This document shows, piece by piece, positions 1-47,678 of a DNA stretch of 47,678 nucleotides (its first letter is position 1; every line of letters starts with the position of its first letter). Origin of the DNA: Promethearchaeum sp. (lineage in GTDB: Archaea > Asgardarchaeota > Lokiarchaeia > Sigyniarchaeales > Promethearchaeaceae); NCBI GenBank assembly GCA_030612265.1, contig JAUWOE010000002.1:1-47678 (forward strand). The letters are read 5' to 3'. Both the position numbers and the translations under genes were made by a program. The notes beneath the pieces are model-generated. The model was not told the DNA's origin, did no database searches, and worked only from the letters and a program-made list of their open reading frames with translations.

Positions 1-540
1 GAAGAGGAAGATATAGAAACTTTTGAAGAGGTAGATACTGAAAAAGAAGAAGAAGAGGTTTATACCGCTAAATATTCCAGAATAACTCGAATTAAGTCTG
101 AACTTCTTTTTGATGGAGACACAAAAATTAGGCTTGCAGGAGACGCTAAGCCGCTTTTTTCTTACCATATAGATATTAGAGTAATCGATGCAATAAGAGA
201 AATTATCGATCAACTCCCAAGAAGAATACGTGGGCAATCTAAAGGGCAATTAAAGCGAATAACAATTATGAAGAGAGATTTTGATCATTTTGATATAGAT
301 AGGAGCATCGTTGTGTCAAGATATCTTTATATAGGAAAAATTAAATCTGAACTTCTTTTTGATGGAGACATAAAAATTAGACTTTCTAGTAATGTAAAGA
401 ATTTATTTGGTCAATTTATTACTGGAAAAGTTAACAATACAGTAAAAGAATTGATTAGTAAACTCCCAAGAAGATCAAAAGGTCAGTCCAAGGGAGAGTT
501 GAAGCGTATAACAATTATGGTAAAAGATTTCGATATCTGA
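1..540 (+). CDS. Hypothetical protein with tandem internal repeat (5'-truncated by window)
   Basis: The frame is open from base 1 and ends with TGA at 538-540, so the start lies upstream; 179 residues are visible. The first 20 or so residues are strongly acidic (Glu-rich). Two copies of a unit of about 65-80 residues follow. Each contains KSELLFDGD-x-KIRL, then LPRR, then a GQSKG-x-LKRITIM block, at about residues 31-89 and 115-175. The nucleotide similarity (compare 91-130 with 343-382) points to a fairly recent internal duplication. An ATG at 268 lies inside the frame and would yield only the second unit; it is unlikely to be the true start. I do not recognise the family and see no catalytic motif, membrane segment or signal peptide. 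The repeat plus acidic linker suggests a binding or scaffold protein, which is inference only. Confidence 0.75.
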   Translation, partial: EEEDIETFEEVDTEKEEEEVYTAKYSRITRIKSELLFDGDTKIRLAGDAKPLFSYHIDIRVIDAIREIIDQLPRRIRGQSKGQLKRITIMKRDFDHFDIDRSIVVSRYLYIGKIKSELLFDGDIKIRLSSNVKNLFGQFITGKVNNTVKELISKLPRRSKGQSKGELKRITIMVKDFDI

Positions 541-658
541 ATTTTTCCCTCATAATTAATTAAACAAGTAAATTAGATCTTTAAATTAATGATAATGATT
601 GATTTTAAAAAGATATTACAGATTATAAGTTCCTAATCCGAATGGTCTTTAACTTCAC

Positions 659-790
659 ACTCAAAATTTCTGAGTTTTATCCCCTCGGATCCTCTGAATT
701 CCTTTAGTGATTCCTCGGATAGTAAATTCGGAAAATTTATCAACCTCACCGGCTAAAAAGTTGAATATTTTAGAAGATTTTGATTTAAGT
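659..790 (-). repeat. Dispersed element, copy A (full length)
   Basis: First of five similar intergenic sequences. On the minus strand it carries an open stretch of 42 codons (789 to the TGA at 663-661) with the peptide features FNFL, SEFTIRG, QRIRGDKTQKF and stop. Copies near 3113, 7019, 13261 and 23783 share both the nucleotide sequence and this peptide frame. It lacks its own start codon and has an in-frame stop just upstream. It lies between the first gene and the radical SAM gene, in the longest part of a 355-base gap. Confidence 0.7.
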
Positions 791-863
791 AAATTTTAGA
801 ACATCATCGGTGAATTCAACCTCCAAATATTTCATTTATTTTTGTTTAACGGAAAACAATAAC

Positions 864-873
864 TTTATAAAAA
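864..873 (+). promoter_or_regulatory. TATA box of the radical SAM gene
   Basis: TTTATAAAAA lies 23-32 bases before the ATG at 896, the archaeal box A distance for a transcript with almost no leader. No Shine-Dalgarno sequence is visible before the ATG, which fits leaderless translation. Confidence 0.55.
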
Positions 874-895
874 TTTCCCATATATATTTGATAGT

Positions 896-3067
896 ATGCA
901 AAAAATCTCAAAGAAATTATGTATTGGCATTCCAAAGCGGTATAATCAAAGCATTAATCTTAGAAATCATAGCAGATTTCGGGGATTTTTTGAAGTGTTA
1001 GAGCAAATGCATATAGATTATCACTTTTTTTCTGAAAATCTTTACAATATTGAAGATCTCAATCGATTTGATGCCTTATTATTTAGTAGTCCTCGTAAAG
1101 GAGCTCGAAGAACTCTGTTAAATGGCGAAGAAATAAGAATAATTCGTGATTATTTACGTAAAGGAGGAAAATTGTTAGTATTAATGCGGTTTAGTGGGGA
1201 TGCAAATGAAACTACTAATTTTGGAGATATTATACCCAGAATAAGGCCAAATGATGTTTCTCTAATTCACGAAGAGCATTTCCATAAAAAAATTAATGAA
1301 CCCGTGATCGATTTAGATTTTAATTATGATAATATTTCCTTTAACGGAAAAATATGCTATGATTCAGGATGCACGTTTTCCATGGACGAACCAGTTGATT
1401 TCTCATTAAATTTTATGGAAAATTCCAAGGTAATAAATCATCCAGGAGGAATATGGGATTATGGGAAGAGAGACAAATTTAGAGAAGCCTATGGAAAAAT
1501 TTTCATCCTTAAGCAGGTTGAATTCGGTCGGATAATATATTTTGGGTCAAGATGGTCTTTTAGTGATGAATTTTTATATGAATATGATAACCTACGATTT
1601 TTAGAGACAATTCTTAATTTACTATTTCCTCTATATAATCAACACGAATTAGCTCGAAGAATGGAAATGCCACAGCGGCATCGGCTTTTACATGCTTATC
1701 CAATGGGGCTTGGGCTTGATCCCATTAAAGGTTTAAGCAAAAGAAGGGCTATTTTAAACCAATATTTTAATCATGATCCATTTAATGAAAAACCAGTTGC
1801 TCTTGGAATCATCCCCCATCCACTATGTCGACCGATGGTTGTTGGTTGTGGGTATTGTACTTTTCCGCATGAACCCTATGATTCATTTGTGGAGGATAAT
1901 TGTATTAATTCAGTGATTCAAGAGATTACAAATCTTGGGAAAATGCTTAAAAATCGATCGGTTCAGTCCATATATTTGGGTGGGGGGACTGCAAATTTAA
2001 TTAAAGCCTCAAATTTTTCCAATTTATGTCAAAGCATAAAAAATTCTCTTAATATCTCCCCAACTGCAGAAATTACATTTGAGGGAGCACCTGGTTACTT
2101 TAATTCTGAATTATTGGATATTTTCGCGAAATTTTTCCCTACAAATAGAAAAAGGATAAGTTTAGGAATCCAAACTTTCGATACTGGATTAATTGAAAAA
2201 ATGGGGAGACGAATATTAAATGAAAATATTGAGAAAACCCTAAGACTTGCTAAAGAACGTGGTATTTTGACTTCAGCGGATTTTCTTTTTAACTTACCTG
2301 GGCAAAAAATGGAGGGTATTTACAAAGATGTGGATCAAGCAGTGAAATTACAAATCCCTCATATTTGTTTTTATCATCTAGTATGTTTTCGGGGATTAGG
2401 AACAGTTTGGTCTAAAGATAACAAAATTCTTGAACAAATTCCTTCCAATCCGCTAGCTCTCGATAACTGGTTAAAATTGTACCATTATCTCAATAATTTA
2501 GGATATGAACCTATTACGGTTACTGATTTTAAGAAATGGAATTCTAAGGATGAAGGGAATTATTATTATGAAGAACACCTAAGGCGTCCTGAAAATTATG
2601 ATTGGATCGGTTGTGGTTCAGGTGGCATTTCAATAATAAGCGATTTTAATCAAATGAAAGGAGTAAAAGTAATGAATCCAACTTCTTCTTCAGAATATAT
2701 TAACCTCCAGCAATGTCACAATTTACCCTTTAAATCTTCATTCAGCTATGAAAAACAAGATCTCCAGATAATATGGTTGACTCGCCAATTAAAGGGCCTG
2801 AAAATTTCTTCAAGCCGATATTTACAGCTATTTGGTTCTCATTTAGAACATGATTTCGGTTCTTGGTTAGATACTTGTATAGATGCTGGATTAATTGTAG
2901 CAAAAAAAGGTGATTATATAATTTCACCAAAAGGTATGTTCTATTCTGATTCTATAACCGGACTTTTAGCTCAAAGCCGGGTGACTGAATTAATAAAAAA
3001 TTCGGATAAATCACTTAAAAGGCATAAAAAATATCAGAATGATGCACAACATGAAAGGATGGGTTAA
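896..3067 (+). CDS. HemW-like radical SAM protein with N-terminal GATase/IFT52-like domain
   Basis: A 723-residue protein with two parts. Residues about 5-245 look like the Rossmann-type domain seen in DUF4350/ThuA and IFT52 (GIFT) proteins: FDALLFSSPRKGA at 58-70 and YLRKGGKLLVL at 86-96. Residues about 300-720 follow the oxygen-independent coproporphyrinogen oxidase/HemW plan: a cluster motif near 311-321, GGGT at 362-365, SLGIQTFD near 422-429, FNLPGQ at 465-470 and a C-terminal winged-helix region. HemW-family proteins bind SAM and a 4Fe-4S cluster; HemW itself is a heme chaperone. The cluster cysteines are C311, C318 and C321, spaced CX6CX2C instead of CX3CX2C. The gene stands alone, so its substrate is unknown. 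The start fits the TATA box at 864. Superfamily assignment is firm; heme-related function is not. Confidence 0.85.
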   Translation: MQKISKKLCIGIPKRYNQSINLRNHSRFRGFFEVLEQMHIDYHFFSENLYNIEDLNRFDALLFSSPRKGARRTLLNGEEIRIIRDYLRKGGKLLVLMRFSGDANETTNFGDIIPRIRPNDVSLIHEEHFHKKINEPVIDLDFNYDNISFNGKICYDSGCTFSMDEPVDFSLNFMENSKVINHPGGIWDYGKRDKFREAYGKIFILKQVEFGRIIYFGSRWSFSDEFLYEYDNLRFLETILNLLFPLYNQHELARRMEMPQRHRLLHAYPMGLGLDPIKGLSKRRAILNQYFNHDPFNEKPVALGIIPHPLCRPMVVGCGYCTFPHEPYDSFVEDNCINSVIQEITNLGKMLKNRSVQSIYLGGGTANLIKASNFSNLCQSIKNSLNISPTAEITFEGAPGYFNSELLDIFAKFFPTNRKRISLGIQTFDTGLIEKMGRRILNENIEKTLRLAKERGILTSADFLFNLPGQKMEGIYKDVDQAVKLQIPHICFYHLVCFRGLGTVWSKDNKILEQIPSNPLALDNWLKLYHYLNNLGYEPITVTDFKKWNSKDEGNYYYEEHLRRPENYDWIGCGSGGISIISDFNQMKGVKVMNPTSSSEYINLQQCHNLPFKSSFSYEKQDLQIIWLTRQLKGLKISSSRYLQLFGSHLEHDFGSWLDTCIDAGLIVAKKGDYIISPKGMFYSDSITGLLAQSRVTELIKNSDKSLKRHKKYQNDAQHERMG

Positions 3068-3112
3068 TTATTAGATTGCATTTGAAAACGTAATAAATCC
3101 CGTTCTTTTGTT

Positions 3113-3163
3113 TTTAAAATCAAAATTTCTTCGTTTCATCCCCTTGGATTCTTTGGGTCATAA
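3113..3163 (-). repeat. Dispersed element, copy B (partial)
   Basis: Only the distal part of the element is present. On the minus strand it reads QRIQGDETKKF followed by a stop, matching the end of copies A and C. It begins about 45 bases after the stop of the radical SAM gene and is antisense to it. The rest of the 295-base gap shows no gene. Confidence 0.6.
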
Positions 3164-3362
3164 TTGTATGATATTTTATAACTGATAAAAATTTTCAAGT
3201 CGTTTTTGACCTCCGTTATTATTTGAATTTAATAATTGATTTTTCATAAATAAAATATATAGCTATTTTGTAGATAAAACATTAAATCTTTAGTGAGAAT
3301 CTGAAAGAATTATCCAAATTATCAAACATCATATTTTTACGTTTGATGACCTATTAATATTT

Positions 3363-4436
3363 ATGAGTATAAAAATTGGGCTGATAGAGTTTGGTCATGA
3401 AAATCGGGATTTAAAAATTCCAAAATTATGCTATATTTTTAACGGGGTTCAAAATATTTATCAATTTTACCAAGAAGAGAAAATTTTTGTTGATGAGAAT
3501 AAAACAAACTGGACAAGACAAGAGATTTTGAATCTGGTACGAGAAAAGTTTAATATGGAAAGTCGGGATCTGTTTTTTATCATCCATGAATTTGAAGACG
3601 ATCAATTTTATTTTGCAACCAATTTATTTGGGAAAATAGCGCTTTGTACGACACATGATTGGAAAAATATTTCAACCGAAATCGATGTACTTTATTCACT
3701 TGGGTCTTCGATAATTCAGATTATCCAATATTATGAAATCTATAAGGATGAACCATATAAAGCATCTCAAGAATATATGGAGATCCTATATGCTGAAGGA
3801 AAAGACACCAATCTCTTTCATTTAGCTTCAAGAGGGTGTCTTAATGATTTCTGTCAAAATAAAAAGGAGAAAATCTTTCGTATTCGGACAGGGGATGTAT
3901 GTGATGAATGCCTCGCCATTTGGGAGGAGAAAAACATAGAATCGGAGAAGACGGATGCTTTATTTGAGTTGATCGAGGCTGTAAGAGTAAGAAGTGTGGT
4001 TAATAAAGCTCGAATCAAGTTACGTGCTTATTGTCGGGAACAAATAGCCTTCATAGAACAGGGTCTTCATCAAAAACTTGTTCAACAATTAAAAGAAAAG
4101 TATAAGAAAGACTGGTGGATTAAAGGCATCCCGGAGAATGTTCGAACAAATGCCGCCACAAGATATGAACTACATAAATGTATAGGTGAAAAAATCGATT
4201 ATACAAATCTACTTGATTTACCTAAAATTTGGATTAATAAGTTGAATTATTCGTGGCTAAAATTGAAAAATCCTTTTAATTGTTTTCCAGACAGTAGAAA
4301 TAAAATCGAGGATTTGTTTGGAAAACTCAATGACATTAGGAATTTACTAGTGCATGCAACACGAGAATTCAATCCAACTAAAGAAGATAAAGAATTTGTA
4401 GATGAGATTGCAAAAAAAATCTTTAAAACTTCTTAG
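3363..4436 (+). CDS. HEPN-domain protein with central zinc ribbon (putative RNase)
   Basis: 357 residues in three parts. Residues 1-125 form an alpha/beta domain I cannot assign securely; a stretch around FYFATNLFGKIALCTTHDW recalls archaemetzincin-type proteases but no zinc-protease HExxH is visible. Residues about 155-190 form a zinc ribbon with C159-x4-C164 and C180-x2-C183. Residues about 205-357 are helical and contain R326-N-x3-H331 (RNLLVH), the R-x4-6-H motif of catalytic HEPN RNases such as the Swt1/ApeA types. HEPN RNases cleave RNA in toxin-antitoxin, abortive-infection and stress responses. The gene has no operon partner: the upstream gene ends 295 bases away and a GC-rich island lies downstream. 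HEPN call moderately sure; a defence role is inference. Confidence 0.7.
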   Translation: MSIKIGLIEFGHENRDLKIPKLCYIFNGVQNIYQFYQEEKIFVDENKTNWTRQEILNLVREKFNMESRDLFFIIHEFEDDQFYFATNLFGKIALCTTHDWKNISTEIDVLYSLGSSIIQIIQYYEIYKDEPYKASQEYMEILYAEGKDTNLFHLASRGCLNDFCQNKKEKIFRIRTGDVCDECLAIWEEKNIESEKTDALFELIEAVRVRSVVNKARIKLRAYCREQIAFIEQGLHQKLVQQLKEKYKKDWWIKGIPENVRTNAATRYELHKCIGEKIDYTNLLDLPKIWINKLNYSWLKLKNPFNCFPDSRNKIEDLFGKLNDIRNLLVHATREFNPTKEDKEFVDEIAKKIFKTS

Positions 4437-4439
4437 TTT

Positions 4440-4960
4440 TCCGTAACCGTTAGAAATTTTTACACGAACTCACCGATGACCAAGGCTTCTGGGATGGCAC
4501 TCGAATCTCCCGGGTGGTGATCTCCTTACACCCCCGGGGAAAAATTAACGCATTCCACCCGACGGTTCGATCTGACATGGTGATGACTGAAGGAGGGGGA
4601 ATTAATATCATCTTCGGAGCCGTAGGCTATCGTCAGTGCGTCCGCTCGAGTAAGGTCTTAATAGATGAGTTTCAATCACTTCTCCATCCTGGACGTTCTT
4701 AAGGAGCTGGGTTGCGGTATTTTTGAAATTATATTTGATATTCTGGTTCTGGTGCTGGTGTCTTGCAACTATACGCTCATGTTCCGCATAATTAATTGCT
4801 TCTCTCCGAATTCGCCTCAGGAGGATTCTATTGGAATAGAAGAAATCCGCCACAGTCATAATCTCCCTAAATAATAACAAACATTCCTCTTTCGAGGCAG
4901 AAACTCTTATAAAGTTCTTCACATCCCAGGTACACTGTAAATTCAAGTGGGGTTTAAGAA
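4440..4960 (+). other. GC-rich island without a convincing gene; candidate structured RNA or foreign fragment
   Basis: This gap is visibly richer in G+C than everything around it, most strongly at 4465-4660. A strong hairpin can be drawn at 4509-4539: CCC and GGGTG on the left arm pair with CACCC and GGG on the right arm, with a CC bulge. Two open frames exist (plus strand to 4702; minus strand 4946-4608), but they overlap each other, have poor starts, and neither gives a recognisable protein. In AT-rich genomes GC-rich islands are often structured RNA genes; decayed coding DNA from another source is the alternative. The strand shown is arbitrary. Confidence 0.35.
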
Positions 4961-5001
4961 ATTGGTGGAAGAGAATTGGATTAAAAAGGTATGAAAATAA
5001 T

Positions 5002-5742
5002 ATGAATCAAAATAGGACAGATAAATCAATTCATCAAATTTTTCTGAGTAAAATTAAATTTCGTATATATACATTATTTGAAATTTATCGAAAGTTAACT
5101 TTACAAGAGATTGCGGACAAATTGTCTCGAGATAAATCGAGTATCCACCCTCATGTTCGCAAATTGATCGAAATCGGAATTCTTAAACCTCCTAAAGAAG
5201 TTGATGAAAAAAGGAACTATATCCTTGAATTAACTGACGATTATGAGGAAAAACTTAATCAAATTGATGGTGAACTTGAGTTTGAAAATGGATTGACTCC
5301 AACTTTGATTTCACAGGTAACCCAAATGGGATCTAAATGGATGCAAGTGGAAAAATCCCTCTTGGATGAGCATATTCAGTTTAATAAAATTGTGAATGAA
5401 TTGAATCAAAAACCGGAATATTCCCAGGAAGTGTATGATTTATATCAATCTATTTTCGCATTCGATTTAGATTCCAATGGGAATGTCAAATTAAATGAAA
5501 ATGGATTACCATCAAACACATCACAAAGTTCCAATGCAATTTATTATTTTGATGAAGAAACTTACACCGATTTTCGAGCTGAATGGCTTCAGTTGACGAA
5601 TAAATATGGAAAAATTATGGCGAAAAAGAATGAATCACTCCCTTCTTTACGCCGTTCTGTGTGTTTCCTTGCTCACTCCATGCCAATTGAAAAAATTGTG
5701 GAATATAACAATCGAAAAGACATCCTAACTCGGTTTCAGTAA
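5002..5742 (+). CDS. Winged-helix (ArsR-like) DNA-binding protein
   Basis: 246 residues. Residues about 12-75 form a winged helix-turn-helix: KIKFRIYTLFEIYRKLTLQE, then IADKLSRDKSSIHPHVRKL and EIGILKPP, followed by a beta wing ending in LELTDDYEE. This is the MarR/ArsR-type arrangement used by many archaeal transcription regulators. The remaining 170 residues are mostly helical with a central acidic, Asn-rich segment and match nothing I know; they may dimerise or sense a ligand. There is no adjacent gene on the same strand within 350 bases, so the target is not evident. The ATG at 5002 is preferred over an out-of-frame ATG at 4985. Confidence 0.75.
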   Translation: MNQNRTDKSIHQIFLSKIKFRIYTLFEIYRKLTLQEIADKLSRDKSSIHPHVRKLIEIGILKPPKEVDEKRNYILELTDDYEEKLNQIDGELEFENGLTPTLISQVTQMGSKWMQVEKSLLDEHIQFNKIVNELNQKPEYSQEVYDLYQSIFAFDLDSNGNVKLNENGLPSNTSQSSNAIYYFDEETYTDFRAEWLQLTNKYGKIMAKKNESLPSLRRSVCFLAHSMPIEKIVEYNNRKDILTRFQ

Positions 5743-6043
5743 GGTTTTGACTCACGGAAAAGACTTCATGGTTCATAATGCGAATAACGACAAAAAAATT
5801 ATGGGGAATTTTTGATTGACAAATAATGAAAAACTCAGAGAAATGATTAATTCACAAAAGGTCAAAGTAAATGAGCACGTATTTAGAAAGGGAGATGGTT
5901 AATATCTTTTGCATATACCTCGTGCTTTGTGTAATAATACCAATTTTATAACTATATAATCAATTTGAATATCCTTAAGAGCTTTTTCATCGATTATACA
6001 AGCAAATTTTTAAATGAAAAAAAGAGATTATTGATCTGTAAAT
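5743..6043. other. Gap with a short possible coding remnant
   Basis: No complete gene. One plus-strand open stretch (TTG 5816 to TAA 5900-5902, 28 codons, ending EHVFRKGDG) is protein-like in composition and may be the end of a lost gene. The rest is AT-rich and featureless. Confidence 0.3.
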
Positions 6044-6066
6044 AAATTTATATTGATAAACATCAA
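6044..6066 (+). promoter_or_regulatory. Promoter of the first SNAP-like gene
   Basis: TTTATATTGATAAACATCA is shared almost exactly with 19186-19207, upstream of the second SNAP-like gene. It contains a TATA-like TTTATATT. The distance to the ATG (about 75 bases) implies a leader, which here holds two units of a 13-base purine-rich repeat (6096-6120) ending in AAGGAAAAAAG just before the start codon. Confidence 0.5.
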
Positions 6067-6122
6067 ATCTCATTCAAGTAAGAAAAAATGATAATAAAGG
6101 AAAAAAATGAAGGAAAAAAGAT

Positions 6123-6794
6123 ATGAGCTTAAAAGATTGTAAAACATTGGAAAAAGAAGCAAAAATGCTTGAAAAAGACGAATTGACAAAAGCAGTGGAG
6201 AAATATCAAGAAGCCGCAGCTTGTTATACGAAGAATGAAAAAACAAAAAACGGTAATAATTGTTTAGAAATAATTGGTAAGTTATATAGAGATAATGCAA
6301 AAAGCATTGAAAATCCCGATGAAGCTTTGGTAATATATAAAAAATCTTCAGATTTTTACAACAAAGCGGGAAAATCAGCAGAGGCTGAAAAAGTGCTCAA
6401 AGAAGCAGATTTGAAGTTTATTGAAACCGCTAAGAGTTTACGATTAGAAGCAAAAAATATTGAAAATCCAAGAAAGGCTTTAGAAATCTCAAAACGTGCT
6501 ATTACAAATTTTCGAAAAGCATCAAATGAAGAATTAGAAGAAAAAACATGGTTGGATGCTGCGGAAAAGTTTAATAAAGTTGGAGAAGAGACTGAAAAAT
6601 CAAAGAAAAACATGGCACTTGCGATTGACAAGTACCTTCAAGCCAAAAAATTGTACGGAGAATCCAAAAATATTGATAAAAGTAAAATTCTCGATGAAAA
6701 GGTAAAAAACCTTTGTGAATTTATTGGTCTTCCTCTTGATTTAATCGTTACGCATCTGAAAACAAAAAATATTAATGCAATTGATCTGATCTAA
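6123..6794 (+). CDS. Alpha-SNAP-like TPR solenoid protein (short paralog)
   Basis: 223 residues of regular helical hairpins with the alpha-SNAP pattern: LEKDELTKAVEKYQEAAACY, then NGNNCLEIIGKLYRDNA, then ENPDEALVIYKKSSDFY and so on. The C-terminal block with NLCEFIGLPLDLI is shared with the paralog at 19322. Eukaryotic alpha-SNAP links NSF to SNARE bundles; the archaeal protein can only be inferred to be a soluble adaptor. Compared with the paralog it lacks one 44-residue helical repeat (after residue 104), in frame. The start ATG at 6123 is aligned with the paralog's; an upstream ATG at 6107 is out of frame. The gene is monocistronic, with its own promoter and a terminator-like hairpin at 6803. 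Confidence 0.75.
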   Translation: MSLKDCKTLEKEAKMLEKDELTKAVEKYQEAAACYTKNEKTKNGNNCLEIIGKLYRDNAKSIENPDEALVIYKKSSDFYNKAGKSAEAEKVLKEADLKFIETAKSLRLEAKNIENPRKALEISKRAITNFRKASNEELEEKTWLDAAEKFNKVGEETEKSKKNMALAIDKYLQAKKLYGESKNIDKSKILDEKVKNLCEFIGLPLDLIVTHLKTKNINAIDLI

Positions 6795-6802
6795 GAAGTT
6801 GG

Positions 6803-6840
6803 AAAACCAGAAGATAATTTGGTTTGTTTTTTGTTTATTT
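6803..6840 (+). terminator. Hairpin plus T-run after first SNAP-like gene
   Basis: AAACCA and TGGTTT form a 6-bp stem with a loop of about 9 bases, followed by a T-rich tract. The same structure follows the second SNAP-like gene at 20133, so it was copied with the gene and kept. Confidence 0.5.
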
Positions 6841-7018
6841 TTTATAAGAGCTGCGAGTTTTTAATTAATTTTTTTTTATTTTACACCATTTTTAATCAAC
6901 TAAATATAAAATTTTTATCAATATTACAAAAGAAATAATTTTCTGATTAATTTAATTCTATCTTTCTGTAGATTTTTCTATTCCTGCTTAATGTATAAAT
7001 TTGTATTACGAATATTTA

Positions 7019-7157
7019 TTTTTAGAGTCAAAATTTCTGCGTTTCATCCCCTTGGATTCTTTGGTTTCCTTCATTGTTGCCTCGTATAATAAATTCGGTA
7101 ATTTCTTCATTCTCAACTATCAGGAAATTGAATTGCTTGAGAAAATTTGGATTTAAG
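7019..7157 (-). repeat. Dispersed element, copy C (full length; overlaps the ABC ATPase 3' end)
   Basis: On the minus strand it carries KQFNFL, EEITEFIIRGN and QRIQGDETQKF before the stop, in the same frame as copy A. The left part of the element (7113-7155) is used in another frame as the last 13 codons of the ABC ATPase gene, including its TGA at 7113-7115. The rest fills the gap up to the terminator at 6803. Confidence 0.7.
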
Positions 7158-7889
7158 AATTTTTCCGTCTCGCATTCGAATTATACGCTCTGCTAGCGCC
7201 CCAACTGCAGGATCATGGGTCACCATTAAGATTGTCTGATTTAATTCTTTGTTCAGTTCTTGCATTAGTTGAATTATTTCTTTCCCCATTTTAGTATCGA
7301 GTTCTCCTGTTGGTTCATCAGCAATGAGAATAGCGGGTTCATTACTAAGGGCTCGAGCAATAGCAACTCTTTGTTTTTCACCGCCAGATAATTCTGAAGG
7401 AAGAAAATCATATCGATCTTTAAGTTTGACTAATTTAAGGACTCGTTCAACTACCACTTTTCGTTTTTCGGGAGGTTTTTCAGCAAAAATCATAGGGAGT
7501 TCAATGTTTTCATATACAGTTAATACAGGAACAAGATTATAAAATTGGAAAATAAATCCAATTTCTTTAAGTCGTAGATTTGTACTCTCGTGTTCATCCA
7601 TATACGCAATATTAGTTCCCTTAATAAAGACAGCTCCATTGGTTGGATTATCAAGAGCACCTAACATATTGAGTAGGGTGGTCTTTCCCGATCCCGATGG
7701 CCCCATAACGGCAACAAATTCACCTTTGTGAATGGTTAAGTTCACTTTATCTAAGGCATGGATTTCCAGCCCTTCAGTGATGCAATAGGTTTTCGTAAGA
7801 TCAAAGGTTTGAATCATAGCGTCTGAATCGACTTCATATTGATGTTCAAATTGATGGTTTAAAATTTTATGTTTTGTCATTTTCCTCAC
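7113..7889 (-). CDS. ABC transporter ATPase (MacB/LolD type), distal
   Basis: 258 residues with all ABC motifs: Walker A GPSGSGKT at 63-70, Q-loop FQFYNL near 114-119, signature LSGGE at 167-171, Walker B ILIADEP near 187-193, H-loop VTHD near 223-226. This is the LolD/MacB subfamily that powers FtsX-like permeases moving lipids, peptides or drugs from the membrane. It starts with GTG at 7889, directly after the TAA of the upstream ATPase (7892-7890), with GAGGAG about 6 bases before; an ATG at 7880 is an alternative. It is the last gene of the operon. The last 13 residues (from KSKFSQ on) are encoded by dispersed element copy C, so the natural C-terminus has probably been replaced. Confidence 0.92.
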   Translation of the reverse strand: MRKMTKHKILNHQFEHQYEVDSDAMIQTFDLTKTYCITEGLEIHALDKVNLTIHKGEFVAVMGPSGSGKTTLLNMLGALDNPTNGAVFIKGTNIAYMDEHESTNLRLKEIGFIFQFYNLVPVLTVYENIELPMIFAEKPPEKRKVVVERVLKLVKLKDRYDFLPSELSGGEKQRVAIARALSNEPAILIADEPTGELDTKMGKEIIQLMQELNKELNQTILMVTHDPAVGALAERIIRMRDGKILKSKFSQAIQFPDS

Positions 7890-8669
7890 TTAATTCTCCT
7901 CGTTATAGATATCGGCGACATTTTTTCCCCCAGGTTTTTCCATGATGATCTCACCATCAACTAAGCTTAAAATGCGATCAGCTACTTCCGCAATCCGTTG
8001 ATTGTGGGTAACCATTATAATGGAGTGTCCAGATTTCTTTATCTCAAGAAAAATTTTAATGATTTCAATAGTCGTTTCGGTATCCAATTCTCCCGTAGGC
8101 TCATCCGCAAGTAATATAAGTGGATCATTGACCAAAGAACGAGCAATAGTTACTCTTTGCTGTTCTCCCCCAGACATTTGGGTCGGATAATGTTCCATAC
8201 GTTGACCTAAACCAACCATATATAATAATTTTTCCACCCGTTCTTTACGAATCTTCAAATTTTTCTTCGCAATAAGCATCGGCAATTCGACATTTTCAAA
8301 AGCAGTGATTACAGGAAATAAATTATAAAACTGAAAAATCAATCCAATCTTATTTAACCGCATATTTTTCTGATCAATTGCTTTCACTTGAACGATATCA
8401 TACCCTTTTCCATCACCGTGAAGATTGTAGATAATTTGCCCAGAGTTAGGAAAATCTAGAGCACCCAAACAATTGATCAAAGTTGTTTTTCCAGATCCTG
8501 ATGGTCCTACAATTGCAATAAATTCTCCTTTTTTTATATGGAGATTAACATTTTTTAAAGCATCAACCTTGATTTCATTTGTTGTATAGGTCTTGCTTAG
8601 ATTTCGAACATCTAAAACAAGGTCATTTTCCATTTCGAATTGGATTTGTTTTTTGTTTTTTCGTTTCAT
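7890..8669 (-). CDS. ABC transporter ATPase (MacB/LolD type), proximal
   Basis: 259 residues; Walker A GPSGSGKT at 55-62, Q-loop FQFYNLFPV, signature MSGGEQQR, Walker B ILLADEPTGELD and H-loop VTHN are all present. A basic N-terminal stretch (MKRKNKKQ) precedes the nucleotide-binding domain. It lies 20 bases after the FtsX permease gene and directly abuts the second ATPase, so the three are almost certainly co-transcribed. Two different ATPases with one large permease suggest either an asymmetric ATPase heterodimer on a permease whose two halves are fused, or an ATPase that also serves another permease. The first is more natural, as the permease contains two FtsX units. Confidence 0.92.
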   Translation of the reverse strand: MKRKNKKQIQFEMENDLVLDVRNLSKTYTTNEIKVDALKNVNLHIKKGEFIAIVGPSGSGKTTLINCLGALDFPNSGQIIYNLHGDGKGYDIVQVKAIDQKNMRLNKIGLIFQFYNLFPVITAFENVELPMLIAKKNLKIRKERVEKLLYMVGLGQRMEHYPTQMSGGEQQRVTIARSLVNDPLILLADEPTGELDTETTIEIIKIFLEIKKSGHSIIMVTHNQRIAEVADRILSLVDGEIIMEKPGGKNVADIYNEEN

Positions 8670-8689
8670 TTTTTCTTACTCCTCCAATT

Positions 8690-11600
8690 TTATCGGGTCC
8701 TCACTTCATCTATAATATTCAGTTTTGCAGCCCATCGAGCAGGTAACATTGAACTTAAAATAGCAGCTAATACTGTAATCACAATTAATATAGATATTGT
8801 TGGCCAAGGAATAACATAAGTTATTGCAAGGAAGCCTCCTGAAGGCATTGCAAGAACACTTAGAGATCCTTGAATAAGACCAGCACCTATACCAATAATT
8901 ACACCAATCAAGGCGATAATTAGAGTCTCCCCAGAAATGGATCGAATTATACCTTGTTTACTTAAACCAATAGACCTTAACATACCGATTTCTCGTCTTC
9001 GTGACATTGTGGTTAAAAGACAATGTAGCGCAAGTCCAATTAAGGCAATTAAAATGGCAAGAAATAATATTCCATACATGATGAAAGTCATCAAATTGAT
9101 CATTGTACTAAAGGTGCTTGTTGCAAAATCACGAGTGAAACCAAAAATTACGATTGCATTATTATCTTGAAAGACTTTTTGGATTTCTTTTAATATTTCT
9201 TCTTGATTTGCACCTTCTTCCAACCAAATATACCAAGATATTACCATATTGCGTATTTGATATTGCATAGTTTTGATTTCAGCTATAGTCCAATTTTCTC
9301 CTGTTAAAGATAGCAGATCATTTTTAAGTTCTGATTTAATACCTTTTAAATCTACTATTGAATTAGAATTGATTAGAATTGATGTAACATTATCAGAATT
9401 TAAATCGGAACCTCTGTAATTAACGAATATTTGCTCAGCAGCAGTATTATAATTTAAATAGATACAATTTCCAGACGGTAGGACAAAAGATTCATACTCT
9501 GAAGACCAGAAATATTTTTCAGTATTATATAATTTACTGTTATCAATGATTCCGACAATTTCAAACGTAGGCCAAGTGGAATCATCATATGGACTATGTG
9601 GTGATGAGAAATCATGTGGAAAAATCTTAATTTTTGATCCAATTCCAAAATTGGTATCATTGATTAATTGAGCGTTAACATATTCTTGATCGACAACACA
9701 AATATTTTCTGTATTATTGAGTAATTCTTCTAAAGTGTTTCCTGAATATGACGAATTTTTCTCCAGAAGTATATTTGATCCATAGGAAATATCGGATTGA
9801 ATTTTACCATTTGTTGTTGTGTGAATTCCAATTACATCTGTTCCTAATGGAGAAGCAGGATTCAAATTTGTTATCATAGGGTAATCCATACGTGTTGTAT
9901 ATTCCCAACTTTCATAATTACTTAATAAAGAATCAACTTCAGAAATATTAAACCAACTTGATGAAATTTGGTCGAATTCTGCATTTCCAGTGTTAGTAGG
10001 TTTCCGTAAGATTAGATCCGTATCTTGACCAGGTAAGCTCTTTGTAGAGATTTCATTCGAAAATTCATCCCAAGACACGAACATTTGATATGTTGTTCCT
10101 ATTCCCCCTCCACTCATCATGGATGATAAACCAAAACCTTGTACCTTATTTACTACAGCAATAATATTCATATTAATTGCATAATAGTTAACTTTAGCAT
10201 CAGTAATATTACCTGCCTGTTGAGCCTCAAAATCGGGATATGTTATATCAAGAGTAAAATTAACCAAAATTGAATCACCTGCATGAACATTATAATCTTT
10301 GCTGAATTCTTCGGTTATAAGAATAGTGCCAGTTGTTTTCAGTTCTTCAACAATATCATTAGTAGATATATTAGATGGTGAAATTATTTTCGAATCTTCA
10401 ATTAGAGCCTTCAAATCATTTGGTTCTATTACATTTATACTTACGGTTTCATTATAATCTTCATCCAATAAATCATGGCCCACCCATTCATCATCACTCT
10501 TAATCAATGCATTTTGCATACTTGACATTAGTATATCATTAACAGAATCAAGGTTCATAATGTCGTCTTCAAGAGTACTAGGTGCAAATGCGAAAACTTG
10601 CATATCGGCTCCTATCATATCATCTATTGTAGTATCTACTCCAGCCCGCATGGAATCCATAATAACACTCATCCCAATTAAATAACTCGTTGTTAATGAA
10701 ATTAACAAGAAAGTAAGTATGGTTCTTTTTGGATGACGTAGGATATTTTTTTCAGTTAATAACCGAGTTTGTTTCAAAAATGGTTTAAATAATATAATTA
10801 ATCCTTTAATTAACGGGTTAATAAAGACAGTGCCAATAATAAGAAGACCAAAGAGTATCATGACAGGTCCAACCATAGCAGTTACTTGTTCTGAACCTCC
10901 CATTCCAGGAATACTACCACTTGTACCATTTATAGGACGTGCAAAATCGATATTTCCGAACGATTGAAATAATAAAAAGACACCCCCTACTATTAAAATA
11001 GCTCCGAAAAGAAATGGCAGGATTGATTTGAAATATTTTTTTTTAATCCGCCTGTTTTGTTCTTCAATGGGATTAAGACATTCAATTATGGGTTTTCGAG
11101 TCGCATTTATACTTGGAAAGATTGAAGCAACTAAACATGATATAAAACCTATAGAAAAAGTGTAAATGATTGTACTTGGGACGAGTACTATTGAAAAATC
11201 TATAATTCCGACTGACATTCCTTGTCCTGATGTTTGAGCAATATTAATCATGGTATTCATTGTAACCGAGAATATTGCTTTTGCTAGAAAATAGGAAAGC
11301 ACAGTTCCAATGGCCGCTCCAATCACACCCATTATAGTCCCTTGAATTAAAAAAATCTTGAAGGTTTCGCCTTTAGATGCCCCAATTGCTTGAAACATCC
11401 CCGTTTCATATTCTTGTTCTTCTCGTATTATATTGAAGATATTTACGATCAACACTGTGGATAAGATTAAAGCAACAAATCCAAAAATGGTGAACATAAT
11501 ATCCATAGTTTCCATTGTAGTTTCAATATCTTCAATGCTGCTTGATTTTAGATCAAATACTATCCATTCAGAATTGCTATTAATTTCCGCTAATGCACTC

Positions 11601-12454
11601 TCAATATCGGAAGATGATTGTTGGGCAATATACATATCTACCAAATCAATTACTCCTAGATTGAATAACCCAGTTCGATTTTTCGTTCCGTCAACTAATC
11701 TGTGAGCATTATCAATAGTTGTAAACACTACTGGATTTATTCCTCGAGATAAAGTTATTAATTTCCCAGTCTGAGGATTAACATCTTGACCTTCTCCAGA
11801 ATCTCGGATTACAGCAACAATAGTAAATTCTTCCCAGGTGCTAGTATCACTAATGTCATATTCTGTAATATTATCATTATATGGCAGTACATGGATAATT
11901 TCCCCTGGTTCTTTACCCAATTTGACTTGTAATGATTCAGTAATTACCATTACTTGATTATTCGTTTTAGTATCTTGATAAGTTAAAAGTTCTTCAATTG
12001 TCGTAGAACTTTCCATCTCTGGTATTACATCAAGAATATATGGAACTCCACCTATTTCTGGTTCTTCAGGATTATTTATGTCTATGCCATAAATTTGGCA
12101 ATTAGTACTATTTTCTACCTGATTTCCAGAATCGACTCCACTTATTGAAATATCAAATCCAGATATGCGAAAAGCAACTCTTCTGACATTATCAATATTT
12201 TGTAGAGTGTCATTTATATCCAACGGATCAAACCATCCATTGGGTTCTAAATCTGTATTATTTGTACGCAATAATATATCAGCAGTTCCTAATTGTGAAT
12301 CAATTGAGGATAACATTGTAGATTGAAAGGAATTTGCTACGATCATTACTCCACCAAAGAGAGTTACTCCAATAACCAAAGTGAAAGTAGTTAAAAAGTA
12401 ACGAGATTTCCTCCTTGACATATTACGAATTGAGATTTTTGATATTACTCCCAT
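8690..12454 (-). CDS. Large FtsX/MacB-type ABC permease (two-unit fusion)
   Basis: 1254 residues, much longer than single MacB (about 650) or LolC (about 400). An N-terminal membrane helix at about 20-42 is followed by an extracytoplasmic domain (about 43-310). FtsX-type helices lie at about 315-435, a pair near 470-550, and a new N-terminal-type helix after ILRHPKRT near 575-600. A second large extracytoplasmic domain (about 600-1120) and a final FtsX unit at 1125-1250 (RRREIGMLRSIGLSK) complete it. The layout is two permease halves in one chain, so one polypeptide could do the work of a dimer. The family moves lipids, lipoproteins, peptides or drugs; the substrate here is unknown. The gene sits between the PadR regulator (94 bases upstream) and two ATPases. 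Confidence 0.9.
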   Translation of the reverse strand: MGVISKISIRNMSRRKSRYFLTTFTLVIGVTLFGGVMIVANSFQSTMLSSIDSQLGTADILLRTNNTDLEPNGWFDPLDINDTLQNIDNVRRVAFRISGFDISISGVDSGNQVENSTNCQIYGIDINNPEEPEIGGVPYILDVIPEMESSTTIEELLTYQDTKTNNQVMVITESLQVKLGKEPGEIIHVLPYNDNITEYDISDTSTWEEFTIVAVIRDSGEGQDVNPQTGKLITLSRGINPVVFTTIDNAHRLVDGTKNRTGLFNLGVIDLVDMYIAQQSSSDIESALAEINSNSEWIVFDLKSSSIEDIETTMETMDIMFTIFGFVALILSTVLIVNIFNIIREEQEYETGMFQAIGASKGETFKIFLIQGTIMGVIGAAIGTVLSYFLAKAIFSVTMNTMINIAQTSGQGMSVGIIDFSIVLVPSTIIYTFSIGFISCLVASIFPSINATRKPIIECLNPIEEQNRRIKKKYFKSILPFLFGAILIVGGVFLLFQSFGNIDFARPINGTSGSIPGMGGSEQVTAMVGPVMILFGLLIIGTVFINPLIKGLIILFKPFLKQTRLLTEKNILRHPKRTILTFLLISLTTSYLIGMSVIMDSMRAGVDTTIDDMIGADMQVFAFAPSTLEDDIMNLDSVNDILMSSMQNALIKSDDEWVGHDLLDEDYNETVSINVIEPNDLKALIEDSKIISPSNISTNDIVEELKTTGTILITEEFSKDYNVHAGDSILVNFTLDITYPDFEAQQAGNITDAKVNYYAINMNIIAVVNKVQGFGLSSMMSGGGIGTTYQMFVSWDEFSNEISTKSLPGQDTDLILRKPTNTGNAEFDQISSSWFNISEVDSLLSNYESWEYTTRMDYPMITNLNPASPLGTDVIGIHTTTNGKIQSDISYGSNILLEKNSSYSGNTLEELLNNTENICVVDQEYVNAQLINDTNFGIGSKIKIFPHDFSSPHSPYDDSTWPTFEIVGIIDNSKLYNTEKYFWSSEYESFVLPSGNCIYLNYNTAAEQIFVNYRGSDLNSDNVTSILINSNSIVDLKGIKSELKNDLLSLTGENWTIAEIKTMQYQIRNMVISWYIWLEEGANQEEILKEIQKVFQDNNAIVIFGFTRDFATSTFSTMINLMTFIMYGILFLAILIALIGLALHCLLTTMSRRREIGMLRSIGLSKQGIIRSISGETLIIALIGVIIGIGAGLIQGSLSVLAMPSGGFLAITYVIPWPTISILIVITVLAAILSSMLPARWAAKLNIIDEVRTR

Positions 12455-12547
12455 TTTTTTTTGCTCTGCTTAATTTTTTAGTAGGAAATTTACAAGGAAA
12501 GAATCATAATAGAGATCTTAGATTCAGAAGTCATAAAACATCAGTCA

Positions 12548-13117
12548 TTAATCATTAATCATATTTGATTTTTCAAGAATATCAATTTTTTGATCTAATT
12601 GTTTAACCATATTTTGAAATATATCAATATGCTTTAAAATACTACTCTTTATTCCTTTCCAAATAAGAATTTTTTCTGATGGTTTTTTTTTTTCTAGAAA
12701 ACTGAAATCAGGGGTAAGGGGTGAAAAACTTTTTGCTAATTCAAACAAACTGATTATATCGGGTCCATCTTCTGGCTGAATCAGATTCAATAATGAAAAT
12801 ATTGAACTGAATATTCTATTTTGTCTTTCAATAATGATATTATGAATTTCTATCCCTTCTTCGGTTAGGTGATACACCTTTTTTTTTCTGTCGCCAACCG
12901 ATTCTTCTTTATAAGTAATTAATTTTTTCTCGTTTAATTGTCTTAAAACAGTGTATAAGGTTGAATCTTGAAGGTCCCAAAATCCGAGGGAAGTATCTTG
13001 AATTTCTCTTTTTATTTGATATCCATGACATGGTCCTCGTTTTAAAATTGAGAGAATAATAGTGCGGATGAATCCCTTTTTCATTGCATTTTCATATTTA
13101 TCCGCGATATCTTCCAT
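12548..13117 (-). CDS. PadR-family transcriptional regulator of the ABC exporter
   Basis: 189 residues. Residues about 14-95 match the PadR winged helix: IRTIILSILKRGPCHGYQI, DLQDSTLYTVLRQL, then the wing with RKKKVYHLTEEG. The C-terminal half is helical, ending in a probable dimerisation coiled coil (MVKQLDQKIDILEKS). PadR proteins repress exporter or detoxification genes and release DNA on binding a ligand. As the first gene of the minus-strand operon it probably represses itself and the transporter, much as LadR/LmrR-type regulators do. An operator-like inverted repeat lies 65-90 bases upstream. Confidence 0.88.
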   Translation of the reverse strand: MEDIADKYENAMKKGFIRTIILSILKRGPCHGYQIKREIQDTSLGFWDLQDSTLYTVLRQLNEKKLITYKEESVGDRKKKVYHLTEEGIEIHNIIIERQNRIFSSIFSLLNLIQPEDGPDIISLFELAKSFSPLTPDFSFLEKKKPSEKILIWKGIKSSILKHIDIFQNMVKQLDQKIDILEKSNMIND

Positions 13118-13166
13118 GTTAAAATCAAGTTATTCAAGTTTAAATTATGAACATTACTTCAAATTC

Positions 13167-13204
13167 GATGTATCAAAAGTGATATATCATAATTGAGATA
13201 TATA
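13167..13204 (-). promoter_or_regulatory. Candidate PadR operator
   Basis: Within 13167-13204, between padR and the element copy at 13261, lie GATGTATC, the self-complementary GATATATC (13181-13188) and GATATATA (13197-13204). The latter two make an inverted repeat, TATATC and GATATA around 8 bases. In this AT-rich sequence such palindromes can arise by chance, so the call rests mainly on position. Confidence 0.35.
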
Positions 13205-13260
13205 GATTACTATAATATAAATATATTACGTTTGTGCAATATCAAAATTATTATATACAA

Positions 13261-13377
13261 TATCATCCCTTGGATTCTTTGAGTTCCTTATGCGTTTCCT
13301 CGTATAGTAAATTCGGTAATTTCTTCAACTTCATCGACCAAAAAATTGAATTGTTCGAGAAGATTTTTATTTAAGTT
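13261..13377 (-). repeat. Dispersed element, copy D (nearly full length)
   Basis: Minus-strand frame shows EQFNFLVDEVEEITEFTIRGN, then an in-frame TAA where copy C reads on, then a shortened end. Its first bases (ACTTAAAT) contain the TAA stop of the hydrolase gene at 13371-13373, so the element begins within the last two codons of that gene. This is the same relation to a minus-strand gene as seen for copy C. Confidence 0.65.
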
Positions 13378-14252
13378 GCTTGTAATTCCTTTAAAATATA
13401 TGAAATTGTTTGGGTATCTTCAAATGCATCATGTCCCTTTCCATGAATTATTTTTAATTTGGTTTCCGGTATGAGATCACACATTTCTTTCAAATATTCA
13501 ATTGGAAAGTAGTAATCTTGATCACCACACACAATAGTGACTGGGACTTTAATATTACCCAAGTTTTTCTTAACATCATGGTTTAATTCTGCTTGGACTT
13601 CAATTAACACATCTTGAGCAAATGAATTGCTTAGGTGTTTTCTTCTAAAAATTCCCATTAAGCGCATAATTGGTTTAAAAAGCATCCTTTTAATTCCTTT
13701 TGGAAATATGGCTTCACTTATCAAGGCATAAGCAGCTCCATTTTTTCCGATACTCAATAATTCTGCAAACTTTTGATCTAGCAATCGCCCTTTTTCAGAT
13801 ATTTTATGGGCTGAGGATAGTATTATAAATTTTTCTGCCAGATTGGGATAAAGAGCACAAAAATGTTGCATTATCATTCCACCAAATGACAATCCGATGA
13901 CTCCATGTACTTTTCCTGCAAATTCGGTGCTAATAATACTAGCATAATCTCCCGCCATCTGTTCAGTCGTATATTCTTGGGGTAACCCTGATTTTCGACT
14001 TATAAAATACAATTTATAATTTTTAATTATCGGAGCAAAGGATTTTATATAGATTTTTAACTCCACTCCTTTTGGTAAATCGTTTCCAGGTCCTCCGAGG
14101 AAAAGCAATACCACTTGTTCACTTTCCCCGATTGAGATATAATCTAATCCCGTAGAAAATTGGCCATATTCAATCTTATTTTTTGACATATGAGTTACAC
14201 TATAGAATAATTTTGATCCAATATAGTTAACCATGGATTTAATATGGATCAA
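13371..14252 (-). CDS. Alpha/beta-hydrolase fold protein
   Basis: Up to 293 residues. The nucleophile elbow GLSFGG holds the probable catalytic Ser, an oxyanion-hole LGGPGND segment lies upstream, the Asp is in CGDQDYYFP, and the His is in GKGHDAF near the C-terminus. The fold is secure; the substrate (ester, amide or lactone) is not. Three in-frame starts exist: residue 1 (14252), residue 7 and residue 22. MSKNKIEYG at 14189 aligns best with where the conserved domain begins and has an AT-rich, TATA-like stretch about 35 bases upstream, so the protein may be 272 residues. The gene follows no obvious partner; its stop codon lies in a dispersed repeat. Confidence 0.8.
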   Translation of the reverse strand: MIHIKSMVNYIGSKLFYSVTHMSKNKIEYGQFSTGLDYISIGESEQVVLLFLGGPGNDLPKGVELKIYIKSFAPIIKNYKLYFISRKSGLPQEYTTEQMAGDYASIISTEFAGKVHGVIGLSFGGMIMQHFCALYPNLAEKFIILSSAHKISEKGRLLDQKFAELLSIGKNGAAYALISEAIFPKGIKRMLFKPIMRLMGIFRRKHLSNSFAQDVLIEVQAELNHDVKKNLGNIKVPVTIVCGDQDYYFPIEYLKEMCDLIPETKLKIIHGKGHDAFEDTQTISYILKELQAT

Positions 14253-14388
14253 ACTTGATCATGGTGCCTTCCTTTTTATTTCCTTGTTTTCCTTCCAATC
14301 ATTATCAGCTTCAATCTCGAGACATCTTTGCGTTCAAGAGTCCAGACATATTTAAAATATCTTCATTGATGCATAATAAAAGATTTTA

Positions 14389-14784
14389 TCATAAATCTTT
14401 TTTAATTTGTAATAAAACATATTTCTTAATCTTTTCTACAGTTTTAATTGCTTCTGCAGAATAATCCGAGTCAATTTCATTGAATTCAGGATATCTCGAT
14501 TCTACAGCAAATGGACTTAATTCTCCACAACTTTTTTTGAATTTCATTATATCATTATCACTAGTTGATAATAAATCAATTAATCTCTCTAAATTATGGA
14601 TTTTGGGAAAATCTATTAAAAGAAAAGTTAAATAGGCTTTAAGATATTTCTCACAAGCCTGCTGTGCATGAAAACAAACAATTGTATTTAAGGAATGAAA
14701 TTCTACTAATTTTTGAGCAGCTTGAAGATCGAGGGCTGCTTTTTTAAGCCAAGAATTAATTAAATCATTAATACTTTTTTTCAT
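14389..14784 (-). CDS. HEPN-domain protein of an MNT/HEPN toxin-antitoxin pair
   Basis: 131 residues from the ATG at 14784, which overlaps the nucleotidyltransferase gene by 17 bases; a longer frame to 14847 would overlap much more and begins outside the conserved domain. Motifs are the HEPN core WLKKAALDLQAAQKLVE, CFHAQQACEKYLKAYL, then H-NLERLIDLL and SPFAVESRYP. In HepT/MntA systems this protein is the RNase toxin, silenced when its partner adds AMP groups to it. The usual R-x4-6-H is not obvious; ESRYP may be its counterpart, so whether this one is an active RNase is open. Confidence 0.85.
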   Translation of the reverse strand: MKKSINDLINSWLKKAALDLQAAQKLVEFHSLNTIVCFHAQQACEKYLKAYLTFLLIDFPKIHNLERLIDLLSTSDNDIMKFKKSCGELSPFAVESRYPEFNEIDSDYSAEAIKTVEKIKKYVLLQIKKDL

Positions 14785-15157
14785 AAATAATCTTTCCTTT
14801 GGAGATAATAGAAGTAATAAATGCTTGTGGTACGTCACTCCATTCATCGATTTCCTTTTCTGTGTATACGATAATATCCATTGGGAAAATTATATTAGAT
14901 AATTCAAAATTAATCGGGATAGATCTTTTATACCTTGGTAATTTACTATCTTTTAATATAACTAGTATGTCAATATCGCTTTCTTCTGTAAAATTCTTTC
15001 CAACATAAGAACCAAAAAGAATTATTTTTTCCGGATTACAGATCTTTTTAATACGAGAAATGATATCTTGCATAATATCCGGTGTTATTTCTTTTGGTTT
15101 AATCAGAGCCATTTTCTTAGTACAATAAACAGAATTTGGAAAAATAAACTTTTGCAT
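14768..15157 (-). CDS. MNT-type nucleotidyltransferase (antitoxin)
   Basis: 129 residues, minimal nucleotidyltransferase fold. The signature runs KIILFGSYVGKNFTEESDID, giving the GS-x-D-x-D metal and nucleotide site, and a third acidic residue lies in MDIIVY. In MntA/HepT pairs this enzyme AMPylates the HEPN toxin near its active site. Starts: ATG 15157 or ATG 15112 (MALIKPKE); the latter gives a length nearer to the family's. It is the first gene of a two-gene operon with overlapping frames, so toxin production is translationally coupled to the antitoxin. Confidence 0.85.
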   Translation of the reverse strand: MQKFIFPNSVYCTKKMALIKPKEITPDIMQDIISRIKKICNPEKIILFGSYVGKNFTEESDIDILVILKDSKLPRYKRSIPINFELSNIIFPMDIIVYTEKEIDEWSDVPQAFITSIISKGKIIYEKKY

Positions 15158-15285
15158 AATTTCACGATTTTAGGAAGTAAAGTTCTTTGTGTCTTGATGA
15201 AGTGAACTATATTTTCTGGGATGTCTATATATTTGATATCATACTAAAGTTTTCCGAGATTTCTAAGGACTCTATACGATCCTGA

Positions 15286-15405
15286 CTAATGGGTATCCAG
15301 GGTGGTTTCCTCATCCACCAGATCCACTTCATATTCTGCTAGATAGCGTATTTTAAGCCAATTGAATTGAAATTCCTCTTCAAAGACGAACCAAGTTTCC
15401 CGAAT
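15286..15405 (-). pseudogene. Remnant of an unknown gene
   Basis: A 39-codon minus-strand stretch is protein-like (FVFEEEFQFNWLKIRYLAEY, then EVDLVDEETTLDTH and TAG), is preceded directly by an in-frame TAG, and has no good start. It looks like the C-terminal end of a lost gene between the toxin-antitoxin pair and the HTH-CBS gene. The remainder of the 264-base gap shows nothing. Confidence 0.35.
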
Positions 15406-15421
15406 CTAAAAATAGGTGCTT

Positions 15422-15985
15422 TTACATTTTAGTAATTAAATCGGAACGGGTAATAATTCCAGAAATCTTTCCCAAGCAAACAGTTAAAACTGCAGGAAAT
15501 ACTTGAAGTATCTGATAAACGGATGATAAATGACTGTTTTCGTCTATAGTTGGCAGCGCTTCTTCCATTATTTCACGGATTGGTCTTTTAAAAAATGATT
15601 CTCGATTTTCCATTAAAAAAAATCTTAAGAGTAATCTTGATGTAACACAACCGATACAAGCACCACCTTCAACGACGGGTATTTGATCATATTGTTCGCC
15701 CATTTTTTTGATAGCATTTTCAATAATATCCACGGGTTTTAAAGTTACAATCGGGAACGTGGCAAATTTTTTGGCAGAGTTTTCACTGTTTTTTATTTGT
15801 TTGTTGATTGATTGCGATAAGATTTTAAATATGGATTGGGCGGTTTCAAATGACGGCTTTTTTTTACCGGATTCAATTTTTGCAATCATAGATTGGCTAA
15901 TACCCGTATTTTCCGCCAATTTTTTCTGTGTCCAATTTAGTTTTTTCCGAAATTTCGCAATATTTGCTAGGTCTGGAAGTTCCAT
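15422..15985 (-). CDS. XRE-type HTH protein with paired CBS domains
   Basis: 187 residues. Residues about 10-60 are a Cro/CI-type helix-turn-helix (RKKLNWTQKKLAENTGISQS then KIESGKKKPSFETA). Residues 75-187 form a CBS pair: QIPVVEGGACIGCVTSRLLL and a second ending SGIITRSDLITK. This HTH-CBS fusion is common in Archaea and is expected to bind DNA in response to an adenine nucleotide or SAM. It lies divergently from the LRR gene at 16135 across a 149-base gap, which includes a direct repeat of AATCTAAAAATAAG at about 16096-16121 close to the LRR start; it could control that gene, though this is only positional. Confidence 0.85.
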   Translation of the reverse strand: MELPDLANIAKFRKKLNWTQKKLAENTGISQSMIAKIESGKKKPSFETAQSIFKILSQSINKQIKNSENSAKKFATFPIVTLKPVDIIENAIKKMGEQYDQIPVVEGGACIGCVTSRLLLRFFLMENRESFFKRPIREIMEEALPTIDENSHLSSVYQILQVFPAVLTVCLGKISGIITRSDLITKM

Positions 15986-16134
15986 AATATCATTAAAACC
16001 GCATTCAATTTATAATATTCCCTTAGGTCATAATTTATCACGTTTAATATTAATAAAAGGAATAATTGATTTTATTGGACAAAATCCAAAATCAAATCTA
16101 AAAATAAGAATCTAAAAATAAGAAGTGGTTAAAA

Positions 16135-17052
16135 ATGATAACAGAATTAGAACATGCAGTATTGAATGAATTTGGCATTAAAATCCATCGAATTAAATGG
16201 TGGGCGGTAAATAAATTTCAAACGGGATATATCGAAGAAAATGGCCATGTTATAAGGCTTAGGGTGTTAATCAATTCCTTTAGTGAAAAATCGCGCAAGA
16301 TGAGTTATGTTTCCCATTGTAGGAATAGAGCGAATTTGAATTGTATTGTAATGTCTTTTGAAAATCTCCCGGAAGCGCAACAACTTAAAATACATAATAA
16401 TGAGTTAAAGAAATTATCCGATTCTATCGGGAATTTGACCGAGCTTCGCGAGTTAGATCTATCTTATAATAATTTGACGGCATTACCTGAATCTTTTGGA
16501 AATTTAAAAAAACTGGAAAAATTAGATCTCAAGTGGAATCACCTTGGTTCATTGCCGAAATCCTTTGGAAACCTCAAAAAGCTTAAAAAACTCGATTTAA
16601 GCTTAAATCACATCCCATTCATACCAGAATCCTTTGGAAACCTTATAAATCTTGAAGATCTTAATTTGGAAGAAAATCCCATAACATCCTTTCCAGATTC
16701 TTTTAGAAGGCTTAAAAGGCTTAAGCAAATCTATTTAGGCTGGAATCCTCTTCGAACATTATCAAATTTACCAATAACTTGTTATTCATCAGCATTTTTT
16801 GGGTATGGGACTTTGAAATTATCAAATACAGGTATGAGACTAATAAAGCAAAAAGATCACAGAGCAATATTTGACTTTTATAGAAAAACACCATTAACAC
16901 TGGCAGAGCAATACATTAAAGACCCTGATTCACTAACATTAAGCGAAAAGAAACGATTAGTATATGAAAGCGGGATAAAAGAGCGTCAAATGCTCGAAAG
17001 GAATATGAAGCCTAGTGATCCGATTTTAAGACAGATCAATAAACGTTTATAG
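16135..17052 (+). CDS. Leucine-rich repeat protein
   Basis: 305 residues. Residues about 82-205 hold five to six 23-residue LRRs of the bacterial/plant-like type with the core LREL-DLSYNNLTALPESFGNL, ending near LGWNPLRTL. The N-terminal 80 residues form an uncharacterised alpha/beta region (WWAVNKFQTGYIEENGHVIRLRV), and the C-terminal 90 are helical (LTLSEKKRLVYESGIKERQM). There is no signal peptide or membrane segment, so it is probably a cytoplasmic protein-binding scaffold. The repeats are similar at DNA level (TCCTTTGGAAACCT recurs), so the number can change by recombination. A second, unrelated-looking LRR protein is at 32434. Confidence 0.85.
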   Translation: MITELEHAVLNEFGIKIHRIKWWAVNKFQTGYIEENGHVIRLRVLINSFSEKSRKMSYVSHCRNRANLNCIVMSFENLPEAQQLKIHNNELKKLSDSIGNLTELRELDLSYNNLTALPESFGNLKKLEKLDLKWNHLGSLPKSFGNLKKLKKLDLSLNHIPFIPESFGNLINLEDLNLEENPITSFPDSFRRLKRLKQIYLGWNPLRTLSNLPITCYSSAFFGYGTLKLSNTGMRLIKQKDHRAIFDFYRKTPLTLAEQYIKDPDSLTLSEKKRLVYESGIKERQMLERNMKPSDPILRQINKRL

Positions 17053-17186
17053 GATCTTAAAAAGATTAAAAAAGGCAAGATTTAGCCCATTTTCTAAAAA
17101 TTCACTATTTCCATTAGTTAATTAAATTCAAGGGGTCTACTCTTTTATGATCTATATCTACACAGATTATGTATACATCTTTCTAA

Positions 17187-18008
17187 GTGTTTCAAATGAA
17201 AAAGCAAAAAATCTTAGTTATTGTAAAAGCATATCCTGAAAAAAGTACTAAATACGGCTCTTCGATATGCACTGCTGGATTAACAGAGAACTCTGAGTGG
17301 ATAAGAATATATCCCATCAGATTGAATATATTACAAAAAAACCAGAATATTTTAAAGAAATGGAATTGGATTGAAGCCAAAATTGAAAAATCAAATGAAA
17401 AGTTAAATAGAAAAGAAAGTTATAAAGTTGATGAAAGATCTATACGCCTAATTAACTCTGAACTTACAAAAACTTACCGGAAAAACACATGGGATGAAAG
17501 AAATAAAATTCTTCTTCCATTATTAAAAAAATCGAGAGAAGAATTGGAATTCCTAAAGCTAACTGAAGATATCTCAATCGGCCTAATAAAACCTAAATCA
17601 TTCGAGTTTTATATTCGAAAACCTATTGACGAAATAAAGGTAATTGAGAATAAATTCACACAACTTAGACTTGATGGATCCAAAATAAGAATACCGGATG
17701 AGATTGGAAATTATTTTGCTTATAAATTTAAGTGTAATGATCCTAATTGTAAAGGGCATGATACAATTTGCGAAGATTGGGAAATTATCGAAGCATTTCG
17801 AAGTTGGCGAAAAAGATATGAGGATTCTGAAACCTTAAAGGAAAAATTATTTGAAAAATTTCAAACTTTTATGGAATCACGAGATTTATATTTTATAATG
17901 GGCACAACTAATCCGTACAATAAATGGGTAATCATTGGATTATATTATCCGCCAAAAATTATTCAAAAGAAAAGAAAATCAAGTTTAGATCAATTTGTGA
18001 AGTCTTAA
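17187..18008 (+). CDS. Unknown protein with Cys/His zinc site, paired with DUF488 gene
   Basis: 273 residues. The N-terminal 50 residues (KILVIVKAYPEKSTKYGSS, then ICTAGLTENSEWIRIYPI) resemble a small beta-rich nucleic-acid-binding domain. The middle is helical and charged. A compact C-x4-C-x2-H-x3-C site (CNDPNCKGHDTIC) followed by DWEIIEAFRSW lies at about 190-210, and the end (DLYFIMGTTNPYNKWVIIGL) looks like a conserved core strand pair. I recall similar proteins beside DUF488 genes but cannot name a function. Here it is convergent with a DUF488 gene, the two overlapping by 4 bases, and a degraded copy of its tail sits beside the second DUF488 gene at 22089. Start may be ATG 17187 or 17196. 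Confidence 0.65.
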   Translation: MFQMKKQKILVIVKAYPEKSTKYGSSICTAGLTENSEWIRIYPIRLNILQKNQNILKKWNWIEAKIEKSNEKLNRKESYKVDERSIRLINSELTKTYRKNTWDERNKILLPLLKKSREELEFLKLTEDISIGLIKPKSFEFYIRKPIDEIKVIENKFTQLRLDGSKIRIPDEIGNYFAYKFKCNDPNCKGHDTICEDWEIIEAFRSWRKRYEDSETLKEKLFEKFQTFMESRDLYFIMGTTNPYNKWVIIGLYYPPKIIQKKRKSSLDQFVKS

Positions 18009-18862
18009 ATTGAACACACACTTTCTCCCATATTTTTTAAGTAATTTCCTACTTCTCTACGATGACATTGCGTTACATCTTTTTCAAAGCACATTAAAGC
18101 AATTCTTCCCTCAATCGCCATATTTTTAATCTTTTGTAGATATTTCTTCTTATTTTGTAATTCACACCTATATTTTTCAAATAGCAAATCATAATCTTGC
18201 TGATTTCGCAGATCTTTACGGAATTCAGGAGCAATTCCTAATTCAGGAATGTGAATATATTCAATTTCAATATTTTTAAGCGATTTTTGCAGCCTATTTT
18301 TATTAAAATTATATTTCATTGAGCGTGGGTTGTATCTGATATCTATTAAGATTTGAATATTATTTAGAATCAATTTATGCATAAACTCGTCTATATCTAC
18401 TCCTTCATAGCCGACTAAAAAGATTCCAGGCTCATTATCCAATATTATTGGTTTTGGAATATATTTTCTGGTGCTTCGACAGGAATATTCAGGGTATTTA
18501 TCATAAACATAATCAATAATTTTTTCGAGGGTTGGGAATTTATGCATCGTATTGTTAATAAAATTAAGCGTATTTTCAGAAATATCCAATTCTTTTCTTC
18601 CTTTTTGTGTTAAAGAATATGAATCTTGATTTTCAACTTTTATCTCATTTATATAATCATTTTTTTGGAGGTAATTTAAATCTGAATACATTTTAAATGA
18701 AAACGGGCCATGTTTATAAGGATGAAAATGATACATTGCAAATTTGGGCGTATTTTCCTTTTCAATCAAAAACATAATCTTCATTAATGTAAGTTTGTCC
18801 AAACGATTATTATTCCCTAAATTTTCAAGGACCCCCAAAAGCAATTTCTGTTTTTTATTCAT
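18005..18862 (-). CDS. DUF488 protein with Panacea/SocA-like N-terminal domain
   Basis: 285 residues. Residues about 1-90 resemble the DUF4065/Panacea domain of SocA-type antitoxins: LDKLTLMKIMFLIEK, then HPYKHGPFSFKMYSDLNYL. Residues about 135-285 are DUF488: FLVGYEGVDIDEFMHKL, LIDIRYNPRSMKYNFNKNRL, YIHIPELGIAPEFRK and a C-terminal LMCFEKDVTQCHRREV. DUF488 is thought to be an enzyme acting on nucleic acid or nucleotides, but its chemistry is not established. It converges with the gene at 17187 (4-base overlap), and both genes took part in a segmental duplication (see 22133). Confidence 0.8.
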   Translation of the reverse strand: MNKKQKLLLGVLENLGNNNRLDKLTLMKIMFLIEKENTPKFAMYHFHPYKHGPFSFKMYSDLNYLQKNDYINEIKVENQDSYSLTQKGRKELDISENTLNFINNTMHKFPTLEKIIDYVYDKYPEYSCRSTRKYIPKPIILDNEPGIFLVGYEGVDIDEFMHKLILNNIQILIDIRYNPRSMKYNFNKNRLQKSLKNIEIEYIHIPELGIAPEFRKDLRNQQDYDLLFEKYRCELQNKKKYLQKIKNMAIEGRIALMCFEKDVTQCHRREVGNYLKNMGESVCSI

Positions 18863-19185
18863 ATCAGATAAATCTCTGTTTAATTATTTAAAAAATACCT
18901 CCAATATAAATTACTATATAGTAAAGAAAAATAAAATACTACCGCACAAATCTCTCGATCAACCATTACAAAAGTTCTATGGCATTTACATTGGTCAATC
19001 TCTGATATTATGAAGAATTATTGGCTATATTTGAGTAGATATTAATTATTAATTTTCTTTCTTTTTCTAAGCCCTAAGGAGATTAATCAATCCAAAAATC
19101 TATTACAATGGAAAAAACAATGAAATTGGGTGATTTTTTCAAAATTTTGTTAATTAGAGAGGAGATGCAAAACCCTCTATCTATA
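18863..19185. other. Gap between divergent DUF488 and SNAP-like genes
   Basis: AT-rich; no convincing gene. It must hold the promoter of the DUF488 gene but I see no box worth naming. One minus-strand open stretch of about 55 codons near 18870-19010 is probably chance. Confidence 0.4.
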
Positions 19186-19207
19186 CATTTATATTGATAA
19201 ACATCAT
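19186..19207 (+). promoter_or_regulatory. Promoter of the second SNAP-like gene
   Basis: Nearly identical to 6044-6066 (TTTATATTGATAAACATCA). It is one of few conserved non-coding stretches between the two loci, which supports it as the working promoter. The distance to the ATG is about 130 bases because the leader repeat has expanded. Confidence 0.5.
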
Positions 19208-19242
19208 TTCAATAAATGAAAATGAAATATAGGGAGAAAAAT

Positions 19243-19319
19243 AAAGGAAAAAAACAAAGGAAAAAAACAAAGGAAAAAAATGAAGGAAAAAAATGAAGGA
19301 AAAAAATGAAGGAAAAAAG
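19243..19319 (+). repeat. 13-base tandem repeat in the leader of the second SNAP-like gene
   Basis: Six head-to-tail units of (A/G)AAGGAAAAAAA(C/T), the last one base short, ending two bases before the ATG at 19322. The first SNAP-like gene has only two units (6096-6120). Each unit carries an AAGGA that could act as a weak ribosome site, so copy number may tune translation. Confidence 0.8.
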
Positions 19320-19321
19320 AT

Positions 19322-20125
19322 ATGAGCTTAAAAGATTGTAAAACATTAGAAAAAGAAGCAAAGGCGCTTGAAAAAGATGAATTGACAAAGGCAATTGAAA
19401 AATATCAAGAAGCCGCAGCTTGTTATACGAAGAATGAAAAACCAAAAAACGGTAATAATTGTTTAGAAATAATAGGTAAGTTATTTAGAGTTAATGCAAA
19501 AACCATTGAAAATCCCGACGAAGCTTTAAAAATATATAATAAATCTTCAGATTTTTACAATAAAGCGGGAAATTCAGCAGAGGCTGAAAAAGTGCTCAAA
19601 GAAGCAGATATAAAATTTATTGAGTCCGCTAAGAGTTTACGAATAGAAGCAAAAAAAAATGAAGAGCCTGAGGCCGCTGAAAAAATATTTTCTCTTGCAT
19701 CAGATAATGCTGTAAAGGGTAAAGATAAAGAATTAAGTAATGCTTGTTGGGTTGATTCAGGCAACCAATTCAAGAAAAAGGCAACACAAATTGAGAATCC
19801 AAGAGAGGCTTTAGAAATCTCAAAACATGCTGTTACAAATTATCGAAAAGCATCAAATGAAGAATTAGAAGCTAAAACATGGTTAGATGCTGCGGAAAAA
19901 TTTAATAAAGTTGGAGAAGAGACTGAAAAATCAAAGAAAAACATGGTAACTGCTATTGACAAATACCTTCAAGCCAAGAAATTGTATGGAGAATCCAAAA
20001 ATATTGATAAAAGTAAAATTCTCGATGAAAAGGTAAAAAACCTTTGTGAATTGATTGGTCTTCCTCTTGATTTAATCACTACGCATCTCGAAACAAAAAA
20101 TCTTAAAGGAATTGATCTGATCTAA
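19322..20125 (+). CDS. Alpha-SNAP-like TPR solenoid protein (long paralog)
   Basis: 267 residues, closely similar to the protein at 6123 over its whole length except for an additional 44-residue helical unit (about residues 105-148, from KNEEPEAAEKIF through CWVDSGNQFKKKA). Its hairpins have the SNAP/TPR periodicity with ENP-(D/R)-EAL turns: alternating A-side motifs EALKIYNKSSDFY and EALEISKHAVTNYRK. The end NLCELIGLPLDLI resembles the Leu-rich C-terminus of alpha-SNAP that contacts NSF in eukaryotes; that comparison is inference. It has its own promoter and terminator and lies ahead of the TBP pair. This length is likely the ancestral one, the short copy having lost a repeat. Confidence 0.75.
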   Translation: MSLKDCKTLEKEAKALEKDELTKAIEKYQEAAACYTKNEKPKNGNNCLEIIGKLFRVNAKTIENPDEALKIYNKSSDFYNKAGNSAEAEKVLKEADIKFIESAKSLRIEAKKNEEPEAAEKIFSLASDNAVKGKDKELSNACWVDSGNQFKKKATQIENPREALEISKHAVTNYRKASNEELEAKTWLDAAEKFNKVGEETEKSKKNMVTAIDKYLQAKKLYGESKNIDKSKILDEKVKNLCELIGLPLDLITTHLETKNLKGIDLI

Positions 20126-20132
20126 AAAGTTG

Positions 20133-20170
20133 GAAAACCAGAAGATAATTTGGTTTGTTTTTTGTTTTTT
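20133..20170 (+). terminator. Hairpin plus T-run after second SNAP-like gene
   Basis: Same AAACCA/TGGTTT stem and T tract as at 6803, beginning about 10 bases after the stop codon. Confidence 0.5.
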
Positions 20171-20202
20171 ATTAATTTTTTATAAGAGCAATCTTCATTA
20201 AA

Positions 20203-20322
20203 TTATTCTTTAAATCCTAAAATTTCAGCATCTTGCACTTTTTGAACGCTTTCTTTTACTTAGTTAGGTTTAAATGTTTCTAATTTTGAAGAACCCTTAT
20301 TTTGGGTAAATTTTTTTACTAC
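20203..20322 (-). pseudogene. Short coding remnant between SNAP-like and TBP genes
   Basis: A minus-strand frame reads KKFTQNKGSSKLETFKPN, TAA (20262-20260), then VKESVQKVQDAEILGFKE and TAA. It is protein-like but interrupted and has no start. I cannot name the parent gene. The rest of the 484-base gap before the TBP gene is AT-rich without features. Confidence 0.3.
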
Positions 20323-20559
20323 TTTTTATTAAGACAAATTTAGGTTCAATATTTACTTTAGAGAATTCTTATAATGATTCTCAGGGTTCTTTCAGAGTTT
20401 TCTCGTAACGTTGAATTGATAATTTTAAGAAAATTTAAATCACTAAAGAAATATCGGTTAGCTATAAATATCTATTGTTAAAGAACGTCACATTAGGATC
20501 TCAAAAAATCCATAGAAAAACAGAGCAGAACATTTCATAGCAGATTTTCAAAAGCAGTA

Positions 20560-20575
20560 AAATCCATAAAAAGGT
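20560..20575 (+). promoter_or_regulatory. Shared promoter element of first TBP gene
   Basis: AAATCCATAAAAAGG lies 35-50 bases before the ATG. The same AAATCCATAAAAAG occurs before the second TBP gene at 21354, in sequence that is otherwise diverged, which suggests a functional TATA/BRE region copied with the gene. Confidence 0.45.
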
Positions 20576-20609
20576 TAAAATTAGATGCGTCTGTGTCATT
20601 TATAAACTA

Positions 20610-21236
20610 ATGATCGAAAATATTTCCATTGCGAAGAAATTTACTTACAAGATACAAAATGTTGTTGCTACAGTTAATACAGATATAGAAAAAAAGATCG
20701 ATTTAACTATAATCGCCAGCGCATATCCTGATGTAGAGTATAATCCGGATCGTTTTCCTGGACTAGTAATGAGGGTTCTTAAACCGAAAGCGACAAGCCT
20801 TATCTTTTCAACTGGAAAAATGGTAATTACAGGGATGAAAAGCCCTACAGAAGCACCTAGTGTTGTGAGCCAACTACTTGCCCGCGTGAAAAAATGCAAG
20901 ATTATAATGAAAAATCCGGTTATTACCATTCAAAATTTTGTTGTGTCTGGTGATATTAAATGCGGAATAGATCTTAATAAAGCAACAATTGTGATGGATA
21001 ACGTTATGTATGAGCCAGAGGTCTTTCCTGGATTGATTTTCCGAATGAAGGAGCCAAAATCGGTTTTGTTGTTGTTTTCAACTGGAAAAATAGTATGTAC
21101 GGGTGTTAAAGACGAAGAAACTGTTATACTCGTATTTGAAAAACTTTATCGTGTTGTTCGTGAATATGGTGTGGATATGGATCTTTCAGAATTTGGAGAG
21201 TTTAATGAAGAAGAAGAAGAAATGTCGTTTTTATAG
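20610..21236 (+). CDS. tbp: TATA-box-binding protein, copy 1
   Basis: 208 residues with the two direct repeats of the TBP saddle: repeat 1 from KIQNVVATVN to about residue 95, with NPDRFPGLVMRV and IFSTGKMVITGMKS; repeat 2 from ITIQNFVVSGDI to about 190, with EPEVFPGLIFRM and LFSTGKIVCTGVKD. TBP binds box A promoters and recruits TFB and RNA polymerase. The C-terminus after residue 190 is acidic (EEEEEMSFL), typical of archaeal TBPs. The start is fixed by the conserved core 12 residues in. A second, clearly paralogous TBP gene follows 152 bases downstream on the same strand. Confidence 0.95.
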   Translation: MIENISIAKKFTYKIQNVVATVNTDIEKKIDLTIIASAYPDVEYNPDRFPGLVMRVLKPKATSLIFSTGKMVITGMKSPTEAPSVVSQLLARVKKCKIIMKNPVITIQNFVVSGDIKCGIDLNKATIVMDNVMYEPEVFPGLIFRMKEPKSVLLLFSTGKIVCTGVKDEETVILVFEKLYRVVREYGVDMDLSEFGEFNEEEEEMSFL

Positions 21237-21352
21237 TAATGAAAATGATTTAAAGAATCAAAAGAATCAAAAGAATTTAATGAGTTATGAATTTGGATTT
21301 TAAAGAATGAATAAAAAAAACAAAATAGAATATAATATTTTTTTACAAAACA

Positions 21353-21369
21353 TGAAATCCATAAAAAGA
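21353..21369 (+). promoter_or_regulatory. Shared promoter element of second TBP gene
   Basis: AAATCCATAAAAAGA, copy of the element at 20560. It is 20-35 bases before ATG 21389 and about 40-50 before ATG 21407; the latter spacing equals that of copy 1. Confidence 0.45.
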
Positions 21370-21388
21370 GAAAAAATTAGAAGGATTC

Positions 21389-22048
21389 ATGCCTAATTAT
21401 AGATTAATGCCAGAAAATAATTCTGTTAATACCGATGAAAATTATACTTACGAGATACAAAATGTCGTTGCTACAGTAATTGCAGAGATAAAGGAAAAAA
21501 TCGATTTAAATATAATCGCAAGGAAATATCCCGATGTGGAATATAATCCAGAACGTTTTCCGGGATTAGTGATGCGAGTTATTAAACCGAAAGCAACTGG
21601 TCTTATTTTTTCAACCGGAAAAATGGTAATCACTGGAATGAAGAGTCATACAGAAGCGCCTGCTGTAGTGAGTCAAATAATTGCCCGCATGAATAAATGT
21701 AAGATTGATATAAAAAAACCCGTCATTACTATTCAAAATTTTGTTGTGTCTGGCGATATTAAATGTGGAATAGATCTTAATAAAGCAACTATTGTTATGG
21801 ATAATGTAATGTATGAACCAGAAGTCTTTCCAGGATTGATTTATCGAATGAAAGAGCCAAAATCGGTGCTATTACTGTTTTCAACTGGAAAAATAGTATG
21901 TACGGGTGTCAAAGACGAAGAGACTGTGAAACTTGTGTTTGATAAACTTTATCGTGTTGTTCGTGAATATGAAGTGAATATGAATCCTTCAAAATTTGGA
22001 GAGTTTGAGGACTCTGAAGACGGTGAAGAAGAAATGTCGTTTTTTTAA
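21389..22048 (+). CDS. tbp: TATA-box-binding protein, copy 2
   Basis: 219 residues from ATG 21389, or 213 from ATG 21407; alignment of the upstream sequence with copy 1 favours 21407 as the matching start. The core has both TBP repeats (NPERFPGLVMRV, IFSTGKMVITGMKSH; EPEVFPGLIYRM, LFSTGKIVCTGVKD) and differs from copy 1 mostly at conservative surface positions and in the tail (FEDSEDGEEEMSFF). The second repeat is better conserved between the copies than the first. Two TBPs may serve different promoters or TFBs, as known in Haloarchaea and Methanosarcina, or may only raise dosage. The phenylalanines of the DNA-kinking surface are kept in both, so both look functional. Confidence 0.95.
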   Translation: MPNYRLMPENNSVNTDENYTYEIQNVVATVIAEIKEKIDLNIIARKYPDVEYNPERFPGLVMRVIKPKATGLIFSTGKMVITGMKSHTEAPAVVSQIIARMNKCKIDIKKPVITIQNFVVSGDIKCGIDLNKATIVMDNVMYEPEVFPGLIYRMKEPKSVLLLFSTGKIVCTGVKDEETVKLVFDKLYRVVREYEVNMNPSKFGEFEDSEDGEEEMSFF

Positions 22049-22088
22049 ATACAGTTTATGAAGATCGGGAAATAAGGGCAGCATTTCG

Positions 22089-22136
22089 AAATTATTCAAA
22101 AGAAAAGAAAATTTAGATCAATTTGTGAAATCTTAA
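22089..22136 (+). pseudogene. Tail remnant of the 17187-type gene
   Basis: These 48 bases match the last 18 codons of the gene at 17187 (KIIQKKRK, then LDQFVKS and stop) with a 5-base deletion that breaks the frame. It proves that the duplicated segment carrying the second DUF488 gene once began inside the neighbouring gene. Confidence 0.7.
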
Positions 22137-22861
22137 ATTGAACACACATTTTCTCCCAAATTTTTAAAGTAATTCCCCACTTCCCTGCGGTGACATTGTG
22201 CTACATCTTTTTCAAAGCACATCAAAGCAATTCTTTTATCATTTGACAAATTCTGTATCTTTTGTAAATATTTTTTCTTATCTTCTAATTCATGTCGATA
22301 TTTTGCAAATAATAATTCATAATCTTGCTGATTGTGCAGATCTTTACGGAATTTTGGTTCAATTCCCATCTCAGGGATATGAATATAATCAATTTGGATA
22401 TTTTTAAGAGTTTTTTGCAGCCGATTTTTATTAAAATTATATTTCATTGACTGTGGATTGTATCTGATATCAAGTAAGACTTGAATATTATTCAGAATCA
22501 ATTTATACATAAATTCGTCTATATCTATTCCTTCATAACCGACTAAAAAGATTCCAGGTACACTATCTAGTTTTATTGGTTTTGATATAAATTTTCGGGT
22601 GCTTCGACAAGAATATTCAGGGTATTTGTCATAAACATAATCGATTAAATTTTCAATGGTTGGGAATTTTTGTAAAGAATTATTAACAAATTTTAGCGTA
22701 TTTTTAGAAATATATAATTCTGTTCTTCCTTTTTGTATTAAAGAGTAAGATTCTTTATTTTTTACTTTTGTCTCATTTAAGTAATTGTTTTTTTGAAGGT
22801 AATTTAAATCTGAATACATTTTAAATGAAAATGGGCCAAATAAGGTGGATAGAAAGATCAA
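22133..22861 (-). CDS. Second DUF488 gene, N-terminally truncated
   Basis: 242 residues. From residue 9 on it aligns without a gap to residues 52-285 of the protein at 18005, including GYEGIDIDEFMYKL, LLDIRYNPQSMKYNFNKNRL and LMCFEKDVAQCHRREV. The first 51 residues of the Panacea-like domain are missing; homology stops at GGGCCA near 22838 and unrelated sequence supplies MIFLSTLF as a new start. The DUF488 part has no stop or frameshift and differs mainly at conservative sites, so it may still be expressed as a shorter protein, or may be a young pseudogene. Loss of the regulatory-looking half would change its control. Confidence 0.75.
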   Translation of the reverse strand: MIFLSTLFGPFSFKMYSDLNYLQKNNYLNETKVKNKESYSLIQKGRTELYISKNTLKFVNNSLQKFPTIENLIDYVYDKYPEYSCRSTRKFISKPIKLDSVPGIFLVGYEGIDIDEFMYKLILNNIQVLLDIRYNPQSMKYNFNKNRLQKTLKNIQIDYIHIPEMGIEPKFRKDLHNQQDYELLFAKYRHELEDKKKYLQKIQNLSNDKRIALMCFEKDVAQCHRREVGNYFKNLGENVCSI

Positions 22862-22974
22862 GTTTTAATCTGGAGCTTTTAGAACTTTGAATTATTATAA
22901 ATTTCAATATAAATTTTTATCATCAACTTAATAAGAGTATATTTTTATACTTTTGTTTACTTATATATTATATT

Positions 22975-23265
22975 ATGTCAATTGTGAAAATTACGAACAA
23001 ACAAAATTTAGATGAATTAGTTGCCAAAATCACATTAAGATTAGGGAGAAAACCGACCCAACAAGAAATATTAGATCTCTGTGTAAGATTGGGGCAAGAG
23101 CATTTTGATGAACTAATTCAAAGAATAAATCCAATTCCTATTTTTGATGATAAAAAACTCCAGGATATAATGGCTATGCGTGCAAAACTTTCAAAGATAA
23201 AATGGTATCCTTCGGATCGAGATGATTTTATTAATGATGATGATGCAGATATTTATACTGCATAG
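22975..23265 (+). CDS. VapB-type antitoxin
   Basis: 96 residues: a short strand (SIVKITN) then helices with RLGRKPTQQEILDLCVRLGQ, and a C-terminal tail rich in Asp (DRDDFINDDDADIY). Small size and position 68 bases before a PIN-domain gene fit an antitoxin whose tail wraps the toxin. I cannot place it in a named DNA-binding family with certainty. The 68-base spacer is a purine run (AAAAGGA repeated). Confidence 0.65.
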   Translation: MSIVKITNKQNLDELVAKITLRLGRKPTQQEILDLCVRLGQEHFDELIQRINPIPIFDDKKLQDIMAMRAKLSKIKWYPSDRDDFINDDDADIYTA

Positions 23266-23333
23266 GAAATAAAATACAATGAAATATTTTTAGAGAAAAA
23301 AAAAGGACAAAAAAAGAGGAAAAAGAGTAAAAA

Positions 23334-23759
23334 ATGGCAATCTTCTTAGATACGGGCTTTTTCATAGGTTTAGTCAATCCCAAAGATACTCATTATAAAC
23401 GCAGCGCAGAATTACTAAATCTTTTAAAGACTGGGAAATATGGTCAGATATTTACTTCAACTTACATACTGGCTGAAACTCTAACTTTAGTTGGTGTTAG
23501 GACGAGGAATAATTCGATTGCTTTCAAGGAAGTTGATGATTTCTTCAAGGGAGATAAAAAAATTGCTAGAATTTTAAGACCAGATGATCAAATTGAGAAC
23601 GATACTTTAAAATTGTTTTTAAAGGTGAATAAACAATCAAAAACCAAGACAGTTTCCTTTGTGGATTGTTCAAATATAATTTTTTGTAGAAAGCGCGCAA
23701 TTGACAATATTTTGGCATATGATAGGCATTTTAACGCTTGGTTGAGCAGGTTGTTTTAA
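23334..23759 (+). CDS. VapC-type PIN-domain ribonuclease toxin
   Basis: 141 residues with the PIN acidic residues: D6 in FLDTGFF, E in LAETL (about 48), D in SFVDCSNI (about 111) and D in LAYDRHF (about 130). PIN toxins cut tRNA or rRNA in a metal-dependent reaction until bound by their antitoxin. Paired with the gene at 22975. A diverged copy of its last third is found at 25298-25417, on the other side of the ATPase gene, so the locus has been partly duplicated. Confidence 0.88.
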   Translation: MAIFLDTGFFIGLVNPKDTHYKRSAELLNLLKTGKYGQIFTSTYILAETLTLVGVRTRNNSIAFKEVDDFFKGDKKIARILRPDDQIENDTLKLFLKVNKQSKTKTVSFVDCSNIIFCRKRAIDNILAYDRHFNAWLSRLF

Positions 23760-23782
23760 ATAAATTTTATTTAGTGAGTAGA

Positions 23783-23832
23783 TTAAAATTTCTGGGTTTC
23801 ATCCATTTGGATTCTTCAAATAGTTTTCCTGG
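23783..23832 (-). repeat. Dispersed element, copy E (partial)
   Basis: The distal part only; the minus strand reads RIQMDETQKF and stop, and the DNA matches the other copies in the AAAATTTCTG-GTTTCATCC stretch. It lies 23 bases after the vapC stop, antisense to it, like copy B. Confidence 0.5.
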
Positions 23833-23937
23833 AAAATTTTAAAAATAAAGAATTGTTTTATCATAAAAATTTTTTTCTTATTATTCATAAAATTTTTTAC
23901 CCTAAAAATTTTTATTATTAGTTATCTTAATAATAAT

Positions 23938-25290
23938 ATGGAATTTAAGGATAGAAACCGAGAAGTTCAAGATTTGTCAAGAAAAATTTCATCAAAACAA
24001 AAACAAGTTATAATAATCTATGGTCGACGGAGAATAGGAAAAACCGCATTGGCCCTACATATAGCCAAAGATGAAAAATATATATATTATCTTGCAAGAG
24101 AAACACAAAATCTGGATAAATTTTATAATATGTGTGCAAAAAAGGTTCCTGAAATATTAGATTTAAAAAAAGATTATCAAATCCTATTTAAATATCTCAG
24201 AAATAAAGTTAATGTCATAATTATTGATGAATTTCAAAATTTGATTCTGGAAGATAAGGAAATCCTTAGCATTTTTCAATATATCATAGATATCCTTCTA
24301 CCCGATTCTTCCCTGAAGTTAATCCTGTTGGGATCCTCAATATCTTTAATGACGAAAAATGTTTTAGATCATTCCAGCCCGTTATATGCCCGGAATGATG
24401 TCTCGCTTAAACTAACTCCCATCAAATTTTATGATCTGAAGGCTTTTTTTCCGAATAAATCGTTGGAAGAAATAATTGAAATATATGGATTTGCGGATGG
24501 AATCCCCTATTATCTAAATATGATTAAGGGTAATTTCTGGGAGTGGTTATCTACCGAATTCAAATCTACGACAAGTTTTTTAAAAGATGAAATTGATTTC
24601 ATTATTCGATATGAGTTTAAGAATGCGCGCAGGTATAAGCAAATTCTTGAAGCGATAGCATTTGGAAAAACGACACCAAATGCCATTGCAAATTATATAA
24701 ACTTAAATACAACTCAAATTTCCAAGTATCTAAGCCAATTAATTGAAATCGAATTCATCCATCGAGAAATCCCGATTACTGATAAAATTCCTTCCCGAAA
24801 TGGGCGATATTTTCTGAGGGATAATTTTTTGAGTTTTTGGTTTCGTCTTATTTACAATAATTTAAGTAGTCTTGAAGAAGGAATTTTAAGTATAGATGAA
24901 ATTAAGTTAAATTACAGCAATTATTTAGGGCATATTTTTGAAAATGTAGCAAAACAATTTCTGATAAAAATTGATGCATTCAAATTTTCTAAAATCGGTC
25001 GATGGTGGTGGAAGGATCATGAAATAGATCTGGTTGCATTTTCTCCAACTTCAAAAAATGCCTATCTTATAGAATGCAAATGGAAAGAAAAGGTAAATGC
25101 AAAACAGATTGTTATGCTGTTAGCAAATAAAAGCCAGTTGATAAGATATTCGGGTAAATATAAACAAAAAGACCACACATATATCGTGTTTGCGAAAACT
25201 TTTTCACAAAAAATTATAGAATTTAATGGTAGAGAAGTTTATTGTTTTGATTTAAAGGATATGGAGGAAAAACTATGGGAAAAAATATAA
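23938..25290 (+). CDS. Archaeal AAA ATPase with C-terminal DUF234 nuclease-like domain
   Basis: 450 residues. The N-terminal P-loop domain has Walker A GRRRIGKTAL (about 29-38), Walker B VIIIDEFQNL (about 94-103) and sensor GSSISLM. A winged-helix segment (about 250-300: TPNAIANYINLNTTQISKYL) follows, and the C-terminal DUF234 domain carries a PD-(D/E)XK-like set: GRWWWKDHEIDLVAF and AYLIECKW. These proteins are common, often mobile, in Archaea; their role is unknown, with DNA processing or defence suggested. The gene is flanked by direct repeats of the vapC 3' end, a sign of insertion or duplication-deletion. Confidence 0.88.
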   Translation: MEFKDRNREVQDLSRKISSKQKQVIIIYGRRRIGKTALALHIAKDEKYIYYLARETQNLDKFYNMCAKKVPEILDLKKDYQILFKYLRNKVNVIIIDEFQNLILEDKEILSIFQYIIDILLPDSSLKLILLGSSISLMTKNVLDHSSPLYARNDVSLKLTPIKFYDLKAFFPNKSLEEIIEIYGFADGIPYYLNMIKGNFWEWLSTEFKSTTSFLKDEIDFIIRYEFKNARRYKQILEAIAFGKTTPNAIANYINLNTTQISKYLSQLIEIEFIHREIPITDKIPSRNGRYFLRDNFLSFWFRLIYNNLSSLEEGILSIDEIKLNYSNYLGHIFENVAKQFLIKIDAFKFSKIGRWWWKDHEIDLVAFSPTSKNAYLIECKWKEKVNAKQIVMLLANKSQLIRYSGKYKQKDHTYIVFAKTFSQKIIEFNGREVYCFDLKDMEEKLWEKI

Positions 25291-25297
25291 TAATTAA

Positions 25298-25417
25298 TCA
25301 AAAACTAAGATAATTTCCTTTGTAGATTGTTCAAACATCATTTTTTGCAAAAAACGTGCAATTGAGAACATTTTAACATATGATACACATTTTGATGCTT
25401 GGTTGACAAGGTTGTTT
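25298..25417 (+). pseudogene. Duplicated vapC 3' end
   Basis: Reads SKTKIISFVDCSNIIFCKKR, then AIENILTYDTHFDAWLTRLF, matching residues about 102-141 of the VapC at 23334 with roughly four of five bases identical. Two of the four PIN acidic residues remain, so it cannot be an active toxin. The stop codon that ends vapC is changed to ATT here, and the frame stays open into the Uma2-like gene (to 26338). Confidence 0.8.
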
Positions 25418-25507
25418 ATTCCTTTATCGAATTTTAGAACTTCCAAGCCTTTTTTATGTTTATTTATTATTAATTATATAATATATAATAAAATACGGGA
25501 AAAAATA

Positions 25508-26338
25508 ATGCAAAAACAATTTCATACAGATCATGCGACATCTGACTCGAAAATCAAGTGGGAATCCTCGCGACACAGTCAACCGGTTGATCCTACTACT
25601 AATGAAAAAAAACCACGTTTAGGACGACGAGAAAGCGAACCGCATTCACATGAAATCACATATCTTTATGATGTCCTTTCTTATAATTTCCCGAACGATC
25701 GGGTAATGTGGGATCTCCACCATTACTTTACAAAAGAAGGAATAGTGTACGATATTCAATTTGATGTTTCATTTTTTCCTGGATTCTCCATGTCGGAATT
25801 ACTTCCATCATTTCGATCACCGAACTTTGACAACCGGGTTCCTGCATTAGCAATTAATATTCTTTCAAAATCCACGTATCTAAATGATGTCGGATTACAT
25901 GCTGATATTTGTCGATTGATAAATATTCCAGTATATGTTATTTTCTGTTCACATCCGATTGACTCGAATATTTATACCCCCCCATTTTTACGGGTGTATA
26001 TGCAAGATTTAAAAGGAACATATATCCAAAAAGAAACCAGGAAAATTGCATTACGTGAGGGAGAGAAGATAGAGAATATAGATGTTACAGCACTGATTGA
26101 TATAACTGCAAAAGTTCCTTTTCGATTGGGATTAATGGAGCGAAAAGTAAAATATTTTAAGAATAAATCAGTTTACCGTTTGATTTTAATGCATCCAACA
26201 CGATTAGAAATCTACTGGAGTAAAGCAGAAATATTAGAAAAAAATTATCATCAAGAAAAAATGAGTGCTGAGCAGGAAAAGGCTCGAGCTGATAAATTAG
26301 AAACCGAATTAGCCCGATATAAAAAAAATAACATCTAA
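25508..26338 (+). CDS. Uma2-like (PD-(D/E)XK fold) protein with coiled-coil tail
   Basis: 276 residues from ATG 25508. Residues about 48-230 follow the Uma2/DUF820 layout: a D-containing strand after FPNDRVMWD, VSFFPGF, then VPALAINILSKSTYLNDVGLH and a strand INIPVYVIF. In typical Uma2 proteins the motif is PxLVxEVLSxST with catalytic Glu; here it is ALAINILSKST, so the Glu is replaced by Asn and catalysis is doubtful. Residues about 240-272 are a coiled coil (EKMSAEQEKARADKLETELA). The frame is open upstream to 25298 through the vapC remnant, but the ATG has a purine-rich leader and the N-terminus before it is derived from the remnant. Confidence 0.7.
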   Translation: MQKQFHTDHATSDSKIKWESSRHSQPVDPTTNEKKPRLGRRESEPHSHEITYLYDVLSYNFPNDRVMWDLHHYFTKEGIVYDIQFDVSFFPGFSMSELLPSFRSPNFDNRVPALAINILSKSTYLNDVGLHADICRLINIPVYVIFCSHPIDSNIYTPPFLRVYMQDLKGTYIQKETRKIALREGEKIENIDVTALIDITAKVPFRLGLMERKVKYFKNKSVYRLILMHPTRLEIYWSKAEILEKNYHQEKMSAEQEKARADKLETELARYKKNNI

Positions 26339-26421
26339 TTCCAGAAGAAGTATAAAATGAAAAAGAAAAAGAAAAAGAAAAAAAAAATACAGCAAATATA
26401 TTGGTATTGTAATAAATCCAC

Positions 26422-26748
26422 TCATAATTGCGTATAACCACCACATTCTGCTTTCCAACCAAAATTCATCAGTTTTCTTTGTTTTGGATCAAATAAATCA
26501 TTTCTTATACAATCTAATTCTTGTTTATATTGTGATCTTATTATAAATATAATTATAACCACCGGATAGAATAGAAGGATAAATTCCAAGCCCAATTCTC
26601 AATATTTTTCTATTTTATCTTCAATCTCTTTAATTCGCGCTTTATCTACATTATATTTAATATAATTTTTCTCCTGATGTATAATCTTTTAAATCACCAG
26701 CGAGATGGATTTTATAAAATCTAATATATTTTCAATATCTGGGGGAAT
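26422..26748 (-). pseudogene. Decayed gene for a small membrane protein
   Basis: Reading the minus strand from 26748, protein-like sequence continues through three frames: VIPPDIENILDFIK, then a frameshift to IHLAGDLKDYTSGEK, then another to NYIKYNVDKARIKEIEDKIEKY. A TGA follows, then in the same frame ELGLEFILLFYPVVIIIFII (a membrane helix), and QELDCIRNDLFDPKQRKLMN, FGWKAECGGYTQL and a stop at 26422-26424. The order of plausible segments argues for one gene of about 105 residues broken by two frameshifts and one stop. It starts within a few bases of the divergent XPB gene. The parent family is unknown. This explains most of the 415-base gap; an A/G-rich low-complexity tract sits at 26357-26388. 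Confidence 0.6.
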
Positions 26749-26754
26749 TACAAG

Positions 26755-28152
26755 ATGACAGAGTTGGGTAAAATTGACATTTCTTTTAAAGGGACAGATC
26801 TCCTAATACGTAATATACCACTAAAAAGCGCTTCATATTTATTACCCAATATAAATTTTATCCAAGATTCACATGCAAAAGGAATTCGATGTAGTCCAAT
26901 TGATTTCTTGGAAATTTACGAAAAAATAACAGAAAATCATATTCCTATTAAATTAAGATTTTCAACGGATTATTCTCTACCATGTATTTTACACCCAACA
27001 TTTCAATTAAGAGATTATCAAAAAAAAGCAATGCAAGCTTGGCAACATGCTGGAAAACAGGGAATGATAATTCTTCCAACTGGAGCAGGGAAATCGCATA
27101 TCGGATTATTTACAATTACATTGATACAGAAACGAACGTTAATTGTAGTACCAACAATAGAATTAATGGAACAGTGGTATCAACGAATCTGCATAAGTTT
27201 TAAATTGGATCCCAATAATGTTCCTTTAAAAGAATTATTTGGTCGATTTGGTGGAAATCATAGAAATATCAGGCCAATAACTATCACAACTTACAATTCG
27301 GGTTATTTATATCTGAAAAAATTCCAGAACTATTTTGGATTATTGATATTTGATGAGGTTCATCATTTAGCCGGAAAAAAATTCCGAAAAATTGCAGAAG
27401 GAACAATTGCGCAGGCACGAATGGGACTCACCGCAACATTACAAGAATCCGATAATTTATATTCCATTCTATCAAAAATTGTAGGACCAATTGTTTACCA
27501 AGAATCAAGAGAAGTATTAACCGAATCGGGAAATTTAGCAGAATTCGAACATCGAAAGGTTCGTGTTAAATTGCTCCCTGAAATATATAAAAATTATTTA
27601 GATGAACAAATGATTTATAAAACCTATCTGAAAAAGTTTGGATTCCAATCTAATGCTTTTCAACAGATGATTTTTAGAGCAAATAAGGACCCAGAAGCAA
27701 AGCGAGCCATAATCGCATATAATCGTGCACGGAAAATTAGTTTTAATGCTGAAGAAAAAATTTATGCAATCCAAAATTTGTTTTCTCACCACCCAAAGGA
27801 TCGAATTCTATTATTTTGTGAAAATATTGAGTTTATTGAAAAAATATCTCAATATTTTTTAATCCCCACTTTAACAAGTCGAACCCCCACATCAGAAAGA
27901 AAAAAAATTATGCAACATTTTCGAGAAGGACGTTATCGAATTTTAGCTTCTGGGAAAGTATTAGATGAAGGGATAGATGTTCCCGAAGCAAACGTGGGAA
28001 TTATTATAAGCGGAACCGGAACTAAACGTCAATTTATTCAACGATTAGGACGACTACTTCGTCCTATGCCTGATAAAAAGGCCTATCTTTATGAAATTAT
28101 CACTTCAAAAACATCTGAAATCAGATTGGCATCAAAAAGATCGAGAAAGTAA
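26755..28152 (+). CDS. xpb: XPB-type SF2 DNA helicase
   Basis: 465 residues. A damage-recognition-like N-terminal region (1-80) is followed by helicase domain 1: FQLRDYQKKAM (Q motif), Walker A LPTGAGKS at 107-114, DEVHH at 200-204, GLTATL at 224-229. Domain 2 has LLFCENIEFI, ASGKVLDEGIDVPEA and QRLGRLLRP. Length and order fit archaeal XPB, a 3'-5' helicase linked to nucleotide excision repair. The RED motif that usually follows motif III is not evident: the segment after TATL reads QESD. The next gene, 39 bases downstream, is a Bax1-type nuclease, the standard partner. Confidence 0.88.
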   Translation: MTELGKIDISFKGTDLLIRNIPLKSASYLLPNINFIQDSHAKGIRCSPIDFLEIYEKITENHIPIKLRFSTDYSLPCILHPTFQLRDYQKKAMQAWQHAGKQGMIILPTGAGKSHIGLFTITLIQKRTLIVVPTIELMEQWYQRICISFKLDPNNVPLKELFGRFGGNHRNIRPITITTYNSGYLYLKKFQNYFGLLIFDEVHHLAGKKFRKIAEGTIAQARMGLTATLQESDNLYSILSKIVGPIVYQESREVLTESGNLAEFEHRKVRVKLLPEIYKNYLDEQMIYKTYLKKFGFQSNAFQQMIFRANKDPEAKRAIIAYNRARKISFNAEEKIYAIQNLFSHHPKDRILLFCENIEFIEKISQYFLIPTLTSRTPTSERKKIMQHFREGRYRILASGKVLDEGIDVPEANVGIIISGTGTKRQFIQRLGRLLRPMPDKKAYLYEIITSKTSEIRLASKRSRK

Positions 28153-28191
28153 ACTTAATCATAAACAAAAGAAAAAATCAAGGAGAACATT

Positions 28192-29985
28192 ATGAATCCG
28201 GCACTAATTGAAATTAAACGGGAGAAGAATGGTGATTATTCTCCTATTCCTTTAACAAAAGAAGAATTTCCTGAGCTTGAACAGGGATTACAATCAGCAA
28301 TCAATTTCTTAGAAGTGAATATTGATAATGTTTTTAATGATATAAAGGAAAAATTTCCAGAAAATATTTGTTCTTCCATTAAATATTCTCAAGCACTTAA
28401 AACCCTATTACTCTCACAATTTTATCACGCGGGTATCCCTATTGATAATAAATTTATTGATCCTAATAGAAGCCAATTAAGAATTCGTCTTTTTGATTTA
28501 GTAAATCAACGATATGGCGGTTATTGCCTTCCCGAGCAACATCAAGAAGTATTTTATAATCTAAGTCAAAATTTAGATATATCTTCTTCATCTTCTTCTT
28601 CTTCAGACTTAGACAAAAAAATTTTTTCAGATTATTCATCTAATTTAACTTTACAACGAAATTTTCAAAGAACTACAAAAACACCCATAGTAAATAAAAT
28701 CATCGATGCTTTTAATGATGAATTACTCAAAGCTTTGCTGAAAAGATCAAACACATTAGAAGTCATCTTTAAAAAACCTCTTTTAGGTAGTGAATATCGT
28801 AAAATATTTTATATGATCACACGTTCAGGATTATATTGTGATTTTTATTATTCTAAATCTCTTTTCAAACCTTCCAGAATTCATAAAAACCACAAACCAT
28901 CTTCTAATTCTTCTTCCACTTCCATCCCCACATCAATCTCTATCCCCAGTCTTCCAGATTCACAAATGATTCTTAAAGTAATTATTCCCGAAGAGATTGT
29001 GGCGCGTTCTCCTACTTTAATAAAAAATTTTCAACGTATTTTCTATTATCTTTGGAAAAATTATCAATCTCAATTAGTATGCATTCCAAAAGTAAAAATT
29101 CTACACCGGAAACGATCTATAGAAGTTAGTTTAGATTCACTGAAACCTTGGTTTCCTATATCCCAAATTCTTGTTGAAGAAAATATTTCATTTGATTCAA
29201 AGACTGAAGAGTTATTTTTTCAAAAGATTACTTGTGTTTCCAATTTATTTAGTAGAGTAACCCGAGATTCTGAAATAATTTTAGTTCCGGAACCTGAAAA
29301 GGGGATCAATCATATTATGATTCCAGATTTCCAACTGCATTATCATGGACAATCTTTATTTATTGAAATAATAGGATATTGGTCAAGTCAATATAAAGAG
29401 CATAAATCGCATCAACTTAACCATCTCTCTTTAGAATGGCATAATCGCCTCTTATTACTCATTGATAAAAAATTAAATTTTCCAAAAACGCCTTTTCCAA
29501 CATTTATATATCAAAAAAATCAATTTCCTCTTAAAGAATTAGAAAAATATATTAAAAAATGGGAAATTCCACAATATAGGAAAATTAAAAGCCAAATCAT
29601 GCCTCATTTATCCTTCGATTTACAAGAAATGATGGAAAAAAATAAAATCATTTCGTTATTAAAAATTCAACAAAAATTGGGTTTAGAAACTCTTGAAGAA
29701 ACCCGTTTTTTAGTTAAAGAGTGTTGGGATCCATTAAATCTTAATAAAAACTTTACAAAACTCTCCCCTGCAATCATTGTTGCAAATGAAAAAATCGAAC
29801 AATGGTTTCAATGGATTGATACATTGTTTAAACAGCGATCATTTCGTCCTATCGCAAAAGATCGGATACTGAATCAACTTCCCGATGATCTTCCACCTTC
29901 ATTATTGGATAGTATCTTACGCTTAAAAAATTATAAAATAGATTATTCAAATCTCTTTAAAATAATGGTTCGATATTGTACTTAA
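28192..29985 (+). CDS. bax1: Bax1-type nuclease (DUF790), XPB partner
   Basis: 597 residues. The nuclease core is in the C-terminal half: the IMIPDFQL strand (about 375-385) and SLFIEIIGYWSSQYKEHK (about 392-410) give the Asp and Glu metal ligands plus Lys of the DUF790 family. In Archaea Bax1 binds XPB and cuts DNA at bubble edges, giving an opening-plus-incision pair for repair. The N-terminal half (helical) binds XPB in characterised homologues. Unusual here are a poly-Ser tract near residues 130-138 and another Ser/Pro-rich stretch near 240-260, probably flexible linkers. Likely co-transcribed with the helicase gene. Confidence 0.85.
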   Translation: MNPALIEIKREKNGDYSPIPLTKEEFPELEQGLQSAINFLEVNIDNVFNDIKEKFPENICSSIKYSQALKTLLLSQFYHAGIPIDNKFIDPNRSQLRIRLFDLVNQRYGGYCLPEQHQEVFYNLSQNLDISSSSSSSSDLDKKIFSDYSSNLTLQRNFQRTTKTPIVNKIIDAFNDELLKALLKRSNTLEVIFKKPLLGSEYRKIFYMITRSGLYCDFYYSKSLFKPSRIHKNHKPSSNSSSTSIPTSISIPSLPDSQMILKVIIPEEIVARSPTLIKNFQRIFYYLWKNYQSQLVCIPKVKILHRKRSIEVSLDSLKPWFPISQILVEENISFDSKTEELFFQKITCVSNLFSRVTRDSEIILVPEPEKGINHIMIPDFQLHYHGQSLFIEIIGYWSSQYKEHKSHQLNHLSLEWHNRLLLLIDKKLNFPKTPFPTFIYQKNQFPLKELEKYIKKWEIPQYRKIKSQIMPHLSFDLQEMMEKNKIISLLKIQQKLGLETLEETRFLVKECWDPLNLNKNFTKLSPAIIVANEKIEQWFQWIDTLFKQRSFRPIAKDRILNQLPDDLPPSLLDSILRLKNYKIDYSNLFKIMVRYCT

Positions 29986-30009
29986 AATCAATCAATCACT
30001 TAACGCAAT

Positions 30010-31830
30010 TCATTTTTTATAAATATGGAAATCTACTTTTATTACCTTTGGCTTATATATTTGATTTTGTAAATAAAATTCTTCAGATATCACTTTAATT
30101 TTTCTCGAAAAATCAGAAAGGTGCTGATAATCAAATTCGGCAACGAGAAAATCGCAAAAATTCTGCATAACCTTTATTATTGATTTGAAATAATATTTCG
30201 GTGATATTTCATATTGGGGAAAGATTTTTAGAAATGTATTTTCTAAGATTTCCCAAGTCCATTCTGCAGGGTGCAATTGAAAGAAGTGATAAATTATGTT
30301 AGTTATAAAAAATGGGATATGATCCCGTGTTTTCCATGTATATTTTGGAAGCATGAGATATTCCTTACTTGTAGACCAATATGGTTTAATTTCAGTCTCA
30401 TAATAATCATTTGAGTTTAGTATGGCATTTTTTAGCAATTCAACTTTGGAATCTTCTTCAGAATCTTCTACAGAATCTTTATAAAGATCATCATAAATGG
30501 GATGATAACCGATATATTCCTCATATGGAAAATCTTCTCCCAATAATTGAAGATTATAATTCGGAAGAGAAATAATATTGTAATACTCAAATTTTACTTG
30601 GATATATTCTTCTTCAAGATTTTTAACAGTTTTTAGAAAGAAATTACTCTTTTTGAATCGATCTTGCGGTTTGAAGCGCTCACATATCCAGAATTCATCA
30701 ATAAAATTAGCGGTTCGTAAAGGATCACATAACGCAGCGTAATATAAAAAGTGTTTAAATGGACGTAATAATTGATACGCACAAAAAGCTGCAGAAATGT
30801 TTAATTGTTGATCATTAGGAGAAAATAATATCAATTTTAAATTTAAAAGGTAAGCTGATTTAAAACAACCCATCATTTCGAGAGAAACTGAAAGATCAAA
30901 GTAATATTCAATATATGCTTCATTAGATGCATATCTTAAACATTTTTCAAGTTCTTCGTAAATTAAAACATTTTTTTTTTGTGGATTTGAAAAATTAGAA
31001 ATTCCCCTAATGACTTTAGATTTATAATAATAAACAAGTGGATTTTTTGGTTCTAAATTCTGCAATTTAACCAAATATCGAAGAAGTCCTTTGTAATTTC
31101 CTTCTTTAATTCGTTTATCAATAAATTTAGAAATCTTCCGTGCCTCGAGAGAATTCACTCTACTTTGCAATTTGGGAATAGTATTCATAAAAGAGTTACT
31201 CTCATCTGGATTATTTGAAATTCGTTCAAGATCATTAAGAAATCGTTCAATGGGGATTTTTTTTGATATTAATGATGTAAAAGCTTCAGTTTCATGATGA
31301 AATCTTGTTGTTGATTGGAAAGGAATAATTTCTTCAATGATTGTTGTGAAATTTAAAGTATTCATAAATTCTGCATCTGAATCGATATTATGTAATTTTT
31401 TCTTCATTACATCATATATTTTATAACCAATATCAGAAAATTGTTCTTCATTTACAGAGTACTCACCAAGTAGATCCTCAATACTTCTGGGTAGATTATA
31501 TCCTACGAGAAACAGTGAAGAATAAAGGAAAATTAAACGGATGATTGTTTCGTTATCGTTTTTTTCAATTTTCATTGTTTTTATAATTTCAGCAGGCAAT
31601 TCATGTAATTGATTAAAATCTCTAATAATAATAGAAATTGCACCTAATTCTTCATAAGTTCCATTAATAGTGATTTGTATTATTGACGAAATAATGTTTT
31701 CAGGGGAAATATCATTTATTTCTTTTAGTAAATCAAAATATTCATTAAAGTCATTTTGAATTAAAAGATTTATTCCTTCGAAAAATTTTGTGTTAATATC
31801 GTTCTTATCATATGTTTCTGAAGAAATCAT
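30010..31830 (-). CDS. Large helical-repeat protein of unknown function
   Basis: 606 residues, almost entirely helical. Residues about 230-370 have TPR-like character (YKGLLRYLVKLQNLEPKNPL then AYLLNLKLILFSPNDQQLN). An acidic loop (DSVEDSEEDSKVE) lies near 455-470, and the C-terminal 130 residues (WSTSKEYLMLPKYTWKTRDH) contain several aromatic residues. I recognise no catalytic motif, signal peptide or membrane helix. It is the last of four large genes on the minus strand, but 603 bases separate it from the LRR gene, so co-transcription is doubtful. Its stop is 26 bases from the convergent Bax1 gene. Confidence 0.7.
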   Translation of the reverse strand: MISSETYDKNDINTKFFEGINLLIQNDFNEYFDLLKEINDISPENIISSIIQITINGTYEELGAISIIIRDFNQLHELPAEIIKTMKIEKNDNETIIRLIFLYSSLFLVGYNLPRSIEDLLGEYSVNEEQFSDIGYKIYDVMKKKLHNIDSDAEFMNTLNFTTIIEEIIPFQSTTRFHHETEAFTSLISKKIPIERFLNDLERISNNPDESNSFMNTIPKLQSRVNSLEARKISKFIDKRIKEGNYKGLLRYLVKLQNLEPKNPLVYYYKSKVIRGISNFSNPQKKNVLIYEELEKCLRYASNEAYIEYYFDLSVSLEMMGCFKSAYLLNLKLILFSPNDQQLNISAAFCAYQLLRPFKHFLYYAALCDPLRTANFIDEFWICERFKPQDRFKKSNFFLKTVKNLEEEYIQVKFEYYNIISLPNYNLQLLGEDFPYEEYIGYHPIYDDLYKDSVEDSEEDSKVELLKNAILNSNDYYETEIKPYWSTSKEYLMLPKYTWKTRDHIPFFITNIIYHFFQLHPAEWTWEILENTFLKIFPQYEISPKYYFKSIIKVMQNFCDFLVAEFDYQHLSDFSRKIKVISEEFYLQNQIYKPKVIKVDFHIYKK

Positions 31831-32092
31831 TTTTCTTGTTAAAATATCATCAATAATCTATAATAAGTAATGTTATTAGGAGATTAATGCTTTTTGACAA
31901 AAACCGACATTATCATTGTCTCCTAATCAATTTTAATAATCAATAAGCAGTTTTCTACCTTAAATTATTTTTAGCATTATAATTTTTTTGATTTACTTCG
32001 GTTCAATCAATATTTCCTTTATCCTTTATCCTTTAATTAATTAAATTGAAGTGATCTTATCATTTAATTTCTCTATTTACACTTATGGTTAA

Positions 32093-32326
32093 CGTGAAGC
32101 AAAATTTAGAAGGAAACTTGAACACTTCAAGTATTTAAAACAAAAAGGATACAATTCACTCGATATTCCTGACAAATTTATTCATGAAATGCTTGAAACC
32201 CTTAAATAGGGAATAAAAATCTGCTATCCTAATACCGATGCGGATGATATTAGACAATAGATGCTCCAAATAGCTTTACAAAATTATACCTTAAAAAAAA
32301 TGTGCAAGAGTCGGAAAAAAGTCTGA
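32093..32326 (+). pseudogene. Decayed small gene in a 603-base gap
   Basis: A plus-strand frame reads REAKFRRKLEHFKYLKQKGY, NSLDIPDKFIHEMLETLK, TAG (32207), GIKICYPNTDADDIRQ, TAG (32258), MLQIALQNYTLKKMCKSRKK and final TGA (32324). Two in-frame stops split what is otherwise a coherent charged, helical protein of about 77 residues. No ATG precedes it in frame. It may be a remnant of a small regulator or antitoxin. The remaining sequence of 31831-32433 is AT-rich without other features. Confidence 0.5.
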
Positions 32327-32433
32327 AATCAACAATGGATATTGATATTATTTTGGTTTGACAAGATATTAATAGAAGTGTACATCCTTTATGAAATTGA
32401 ATCGTATTTTTTCTTCCATATTTGATATGTGAA

Positions 32434-33732
32434 TTAATATTTTTTCCATTGATTTGTCAATTTTTTTTTATAAATTGCGATTTGTTTATATTTATTTCCA
32501 TATTTTTTGCGATTTGTTTGAATTAATAGTGAATTTTTAGAAGGTTTCTCCATAAGACCGGTAATTCCATATTTATTCATGTATTGTTTTCGCTTAATCT
32601 TTATTTGTTGGATTAATTTTTTATTTCCATTTTTGATGGCTATAAATCTGAACATTCGATCTGAAAAGAGATTATTTCCACTTAAATTATTTATATCCAT
32701 CAATTCTCTTCTTTGATTTTTCTCATCATTAATTACAGCAATACCATTTTTCTCAAAAACTCGAAATTGTGAGCGATATTTTATAAAAACATGTTTATCG
32801 ATGAAAATATGATATAAATTCTCAAGATCTTTCAAATCTTTGGAAATATTCTTAATCGGGTTATTTTTTATACGCAAAACTTCCAATTTGATTAAAGATT
32901 TTAATTGTGAAGGAATTTGCGAGATTTCATTGTCATCAAGATTTAATACTTCCAAATTTGGCAAGTTAAGGATTTGATCGGGAATTTTTTTCAAATTACT
33001 CTTATTTATATGAAGTTGTTTTAAGGATTGTAATTGGTTCATATTCTCTGGAAATTCGAGAAGGTGAATTTTACTCAATTGGAGTTCAGTCAATTTCTTT
33101 AATTTTGTCAGAGATTCGGGTAAGGTTAGAACATTACACTTATATAAATTAATATTTGTTAACTTAGGAAAGATACTCCATTCTATTTTATTTAAATCTA
33201 TTTTTCCTCCAGTTAATGATAAATGCTCTAAATTTTTCCAATAATTGATTGCTGAAGGGAACTCTGTTAAGAAATGGTCTATGATACACACATTTTTCAA
33301 TTTAGTTAAGGATTTCAATGAAAGGGGGATTATTTCCACAGGCATAGATTCAATACTAATTTCTTCCAACTTCTTAAATTCACTGAACCATTCTGGAATT
33401 TTGGTGATATTGTTTTTAAAGAATGAGATCGTTTTTAACTTAGTGCATGCTCTTAGTTCTGAAGGAATTTCTTGTAAATTACAATCATGAAATTTTAGTG
33501 ATTTTAAAAAAGGTAATTTGAAGAGGGAAAGGGGAATTTTGGATGGAGGGATTTTTCCTAAAACAACCCGTTCAACATGTCCATCTTTATTTACTGTATA
33601 TGGAGCTTCGAACGAGTACAATATCGGAGGTTCTTCTTTAGTAAAAACAATACTAAGAATATAATTAAATTCCTCTACAAATTTTCTTTCAATTTCGGTT
33701 GATACTTGATACTCATTCATTGAAGAAAACAT
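32434..33732 (-). CDS. Leucine-rich repeat protein with basic C-terminal tail
   Basis: 432 residues. Ten or so LRRs of 22-24 residues span about 66-315, with the consensus LKSLKFHDCNLQEIPSEL and, in later copies, LPNLEVLNLDDNEISQIP. The N-terminal 60 residues are a cap with acidic and aromatic residues. The C-terminal 70 residues are very basic (KLIQQIKIKRKQYMNKYG, then NRKKYGNKYKQIAIYKKK) and could bind RNA, DNA or membrane. No signal or membrane helix. It lies 107 bases after the SWIM protein gene on the same strand and may share its transcript. Confidence 0.85.
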   Translation of the reverse strand: MFSSMNEYQVSTEIERKFVEEFNYILSIVFTKEEPPILYSFEAPYTVNKDGHVERVVLGKIPPSKIPLSLFKLPFLKSLKFHDCNLQEIPSELRACTKLKTISFFKNNITKIPEWFSEFKKLEEISIESMPVEIIPLSLKSLTKLKNVCIIDHFLTEFPSAINYWKNLEHLSLTGGKIDLNKIEWSIFPKLTNINLYKCNVLTLPESLTKLKKLTELQLSKIHLLEFPENMNQLQSLKQLHINKSNLKKIPDQILNLPNLEVLNLDDNEISQIPSQLKSLIKLEVLRIKNNPIKNISKDLKDLENLYHIFIDKHVFIKYRSQFRVFEKNGIAVINDEKNQRRELMDINNLSGNNLFSDRMFRFIAIKNGNKKLIQQIKIKRKQYMNKYGITGLMEKPSKNSLLIQTNRKKYGNKYKQIAIYKKKLTNQWKKY

Positions 33733-33839
33733 AGTAAAGACATCATTGGATTGGATTAAAACTTTGATATTAAACAGTAATTAATCGACCAAAATTATCC
33801 GTCAAAAACGTTAGATTTACACCTATCGTTTTAAATTGA

Positions 33840-35327
33840 TCAATCTTTACCAATATCTAAAAGAGTCCAATATTCTGTCACTTTGCTAATTGAGAAATTT
33901 TGTTTCAAAAATTCTTTCTTCAAATTTCTGCATCGAAAGTTTTTCTTCCAAAAATTATGAAACCAACAATTCCAATCCGTTACCATTTGTTCACCACTCG
34001 TACTTCTCCGTACATTTGAGAGCCGTTTGGCTGTGATAATTGCTTGAACGATTTTGTTATCTGGACGACTGCCCGATTTATCATGCATCCATTCTAAAAT
34101 AAGTGTTTTAATCACATTTACCATAATTGTCATAGATTTCTGGGATAGGGATGAAAGATCATCATTCTTGGCAAGTAGTTTTAAGATTTTGTCCCATTTT
34201 TGATCCAAAATTTTTTCATTTACTATGGAATTAATCGTTTGAGTAGTTATCTTTTTCAAGTTTTTCTTTCGTTTTTGGGGAGAAATGGCTTTTAAGTTAA
34301 GATTTAAATCCGAATTAGGCTCCTTTTGTGTATTCGATCTGGATTCTTCTGCTTTTTTATCTATTTCGTTATCTTTTTCTCCATCAATTATTTCATCTAA
34401 TGTTTCATCTTCATCAAATCTAAAACTTTGATTAATTCTATCGAGAGTAATTTCCGTTAGCGATAAATAGGTTTTACGCAGAATATCAGATAGGTTATTA
34501 TTTTCGAGAATAATCGGACTGGGTTCAATTTTCATTAATAATTCGGCATTTAAATTGCAGGGAGAAAATGAGATAGAATTTACATAATTGGCTTTTTCAC
34601 CTTGCCAAAAAAAATCAACCCCTTTTTCTAGGAGAGTGTTCTCCTTTTTAGATTGAATATTAGATAAATTTTGTGGAAAATTATTCAAGGGTGTAAATAA
34701 ATCTATTGCCGTCTTTGTCCGTGCTTCTCTTAACATCGTAATTAGGTCATCTTTTGATTTTCCTCGCAATTCAAAGATCAGAAATGGATCTTCATCAAAT
34801 TTTTCTGCTAAAATATAATAAACAGCTGCAATGTGTTTACACGGATTTGCATAATCCGGACAGGAGCAATCTGTTTTTAAATCACTTCTTGAACTTGGAA
34901 ATAGTTCAACATCTGCCTTAGTAAAAATTTTTTCAATATCCTGGGGCATTTTGCCGTTTAGAAGTTTTGAGGCATAAATTGCTTGAGATGCTAAAAGCTT
35001 AATTATTTTATTCCACTGGGATTTCAAGATTGCTTTTAATTTAATCTCAACTGTATAAGGTTCCCGATAGGAGCCTTGAACTTTCGAGATAACTTTCCCA
35101 TTCACAATGTCTAATGAAATTATTTGACCTTTACGAGCATATGACTTTCCTCGAGTTAATCTTGCACCCATATTCAAGGATTTTAAATATGAGATCCATC
35201 TTTTCGACCACCATTGTTCTGCAATATCACCCCGTTGCTTTGATAACGATATACCATTTTCTACTTCAATTGGTGTCGTTTTTTTGTAATATTCATAATG
35301 ATAGTAATTATTATACCTTCTTCCCAA
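33840..35327 (-). CDS. SWIM zinc-finger protein, partner of SNF2 helicase
   Basis: 495 residues. The conserved N-terminal region has WWSKRWISYLKSL (39-51) and RLTRGKSYARKGQI, found in prokaryotic SWIM proteins encoded beside SNF2 helicases. The zinc finger is CxCxnCxH: C154, C156, C163 and H165. The C-terminal half is variable, with an acidic stretch (DEDETLDEIIDGEKDNEIDK) and a basic one. SWIM domains bind DNA or protein; the pair is thought to act on DNA but its pathway is not defined. It lies 42 bases after the SNF2 gene, same strand, so it is a probable operon. Confidence 0.88.
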   Translation of the reverse strand: MGRRYNNYYHYEYYKKTTPIEVENGISLSKQRGDIAEQWWSKRWISYLKSLNMGARLTRGKSYARKGQIISLDIVNGKVISKVQGSYREPYTVEIKLKAILKSQWNKIIKLLASQAIYASKLLNGKMPQDIEKIFTKADVELFPSSRSDLKTDCSCPDYANPCKHIAAVYYILAEKFDEDPFLIFELRGKSKDDLITMLREARTKTAIDLFTPLNNFPQNLSNIQSKKENTLLEKGVDFFWQGEKANYVNSISFSPCNLNAELLMKIEPSPIILENNNLSDILRKTYLSLTEITLDRINQSFRFDEDETLDEIIDGEKDNEIDKKAEESRSNTQKEPNSDLNLNLKAISPQKRKKNLKKITTQTINSIVNEKILDQKWDKILKLLAKNDDLSSLSQKSMTIMVNVIKTLILEWMHDKSGSRPDNKIVQAIITAKRLSNVRRSTSGEQMVTDWNCWFHNFWKKNFRCRNLKKEFLKQNFSISKVTEYWTLLDIGKD

Positions 35328-35369
35328 ATAGAATCCCCTTTTTTTTTTCGATTTTCTGTATTAATTCAA

Positions 35370-38300
35370 TTATTTTGCTGAAACAGCCAATTCTTTTCGA
35401 TATATAAATAATTCCTTGATTTTTTCATTATCCAATTCGGTAATCCATTTTTCATTAGATCCAATGATGCTTTCAGCTAATTTTTGTTTTTTTTCGATGA
35501 TCTCATTAATTTTTTCTTCAATTGTGCCCATCGTAATAAATTTATAAACATTCACATTTTTTGTTTGACCGATGCGATAAGCTCGATCTGATGCTTGGTT
35601 TTCCACTGCGGGATTCCACCATCTATCAAAATGAAACACATGGTTGGCGCTTGTAAGGTTTATTCCAACACCACCTGCCTTTAAAGAAAGGATCATAATC
35701 TGTATTTCGGAATTTGGTTGTTGGAATGCATGAATCATATTTTCCCGTTGAACTTTGGTGGTGGCACCGTATAGAAAAGGGATTTCGGTTTGTAACTCAT
35801 TCTGTAAATATTTCTGTATTATTAATCCCATTTCTTTGAATTGAGTAAAAATTAATGCTTTTTCTTTCGAAAGAATAATTTCCTCGAGCATTTCTTTAGT
35901 TCTTTCTAATTTCAGAGATCTTCCCTTGATTTGACTTCGATCTTTTAAGAATTGAGCGGGGTGATTGCAAATTTGTTTTAATTTCATAATGCTGCTTAAA
36001 ATTAGACCTTTTCTTTGAATTCCTTCTGAATCCGAGATTTTTTCCACCATTTCTTTCACAACTGCTTCGTATAGCGTGGCTTGCTCCGCTTTCAAATTGC
36101 AAAAAATGTTTGCTTCCATCTTTTCAGGGAGATCCTTAATGATATTTTTATCCGATTTCATTCGGCGTAATATAATTGGTTCAACTAATTTCTTCAGACG
36201 GTTTCGTTGATCTTGATTATTATACTTTTCAATGGGTAATGCGAACATTTTATGAAAGACCGTTCGTTTGTCTAAAAATCCGGGATTAAGAAAGTCCTCC
36301 AATGACCATAATTCTGATAGGCGATTTTCTATCGGAGTCCCGGATAAGGCGATTCGATGATTAGCAATTAATTTTTTAATTGCTTGAGTTTGAAGGGATG
36401 TTGGGTTTTTAATATTCTGCGATTCATCTAAAATGAGATTATCCCATGCAATTTTGATAAATAGATCTTGATCCCGCCGTATGAGTCCATACGTAGTGAT
36501 AACAACATCATATTTTTGTATTCGATTTAGAAATTTATTTCCAATGAGCCGATCAGGACCATGATGTACCATTGTTTTTAAAGAAGGTGCAAATCTTACT
36601 ATTTCTTTAGCCCAATTGGCAGCTACAGATAATGGGCAGATGATGAGGGTTGTGCCTTTATAGAATCCGGAGTCTAATTTTTCTATCTTTGGTTTTTTTT
36701 GTTTTTGATTTGATTTTTTTTGTTTTTGATTTGGGTTTTTTATTTTTGCATTTTGTTTTTCTATTAGCAATAGAGCAATTATTTGAATTGTTTTCCCTAA
36801 TCCCATGTCATCGGCTAAACAAGCACCAATTCCATATTTTCGTAAAAAAACTAACCATGAAACACCGATTTTCTGATAGGGTCGAAGTTTTCCCTTAAAT
36901 GTCGATGGTATTGCTATATTTTCAAGTTTTGGAGGTTCAATGAATCTGGTAACTAACTCTTCTAATCCCTCTACTCCTATGAAATTAATTACGGGGAGAT
37001 CGAATTTTGATTGTTTTTGACCAATTCCAATCTGGATCGCTTCTTGCAATGGCATTTCCCCAGTAAGGCTTTCAGTAGAGTTCCTTTGTTTTTTATTTTC
37101 CTCAAAGAATTTGACAATTTTCTTTAGATCTTCCGACTTTAATTCAAACCACTGACCCCGTATCTTTACTAAAGGGACTTTGAGACTGGATAATCTCTCA
37201 AATTCATTCTTTGAAAGTAATTTATCACCTAATGCCACTTTCCAATTAAATTCAACCAAATCATTAAAACCGAATTTTCCCGAACTTATTTTGGGATTGG
37301 ATTTTTGAGCGGATTTATTTTGGGTTTTTTTATTTGGTTTAATTGTGAGCATCAATCCAAGATGATTTTGAGATTTATTCCACCATCCAGGGACAATGAT
37401 ACCAAACCCTTCCTGTTTCAGTAGACTTGCACTTTTCCGCAAAAATGTATATGCTTCATTTAGGGATAATGTTAATTCTGATGGATGAGCTTTAAGAAGA
37501 CTCTTCTCTATCTTTGGAAAAAGGTGAGAACTCTTCCCTAAATCGGATAATAACCTTTCTTGAGGGTTTTCAAATCGATGTTTTAGGAATGTGAATGTAT
37601 TTGAGCGTGTTTTCCATATTTTTGAAGCCGGAACAAGAAGGGACAGATCTTTCTTTGCTTGTAAATAAAATTGTAGTTTCCAAAGGGGATTCTTTTTCGC
37701 TTGATTCTCTGGTTCTTCTGGGGGAATTAACTTGAAACAAGTCCTAAAACTGGATTTTGCTTCAGTTTGTGAAGGTTGAAATTTCTCAAACCAATCGGTT
37801 AAGGATTGCACAAATTTTTGATTTTTACTGGTATGTAGGGATGTTTCAATAGAATATGAAGATTGGGAGATGAGAGAATGCCCCCATTTTTTACTCAAAT
37901 CATCATTTTTGCGGGGGAGTCCTGTCTTAGTTGTAGCTTTAAAAAAAAGCGAAGATAACATTGCTTTTTGAATCGTGTGGCGGATATAGGTGTCTAAAAA
38001 AGTGTTTACATAATTTAATGAAATCTCGAATGGTTGATATGATGTTTTATCTTGTAGAAAGGATTTTGATTGACAAACTGGAGGCATATAAGAGGCTAAT
38101 TGTTCCATTCGGGTTACATTTTCATCAGACATAATCATTCTCCATTCCCCAGAATATCTATGGTTTTCTGAGTTTTCTACGTCAAAATACGGAGTATATT
38201 CTTGTTTTAATAATATATTCAGTCCAAATTTTGATAATTCTTTCCAAAACAAAAAGGAAGCACCAAAACGTATGCCTGCCATAATTGTTCGATCATTGAA

Positions 38301-38870
38301 TGTCAGTGAAAATTCAATAATCGTTGATAAAGGTATCCAGAGAACTGGAACTTTCCATTCTGAAATTTTAATTTGCTTTTGTAATTCCAATTTTTGTATT
38401 TCATTATTTTTAGTTTTTTTATTTGTTGTCTTCTTCTTTGTAGTCTTCTTCTTTGTTCTTTTTGCTATCCTTTTTGATTTCGTTTGTGAACTTATGTAAA
38501 GTGAATATAATTCGTTTGCATGTAAACTTAAGCCTGGAGATATGAGGGGGTGATTATTTTGGGTTGGAAGTTTGAGAAGGTGCCAATTTGACTTGTATTG
38601 ATTGGACAAAAATTCTATCTCTTGGCTAGAATAGATCTTTTTAGCAATCTGTAAAAGCTCGTTATGTTTGACAGCAAATGGATGGATCGATTCGATCTCA
38701 GAAAATTGATTCGGCTGAATATTCGTATTCGATTCTGCCCATAATCCAATTTTTTTTTTAACTGGTTCCCAAATGGAATGAACGACAATAATTTTTATCA
38801 GCCTCCTAAAATAATATTGGTTTTTTTTCATTTTATTAAAACCTACATATTTTGGGATTAATAACTTCAA
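35370..38870 (-). CDS. SNF2/Swi2-family ATPase (Rad54/HepA-like)
   Basis: 1166 residues. The N-terminal 600 hold the accessory region typical of prokaryotic SNF2 proteins, starting with a conserved strand IIVVHSIWEP and IGLWAES. The motor occupies about 670-1150: Walker A DDMGLGKT (about 684-691), LDESQN (about 814), LSGTPIENRLSELW, the helicase C domain FTQFKEMG, and DRWWNPAVENQASDRAYRIG with the arginine fingers near 1085-1100. DESQ replaces the DEAH/DEAQ box. A lysine-rich insert (about 140-165) and a KNPNQKQKKSNQKQKKPK insert are low-complexity. The start may be ATG 38831 (MKKNQYY) rather than 38870. Such enzymes translocate on duplex DNA and remodel bound protein. First gene of the SNF2-SWIM operon. 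Confidence 0.9.
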   Translation of the reverse strand: MKLLIPKYVGFNKMKKNQYYFRRLIKIIVVHSIWEPVKKKIGLWAESNTNIQPNQFSEIESIHPFAVKHNELLQIAKKIYSSQEIEFLSNQYKSNWHLLKLPTQNNHPLISPGLSLHANELYSLYISSQTKSKRIAKRTKKKTTKKKTTNKKTKNNEIQKLELQKQIKISEWKVPVLWIPLSTIIEFSLTFNDRTIMAGIRFGASFLFWKELSKFGLNILLKQEYTPYFDVENSENHRYSGEWRMIMSDENVTRMEQLASYMPPVCQSKSFLQDKTSYQPFEISLNYVNTFLDTYIRHTIQKAMLSSLFFKATTKTGLPRKNDDLSKKWGHSLISQSSYSIETSLHTSKNQKFVQSLTDWFEKFQPSQTEAKSSFRTCFKLIPPEEPENQAKKNPLWKLQFYLQAKKDLSLLVPASKIWKTRSNTFTFLKHRFENPQERLLSDLGKSSHLFPKIEKSLLKAHPSELTLSLNEAYTFLRKSASLLKQEGFGIIVPGWWNKSQNHLGLMLTIKPNKKTQNKSAQKSNPKISSGKFGFNDLVEFNWKVALGDKLLSKNEFERLSSLKVPLVKIRGQWFELKSEDLKKIVKFFEENKKQRNSTESLTGEMPLQEAIQIGIGQKQSKFDLPVINFIGVEGLEELVTRFIEPPKLENIAIPSTFKGKLRPYQKIGVSWLVFLRKYGIGACLADDMGLGKTIQIIALLLIEKQNAKIKNPNQKQKKSNQKQKKPKIEKLDSGFYKGTTLIICPLSVAANWAKEIVRFAPSLKTMVHHGPDRLIGNKFLNRIQKYDVVITTYGLIRRDQDLFIKIAWDNLILDESQNIKNPTSLQTQAIKKLIANHRIALSGTPIENRLSELWSLEDFLNPGFLDKRTVFHKMFALPIEKYNNQDQRNRLKKLVEPIILRRMKSDKNIIKDLPEKMEANIFCNLKAEQATLYEAVVKEMVEKISDSEGIQRKGLILSSIMKLKQICNHPAQFLKDRSQIKGRSLKLERTKEMLEEIILSKEKALIFTQFKEMGLIIQKYLQNELQTEIPFLYGATTKVQRENMIHAFQQPNSEIQIMILSLKAGGVGINLTSANHVFHFDRWWNPAVENQASDRAYRIGQTKNVNVYKFITMGTIEEKINEIIEKKQKLAESIIGSNEKWITELDNEKIKELFIYRKELAVSAK

Positions 38871-38941
38871 CTTATTTGACTATTTACTATTTTCAGAGTA
38901 ATTATCTATTTCTTAATTTCTTAAAAAAGAAGAAATTTAAC

Positions 38942-39394
38942 TTAGAATAAACCATTTCCATTTTTTTCAACAATTAATTTCTGAATAAATTGTTCTGGAG
39001 TATAAATTGTAATATTTGGAATCCATTGAAAATGTTTTGAATTATTTGTAATAAGATCTAATTTTAGTGCTGCGCATTCAGTACCTATCATGAAATCACG
39101 AAAATGATGTTTAAAAGGTAGAGTAGATTTATTTTTTTTTGCAAATTTTAGTAATTTCGGAATATTTTTTGAGCTCCACTCAATGGAAATCGCTTTAAAT
39201 TTGGAAATATCACTTTGAAAATCTTTCCAGGTAAATCCTCGCAAAATGTAATAATATCCGGTCTCAATTTGAACAATAGTAGGTATATAAATATCAAATT
39301 CAGAGTTGTAGATTGTTAAATATGCGATAAAAGCGCGGTGGCGAAAAATATTTGTATCAAGAGCTATCCTGATTTGATGTGGTGTGTCATTCAA
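38942..39394 (-). CDS. PIN-domain protein (VapC-like toxin)
   Basis: 150 residues. PIN landmarks: D13 in IALDTNIF, E44 in VQIETGYY, D100 in RDFMIGTECA, and an ITNNSKHF end where the fourth acidic residue of the family is Asn. The loss of this residue may weaken metal binding, though PIN proteins with three acids can be active. It overlaps the upstream RHH antitoxin gene by 4 bases (ATGA), so expression is coupled. Distinct in sequence from the VapC at 23334. Confidence 0.8.
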   Translation of the reverse strand: MNDTPHQIRIALDTNIFRHRAFIAYLTIYNSEFDIYIPTIVQIETGYYYILRGFTWKDFQSDISKFKAISIEWSSKNIPKLLKFAKKNKSTLPFKHHFRDFMIGTECAALKLDLITNNSKHFQWIPNITIYTPEQFIQKLIVEKNGNGLF

Positions 39395-39708
39395 TTTAAA
39401 ATCTCCATAGGTAAATCATCTATAATACTTTCATCGAAATCTTCATTATTCGACATTAGTTTCAAATCTAATGCTTTTCGCTTAGGATCTTGTTTCCAAA
39501 GTTGTGTTAATGATTTTTTTAATATTTTTTGAACTTCTTCATTTCTGGATTTTTTTTCGATTTTCGATGGTTTTTGAAAAAGAATTTTCTCATAAATTTC
39601 AAGAGCTTTTTTAATAATTTCACCTTGAGGCAAATCCAATAAAGCAGACAGTTTTTTTAGATGTTGGCGGGTTTTTAAATTTACAGCGACAGTTGAACGG
39701 GCTGACAT
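39391..39708 (-). CDS. RHH-type antitoxin (VapB-like)
   Basis: 105 residues. Residues 4-45 form a ribbon-helix-helix: STVAVNLKTRQHLKKLSALL, then PQGEIIKKALEIYEK. The rest is a charged tail with IDDLPMEILN at the end, fit to wrap the PIN toxin encoded immediately downstream. RHH antitoxins bind palindromic operators and repress their own operon; three TTTACATG repeats lie 35-58 bases upstream of the start, next to the TATA box. Confidence 0.8.
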   Translation of the reverse strand: MSARSTVAVNLKTRQHLKKLSALLDLPQGEIIKKALEIYEKILFQKPSKIEKKSRNEEVQKILKKSLTQLWKQDPKRKALDLKLMSNNEDFDESIIDDLPMEILN

Positions 39709-39730
39709 ATATTAAATAAGATAATTCAAG

Positions 39731-39779
39731 TATAAAAATCTATTTACATGTTTACATGTTTACATGTAATTATGTAAAA
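39731..39779 (-). promoter_or_regulatory. TATA box and triple operator of the RHH/PIN operon
   Basis: On the minus strand GATTTTTATA (39740-39731) lies 23-32 bases before the ATG, box A spacing for a leaderless transcript. Directly upstream are three adjacent copies of TTTACATG (39743-39750, 39751-39758, 39759-39766), each giving the palindrome ACATGT when read with its neighbour, and a fourth diverged, inverted copy (ATGTAAA, 39772-39778). This position overlaps the TFB recognition zone, so binding of the RHH antitoxin there would block initiation. Confidence 0.6.
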
Positions 39780-39900
39780 TAAAAGATGATTCAACCAAAA
39801 TTATCATTTTGGATATATTTTTTATAAGATTAATTTTGTAATTAATTAAATACTAAGATTATATTATTATATTGAAACGGAAAGTTTCTTTAGTTAGGTG

Positions 39901-40194
39901 ATGAATTTGGTTATTGAAATCTCCAAGAAAGAAATCAAAGAATATGAAAAGTTGAAGATTATTTCTGAACTTTCAATGATTCGTGAGAAAAATAAATTGT
40001 TTAAGAGAAAATACGAATGTTCTTTAGATGAATTCGAACAAAAATTTGCAAGCAGAGATGAAAACTTTAAGGAATGGGATGATTTCATCGAATGGACCGC
40101 TTACAATGAAAGCGAAAAAAATTTAATCGAAAAGCTGGATGAGATAGAGAATGCACAAGACATTAACATTATTAAAAACCAGCCCGATAATTAA
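39901..40194 (+). CDS. Putative antitoxin of TumE-type toxin
   Basis: 97 residues from ATG 39901 (GTG 39898 is also in frame). Helical and charged: MIREKNKLFKRKYECSLDEF, then KEWDDFIEWTAYNESEKNLI. A small protein of this type, with CSLDEFE and a WDDFIEW motif, commonly precedes DUF6516/TumE toxins in Archaea. It overlaps the downstream gene by 44 bases in another frame. Function as antitoxin is inferred from position and size. Confidence 0.7.
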   Translation: MNLVIEISKKEIKEYEKLKIISELSMIREKNKLFKRKYECSLDEFEQKFASRDENFKEWDDFIEWTAYNESEKNLIEKLDEIENAQDINIIKNQPDN

Positions 40195-40492
40195 GAACTA
40201 TGATATTTTGGATTTCAAATCTGGGAAAGATTTCTACTATATTAAAGCAAAAACAACTCTACAAGACGATTCTAACCTTTTCATTAGAGAGTTCATTTCT
40301 AATACTCAATATACATATGCTTATCACTGGCAAGGAAAAAATGGAAATATTATAATTCGATGGGACAATGCACCACACCATCCGAATCTTAAAACTTTTC
40401 CACATCATAAACATTCACCTGAATTAAAAGAATCCACTTCATTGAACTTGGAAGATGTTTTAAAAGAGATCTCGCAATTAATTAATCCATAG
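40151..40492 (+). CDS. TumE-family (DUF6516) toxin
   Basis: 113 residues. The family core is unmistakable: YAYHWQGKNGNIIIRWDNAP, then HHPNLKTFPHHKH, a His-rich motif in a small beta sheet, followed by a helix (LEDVLKEISQLI). These proteins are classed as toxins of type II pairs; the histidines suggest a nuclease-like or metal site but the target is not settled. Overlaps the antitoxin gene, so it is translationally coupled. Its 3' side is a 282-base gap with a TTTATAAAAA at about 40670 that may serve the next gene. Confidence 0.82.
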   Translation: MHKTLTLLKTSPIIKNYDILDFKSGKDFYYIKAKTTLQDDSNLFIREFISNTQYTYAYHWQGKNGNIIIRWDNAPHHPNLKTFPHHKHSPELKESTSLNLEDVLKEISQLINP

Positions 40493-40774
40493 CTTGACAA
40501 TTAAAACTTTTATAGAAGTAATTATGACCGATTCTTAATTATTAGAAATTACCAATTTTTCCGAAAAATTAATTGATTGGAAATATTATATCAGGTATTC
40601 TTTTATATCAGGTCTATTTTGTAATTATAATATACTTAGAATGATGATATTGGTGAAAGAAGGAGAGTTTATAAAAATCTAATTACATGAATTCTTCTAT
40701 TAGCGAAGATTTTTAGCAAAAATTAGATTCATTAAAATTACTAATCTATATCAAAAATTAAAGGAATCAAAAAT

Positions 40775-41527
40775 ATGAGCGAATTAACTTCAGTAAAAAC
40801 CGCTATCAGACGTATTTCATCAATTTTTGAAGAAATAAAAAGTAGCACTGATGATCAAATACCTAAATTAACTAAATTCAATCCGAATTTAATGACTTTG
40901 GTGGAAAATTTTGAAAACGAAAAGAATGCTAATGCAAAGAAGATTCAAACAAATAACGATGAAATTGAAACATTGAAAAATAAGGTTTCTCAAAATAATC
41001 GTGAAATATTGAATTTGGAAGAAGGAAATAAGAATCTTACTGAGAATCGGCAAGGTCTAATGAGTAAAATAGAAGAATTGACTAATAGTATCAGAGATCT
41101 CGAAAATCAAATCGAATCTAAAAAAGGTGAACTTTCAAATCGGGAACAACGTTTACAAGAATTAGAAGCAAATGTTCATCAAATGACAACGGATCAAGAA
41201 AAATTTGAAGGAGAAATGAAAAAACTCGAATTAAGTCTCGTGGAAGATTATGATAAGAGGTTGAAATATGCAAATTCGTTTGAAAATCGTATGAAAGCTA
41301 TGAAATTATTAATTGAAAAGAATTACATAAAAAGTCCTCAAGTACATTTAATAGGTGCGCTACAAGTCGGAACCGAACTTGATCTAAAAAATATCTTGCA
41401 AGCATATGACATAAAAATGGAGGTTGGGACCAAAATACTTCGAAAAATAGTTGAACTCGGAGGTCCCGTTGAATTTAATGAAGCCGCAGGAAAAATCACA
41501 TTAAAATCGGAGGTTGACTTTAAATAA
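40775..41527 (+). CDS. Coiled-coil protein A with C-terminal winged-helix-like domain
   Basis: 250 residues. Residues about 1-45 are a helical head; about 46-165 are a long coiled coil with heptads (NDEIETLKNKVSQNNREILN, EELTNSIRDLENQIESKKGE). Residues 175-250 fold as a small alpha/beta unit (SPQVHLIGALQVGTELDLKN, GTKILRKIVELGGPVEF, then AAGKITLKSE) with the look of a degenerate winged helix. The TAA stop shares its last A with the ATG of the next gene, so the two products are made together. The paired design suggests an obligate heterodimer with a rod and globular ends. No catalytic motif. Family unknown to me. Confidence 0.7.
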   Translation: MSELTSVKTAIRRISSIFEEIKSSTDDQIPKLTKFNPNLMTLVENFENEKNANAKKIQTNNDEIETLKNKVSQNNREILNLEEGNKNLTENRQGLMSKIEELTNSIRDLENQIESKKGELSNREQRLQELEANVHQMTTDQEKFEGEMKKLELSLVEDYDKRLKYANSFENRMKAMKLLIEKNYIKSPQVHLIGALQVGTELDLKNILQAYDIKMEVGTKILRKIVELGGPVEFNEAAGKITLKSEVDFK

Positions 41528-42255
41528 TGTCTGCTGAAGAAATTTTAGCTCAAATCGAGCAATTTGAGACTGCTTTCGATACTTATAATCAAAAAATGCA
41601 ATCGAATATGAAAGAATTTTCTGAAAAACTCAGTTCCATTTGGAAAAATATCAAAATTCTAAAAGATGAAAATTCTTCCTTAGTCGAAACTATTAAAGAA
41701 CAAGACGCAAATTTAATGAGCCTTCGGACCGATTCTGAAAGTTTGGATAAAAAAATTCAGGAATTAAAGACAAGTAAAGATGATTTAACTTCAAAGTGCA
41801 CAGAACTTTCCACAGAACTAGAACGACTTACTAGTAAACAAAAGGAACCTGAATTTCAGTTAATAAATTTAAATTCAAAGCTTTCGGAGGTAAATGAAGG
41901 AATTAAAAATCGAGAATCTGAAAAAACCCAGTTAGATCAGAAAAAAGTAGAAAATACTCAATTGGAAGAACAAAAGAAAAAAGAATTCGAACAGAAATTA
42001 GTAGAACTAGAAAAAAGAATTGGTAAATTAAAGGAACAAAACTTCTTTACCTCATTTGTAATTGAGAATTCTGACCAAGATATATTTGAAGTAGACATTC
42101 TTGCTACAATTCTCGAGAAAGGAAAGTGCAATTTGGATGAAATGAAAAAACAATTAGATTTAACTCCAATTATGGCGGTTAGAACAATCAAACAACTGGC
42201 CGTACAAGGGATAATAGATCTAAATGAAGATACTAATGAAATAGCTTTGCCTTAA
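41527..42255 (+). CDS. Coiled-coil protein B with C-terminal winged helix
   Basis: 242 residues, same plan as its neighbour: an N-terminal helix, a coiled coil over about 40-170 (SLVETIKEQDANLMSLRTDS; LERLTSKQKEPEFQLINLNS), and a C-terminal winged helix over 180-242 (EVDILATILEKGKCNLDEMK, KQLDLTPIMAVRTIKQLA, VQGIIDLNEDTNEIAL). The similarity to protein A is in architecture more than in residues, so the two are either old paralogs or partners built alike. The winged helix could bind DNA or protein (as in ESCRT-II, SMC-associated or kinetochore-type subunits), but nothing here chooses. Convergent with the QueG-like gene, 27 bases away. Confidence 0.7.
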   Translation: MSAEEILAQIEQFETAFDTYNQKMQSNMKEFSEKLSSIWKNIKILKDENSSLVETIKEQDANLMSLRTDSESLDKKIQELKTSKDDLTSKCTELSTELERLTSKQKEPEFQLINLNSKLSEVNEGIKNRESEKTQLDQKKVENTQLEEQKKKEFEQKLVELEKRIGKLKEQNFFTSFVIENSDQDIFEVDILATILEKGKCNLDEMKKQLDLTPIMAVRTIKQLAVQGIIDLNEDTNEIALP

Positions 42256-42282
42256 TGGTCCTTTTTTCTTTTTCTCTCTTAT

Positions 42283-43239
42283 CTATACTTCCCGCAAAAT
42301 TATTGCTTTCAGATTACGGCTTAGTCTGGGTAGTATTCGATCAAAATCTTCTGGATCACACATTTTAAGTTTTCGACATACATCTTCTGGATCAAGGAAT
42401 TTAAGTTTCTGACATACCTCTTGAACATTTTCTTTTGGTATATTACCTTCAAGAATCATTTGAGTTTCCTTTTCATTCATCTCTCCCAAATTGGTTATTC
42501 CTTTGATAGCTTTATGATTTCCGGGGCAAATAAACTGACATTTTAAACAACCCATTAGAGCATTATGAGCAATCTTTGGAATCCAATCAGGAAAAATTCC
42601 ATCAATTTCATTATATAACGGGATACATTTAGAAATATCAATAACAAACTCATCTTCCCGAATTGCTCCTGTTGGACAATTATTCAAACAAATATTGCAG
42701 GTTTTACAATATTTCATAGTTTTGATTTCTTCCCATGAATCGGATAATCCTTCGTAATCGGTGTAAAAAGCATATAGATTAACGAAACATCCCATATCTC
42801 CAACATAACATAAATTATTTCGCCCATATACACCTAAACCACTGCGTACTGCTAATAATTTTTGATGAAGCTTCAAATTTTGCACTAATTTTAATTCAGA
42901 AGGGAGATTAATTCTTTTTCTGAGTGATTCTTGAACTATTTCATCAGTATAACCACTATCATAATAGGGAGAACCAATGTAAACATCATGTGCTTCGTTT
43001 TCATATTGAAATTGGATTTTGGCAATTGGCTTAGACACTGCAACAATAATTACAAATTTTGCTTCAGGAAAATCCTCTGGAACTTGGTATTTAAAATCAG
43101 CAATATAGCTTTGAAAGACTTCATTATTATGAATTTTATTTGCAGCTCGTAATTGGTCGACATCGGCTTGCAATTCGGGAAGATGTTTACAAGAGACTGC
43201 GCGATATTCCATTTGAAATTTTAAAGGAATTTCTTTCAT
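42283..43239 (-). CDS. QueG-like 4Fe-4S protein
   Basis: 318 residues. The N-terminal part has the epoxyqueuosine-reductase landmark RSGLGVYGRNNLCYVGDMGC (132-151) of the cobalamin-binding QueG fold. It has two cluster motifs: C178-x2-C181-x2-C184-x3-CP188 and C231-x2-C234-x3-CP238, with C205 between. QueG makes queuosine in tRNA from epoxyqueuosine in bacteria. Archaea use archaeosine instead, so this is more likely a paralogous reductase of unknown substrate. It is shorter than QueG (about 370-390). Its C-terminus contains a 12-residue tandem repeat (VCQKLKFLDPED and VCRKLKMCDPED) encoded by a 36-bp duplication at 42347-42418. Confidence 0.8.
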   Translation of the reverse strand: MKEIPLKFQMEYRAVSCKHLPELQADVDQLRAANKIHNNEVFQSYIADFKYQVPEDFPEAKFVIIVAVSKPIAKIQFQYENEAHDVYIGSPYYDSGYTDEIVQESLRKRINLPSELKLVQNLKLHQKLLAVRSGLGVYGRNNLCYVGDMGCFVNLYAFYTDYEGLSDSWEEIKTMKYCKTCNICLNNCPTGAIREDEFVIDISKCIPLYNEIDGIFPDWIPKIAHNALMGCLKCQFICPGNHKAIKGITNLGEMNEKETQMILEGNIPKENVQEVCQKLKFLDPEDVCRKLKMCDPEDFDRILPRLSRNLKAIILREV

Positions 43240-43325
43240 TCTAATATAGAATAGAGAATACTGTAGAAAAAAAATTTCATGTAGAGTTCGGTTTTTTATT
43301 AAAACATTGTTTCTTTTTATGATAT

Positions 43326-44261
43326 ATGGATATGAGTTTTAGCGATCTCAAACTTTCGCAGTTAGTACAAAAAAAAATTCGATCTGCTTTTTTGAAAATT
43401 GCGCGTCCATTAGAAATCGCACGATATGCTTATCAATTCGAAAAAGGGTCTGTAAATGTTGTTTTGAAAGAATTAAGTACCTTTCAAAATCATGATGGAG
43501 GTTTCGGGCATGGTATTGAACCAGATTTTCATTTACCAGACTCTACTCCTATGGCAACATCTGTGGGATTACGAATTTTGGATACTCTGTCTTCATCAAA
43601 ATTGCGGGATGAGATGATAGCAAAAGCGCTTCAATATTTAAGAGGTGCATTTTATTTAAATAGAGTGGGATGGTATTCAGTAACTCCTGAAGTGAACGAA
43701 TTCCCCCATGCACCCTGGTGGACTTATGATATTTCCACAAAAATGACTCCAATTGATATGAACTGGGGAAATCCATCGGCTGAACTTCTTAGTTATGCGT
43801 ATTCATATCCAAAATATATGCTCAATTGGCCCATTGATACATATATTGAACATGCACTTCAATATTTTGAACGTAAATCAAAGTTTCAAAGTGAACATGA
43901 ACTTTTTTGCTTTCTTCATTTATATCACCATCTCTCATCTGATTTACGTGTTCGTTTAGAAAAGAATTTGCAGAAGGGAATAGATGCACTAATAGTGATA
44001 GATAAAGAAAAATGGTCTTCTTACGTGCCTCAACCATTAGATTTTCTTATTTTTCCAGAGGATAATTTGTGGGGGATATCTGAAGAAAATATCAGAAAAA
44101 ACCTACAATTCTATATCACCTTATTTGAAAAAGAAACTTTAATATCTCCAAATTGGGAATGGTCATCATATCCTTCTCATTGGTCTTTGGCTAAAAAGGA
44201 ATGGACGGGAGTTCTAACATTAAAATATCTAAAAAGACTTCAAGATTTTGACGTTATTTAA
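43326..44261 (+). CDS. Alpha-toroid (prenyltransferase/squalene-cyclase-like) protein
   Basis: 311 residues. Residues about 45-85 have the alpha/alpha-toroid signature: ELSTFQNHDGGFGHGIEPDF then STPMATSVGLRIL, the QNxDGGF motif of squalene cyclases, prenyltransferases and alpha-macroglobulin-type folds. No DxDD or zinc-site residues of true cyclases or farnesyltransferases are obvious. Trp-rich segments (APWWTYDI, SPNWEWSSYPSHW) suggest a carbohydrate- or lipid-binding cavity. The start may be ATG 43326 or 43332. Not linked to a pathway by its neighbours, so function is open. Confidence 0.7.
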   Translation: MDMSFSDLKLSQLVQKKIRSAFLKIARPLEIARYAYQFEKGSVNVVLKELSTFQNHDGGFGHGIEPDFHLPDSTPMATSVGLRILDTLSSSKLRDEMIAKALQYLRGAFYLNRVGWYSVTPEVNEFPHAPWWTYDISTKMTPIDMNWGNPSAELLSYAYSYPKYMLNWPIDTYIEHALQYFERKSKFQSEHELFCFLHLYHHLSSDLRVRLEKNLQKGIDALIVIDKEKWSSYVPQPLDFLIFPEDNLWGISEENIRKNLQFYITLFEKETLISPNWEWSSYPSHWSLAKKEWTGVLTLKYLKRLQDFDVI

Positions 44262-44416
44262 ATTGGAAGAATAGAGAGTGATTTCTTAAAACATTTTTTT
44301 GTGCATTATAATGCATATATTATTCTTGAATTGGGTTATTTGCACCGGCATTTCTATATGGGATGCTACTGATCTTCCGTTACAGATCTCCAATTTGGAT
44401 AATTTTTAAGTGACAG

Positions 44417-44671
44417 TTAATTTCCTTCTATTAGAATGCGAGTTTTTCCAGGATTTGGAGATTTAACAAACCTAAGTCTATATCCTTCTCTTGCGGCACC
44501 CTGTAAAAAGCGTTTTGAACGGAAATAATTTCGTAAAACTGTTCCGTGATAATAGCCATGCACGATATCCAAATATTTGTCTTCATTGACCGCACATTCT
44601 TCAAGCGCGTGAAATACTTCAATAATGGCTTCAGAAAGTTCAAATCCATGCAAATCGCATTCCAATTTCAT
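44417..44671 (-). CDS. Smr-domain protein
   Basis: 84 residues, nearly all Smr domain: LECDLHGFELSEAI (the DLHG motif), YLDIVHGYYHGTVLRNYFRS (the HGxGxG-like motif, here HGYYHGT) and RLRFVKSPNPGKTRILIE. Smr domains nick or cut DNA or RNA; stand-alone short ones are found widely in Archaea and bacteria. It lies 70 bases downstream of the RHH gene on the same strand and could be co-transcribed with it. A 14-base perfect palindrome (TGCATTATAATGCA, 44302-44315) lies in the gap beyond its stop. Confidence 0.8.
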   Translation of the reverse strand: MKLECDLHGFELSEAIIEVFHALEECAVNEDKYLDIVHGYYHGTVLRNYFRSKRFLQGAAREGYRLRFVKSPNPGKTRILIEGN

Positions 44672-44741
44672 TTGTCTCCTTTAATTGGCGTCCTTAGATT
44701 TTTAAATATTTTTACATTGACCTTCTTTAAAACTTTGGAGG

Positions 44742-45008
44742 TTATTCACTCCATTCTTCAGGATATAATCGTATTTTTGGTTTTTTGCGCGATACAATTT
44801 TTATTTTTACTTGTTTTTTTTCAGGTTTTGGAGAACTTGGTTGTTGAGAAAAAATTTTATCTATAAAATGAGGATCCTTAATTGCATTTTCAACAATTTT
44901 ATCCAAAAGTTCAGATTGGTTAACCTTATAGTTACGTTCAAGTAATAATTCTGCTTGGGTCTTTTCAATTCGTTCTTTTGTTTTTTTACTAACTTTTATG
45001 GAATGCAT
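44742..45008 (-). CDS. Small RHH-like DNA-binding protein
   Basis: 88 residues. The first half (MHSIKVSKKTKERIEKTQAE, then NQSELLDKIVENAI) has the strand-helix-helix pattern of a CopG/RHH repressor. The second half is a Pro/Lys-rich tail (SSPKPEKKQVKIKIVSRKKP). It shares a 105-base divergent intergenic region with the membrane protein at 45114 and may regulate both sides. No toxin gene is adjacent. Confidence 0.6.
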   Translation of the reverse strand: MHSIKVSKKTKERIEKTQAELLLERNYKVNQSELLDKIVENAIKDPHFIDKIFSQQPSSPKPEKKQVKIKIVSRKKPKIRLYPEEWSE

Positions 45009-45080
45009 TTTTATAACTTAGTAGAATAATAGAAATTTCCACTTTTACATTTTCCGATTTTTTCTCTTTCATATTCACAT

Positions 45081-45090
45081 ATTTATAAAG
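45081..45090 (+). promoter_or_regulatory. TATA box of membrane protein gene
   Basis: ATTTATAAAG is 24-33 bases before the ATG at 45114, so a leaderless or near-leaderless mRNA is expected. Confidence 0.5.
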
Positions 45091-45113
45091 ACTAAAATTA
45101 AGTATAATACACG

Positions 45114-45587
45114 ATGGATTACAATAATTTTGATAATAATGCTAATAATAGTAAAATTAATGCATTTATTAGTACTAAAAAAAAAAGTTATAAAAAATTA
45201 ATAATATTCGCTATTTCATTAATTTTAATTGGTGTTATTCTTGCAATTATCCTTGCAGTTAGTTTTGTAGGGGAAGACGGATATATTAGAAACGATGCTC
45301 CAGGAGAATGGCTTTTTATTGCATTAATTCCGATAATTCTTGGTGGTATGATTTTGTTTATAACTATAACTAAGATAAAGAAAGAAGCAGAATCTTATAC
45401 AAAAATTAGCAATTCAAGCGAAATATCTCCTGAACAATCAATTAAAGACCCTGGAAAATATTTAAAAAGACTTAATAAAGCACAATATATTTTAATTATC
45501 TTAACAGTGATTTTCTTTGGTGTTCTTATCCTATTAGTTATATTGGGAAAATTATCATGGGTAGAATTTATTGACGCAATTTTTTAA
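45114..45587 (+). CDS. Small membrane protein with three transmembrane helices
   Basis: 157 residues. An Asn-rich N-terminus (MDYNNFDNNANNSKINAF) precedes three hydrophobic helices at about 28-50 (LIIFAISLILIGVILAIILA), 67-87 (EWLFIALIPIILGGMILFIT) and 125-148 (AQYILIILTVIFFGVLILLV). The first loop (VGEDGYIRNDAPGEW) is likely outside and the second loop (KEAESYTKISNSSEI) inside. No family recognised; start supported by the TATA box. Confidence 0.7.
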   Translation: MDYNNFDNNANNSKINAFISTKKKSYKKLIIFAISLILIGVILAIILAVSFVGEDGYIRNDAPGEWLFIALIPIILGGMILFITITKIKKEAESYTKISNSSEISPEQSIKDPGKYLKRLNKAQYILIILTVIFFGVLILLVILGKLSWVEFIDAIF

Positions 45588-46034
45588 AATAGAAGAAGCC
45601 CAATCTTTAGCGTGGGAGAGTTGAAAAACCGATTGTAATACTAAATTTCAAGAACTTTTTTAATTGCTTAAATTTATATATGATAGATAGATAATTAATA
45701 TATCAAGTTTTAAGGTTTAGATGATAATGATGAAAGCAAATTCTGCATTTTTGTTTAGTAAAGTTTTCGTTCAGTCATCTTTAGAAGAATTAACCTGGCC
45801 TTGGCATTAGCTCTAGTTAGCAGAAGTGAAATTTTTAATTATAAGCTATCTAGAGCGTTAGGTTTTTAATATTAAATTTATTTATAATTCAAATTTAGTA
45901 TTCCAATTTATAGATTTATGAGAAATAGTTGAATCTAGAAAATTATTGCATATTGATTAGTGGACTTTGAGATTTTAATCACATAATTTTTTTTCCAAAT
46001 AATACAAAAAACAAATATAAAAAAAAACAAAAAA
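45588..46034. other. Gap with possible IS605-type end remnant
   Basis: No gene. At 45599-45620, GCCCAATCTTTAGCGTGGGA has the look of the hairpin right end of IS200/IS605 or TnpB-type elements (CCCA and TGGG arms around CTTTAG). No transposase or TnpB gene is nearby, so this would be a solo end. AAATATAAAAA at 46013-46023 may be the TATA box of trpB2. Remaining sequence is AT-rich. Confidence 0.3.
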
Positions 46035-46043
46035 GTGAAAAAC

Positions 46044-47489
46044 ATGGTTATAAAAGTACAAAAACAGCGCAGTCAATTAGACCAAGCAATTCAGCCGATG
46101 AACAGATTAAATAACAAAATTCTGCTCCCGCTGAACAAAATACCGAAACAATGGTTGAATATCGCGCCATTTTTACCAGAAAAACCCTATCCATGCCTAC
46201 TTCCAAATGGAATGCCTGCAAGCCCAGAAATCATGAAACAAATTTTCCCTACAGAATGTGTTAAACAGGCAATGTCAGAAGAAGAATTCATTGATATTCC
46301 TAGAGAAGTTAGGGAAGCCTTTGCGCTATGTAACAGGCCCACTCCATTGGTACGGGCATTTAGATTGGAGAAAGCATTAGGTCTCGATAGTGATCGAATA
46401 AAAATATTCTGTAAAGCGGAATATGTGAGTCCAACCGGTAGCCACAAAGGAAATACTGCCATAGCTCAAGCATTTTATGCTAAAAAGGACAAATTAAAAG
46501 GATTAACAACAGAAACTGGTGCAGGTCAGTGGGGTAGTGCATTAGCAATGGCAGGAACAATGATGGATTTAGATGTGAAAGTATTTCAAGTTCGTGCTTC
46601 CTATTATGATAAACCTGGAAGGAGGGTTCTAATGAAAAATTTCAGAGCAGATTTAGTTCCTTCACCATCAAATCAAACGGAATCGGGAAGAATGTTCTAT
46701 AAAGATGACCCAAATCATCCAGGAAGTTTAGGAATTGCAATTAGCGAAGCATTAGAACTTGCGATGAAAACTCCAGATTATAAATATTCTTTGGGATCCG
46801 TTTTAGATTTTGTGTGTTTACATCAAACAGTTATTGGTCTTGAAGCAAAAGAACAAATGGCAATTGCAGGAGAATATCCTGATGTTGTAATTGGATGTGT
46901 CGGGGGAGGAAGCAATTTTAGCGGAATAGCGTTCCCATTTTTAAAAGATAAATTACTGGGAATAAAATCCGATACAAAATTCATTGGAGCAGAACCAGCC
47001 GCTTGTCCATCCATTACAAAAGGAAAATACACGTGGGATTATGGTGATTCAGCAAAAATTGCACCGATAATCAAGATGTTTACATTAGGTCATTCGTTTA
47101 TTCCTCCCGCGGTTCATGCTGGAGGTTTACGTTATCATGGTGCTGCCCCAATTTTATCTATGCTGGCCAATCATGATTTAGTTTCATCGGTTATGTATCA
47201 TCAAACGAAAGCAATTAAAGCGGGAATACTATTTTCTCGAACGGAGGGAATACTACCCGCTGTAGAAACCTGTCATGCAATCGTATCGGCCATTGATAAA
47301 GCTTTGGAAGCAAAAGAAGAAGGAAAAAAGTGCACGATCTTATTCAATTTTTCGGGGCATGGATATTTTGATACACATGCATATAAGGCGCTTCAGGAAA
47401 ACAAATTAGTTGATTTTGAATATCCAAATGAAGAAATCGAAGCAGCTTTAAAGGATTTACCTGTCGTGGATGAATCAAAATTTATGTAA
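46044..47489 (+). CDS. trpB2: TrpB2-type tryptophan synthase beta chain
   Basis: 481 residues from ATG 46044 (an in-frame GTG at 46035 would add three). PLP-fold landmarks: the lysine in SPTGSHKGNTAIAQ, glycine loop TETGAGQWGSALA, phosphate loop GCVGGGSNFSG, and a C-terminal FSGHGYFDTHAY. The length, N-terminal EFIDIPREVREAFALCNRPT and the long CxP-containing insertion mark the TrpB2 branch, common in Archaea and some bacteria. These condense indole (or accept O-phosphoserine) with serine to tryptophan, and can work without TrpA. No other trp gene is in the window, so it may salvage indole instead of acting in a full pathway. It is a monocistronic gene with a T-rich terminator. Confidence 0.95.
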   Translation: MVIKVQKQRSQLDQAIQPMNRLNNKILLPLNKIPKQWLNIAPFLPEKPYPCLLPNGMPASPEIMKQIFPTECVKQAMSEEEFIDIPREVREAFALCNRPTPLVRAFRLEKALGLDSDRIKIFCKAEYVSPTGSHKGNTAIAQAFYAKKDKLKGLTTETGAGQWGSALAMAGTMMDLDVKVFQVRASYYDKPGRRVLMKNFRADLVPSPSNQTESGRMFYKDDPNHPGSLGIAISEALELAMKTPDYKYSLGSVLDFVCLHQTVIGLEAKEQMAIAGEYPDVVIGCVGGGSNFSGIAFPFLKDKLLGIKSDTKFIGAEPAACPSITKGKYTWDYGDSAKIAPIIKMFTLGHSFIPPAVHAGGLRYHGAAPILSMLANHDLVSSVMYHQTKAIKAGILFSRTEGILPAVETCHAIVSAIDKALEAKEEGKKCTILFNFSGHGYFDTHAYKALQENKLVDFEYPNEEIEAALKDLPVVDESKFM

Positions 47490-47495
47490 ACCCAA

Positions 47496-47530
47496 TTATA
47501 TATTTTTTTTATTTTTTTTTTTTATTATTT
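47496..47530 (+). terminator. T-rich terminator after trpB2
   Basis: Runs of 8 and 13 T begin a few bases after the TAA at 47487-47489. Archaeal polymerase stops at such U-rich tracts without needing a hairpin. Confidence 0.5.
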
Positions 47531-47607
47531 TCATTAACTATGTAATTCAATTTAAAATCTTTCTTTCCTTGCTTTTAAGTTTTTATTTTCTCACAATTTT
47601 TACTAAA

Positions 47608-47678
47608 TTATTCTAAACAACCAATATAGAGCGGATAACGTTTATTGTAACACCGTCCCAGAAATTCATCCAATTCCA
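47608..47678 (-). CDS. Possible C-terminal end of a minus-strand gene cut by the window
   Basis: From the window edge, the minus strand reads ELDEFLGRCYNKRYPLYIGC, LE and TAA (47610-47608), a plausible protein end. Only 23 codons can be seen and another frame is also open, so the call is weak. Confidence 0.35.
   Translation of the reverse strand, partial: ELDEFLGRCYNKRYPLYIGCLE

Follow-up and report, generated by a model that had tools for sequence, protein, structure and literature searches.

The stretch of DNA that is analysed here (the window) is an entire contig, contig 44, with a length of 47,678 bp, and belongs to an assembly of 3.77 Mb in 317 contigs, which is 80% complete. In the first-pass annotation of this sequence it was pointed out that five dispersed segments resemble each other, both as DNA and as a peptide on the minus strand. 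The options offered were that the 3' end of a single protein gene has spread, that the segments are a mobile element of the non-autonomous kind, or that they are a regulatory 3' element. The locus raises the question of what these segments are derived from, and whether they still encode anything.

Detection of the repeat copies

The main profile for the window search is built from the copies A, C and D together with the copies of two relatives, and the matches obtained with it are included in Table 1. The copies A, C, D and B are also recovered with the profile of only the two relatives' copies (E-values of 1e-42, 1e-33, 1e-27 and 2e-7, respectively), in which search copy E has an E-value of 0.02, and for copy E the value is 0.025 when C is omitted from the main profile. 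The score of copy E (11.9 bits) is above the top score of 10.3 bits found in 60 dinucleotide-shuffled windows. The repeat is real, with A to D far above chance and E being weaker but above the 60 shuffled windows, and, as proposed previously, every copy is on the minus strand. The count of five similar copies is thus secure for A to D and weaker for E, and it is possible that candidate copy F (E 0.04, with one equally high match among the 60 shuffles) is a sixth copy. The size of 120 to 140 bp that had been given is too small for A, which spans about 190 bp (637-832).

Table 1. Copies, relics and related features of the window, with their positions and the evidence for them (profile matches are those of the main profile in the window search)
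Feature	Position	Strand	Description	Basis
copy A	637..832	-	relic: last ~57 codons of ArnB-like VWA gene and ~24 bp past the stop	blastn to L083:1353-1550 and L082:9610-9801; profile match 643-828, E 5e-56; alignment
copy B	3112..3158	-	last ~12 codons and stop	profile match 3112-3158, E 1e-8
copy C	7015..7166	-	last ~41 codons, frame still open	profile match 7015-7168, E 1e-42; tblastn to L051/L054, E 3e-6 to 5e-6
copy D	13240..13380	-	last ~36-40 codons	profile match 13237-13382, E 1e-36
copy E	23784..23832	-	final ~11 codons; weaker than A to D	profile match 23784-23819, E 0.004
copy F (possible)	20376..20425	-	stretch resembling ...TIRGNxEGTQR...	8.7 bits
PIN relic	25283..25417	+	decayed last ~42 codons of PIN gene 23334-23759	83% identity over 129 bp; tblastn E 2e-18
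UPF0158 relic	15286..15407	-	remaining last ~40 codons	gene whole in relatives (L082:7483-8064)
LRR gene	16135..17052	+	uninterrupted in the window; followed by gene 17187-18008	
gene module	3172..4495	+	both flanks differ from those in G002	97% identical to G002 L080:6008-7331

The genome-wide search with DNA and peptide, as suggested in the annotation, finds no copies beyond this contig: the 3.77-Mb host assembly is without a further DNA copy, the next DNA match having an E-value of 0.0037 across 25 bp, and the peptide search of the host genome is without a further significant match. Two congeners (G001 and G002) have one single-copy relative of the repeat each, and in G007, which belongs to the same family, a remnant of about 44 bp adjoins the same neighbouring gene.

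Several copies of about 120 to 190 bp, with nearly equal 5' limits in C and D, could be those of a non-autonomous, MITE-like mobile element that has arisen from a gene end. However, terminal inverted repeats and target duplications, including the target-site duplications for which a search had been suggested, are not above random expectation for A to D, and in copy E there is a 9-bp inverted match, which is inside the null range (reaching 10). Moreover, the copies are confined to one 24-kb stretch and one orientation, with none elsewhere in 3.8 Mb, and they have ragged 5' ends and vary in length between 47 and 196 bp, such that this option is very improbable. Site-specific attachment is rejected, as there is no common core and as A and the relatives' copies extend about 45 bp further in the 5' direction than C and D. 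An integron attC-like array is also rejected, as a cassette gene on the same strand ends at the site only in the case of C and D.

Identification of the parent gene

With the 41-residue peptide as tblastn query, open frames of 386-399 codons are matched at their C-terminal ends in G001, G002, G005 and G007, and in the same four relatives there are intact parent genes, of 370-387 codons, with the same C-terminal peptide (...TQRIQGDETKKIS). The full-length parent protein that the annotation had proposed to look for is thus present in relatives, and among its three options the first, that of a protein gene whose 3' end has spread, is the correct one. An intact ArnB-like gene in the genus of the host would be expected to end in ...TQRIQGDETQKF. 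The parent proteins are of three types, all having a VWA domain (Pfam PF00092, with E-values of 7e-17, 5e-12 and 9e-12 across the three types). The AlphaFold model of the type-1 parent protein (pLDDT 84) has a VWA domain, a beta-sandwich and a C-terminal helical region, with the overall fold of ArnB, and in the Foldseek search with this model the ArnAB complex (PDB entry 8s05) is ranked first, with an E-value of 3e-21 and a TM score of 0.69, and vWA2, the Sulfolobus paralog of ArnB (PDB entry 5a8j), is ranked fourth. A zinc-ribbon/FHA gene is located directly downstream of two parent genes (L054 and L056) among those of G001 and G007, being assigned at L056 from the Pfam matches to FHA and zinc ribbon, and at L054 from sequence similarity and place. 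No such gene is adjacent to the type-1 parent genes L048, L051 and L052.

Because the intact genes of relatives end in the same peptide, and because of the neighbouring FHA gene and the fold match with the ArnA-ArnB complex, the copies are read as ArnB-like 3' ends. There is strong support that they are degenerate 3' ends of an ArnB-like VWA gene, with lengths of about 11 to 57 codons. Within the parent family, conservation is highest in the C-terminal tail; in a search of 83 genomes of the class, this tail is absent outside this Lokiarchaeia family, except for one marginal match. A viral source is rejected, as no viral contig encodes a relative. In the host genome (80% complete) and its genus no intact VWA parent of the subfamily of the relics is found, and presumably the intact parent has been lost from the host genome, or is in its unassembled part.

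Decay of the reading frame

The first-pass annotation had considered the reading frame to be maintained, which is not in agreement with the pattern of substitutions. When comparing A, C, D and the copies of the two congeners, the minimum numbers of changes at the three codon positions are 27/19/28 (p = 0.41). The frames of A, D and E are broken: in A there are two 1-bp deletions, as seen in the alignment, in D there is an in-frame TAA, the last codons being garbled, and E reads RIQMDETQKF, preceded by a stop. The common ending GDETQKF-stop, as described previously for all five copies, is therefore absent from D and altered in E. Copies B and E keep only about the last dozen codons. As the changes are equally distributed over the codon positions, and as the frame is interrupted by frameshifts or a stop in A and D, it is a leftover of the parent gene, not a maintained frame, and the relics are no longer coding. 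No function of the copies was found.

The observation that the copies are without a start codon was correct. Frames of 55 codons with a TTG at the same place occur in G001 and G002, and copy B contains ATG ACC CAA ... = MTQRIQGDETKKF, as could be expected if the repeat were a short functional gene or peptide of about 55 codons. Such a gene is hardly compatible with the equal substitution of the codon positions, with the broken frames of A, D and E, or with the finding that 12 of the 17 differences between the relics of G001 and G002 are in codons in which the amino acid is altered, and it is given very little weight.

Nor do the copies have the properties of an RNA or DNA regulatory 3' element, for example a terminator, kept at gene ends. 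It would account for the position of C and D at the 3' ends of same-strand genes, but not for A, B and E, which are not at such ends; there is no covarying pair among the 22 predicted pairs, no Rfam match is found at the copies, and in most copies the similarity ends at, or just past, the old stop codon (in copy A, about 24 bp past the stop are common to the relatives). This is the least probable of the readings considered.

Genomic context of the copies

The copies A, B and E adjoin opposite-strand genes, with copy E being located between the PIN gene and the DUF234 ATPase gene. The ABC ATPase gene 7113-7889 is fused at its 3' end to copy C, from which its final ~11 residues and its stop come, read in another frame; the homologs of this ATPase end near residue 244-248 of 258, before the residues derived from copy C. 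Copy D starts where the hydrolase gene 13371-14252 stops.

When compared with the congeners, several blocks of the window are reordered or occur in other contexts, among them 3172-4495, 13444-14319, 14247-15407, 15409-17065 and 16716-18935. The stretch is a mosaic, in which related strains differ by gene blocks that have been inserted, replaced or shifted. At the synteny break 3171/3172 with respect to L080, the identity ends abruptly at 13 bp from the 5' end of copy B. This coincidence of a break and a copy is seen for copy B only, because the contigs of the relatives do not span both sides of A, C, D and E. The divergence of the relic between G001 and G002 is 10.3%, compared with 2.5% in its surroundings (p = 1e-5), and this excess is consistent with recombination acting on such segments. 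A diversity-generating variable repeat, a candidate prompted by this divergence, is rejected, as the differences are a mixture of kinds and are not confined to the base A; no reverse transcriptase was noticed in passing.

Similar arrangements in other genes

Other genes of the window show the same pattern. The PIN gene is intact, and its relic starts where the DUF234 ATPase gene 23938-25290 stops; the UPF0158 relic adjoins the end of the CBS-HTH gene. The LRR gene can be compared with its counterpart in G001 (L082), where an intact LRR gene and the gene corresponding to 17187-18008 are separated by an insert carrying a TPR gene and, beyond it, by a second, decayed LRR 3' end, and it is this displaced piece, not the present 3' end of the G001 gene, that the LRR 3' end of the window resembles. 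The order of gene with new 3' end, insert and old 3' end is therefore seen for LRR when comparing G001 with the window, and the PIN arrangement is consistent with it. Two more such cases are on contigs c151 and c307.

In a sample of 1.41 Mb, 14 of the 25 partial gene copies that do not lie at contig ends are C-terminal, 4 are N-terminal and 7 are internal; these are small counts, with one orthologous pair among them. Eight of the 21 examined cases of 3' fragments, including copies C and D, start at most 57 bp from the stop of a same-strand gene. In G005, 148 bp from the 3' part of an intact VWA gene of the third type recur 5.2 kb downstream of it, on the same strand and with 84% identity, but without the last 28 codons, and in G001 a fragment of the 5' part of a PIN gene is present. 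A strict 3'-only rule is rejected in view of these two fragments.

These arrangements bear on a simpler explanation, that the whole ArnB-like gene was duplicated in tandem or locally and that ordinary decay has left only its most conserved end recognisable, without any special insertion process. The confinement of all copies to 24 kb of one strand and their evident decay would fit, as would the conserved C-terminal tail, by which decayed copies would be recognised. However, no middle or N-terminal VWA part is detected beside any copy, even at an E-value of 20, in copies C and D the relic sets in at the stop of an unrelated gene, and PIN and LRR show the same arrangement with the parent intact and the second copy being just a 3' end. 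Duplication and decay is therefore considered unlikely, although it is the strongest competitor.

Possible origin of the copies

The reading that is preferred, with a probability of about 0.7, is that the copies are decayed 3' ends of an ArnB-like gene, left by homology-assisted illegitimate recombination in a block-shuffled stretch. In this scheme, incoming DNA would carry homology to the 3' end of a resident gene and a neighbouring gene; one end would recombine by homology in the 3' part of the resident gene, and the other end would be joined illegitimately. The product would be the gene with a new 3' end, followed by the inserted gene and the old 3' end. If this repeats at the same gene, several old 3' ends in one orientation would be generated, which would then decay and be trimmed through later insertions.

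The LRR comparison provides evidence for this scheme that is direct in outline, and the mechanism for the VWA copies may be extrapolated from it. For the VWA copies themselves we infer the origin, because the intact parent is absent from the assembly and because A, B and E have genes of the opposite strand as their neighbours, a position for which the scheme needs later insertions. Assembly of a metagenome from short reads may blur junctions that are rich in repeats. It can be suggested, tentatively, that gene 3' ends are preferred entry points for foreign blocks in these archaea and that arrays of same-orientation scars record successive insertions at one gene, as with the ArnB-like gene here, a generalization that is doubtful at present. 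Each block would then come in with a homologous gene end, supply the resident gene with another C-terminus and displace the old 3' end.

The odd repeat with a conserved peptide is thus resolved as gene debris, chiefly useful as a record of block insertion. In addition, VWA proteins that resemble ArnB are identified in Lokiarchaeia, and for some of them there is an FHA partner gene. If the scar reading is true, same-orientation 3' remnants would offer an easy way to count gene insertions in Asgard archaeal genomes and to put them in order, without any integrase or transposase.

Comparison with known systems

In Sulfolobus, the phosphorylated C-terminal bundle of ArnB is bound by the FHA protein ArnA (PMC6509490). 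The parent proteins share the VWA domain, the beta-sandwich and the C-terminal helices with ArnB and vWA2 of the Sulfolobus archaellum regulatory network (PMC6509490; PDB entries 5a8j and 8s05), two of the parent genes adjoin a zinc-ribbon/FHA partner gene, and the conserved C-terminal tail of the parents, the region that is bound by ArnA in Sulfolobus, contains Thr residues. They differ in that they are about 20% identical to ArnB in the structural alignment, in that their model has two short C-terminal helices and no clear four-helix bundle, and in that they are without evidence of a motility role, the window holding relics only.

Like the pseudogenes and gene remnants of prokaryotes (Pseudofinder, PMC9336565), the copies are intergenic pieces of a known gene, truncated and with a broken frame. 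Different from these, several pieces of one 3' end are found here, in one orientation and in one 24-kb stretch. The remnants are therefore ordinary in kind and somewhat unusual in arrangement.

Integration at tRNA genes generates repeated 3' ends of one gene, in the same orientation, with inserted DNA between them. The tRNA-gene 3' fragments that integrases leave behind (see PMC9897764) resemble the copies in these respects, but here there is no common core or fixed 5' limit, the targets are various protein genes, and no integrase is found among the inserted genes checked by Pfam. In bacteria, variable segments formed by homology-assisted illegitimate recombination have been described, in which small blocks are swapped at given sites with no integrase or transposase (PMC2884548). 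The repeats in those segments are mostly shorter than 30 bp, compared with 85-330 bp of gene 3' end here, and the two systems are alike in having small replaced blocks with partly repeated sequence at their borders.

The VWA relic and its surroundings in related genomes

Between the two congeners (Ca. Prometheoarchaeum sp.), the VWA relic, which is the decayed 3' end of an ArnB-like VWA gene, differs by 10.3% (locus L082:9601-9774 of G001 and locus L083:1353-1550 of G002), compared with 2.5% for the flanking 1.4 kb. At the 5' edge of the G001 relic, 7 bp are duplicated in tandem.

In G005, a further relative, the partial VWA copy is found immediately upstream of a DUF234 ATPase gene and in the opposite orientation, as is copy E of the relic in the window. 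It is possible that this is an old arrangement, common to both.

Of the PIN gene (window 23334-23759), only the 5' part is present in G001 (L208:260-898, compared with window 22930-23582), where it carries two in-frame stops and directly abuts DNA matching the window from 26582 on. A PIN/antitoxin pair (window 38942-39708; G002 L207:640-1442) is 96% identical between the two genomes and differs in location, being placed directly after the DUF234 ATPase gene in G002.

Paired genes in the window

The TATA-binding protein (TBP) genes are arranged in tandem and are ~81% identical to each other over part; a block of G002 (L209:10535-12133) has matches to both. The SNAP/TPR-like genes are nearly identical, with ends 93% identical, and a series of 13-bp repeats (AAAAAAATGAAGG-like; window 19240-19318) lies upstream of the longer one.

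Positions of the paired window genes and of the G005 features
Feature	Location	Strand or orientation	Match
Partial VWA copy, G005	L197:1597-1744	opposite to DUF234 ATPase gene	
DUF234 ATPase gene, G005	L197:1825-3240	opposite to partial VWA copy	
TBP gene 1	window 20610-21236	+	Pfam TBP, E 3e-54
TBP gene 2	window 21389-22048	+	Pfam TBP, E 4e-55
SNAP/TPR-like gene 1	window 6123-6794	+	weak
SNAP/TPR-like gene 2 (longer)	window 19322-20125	+	weak
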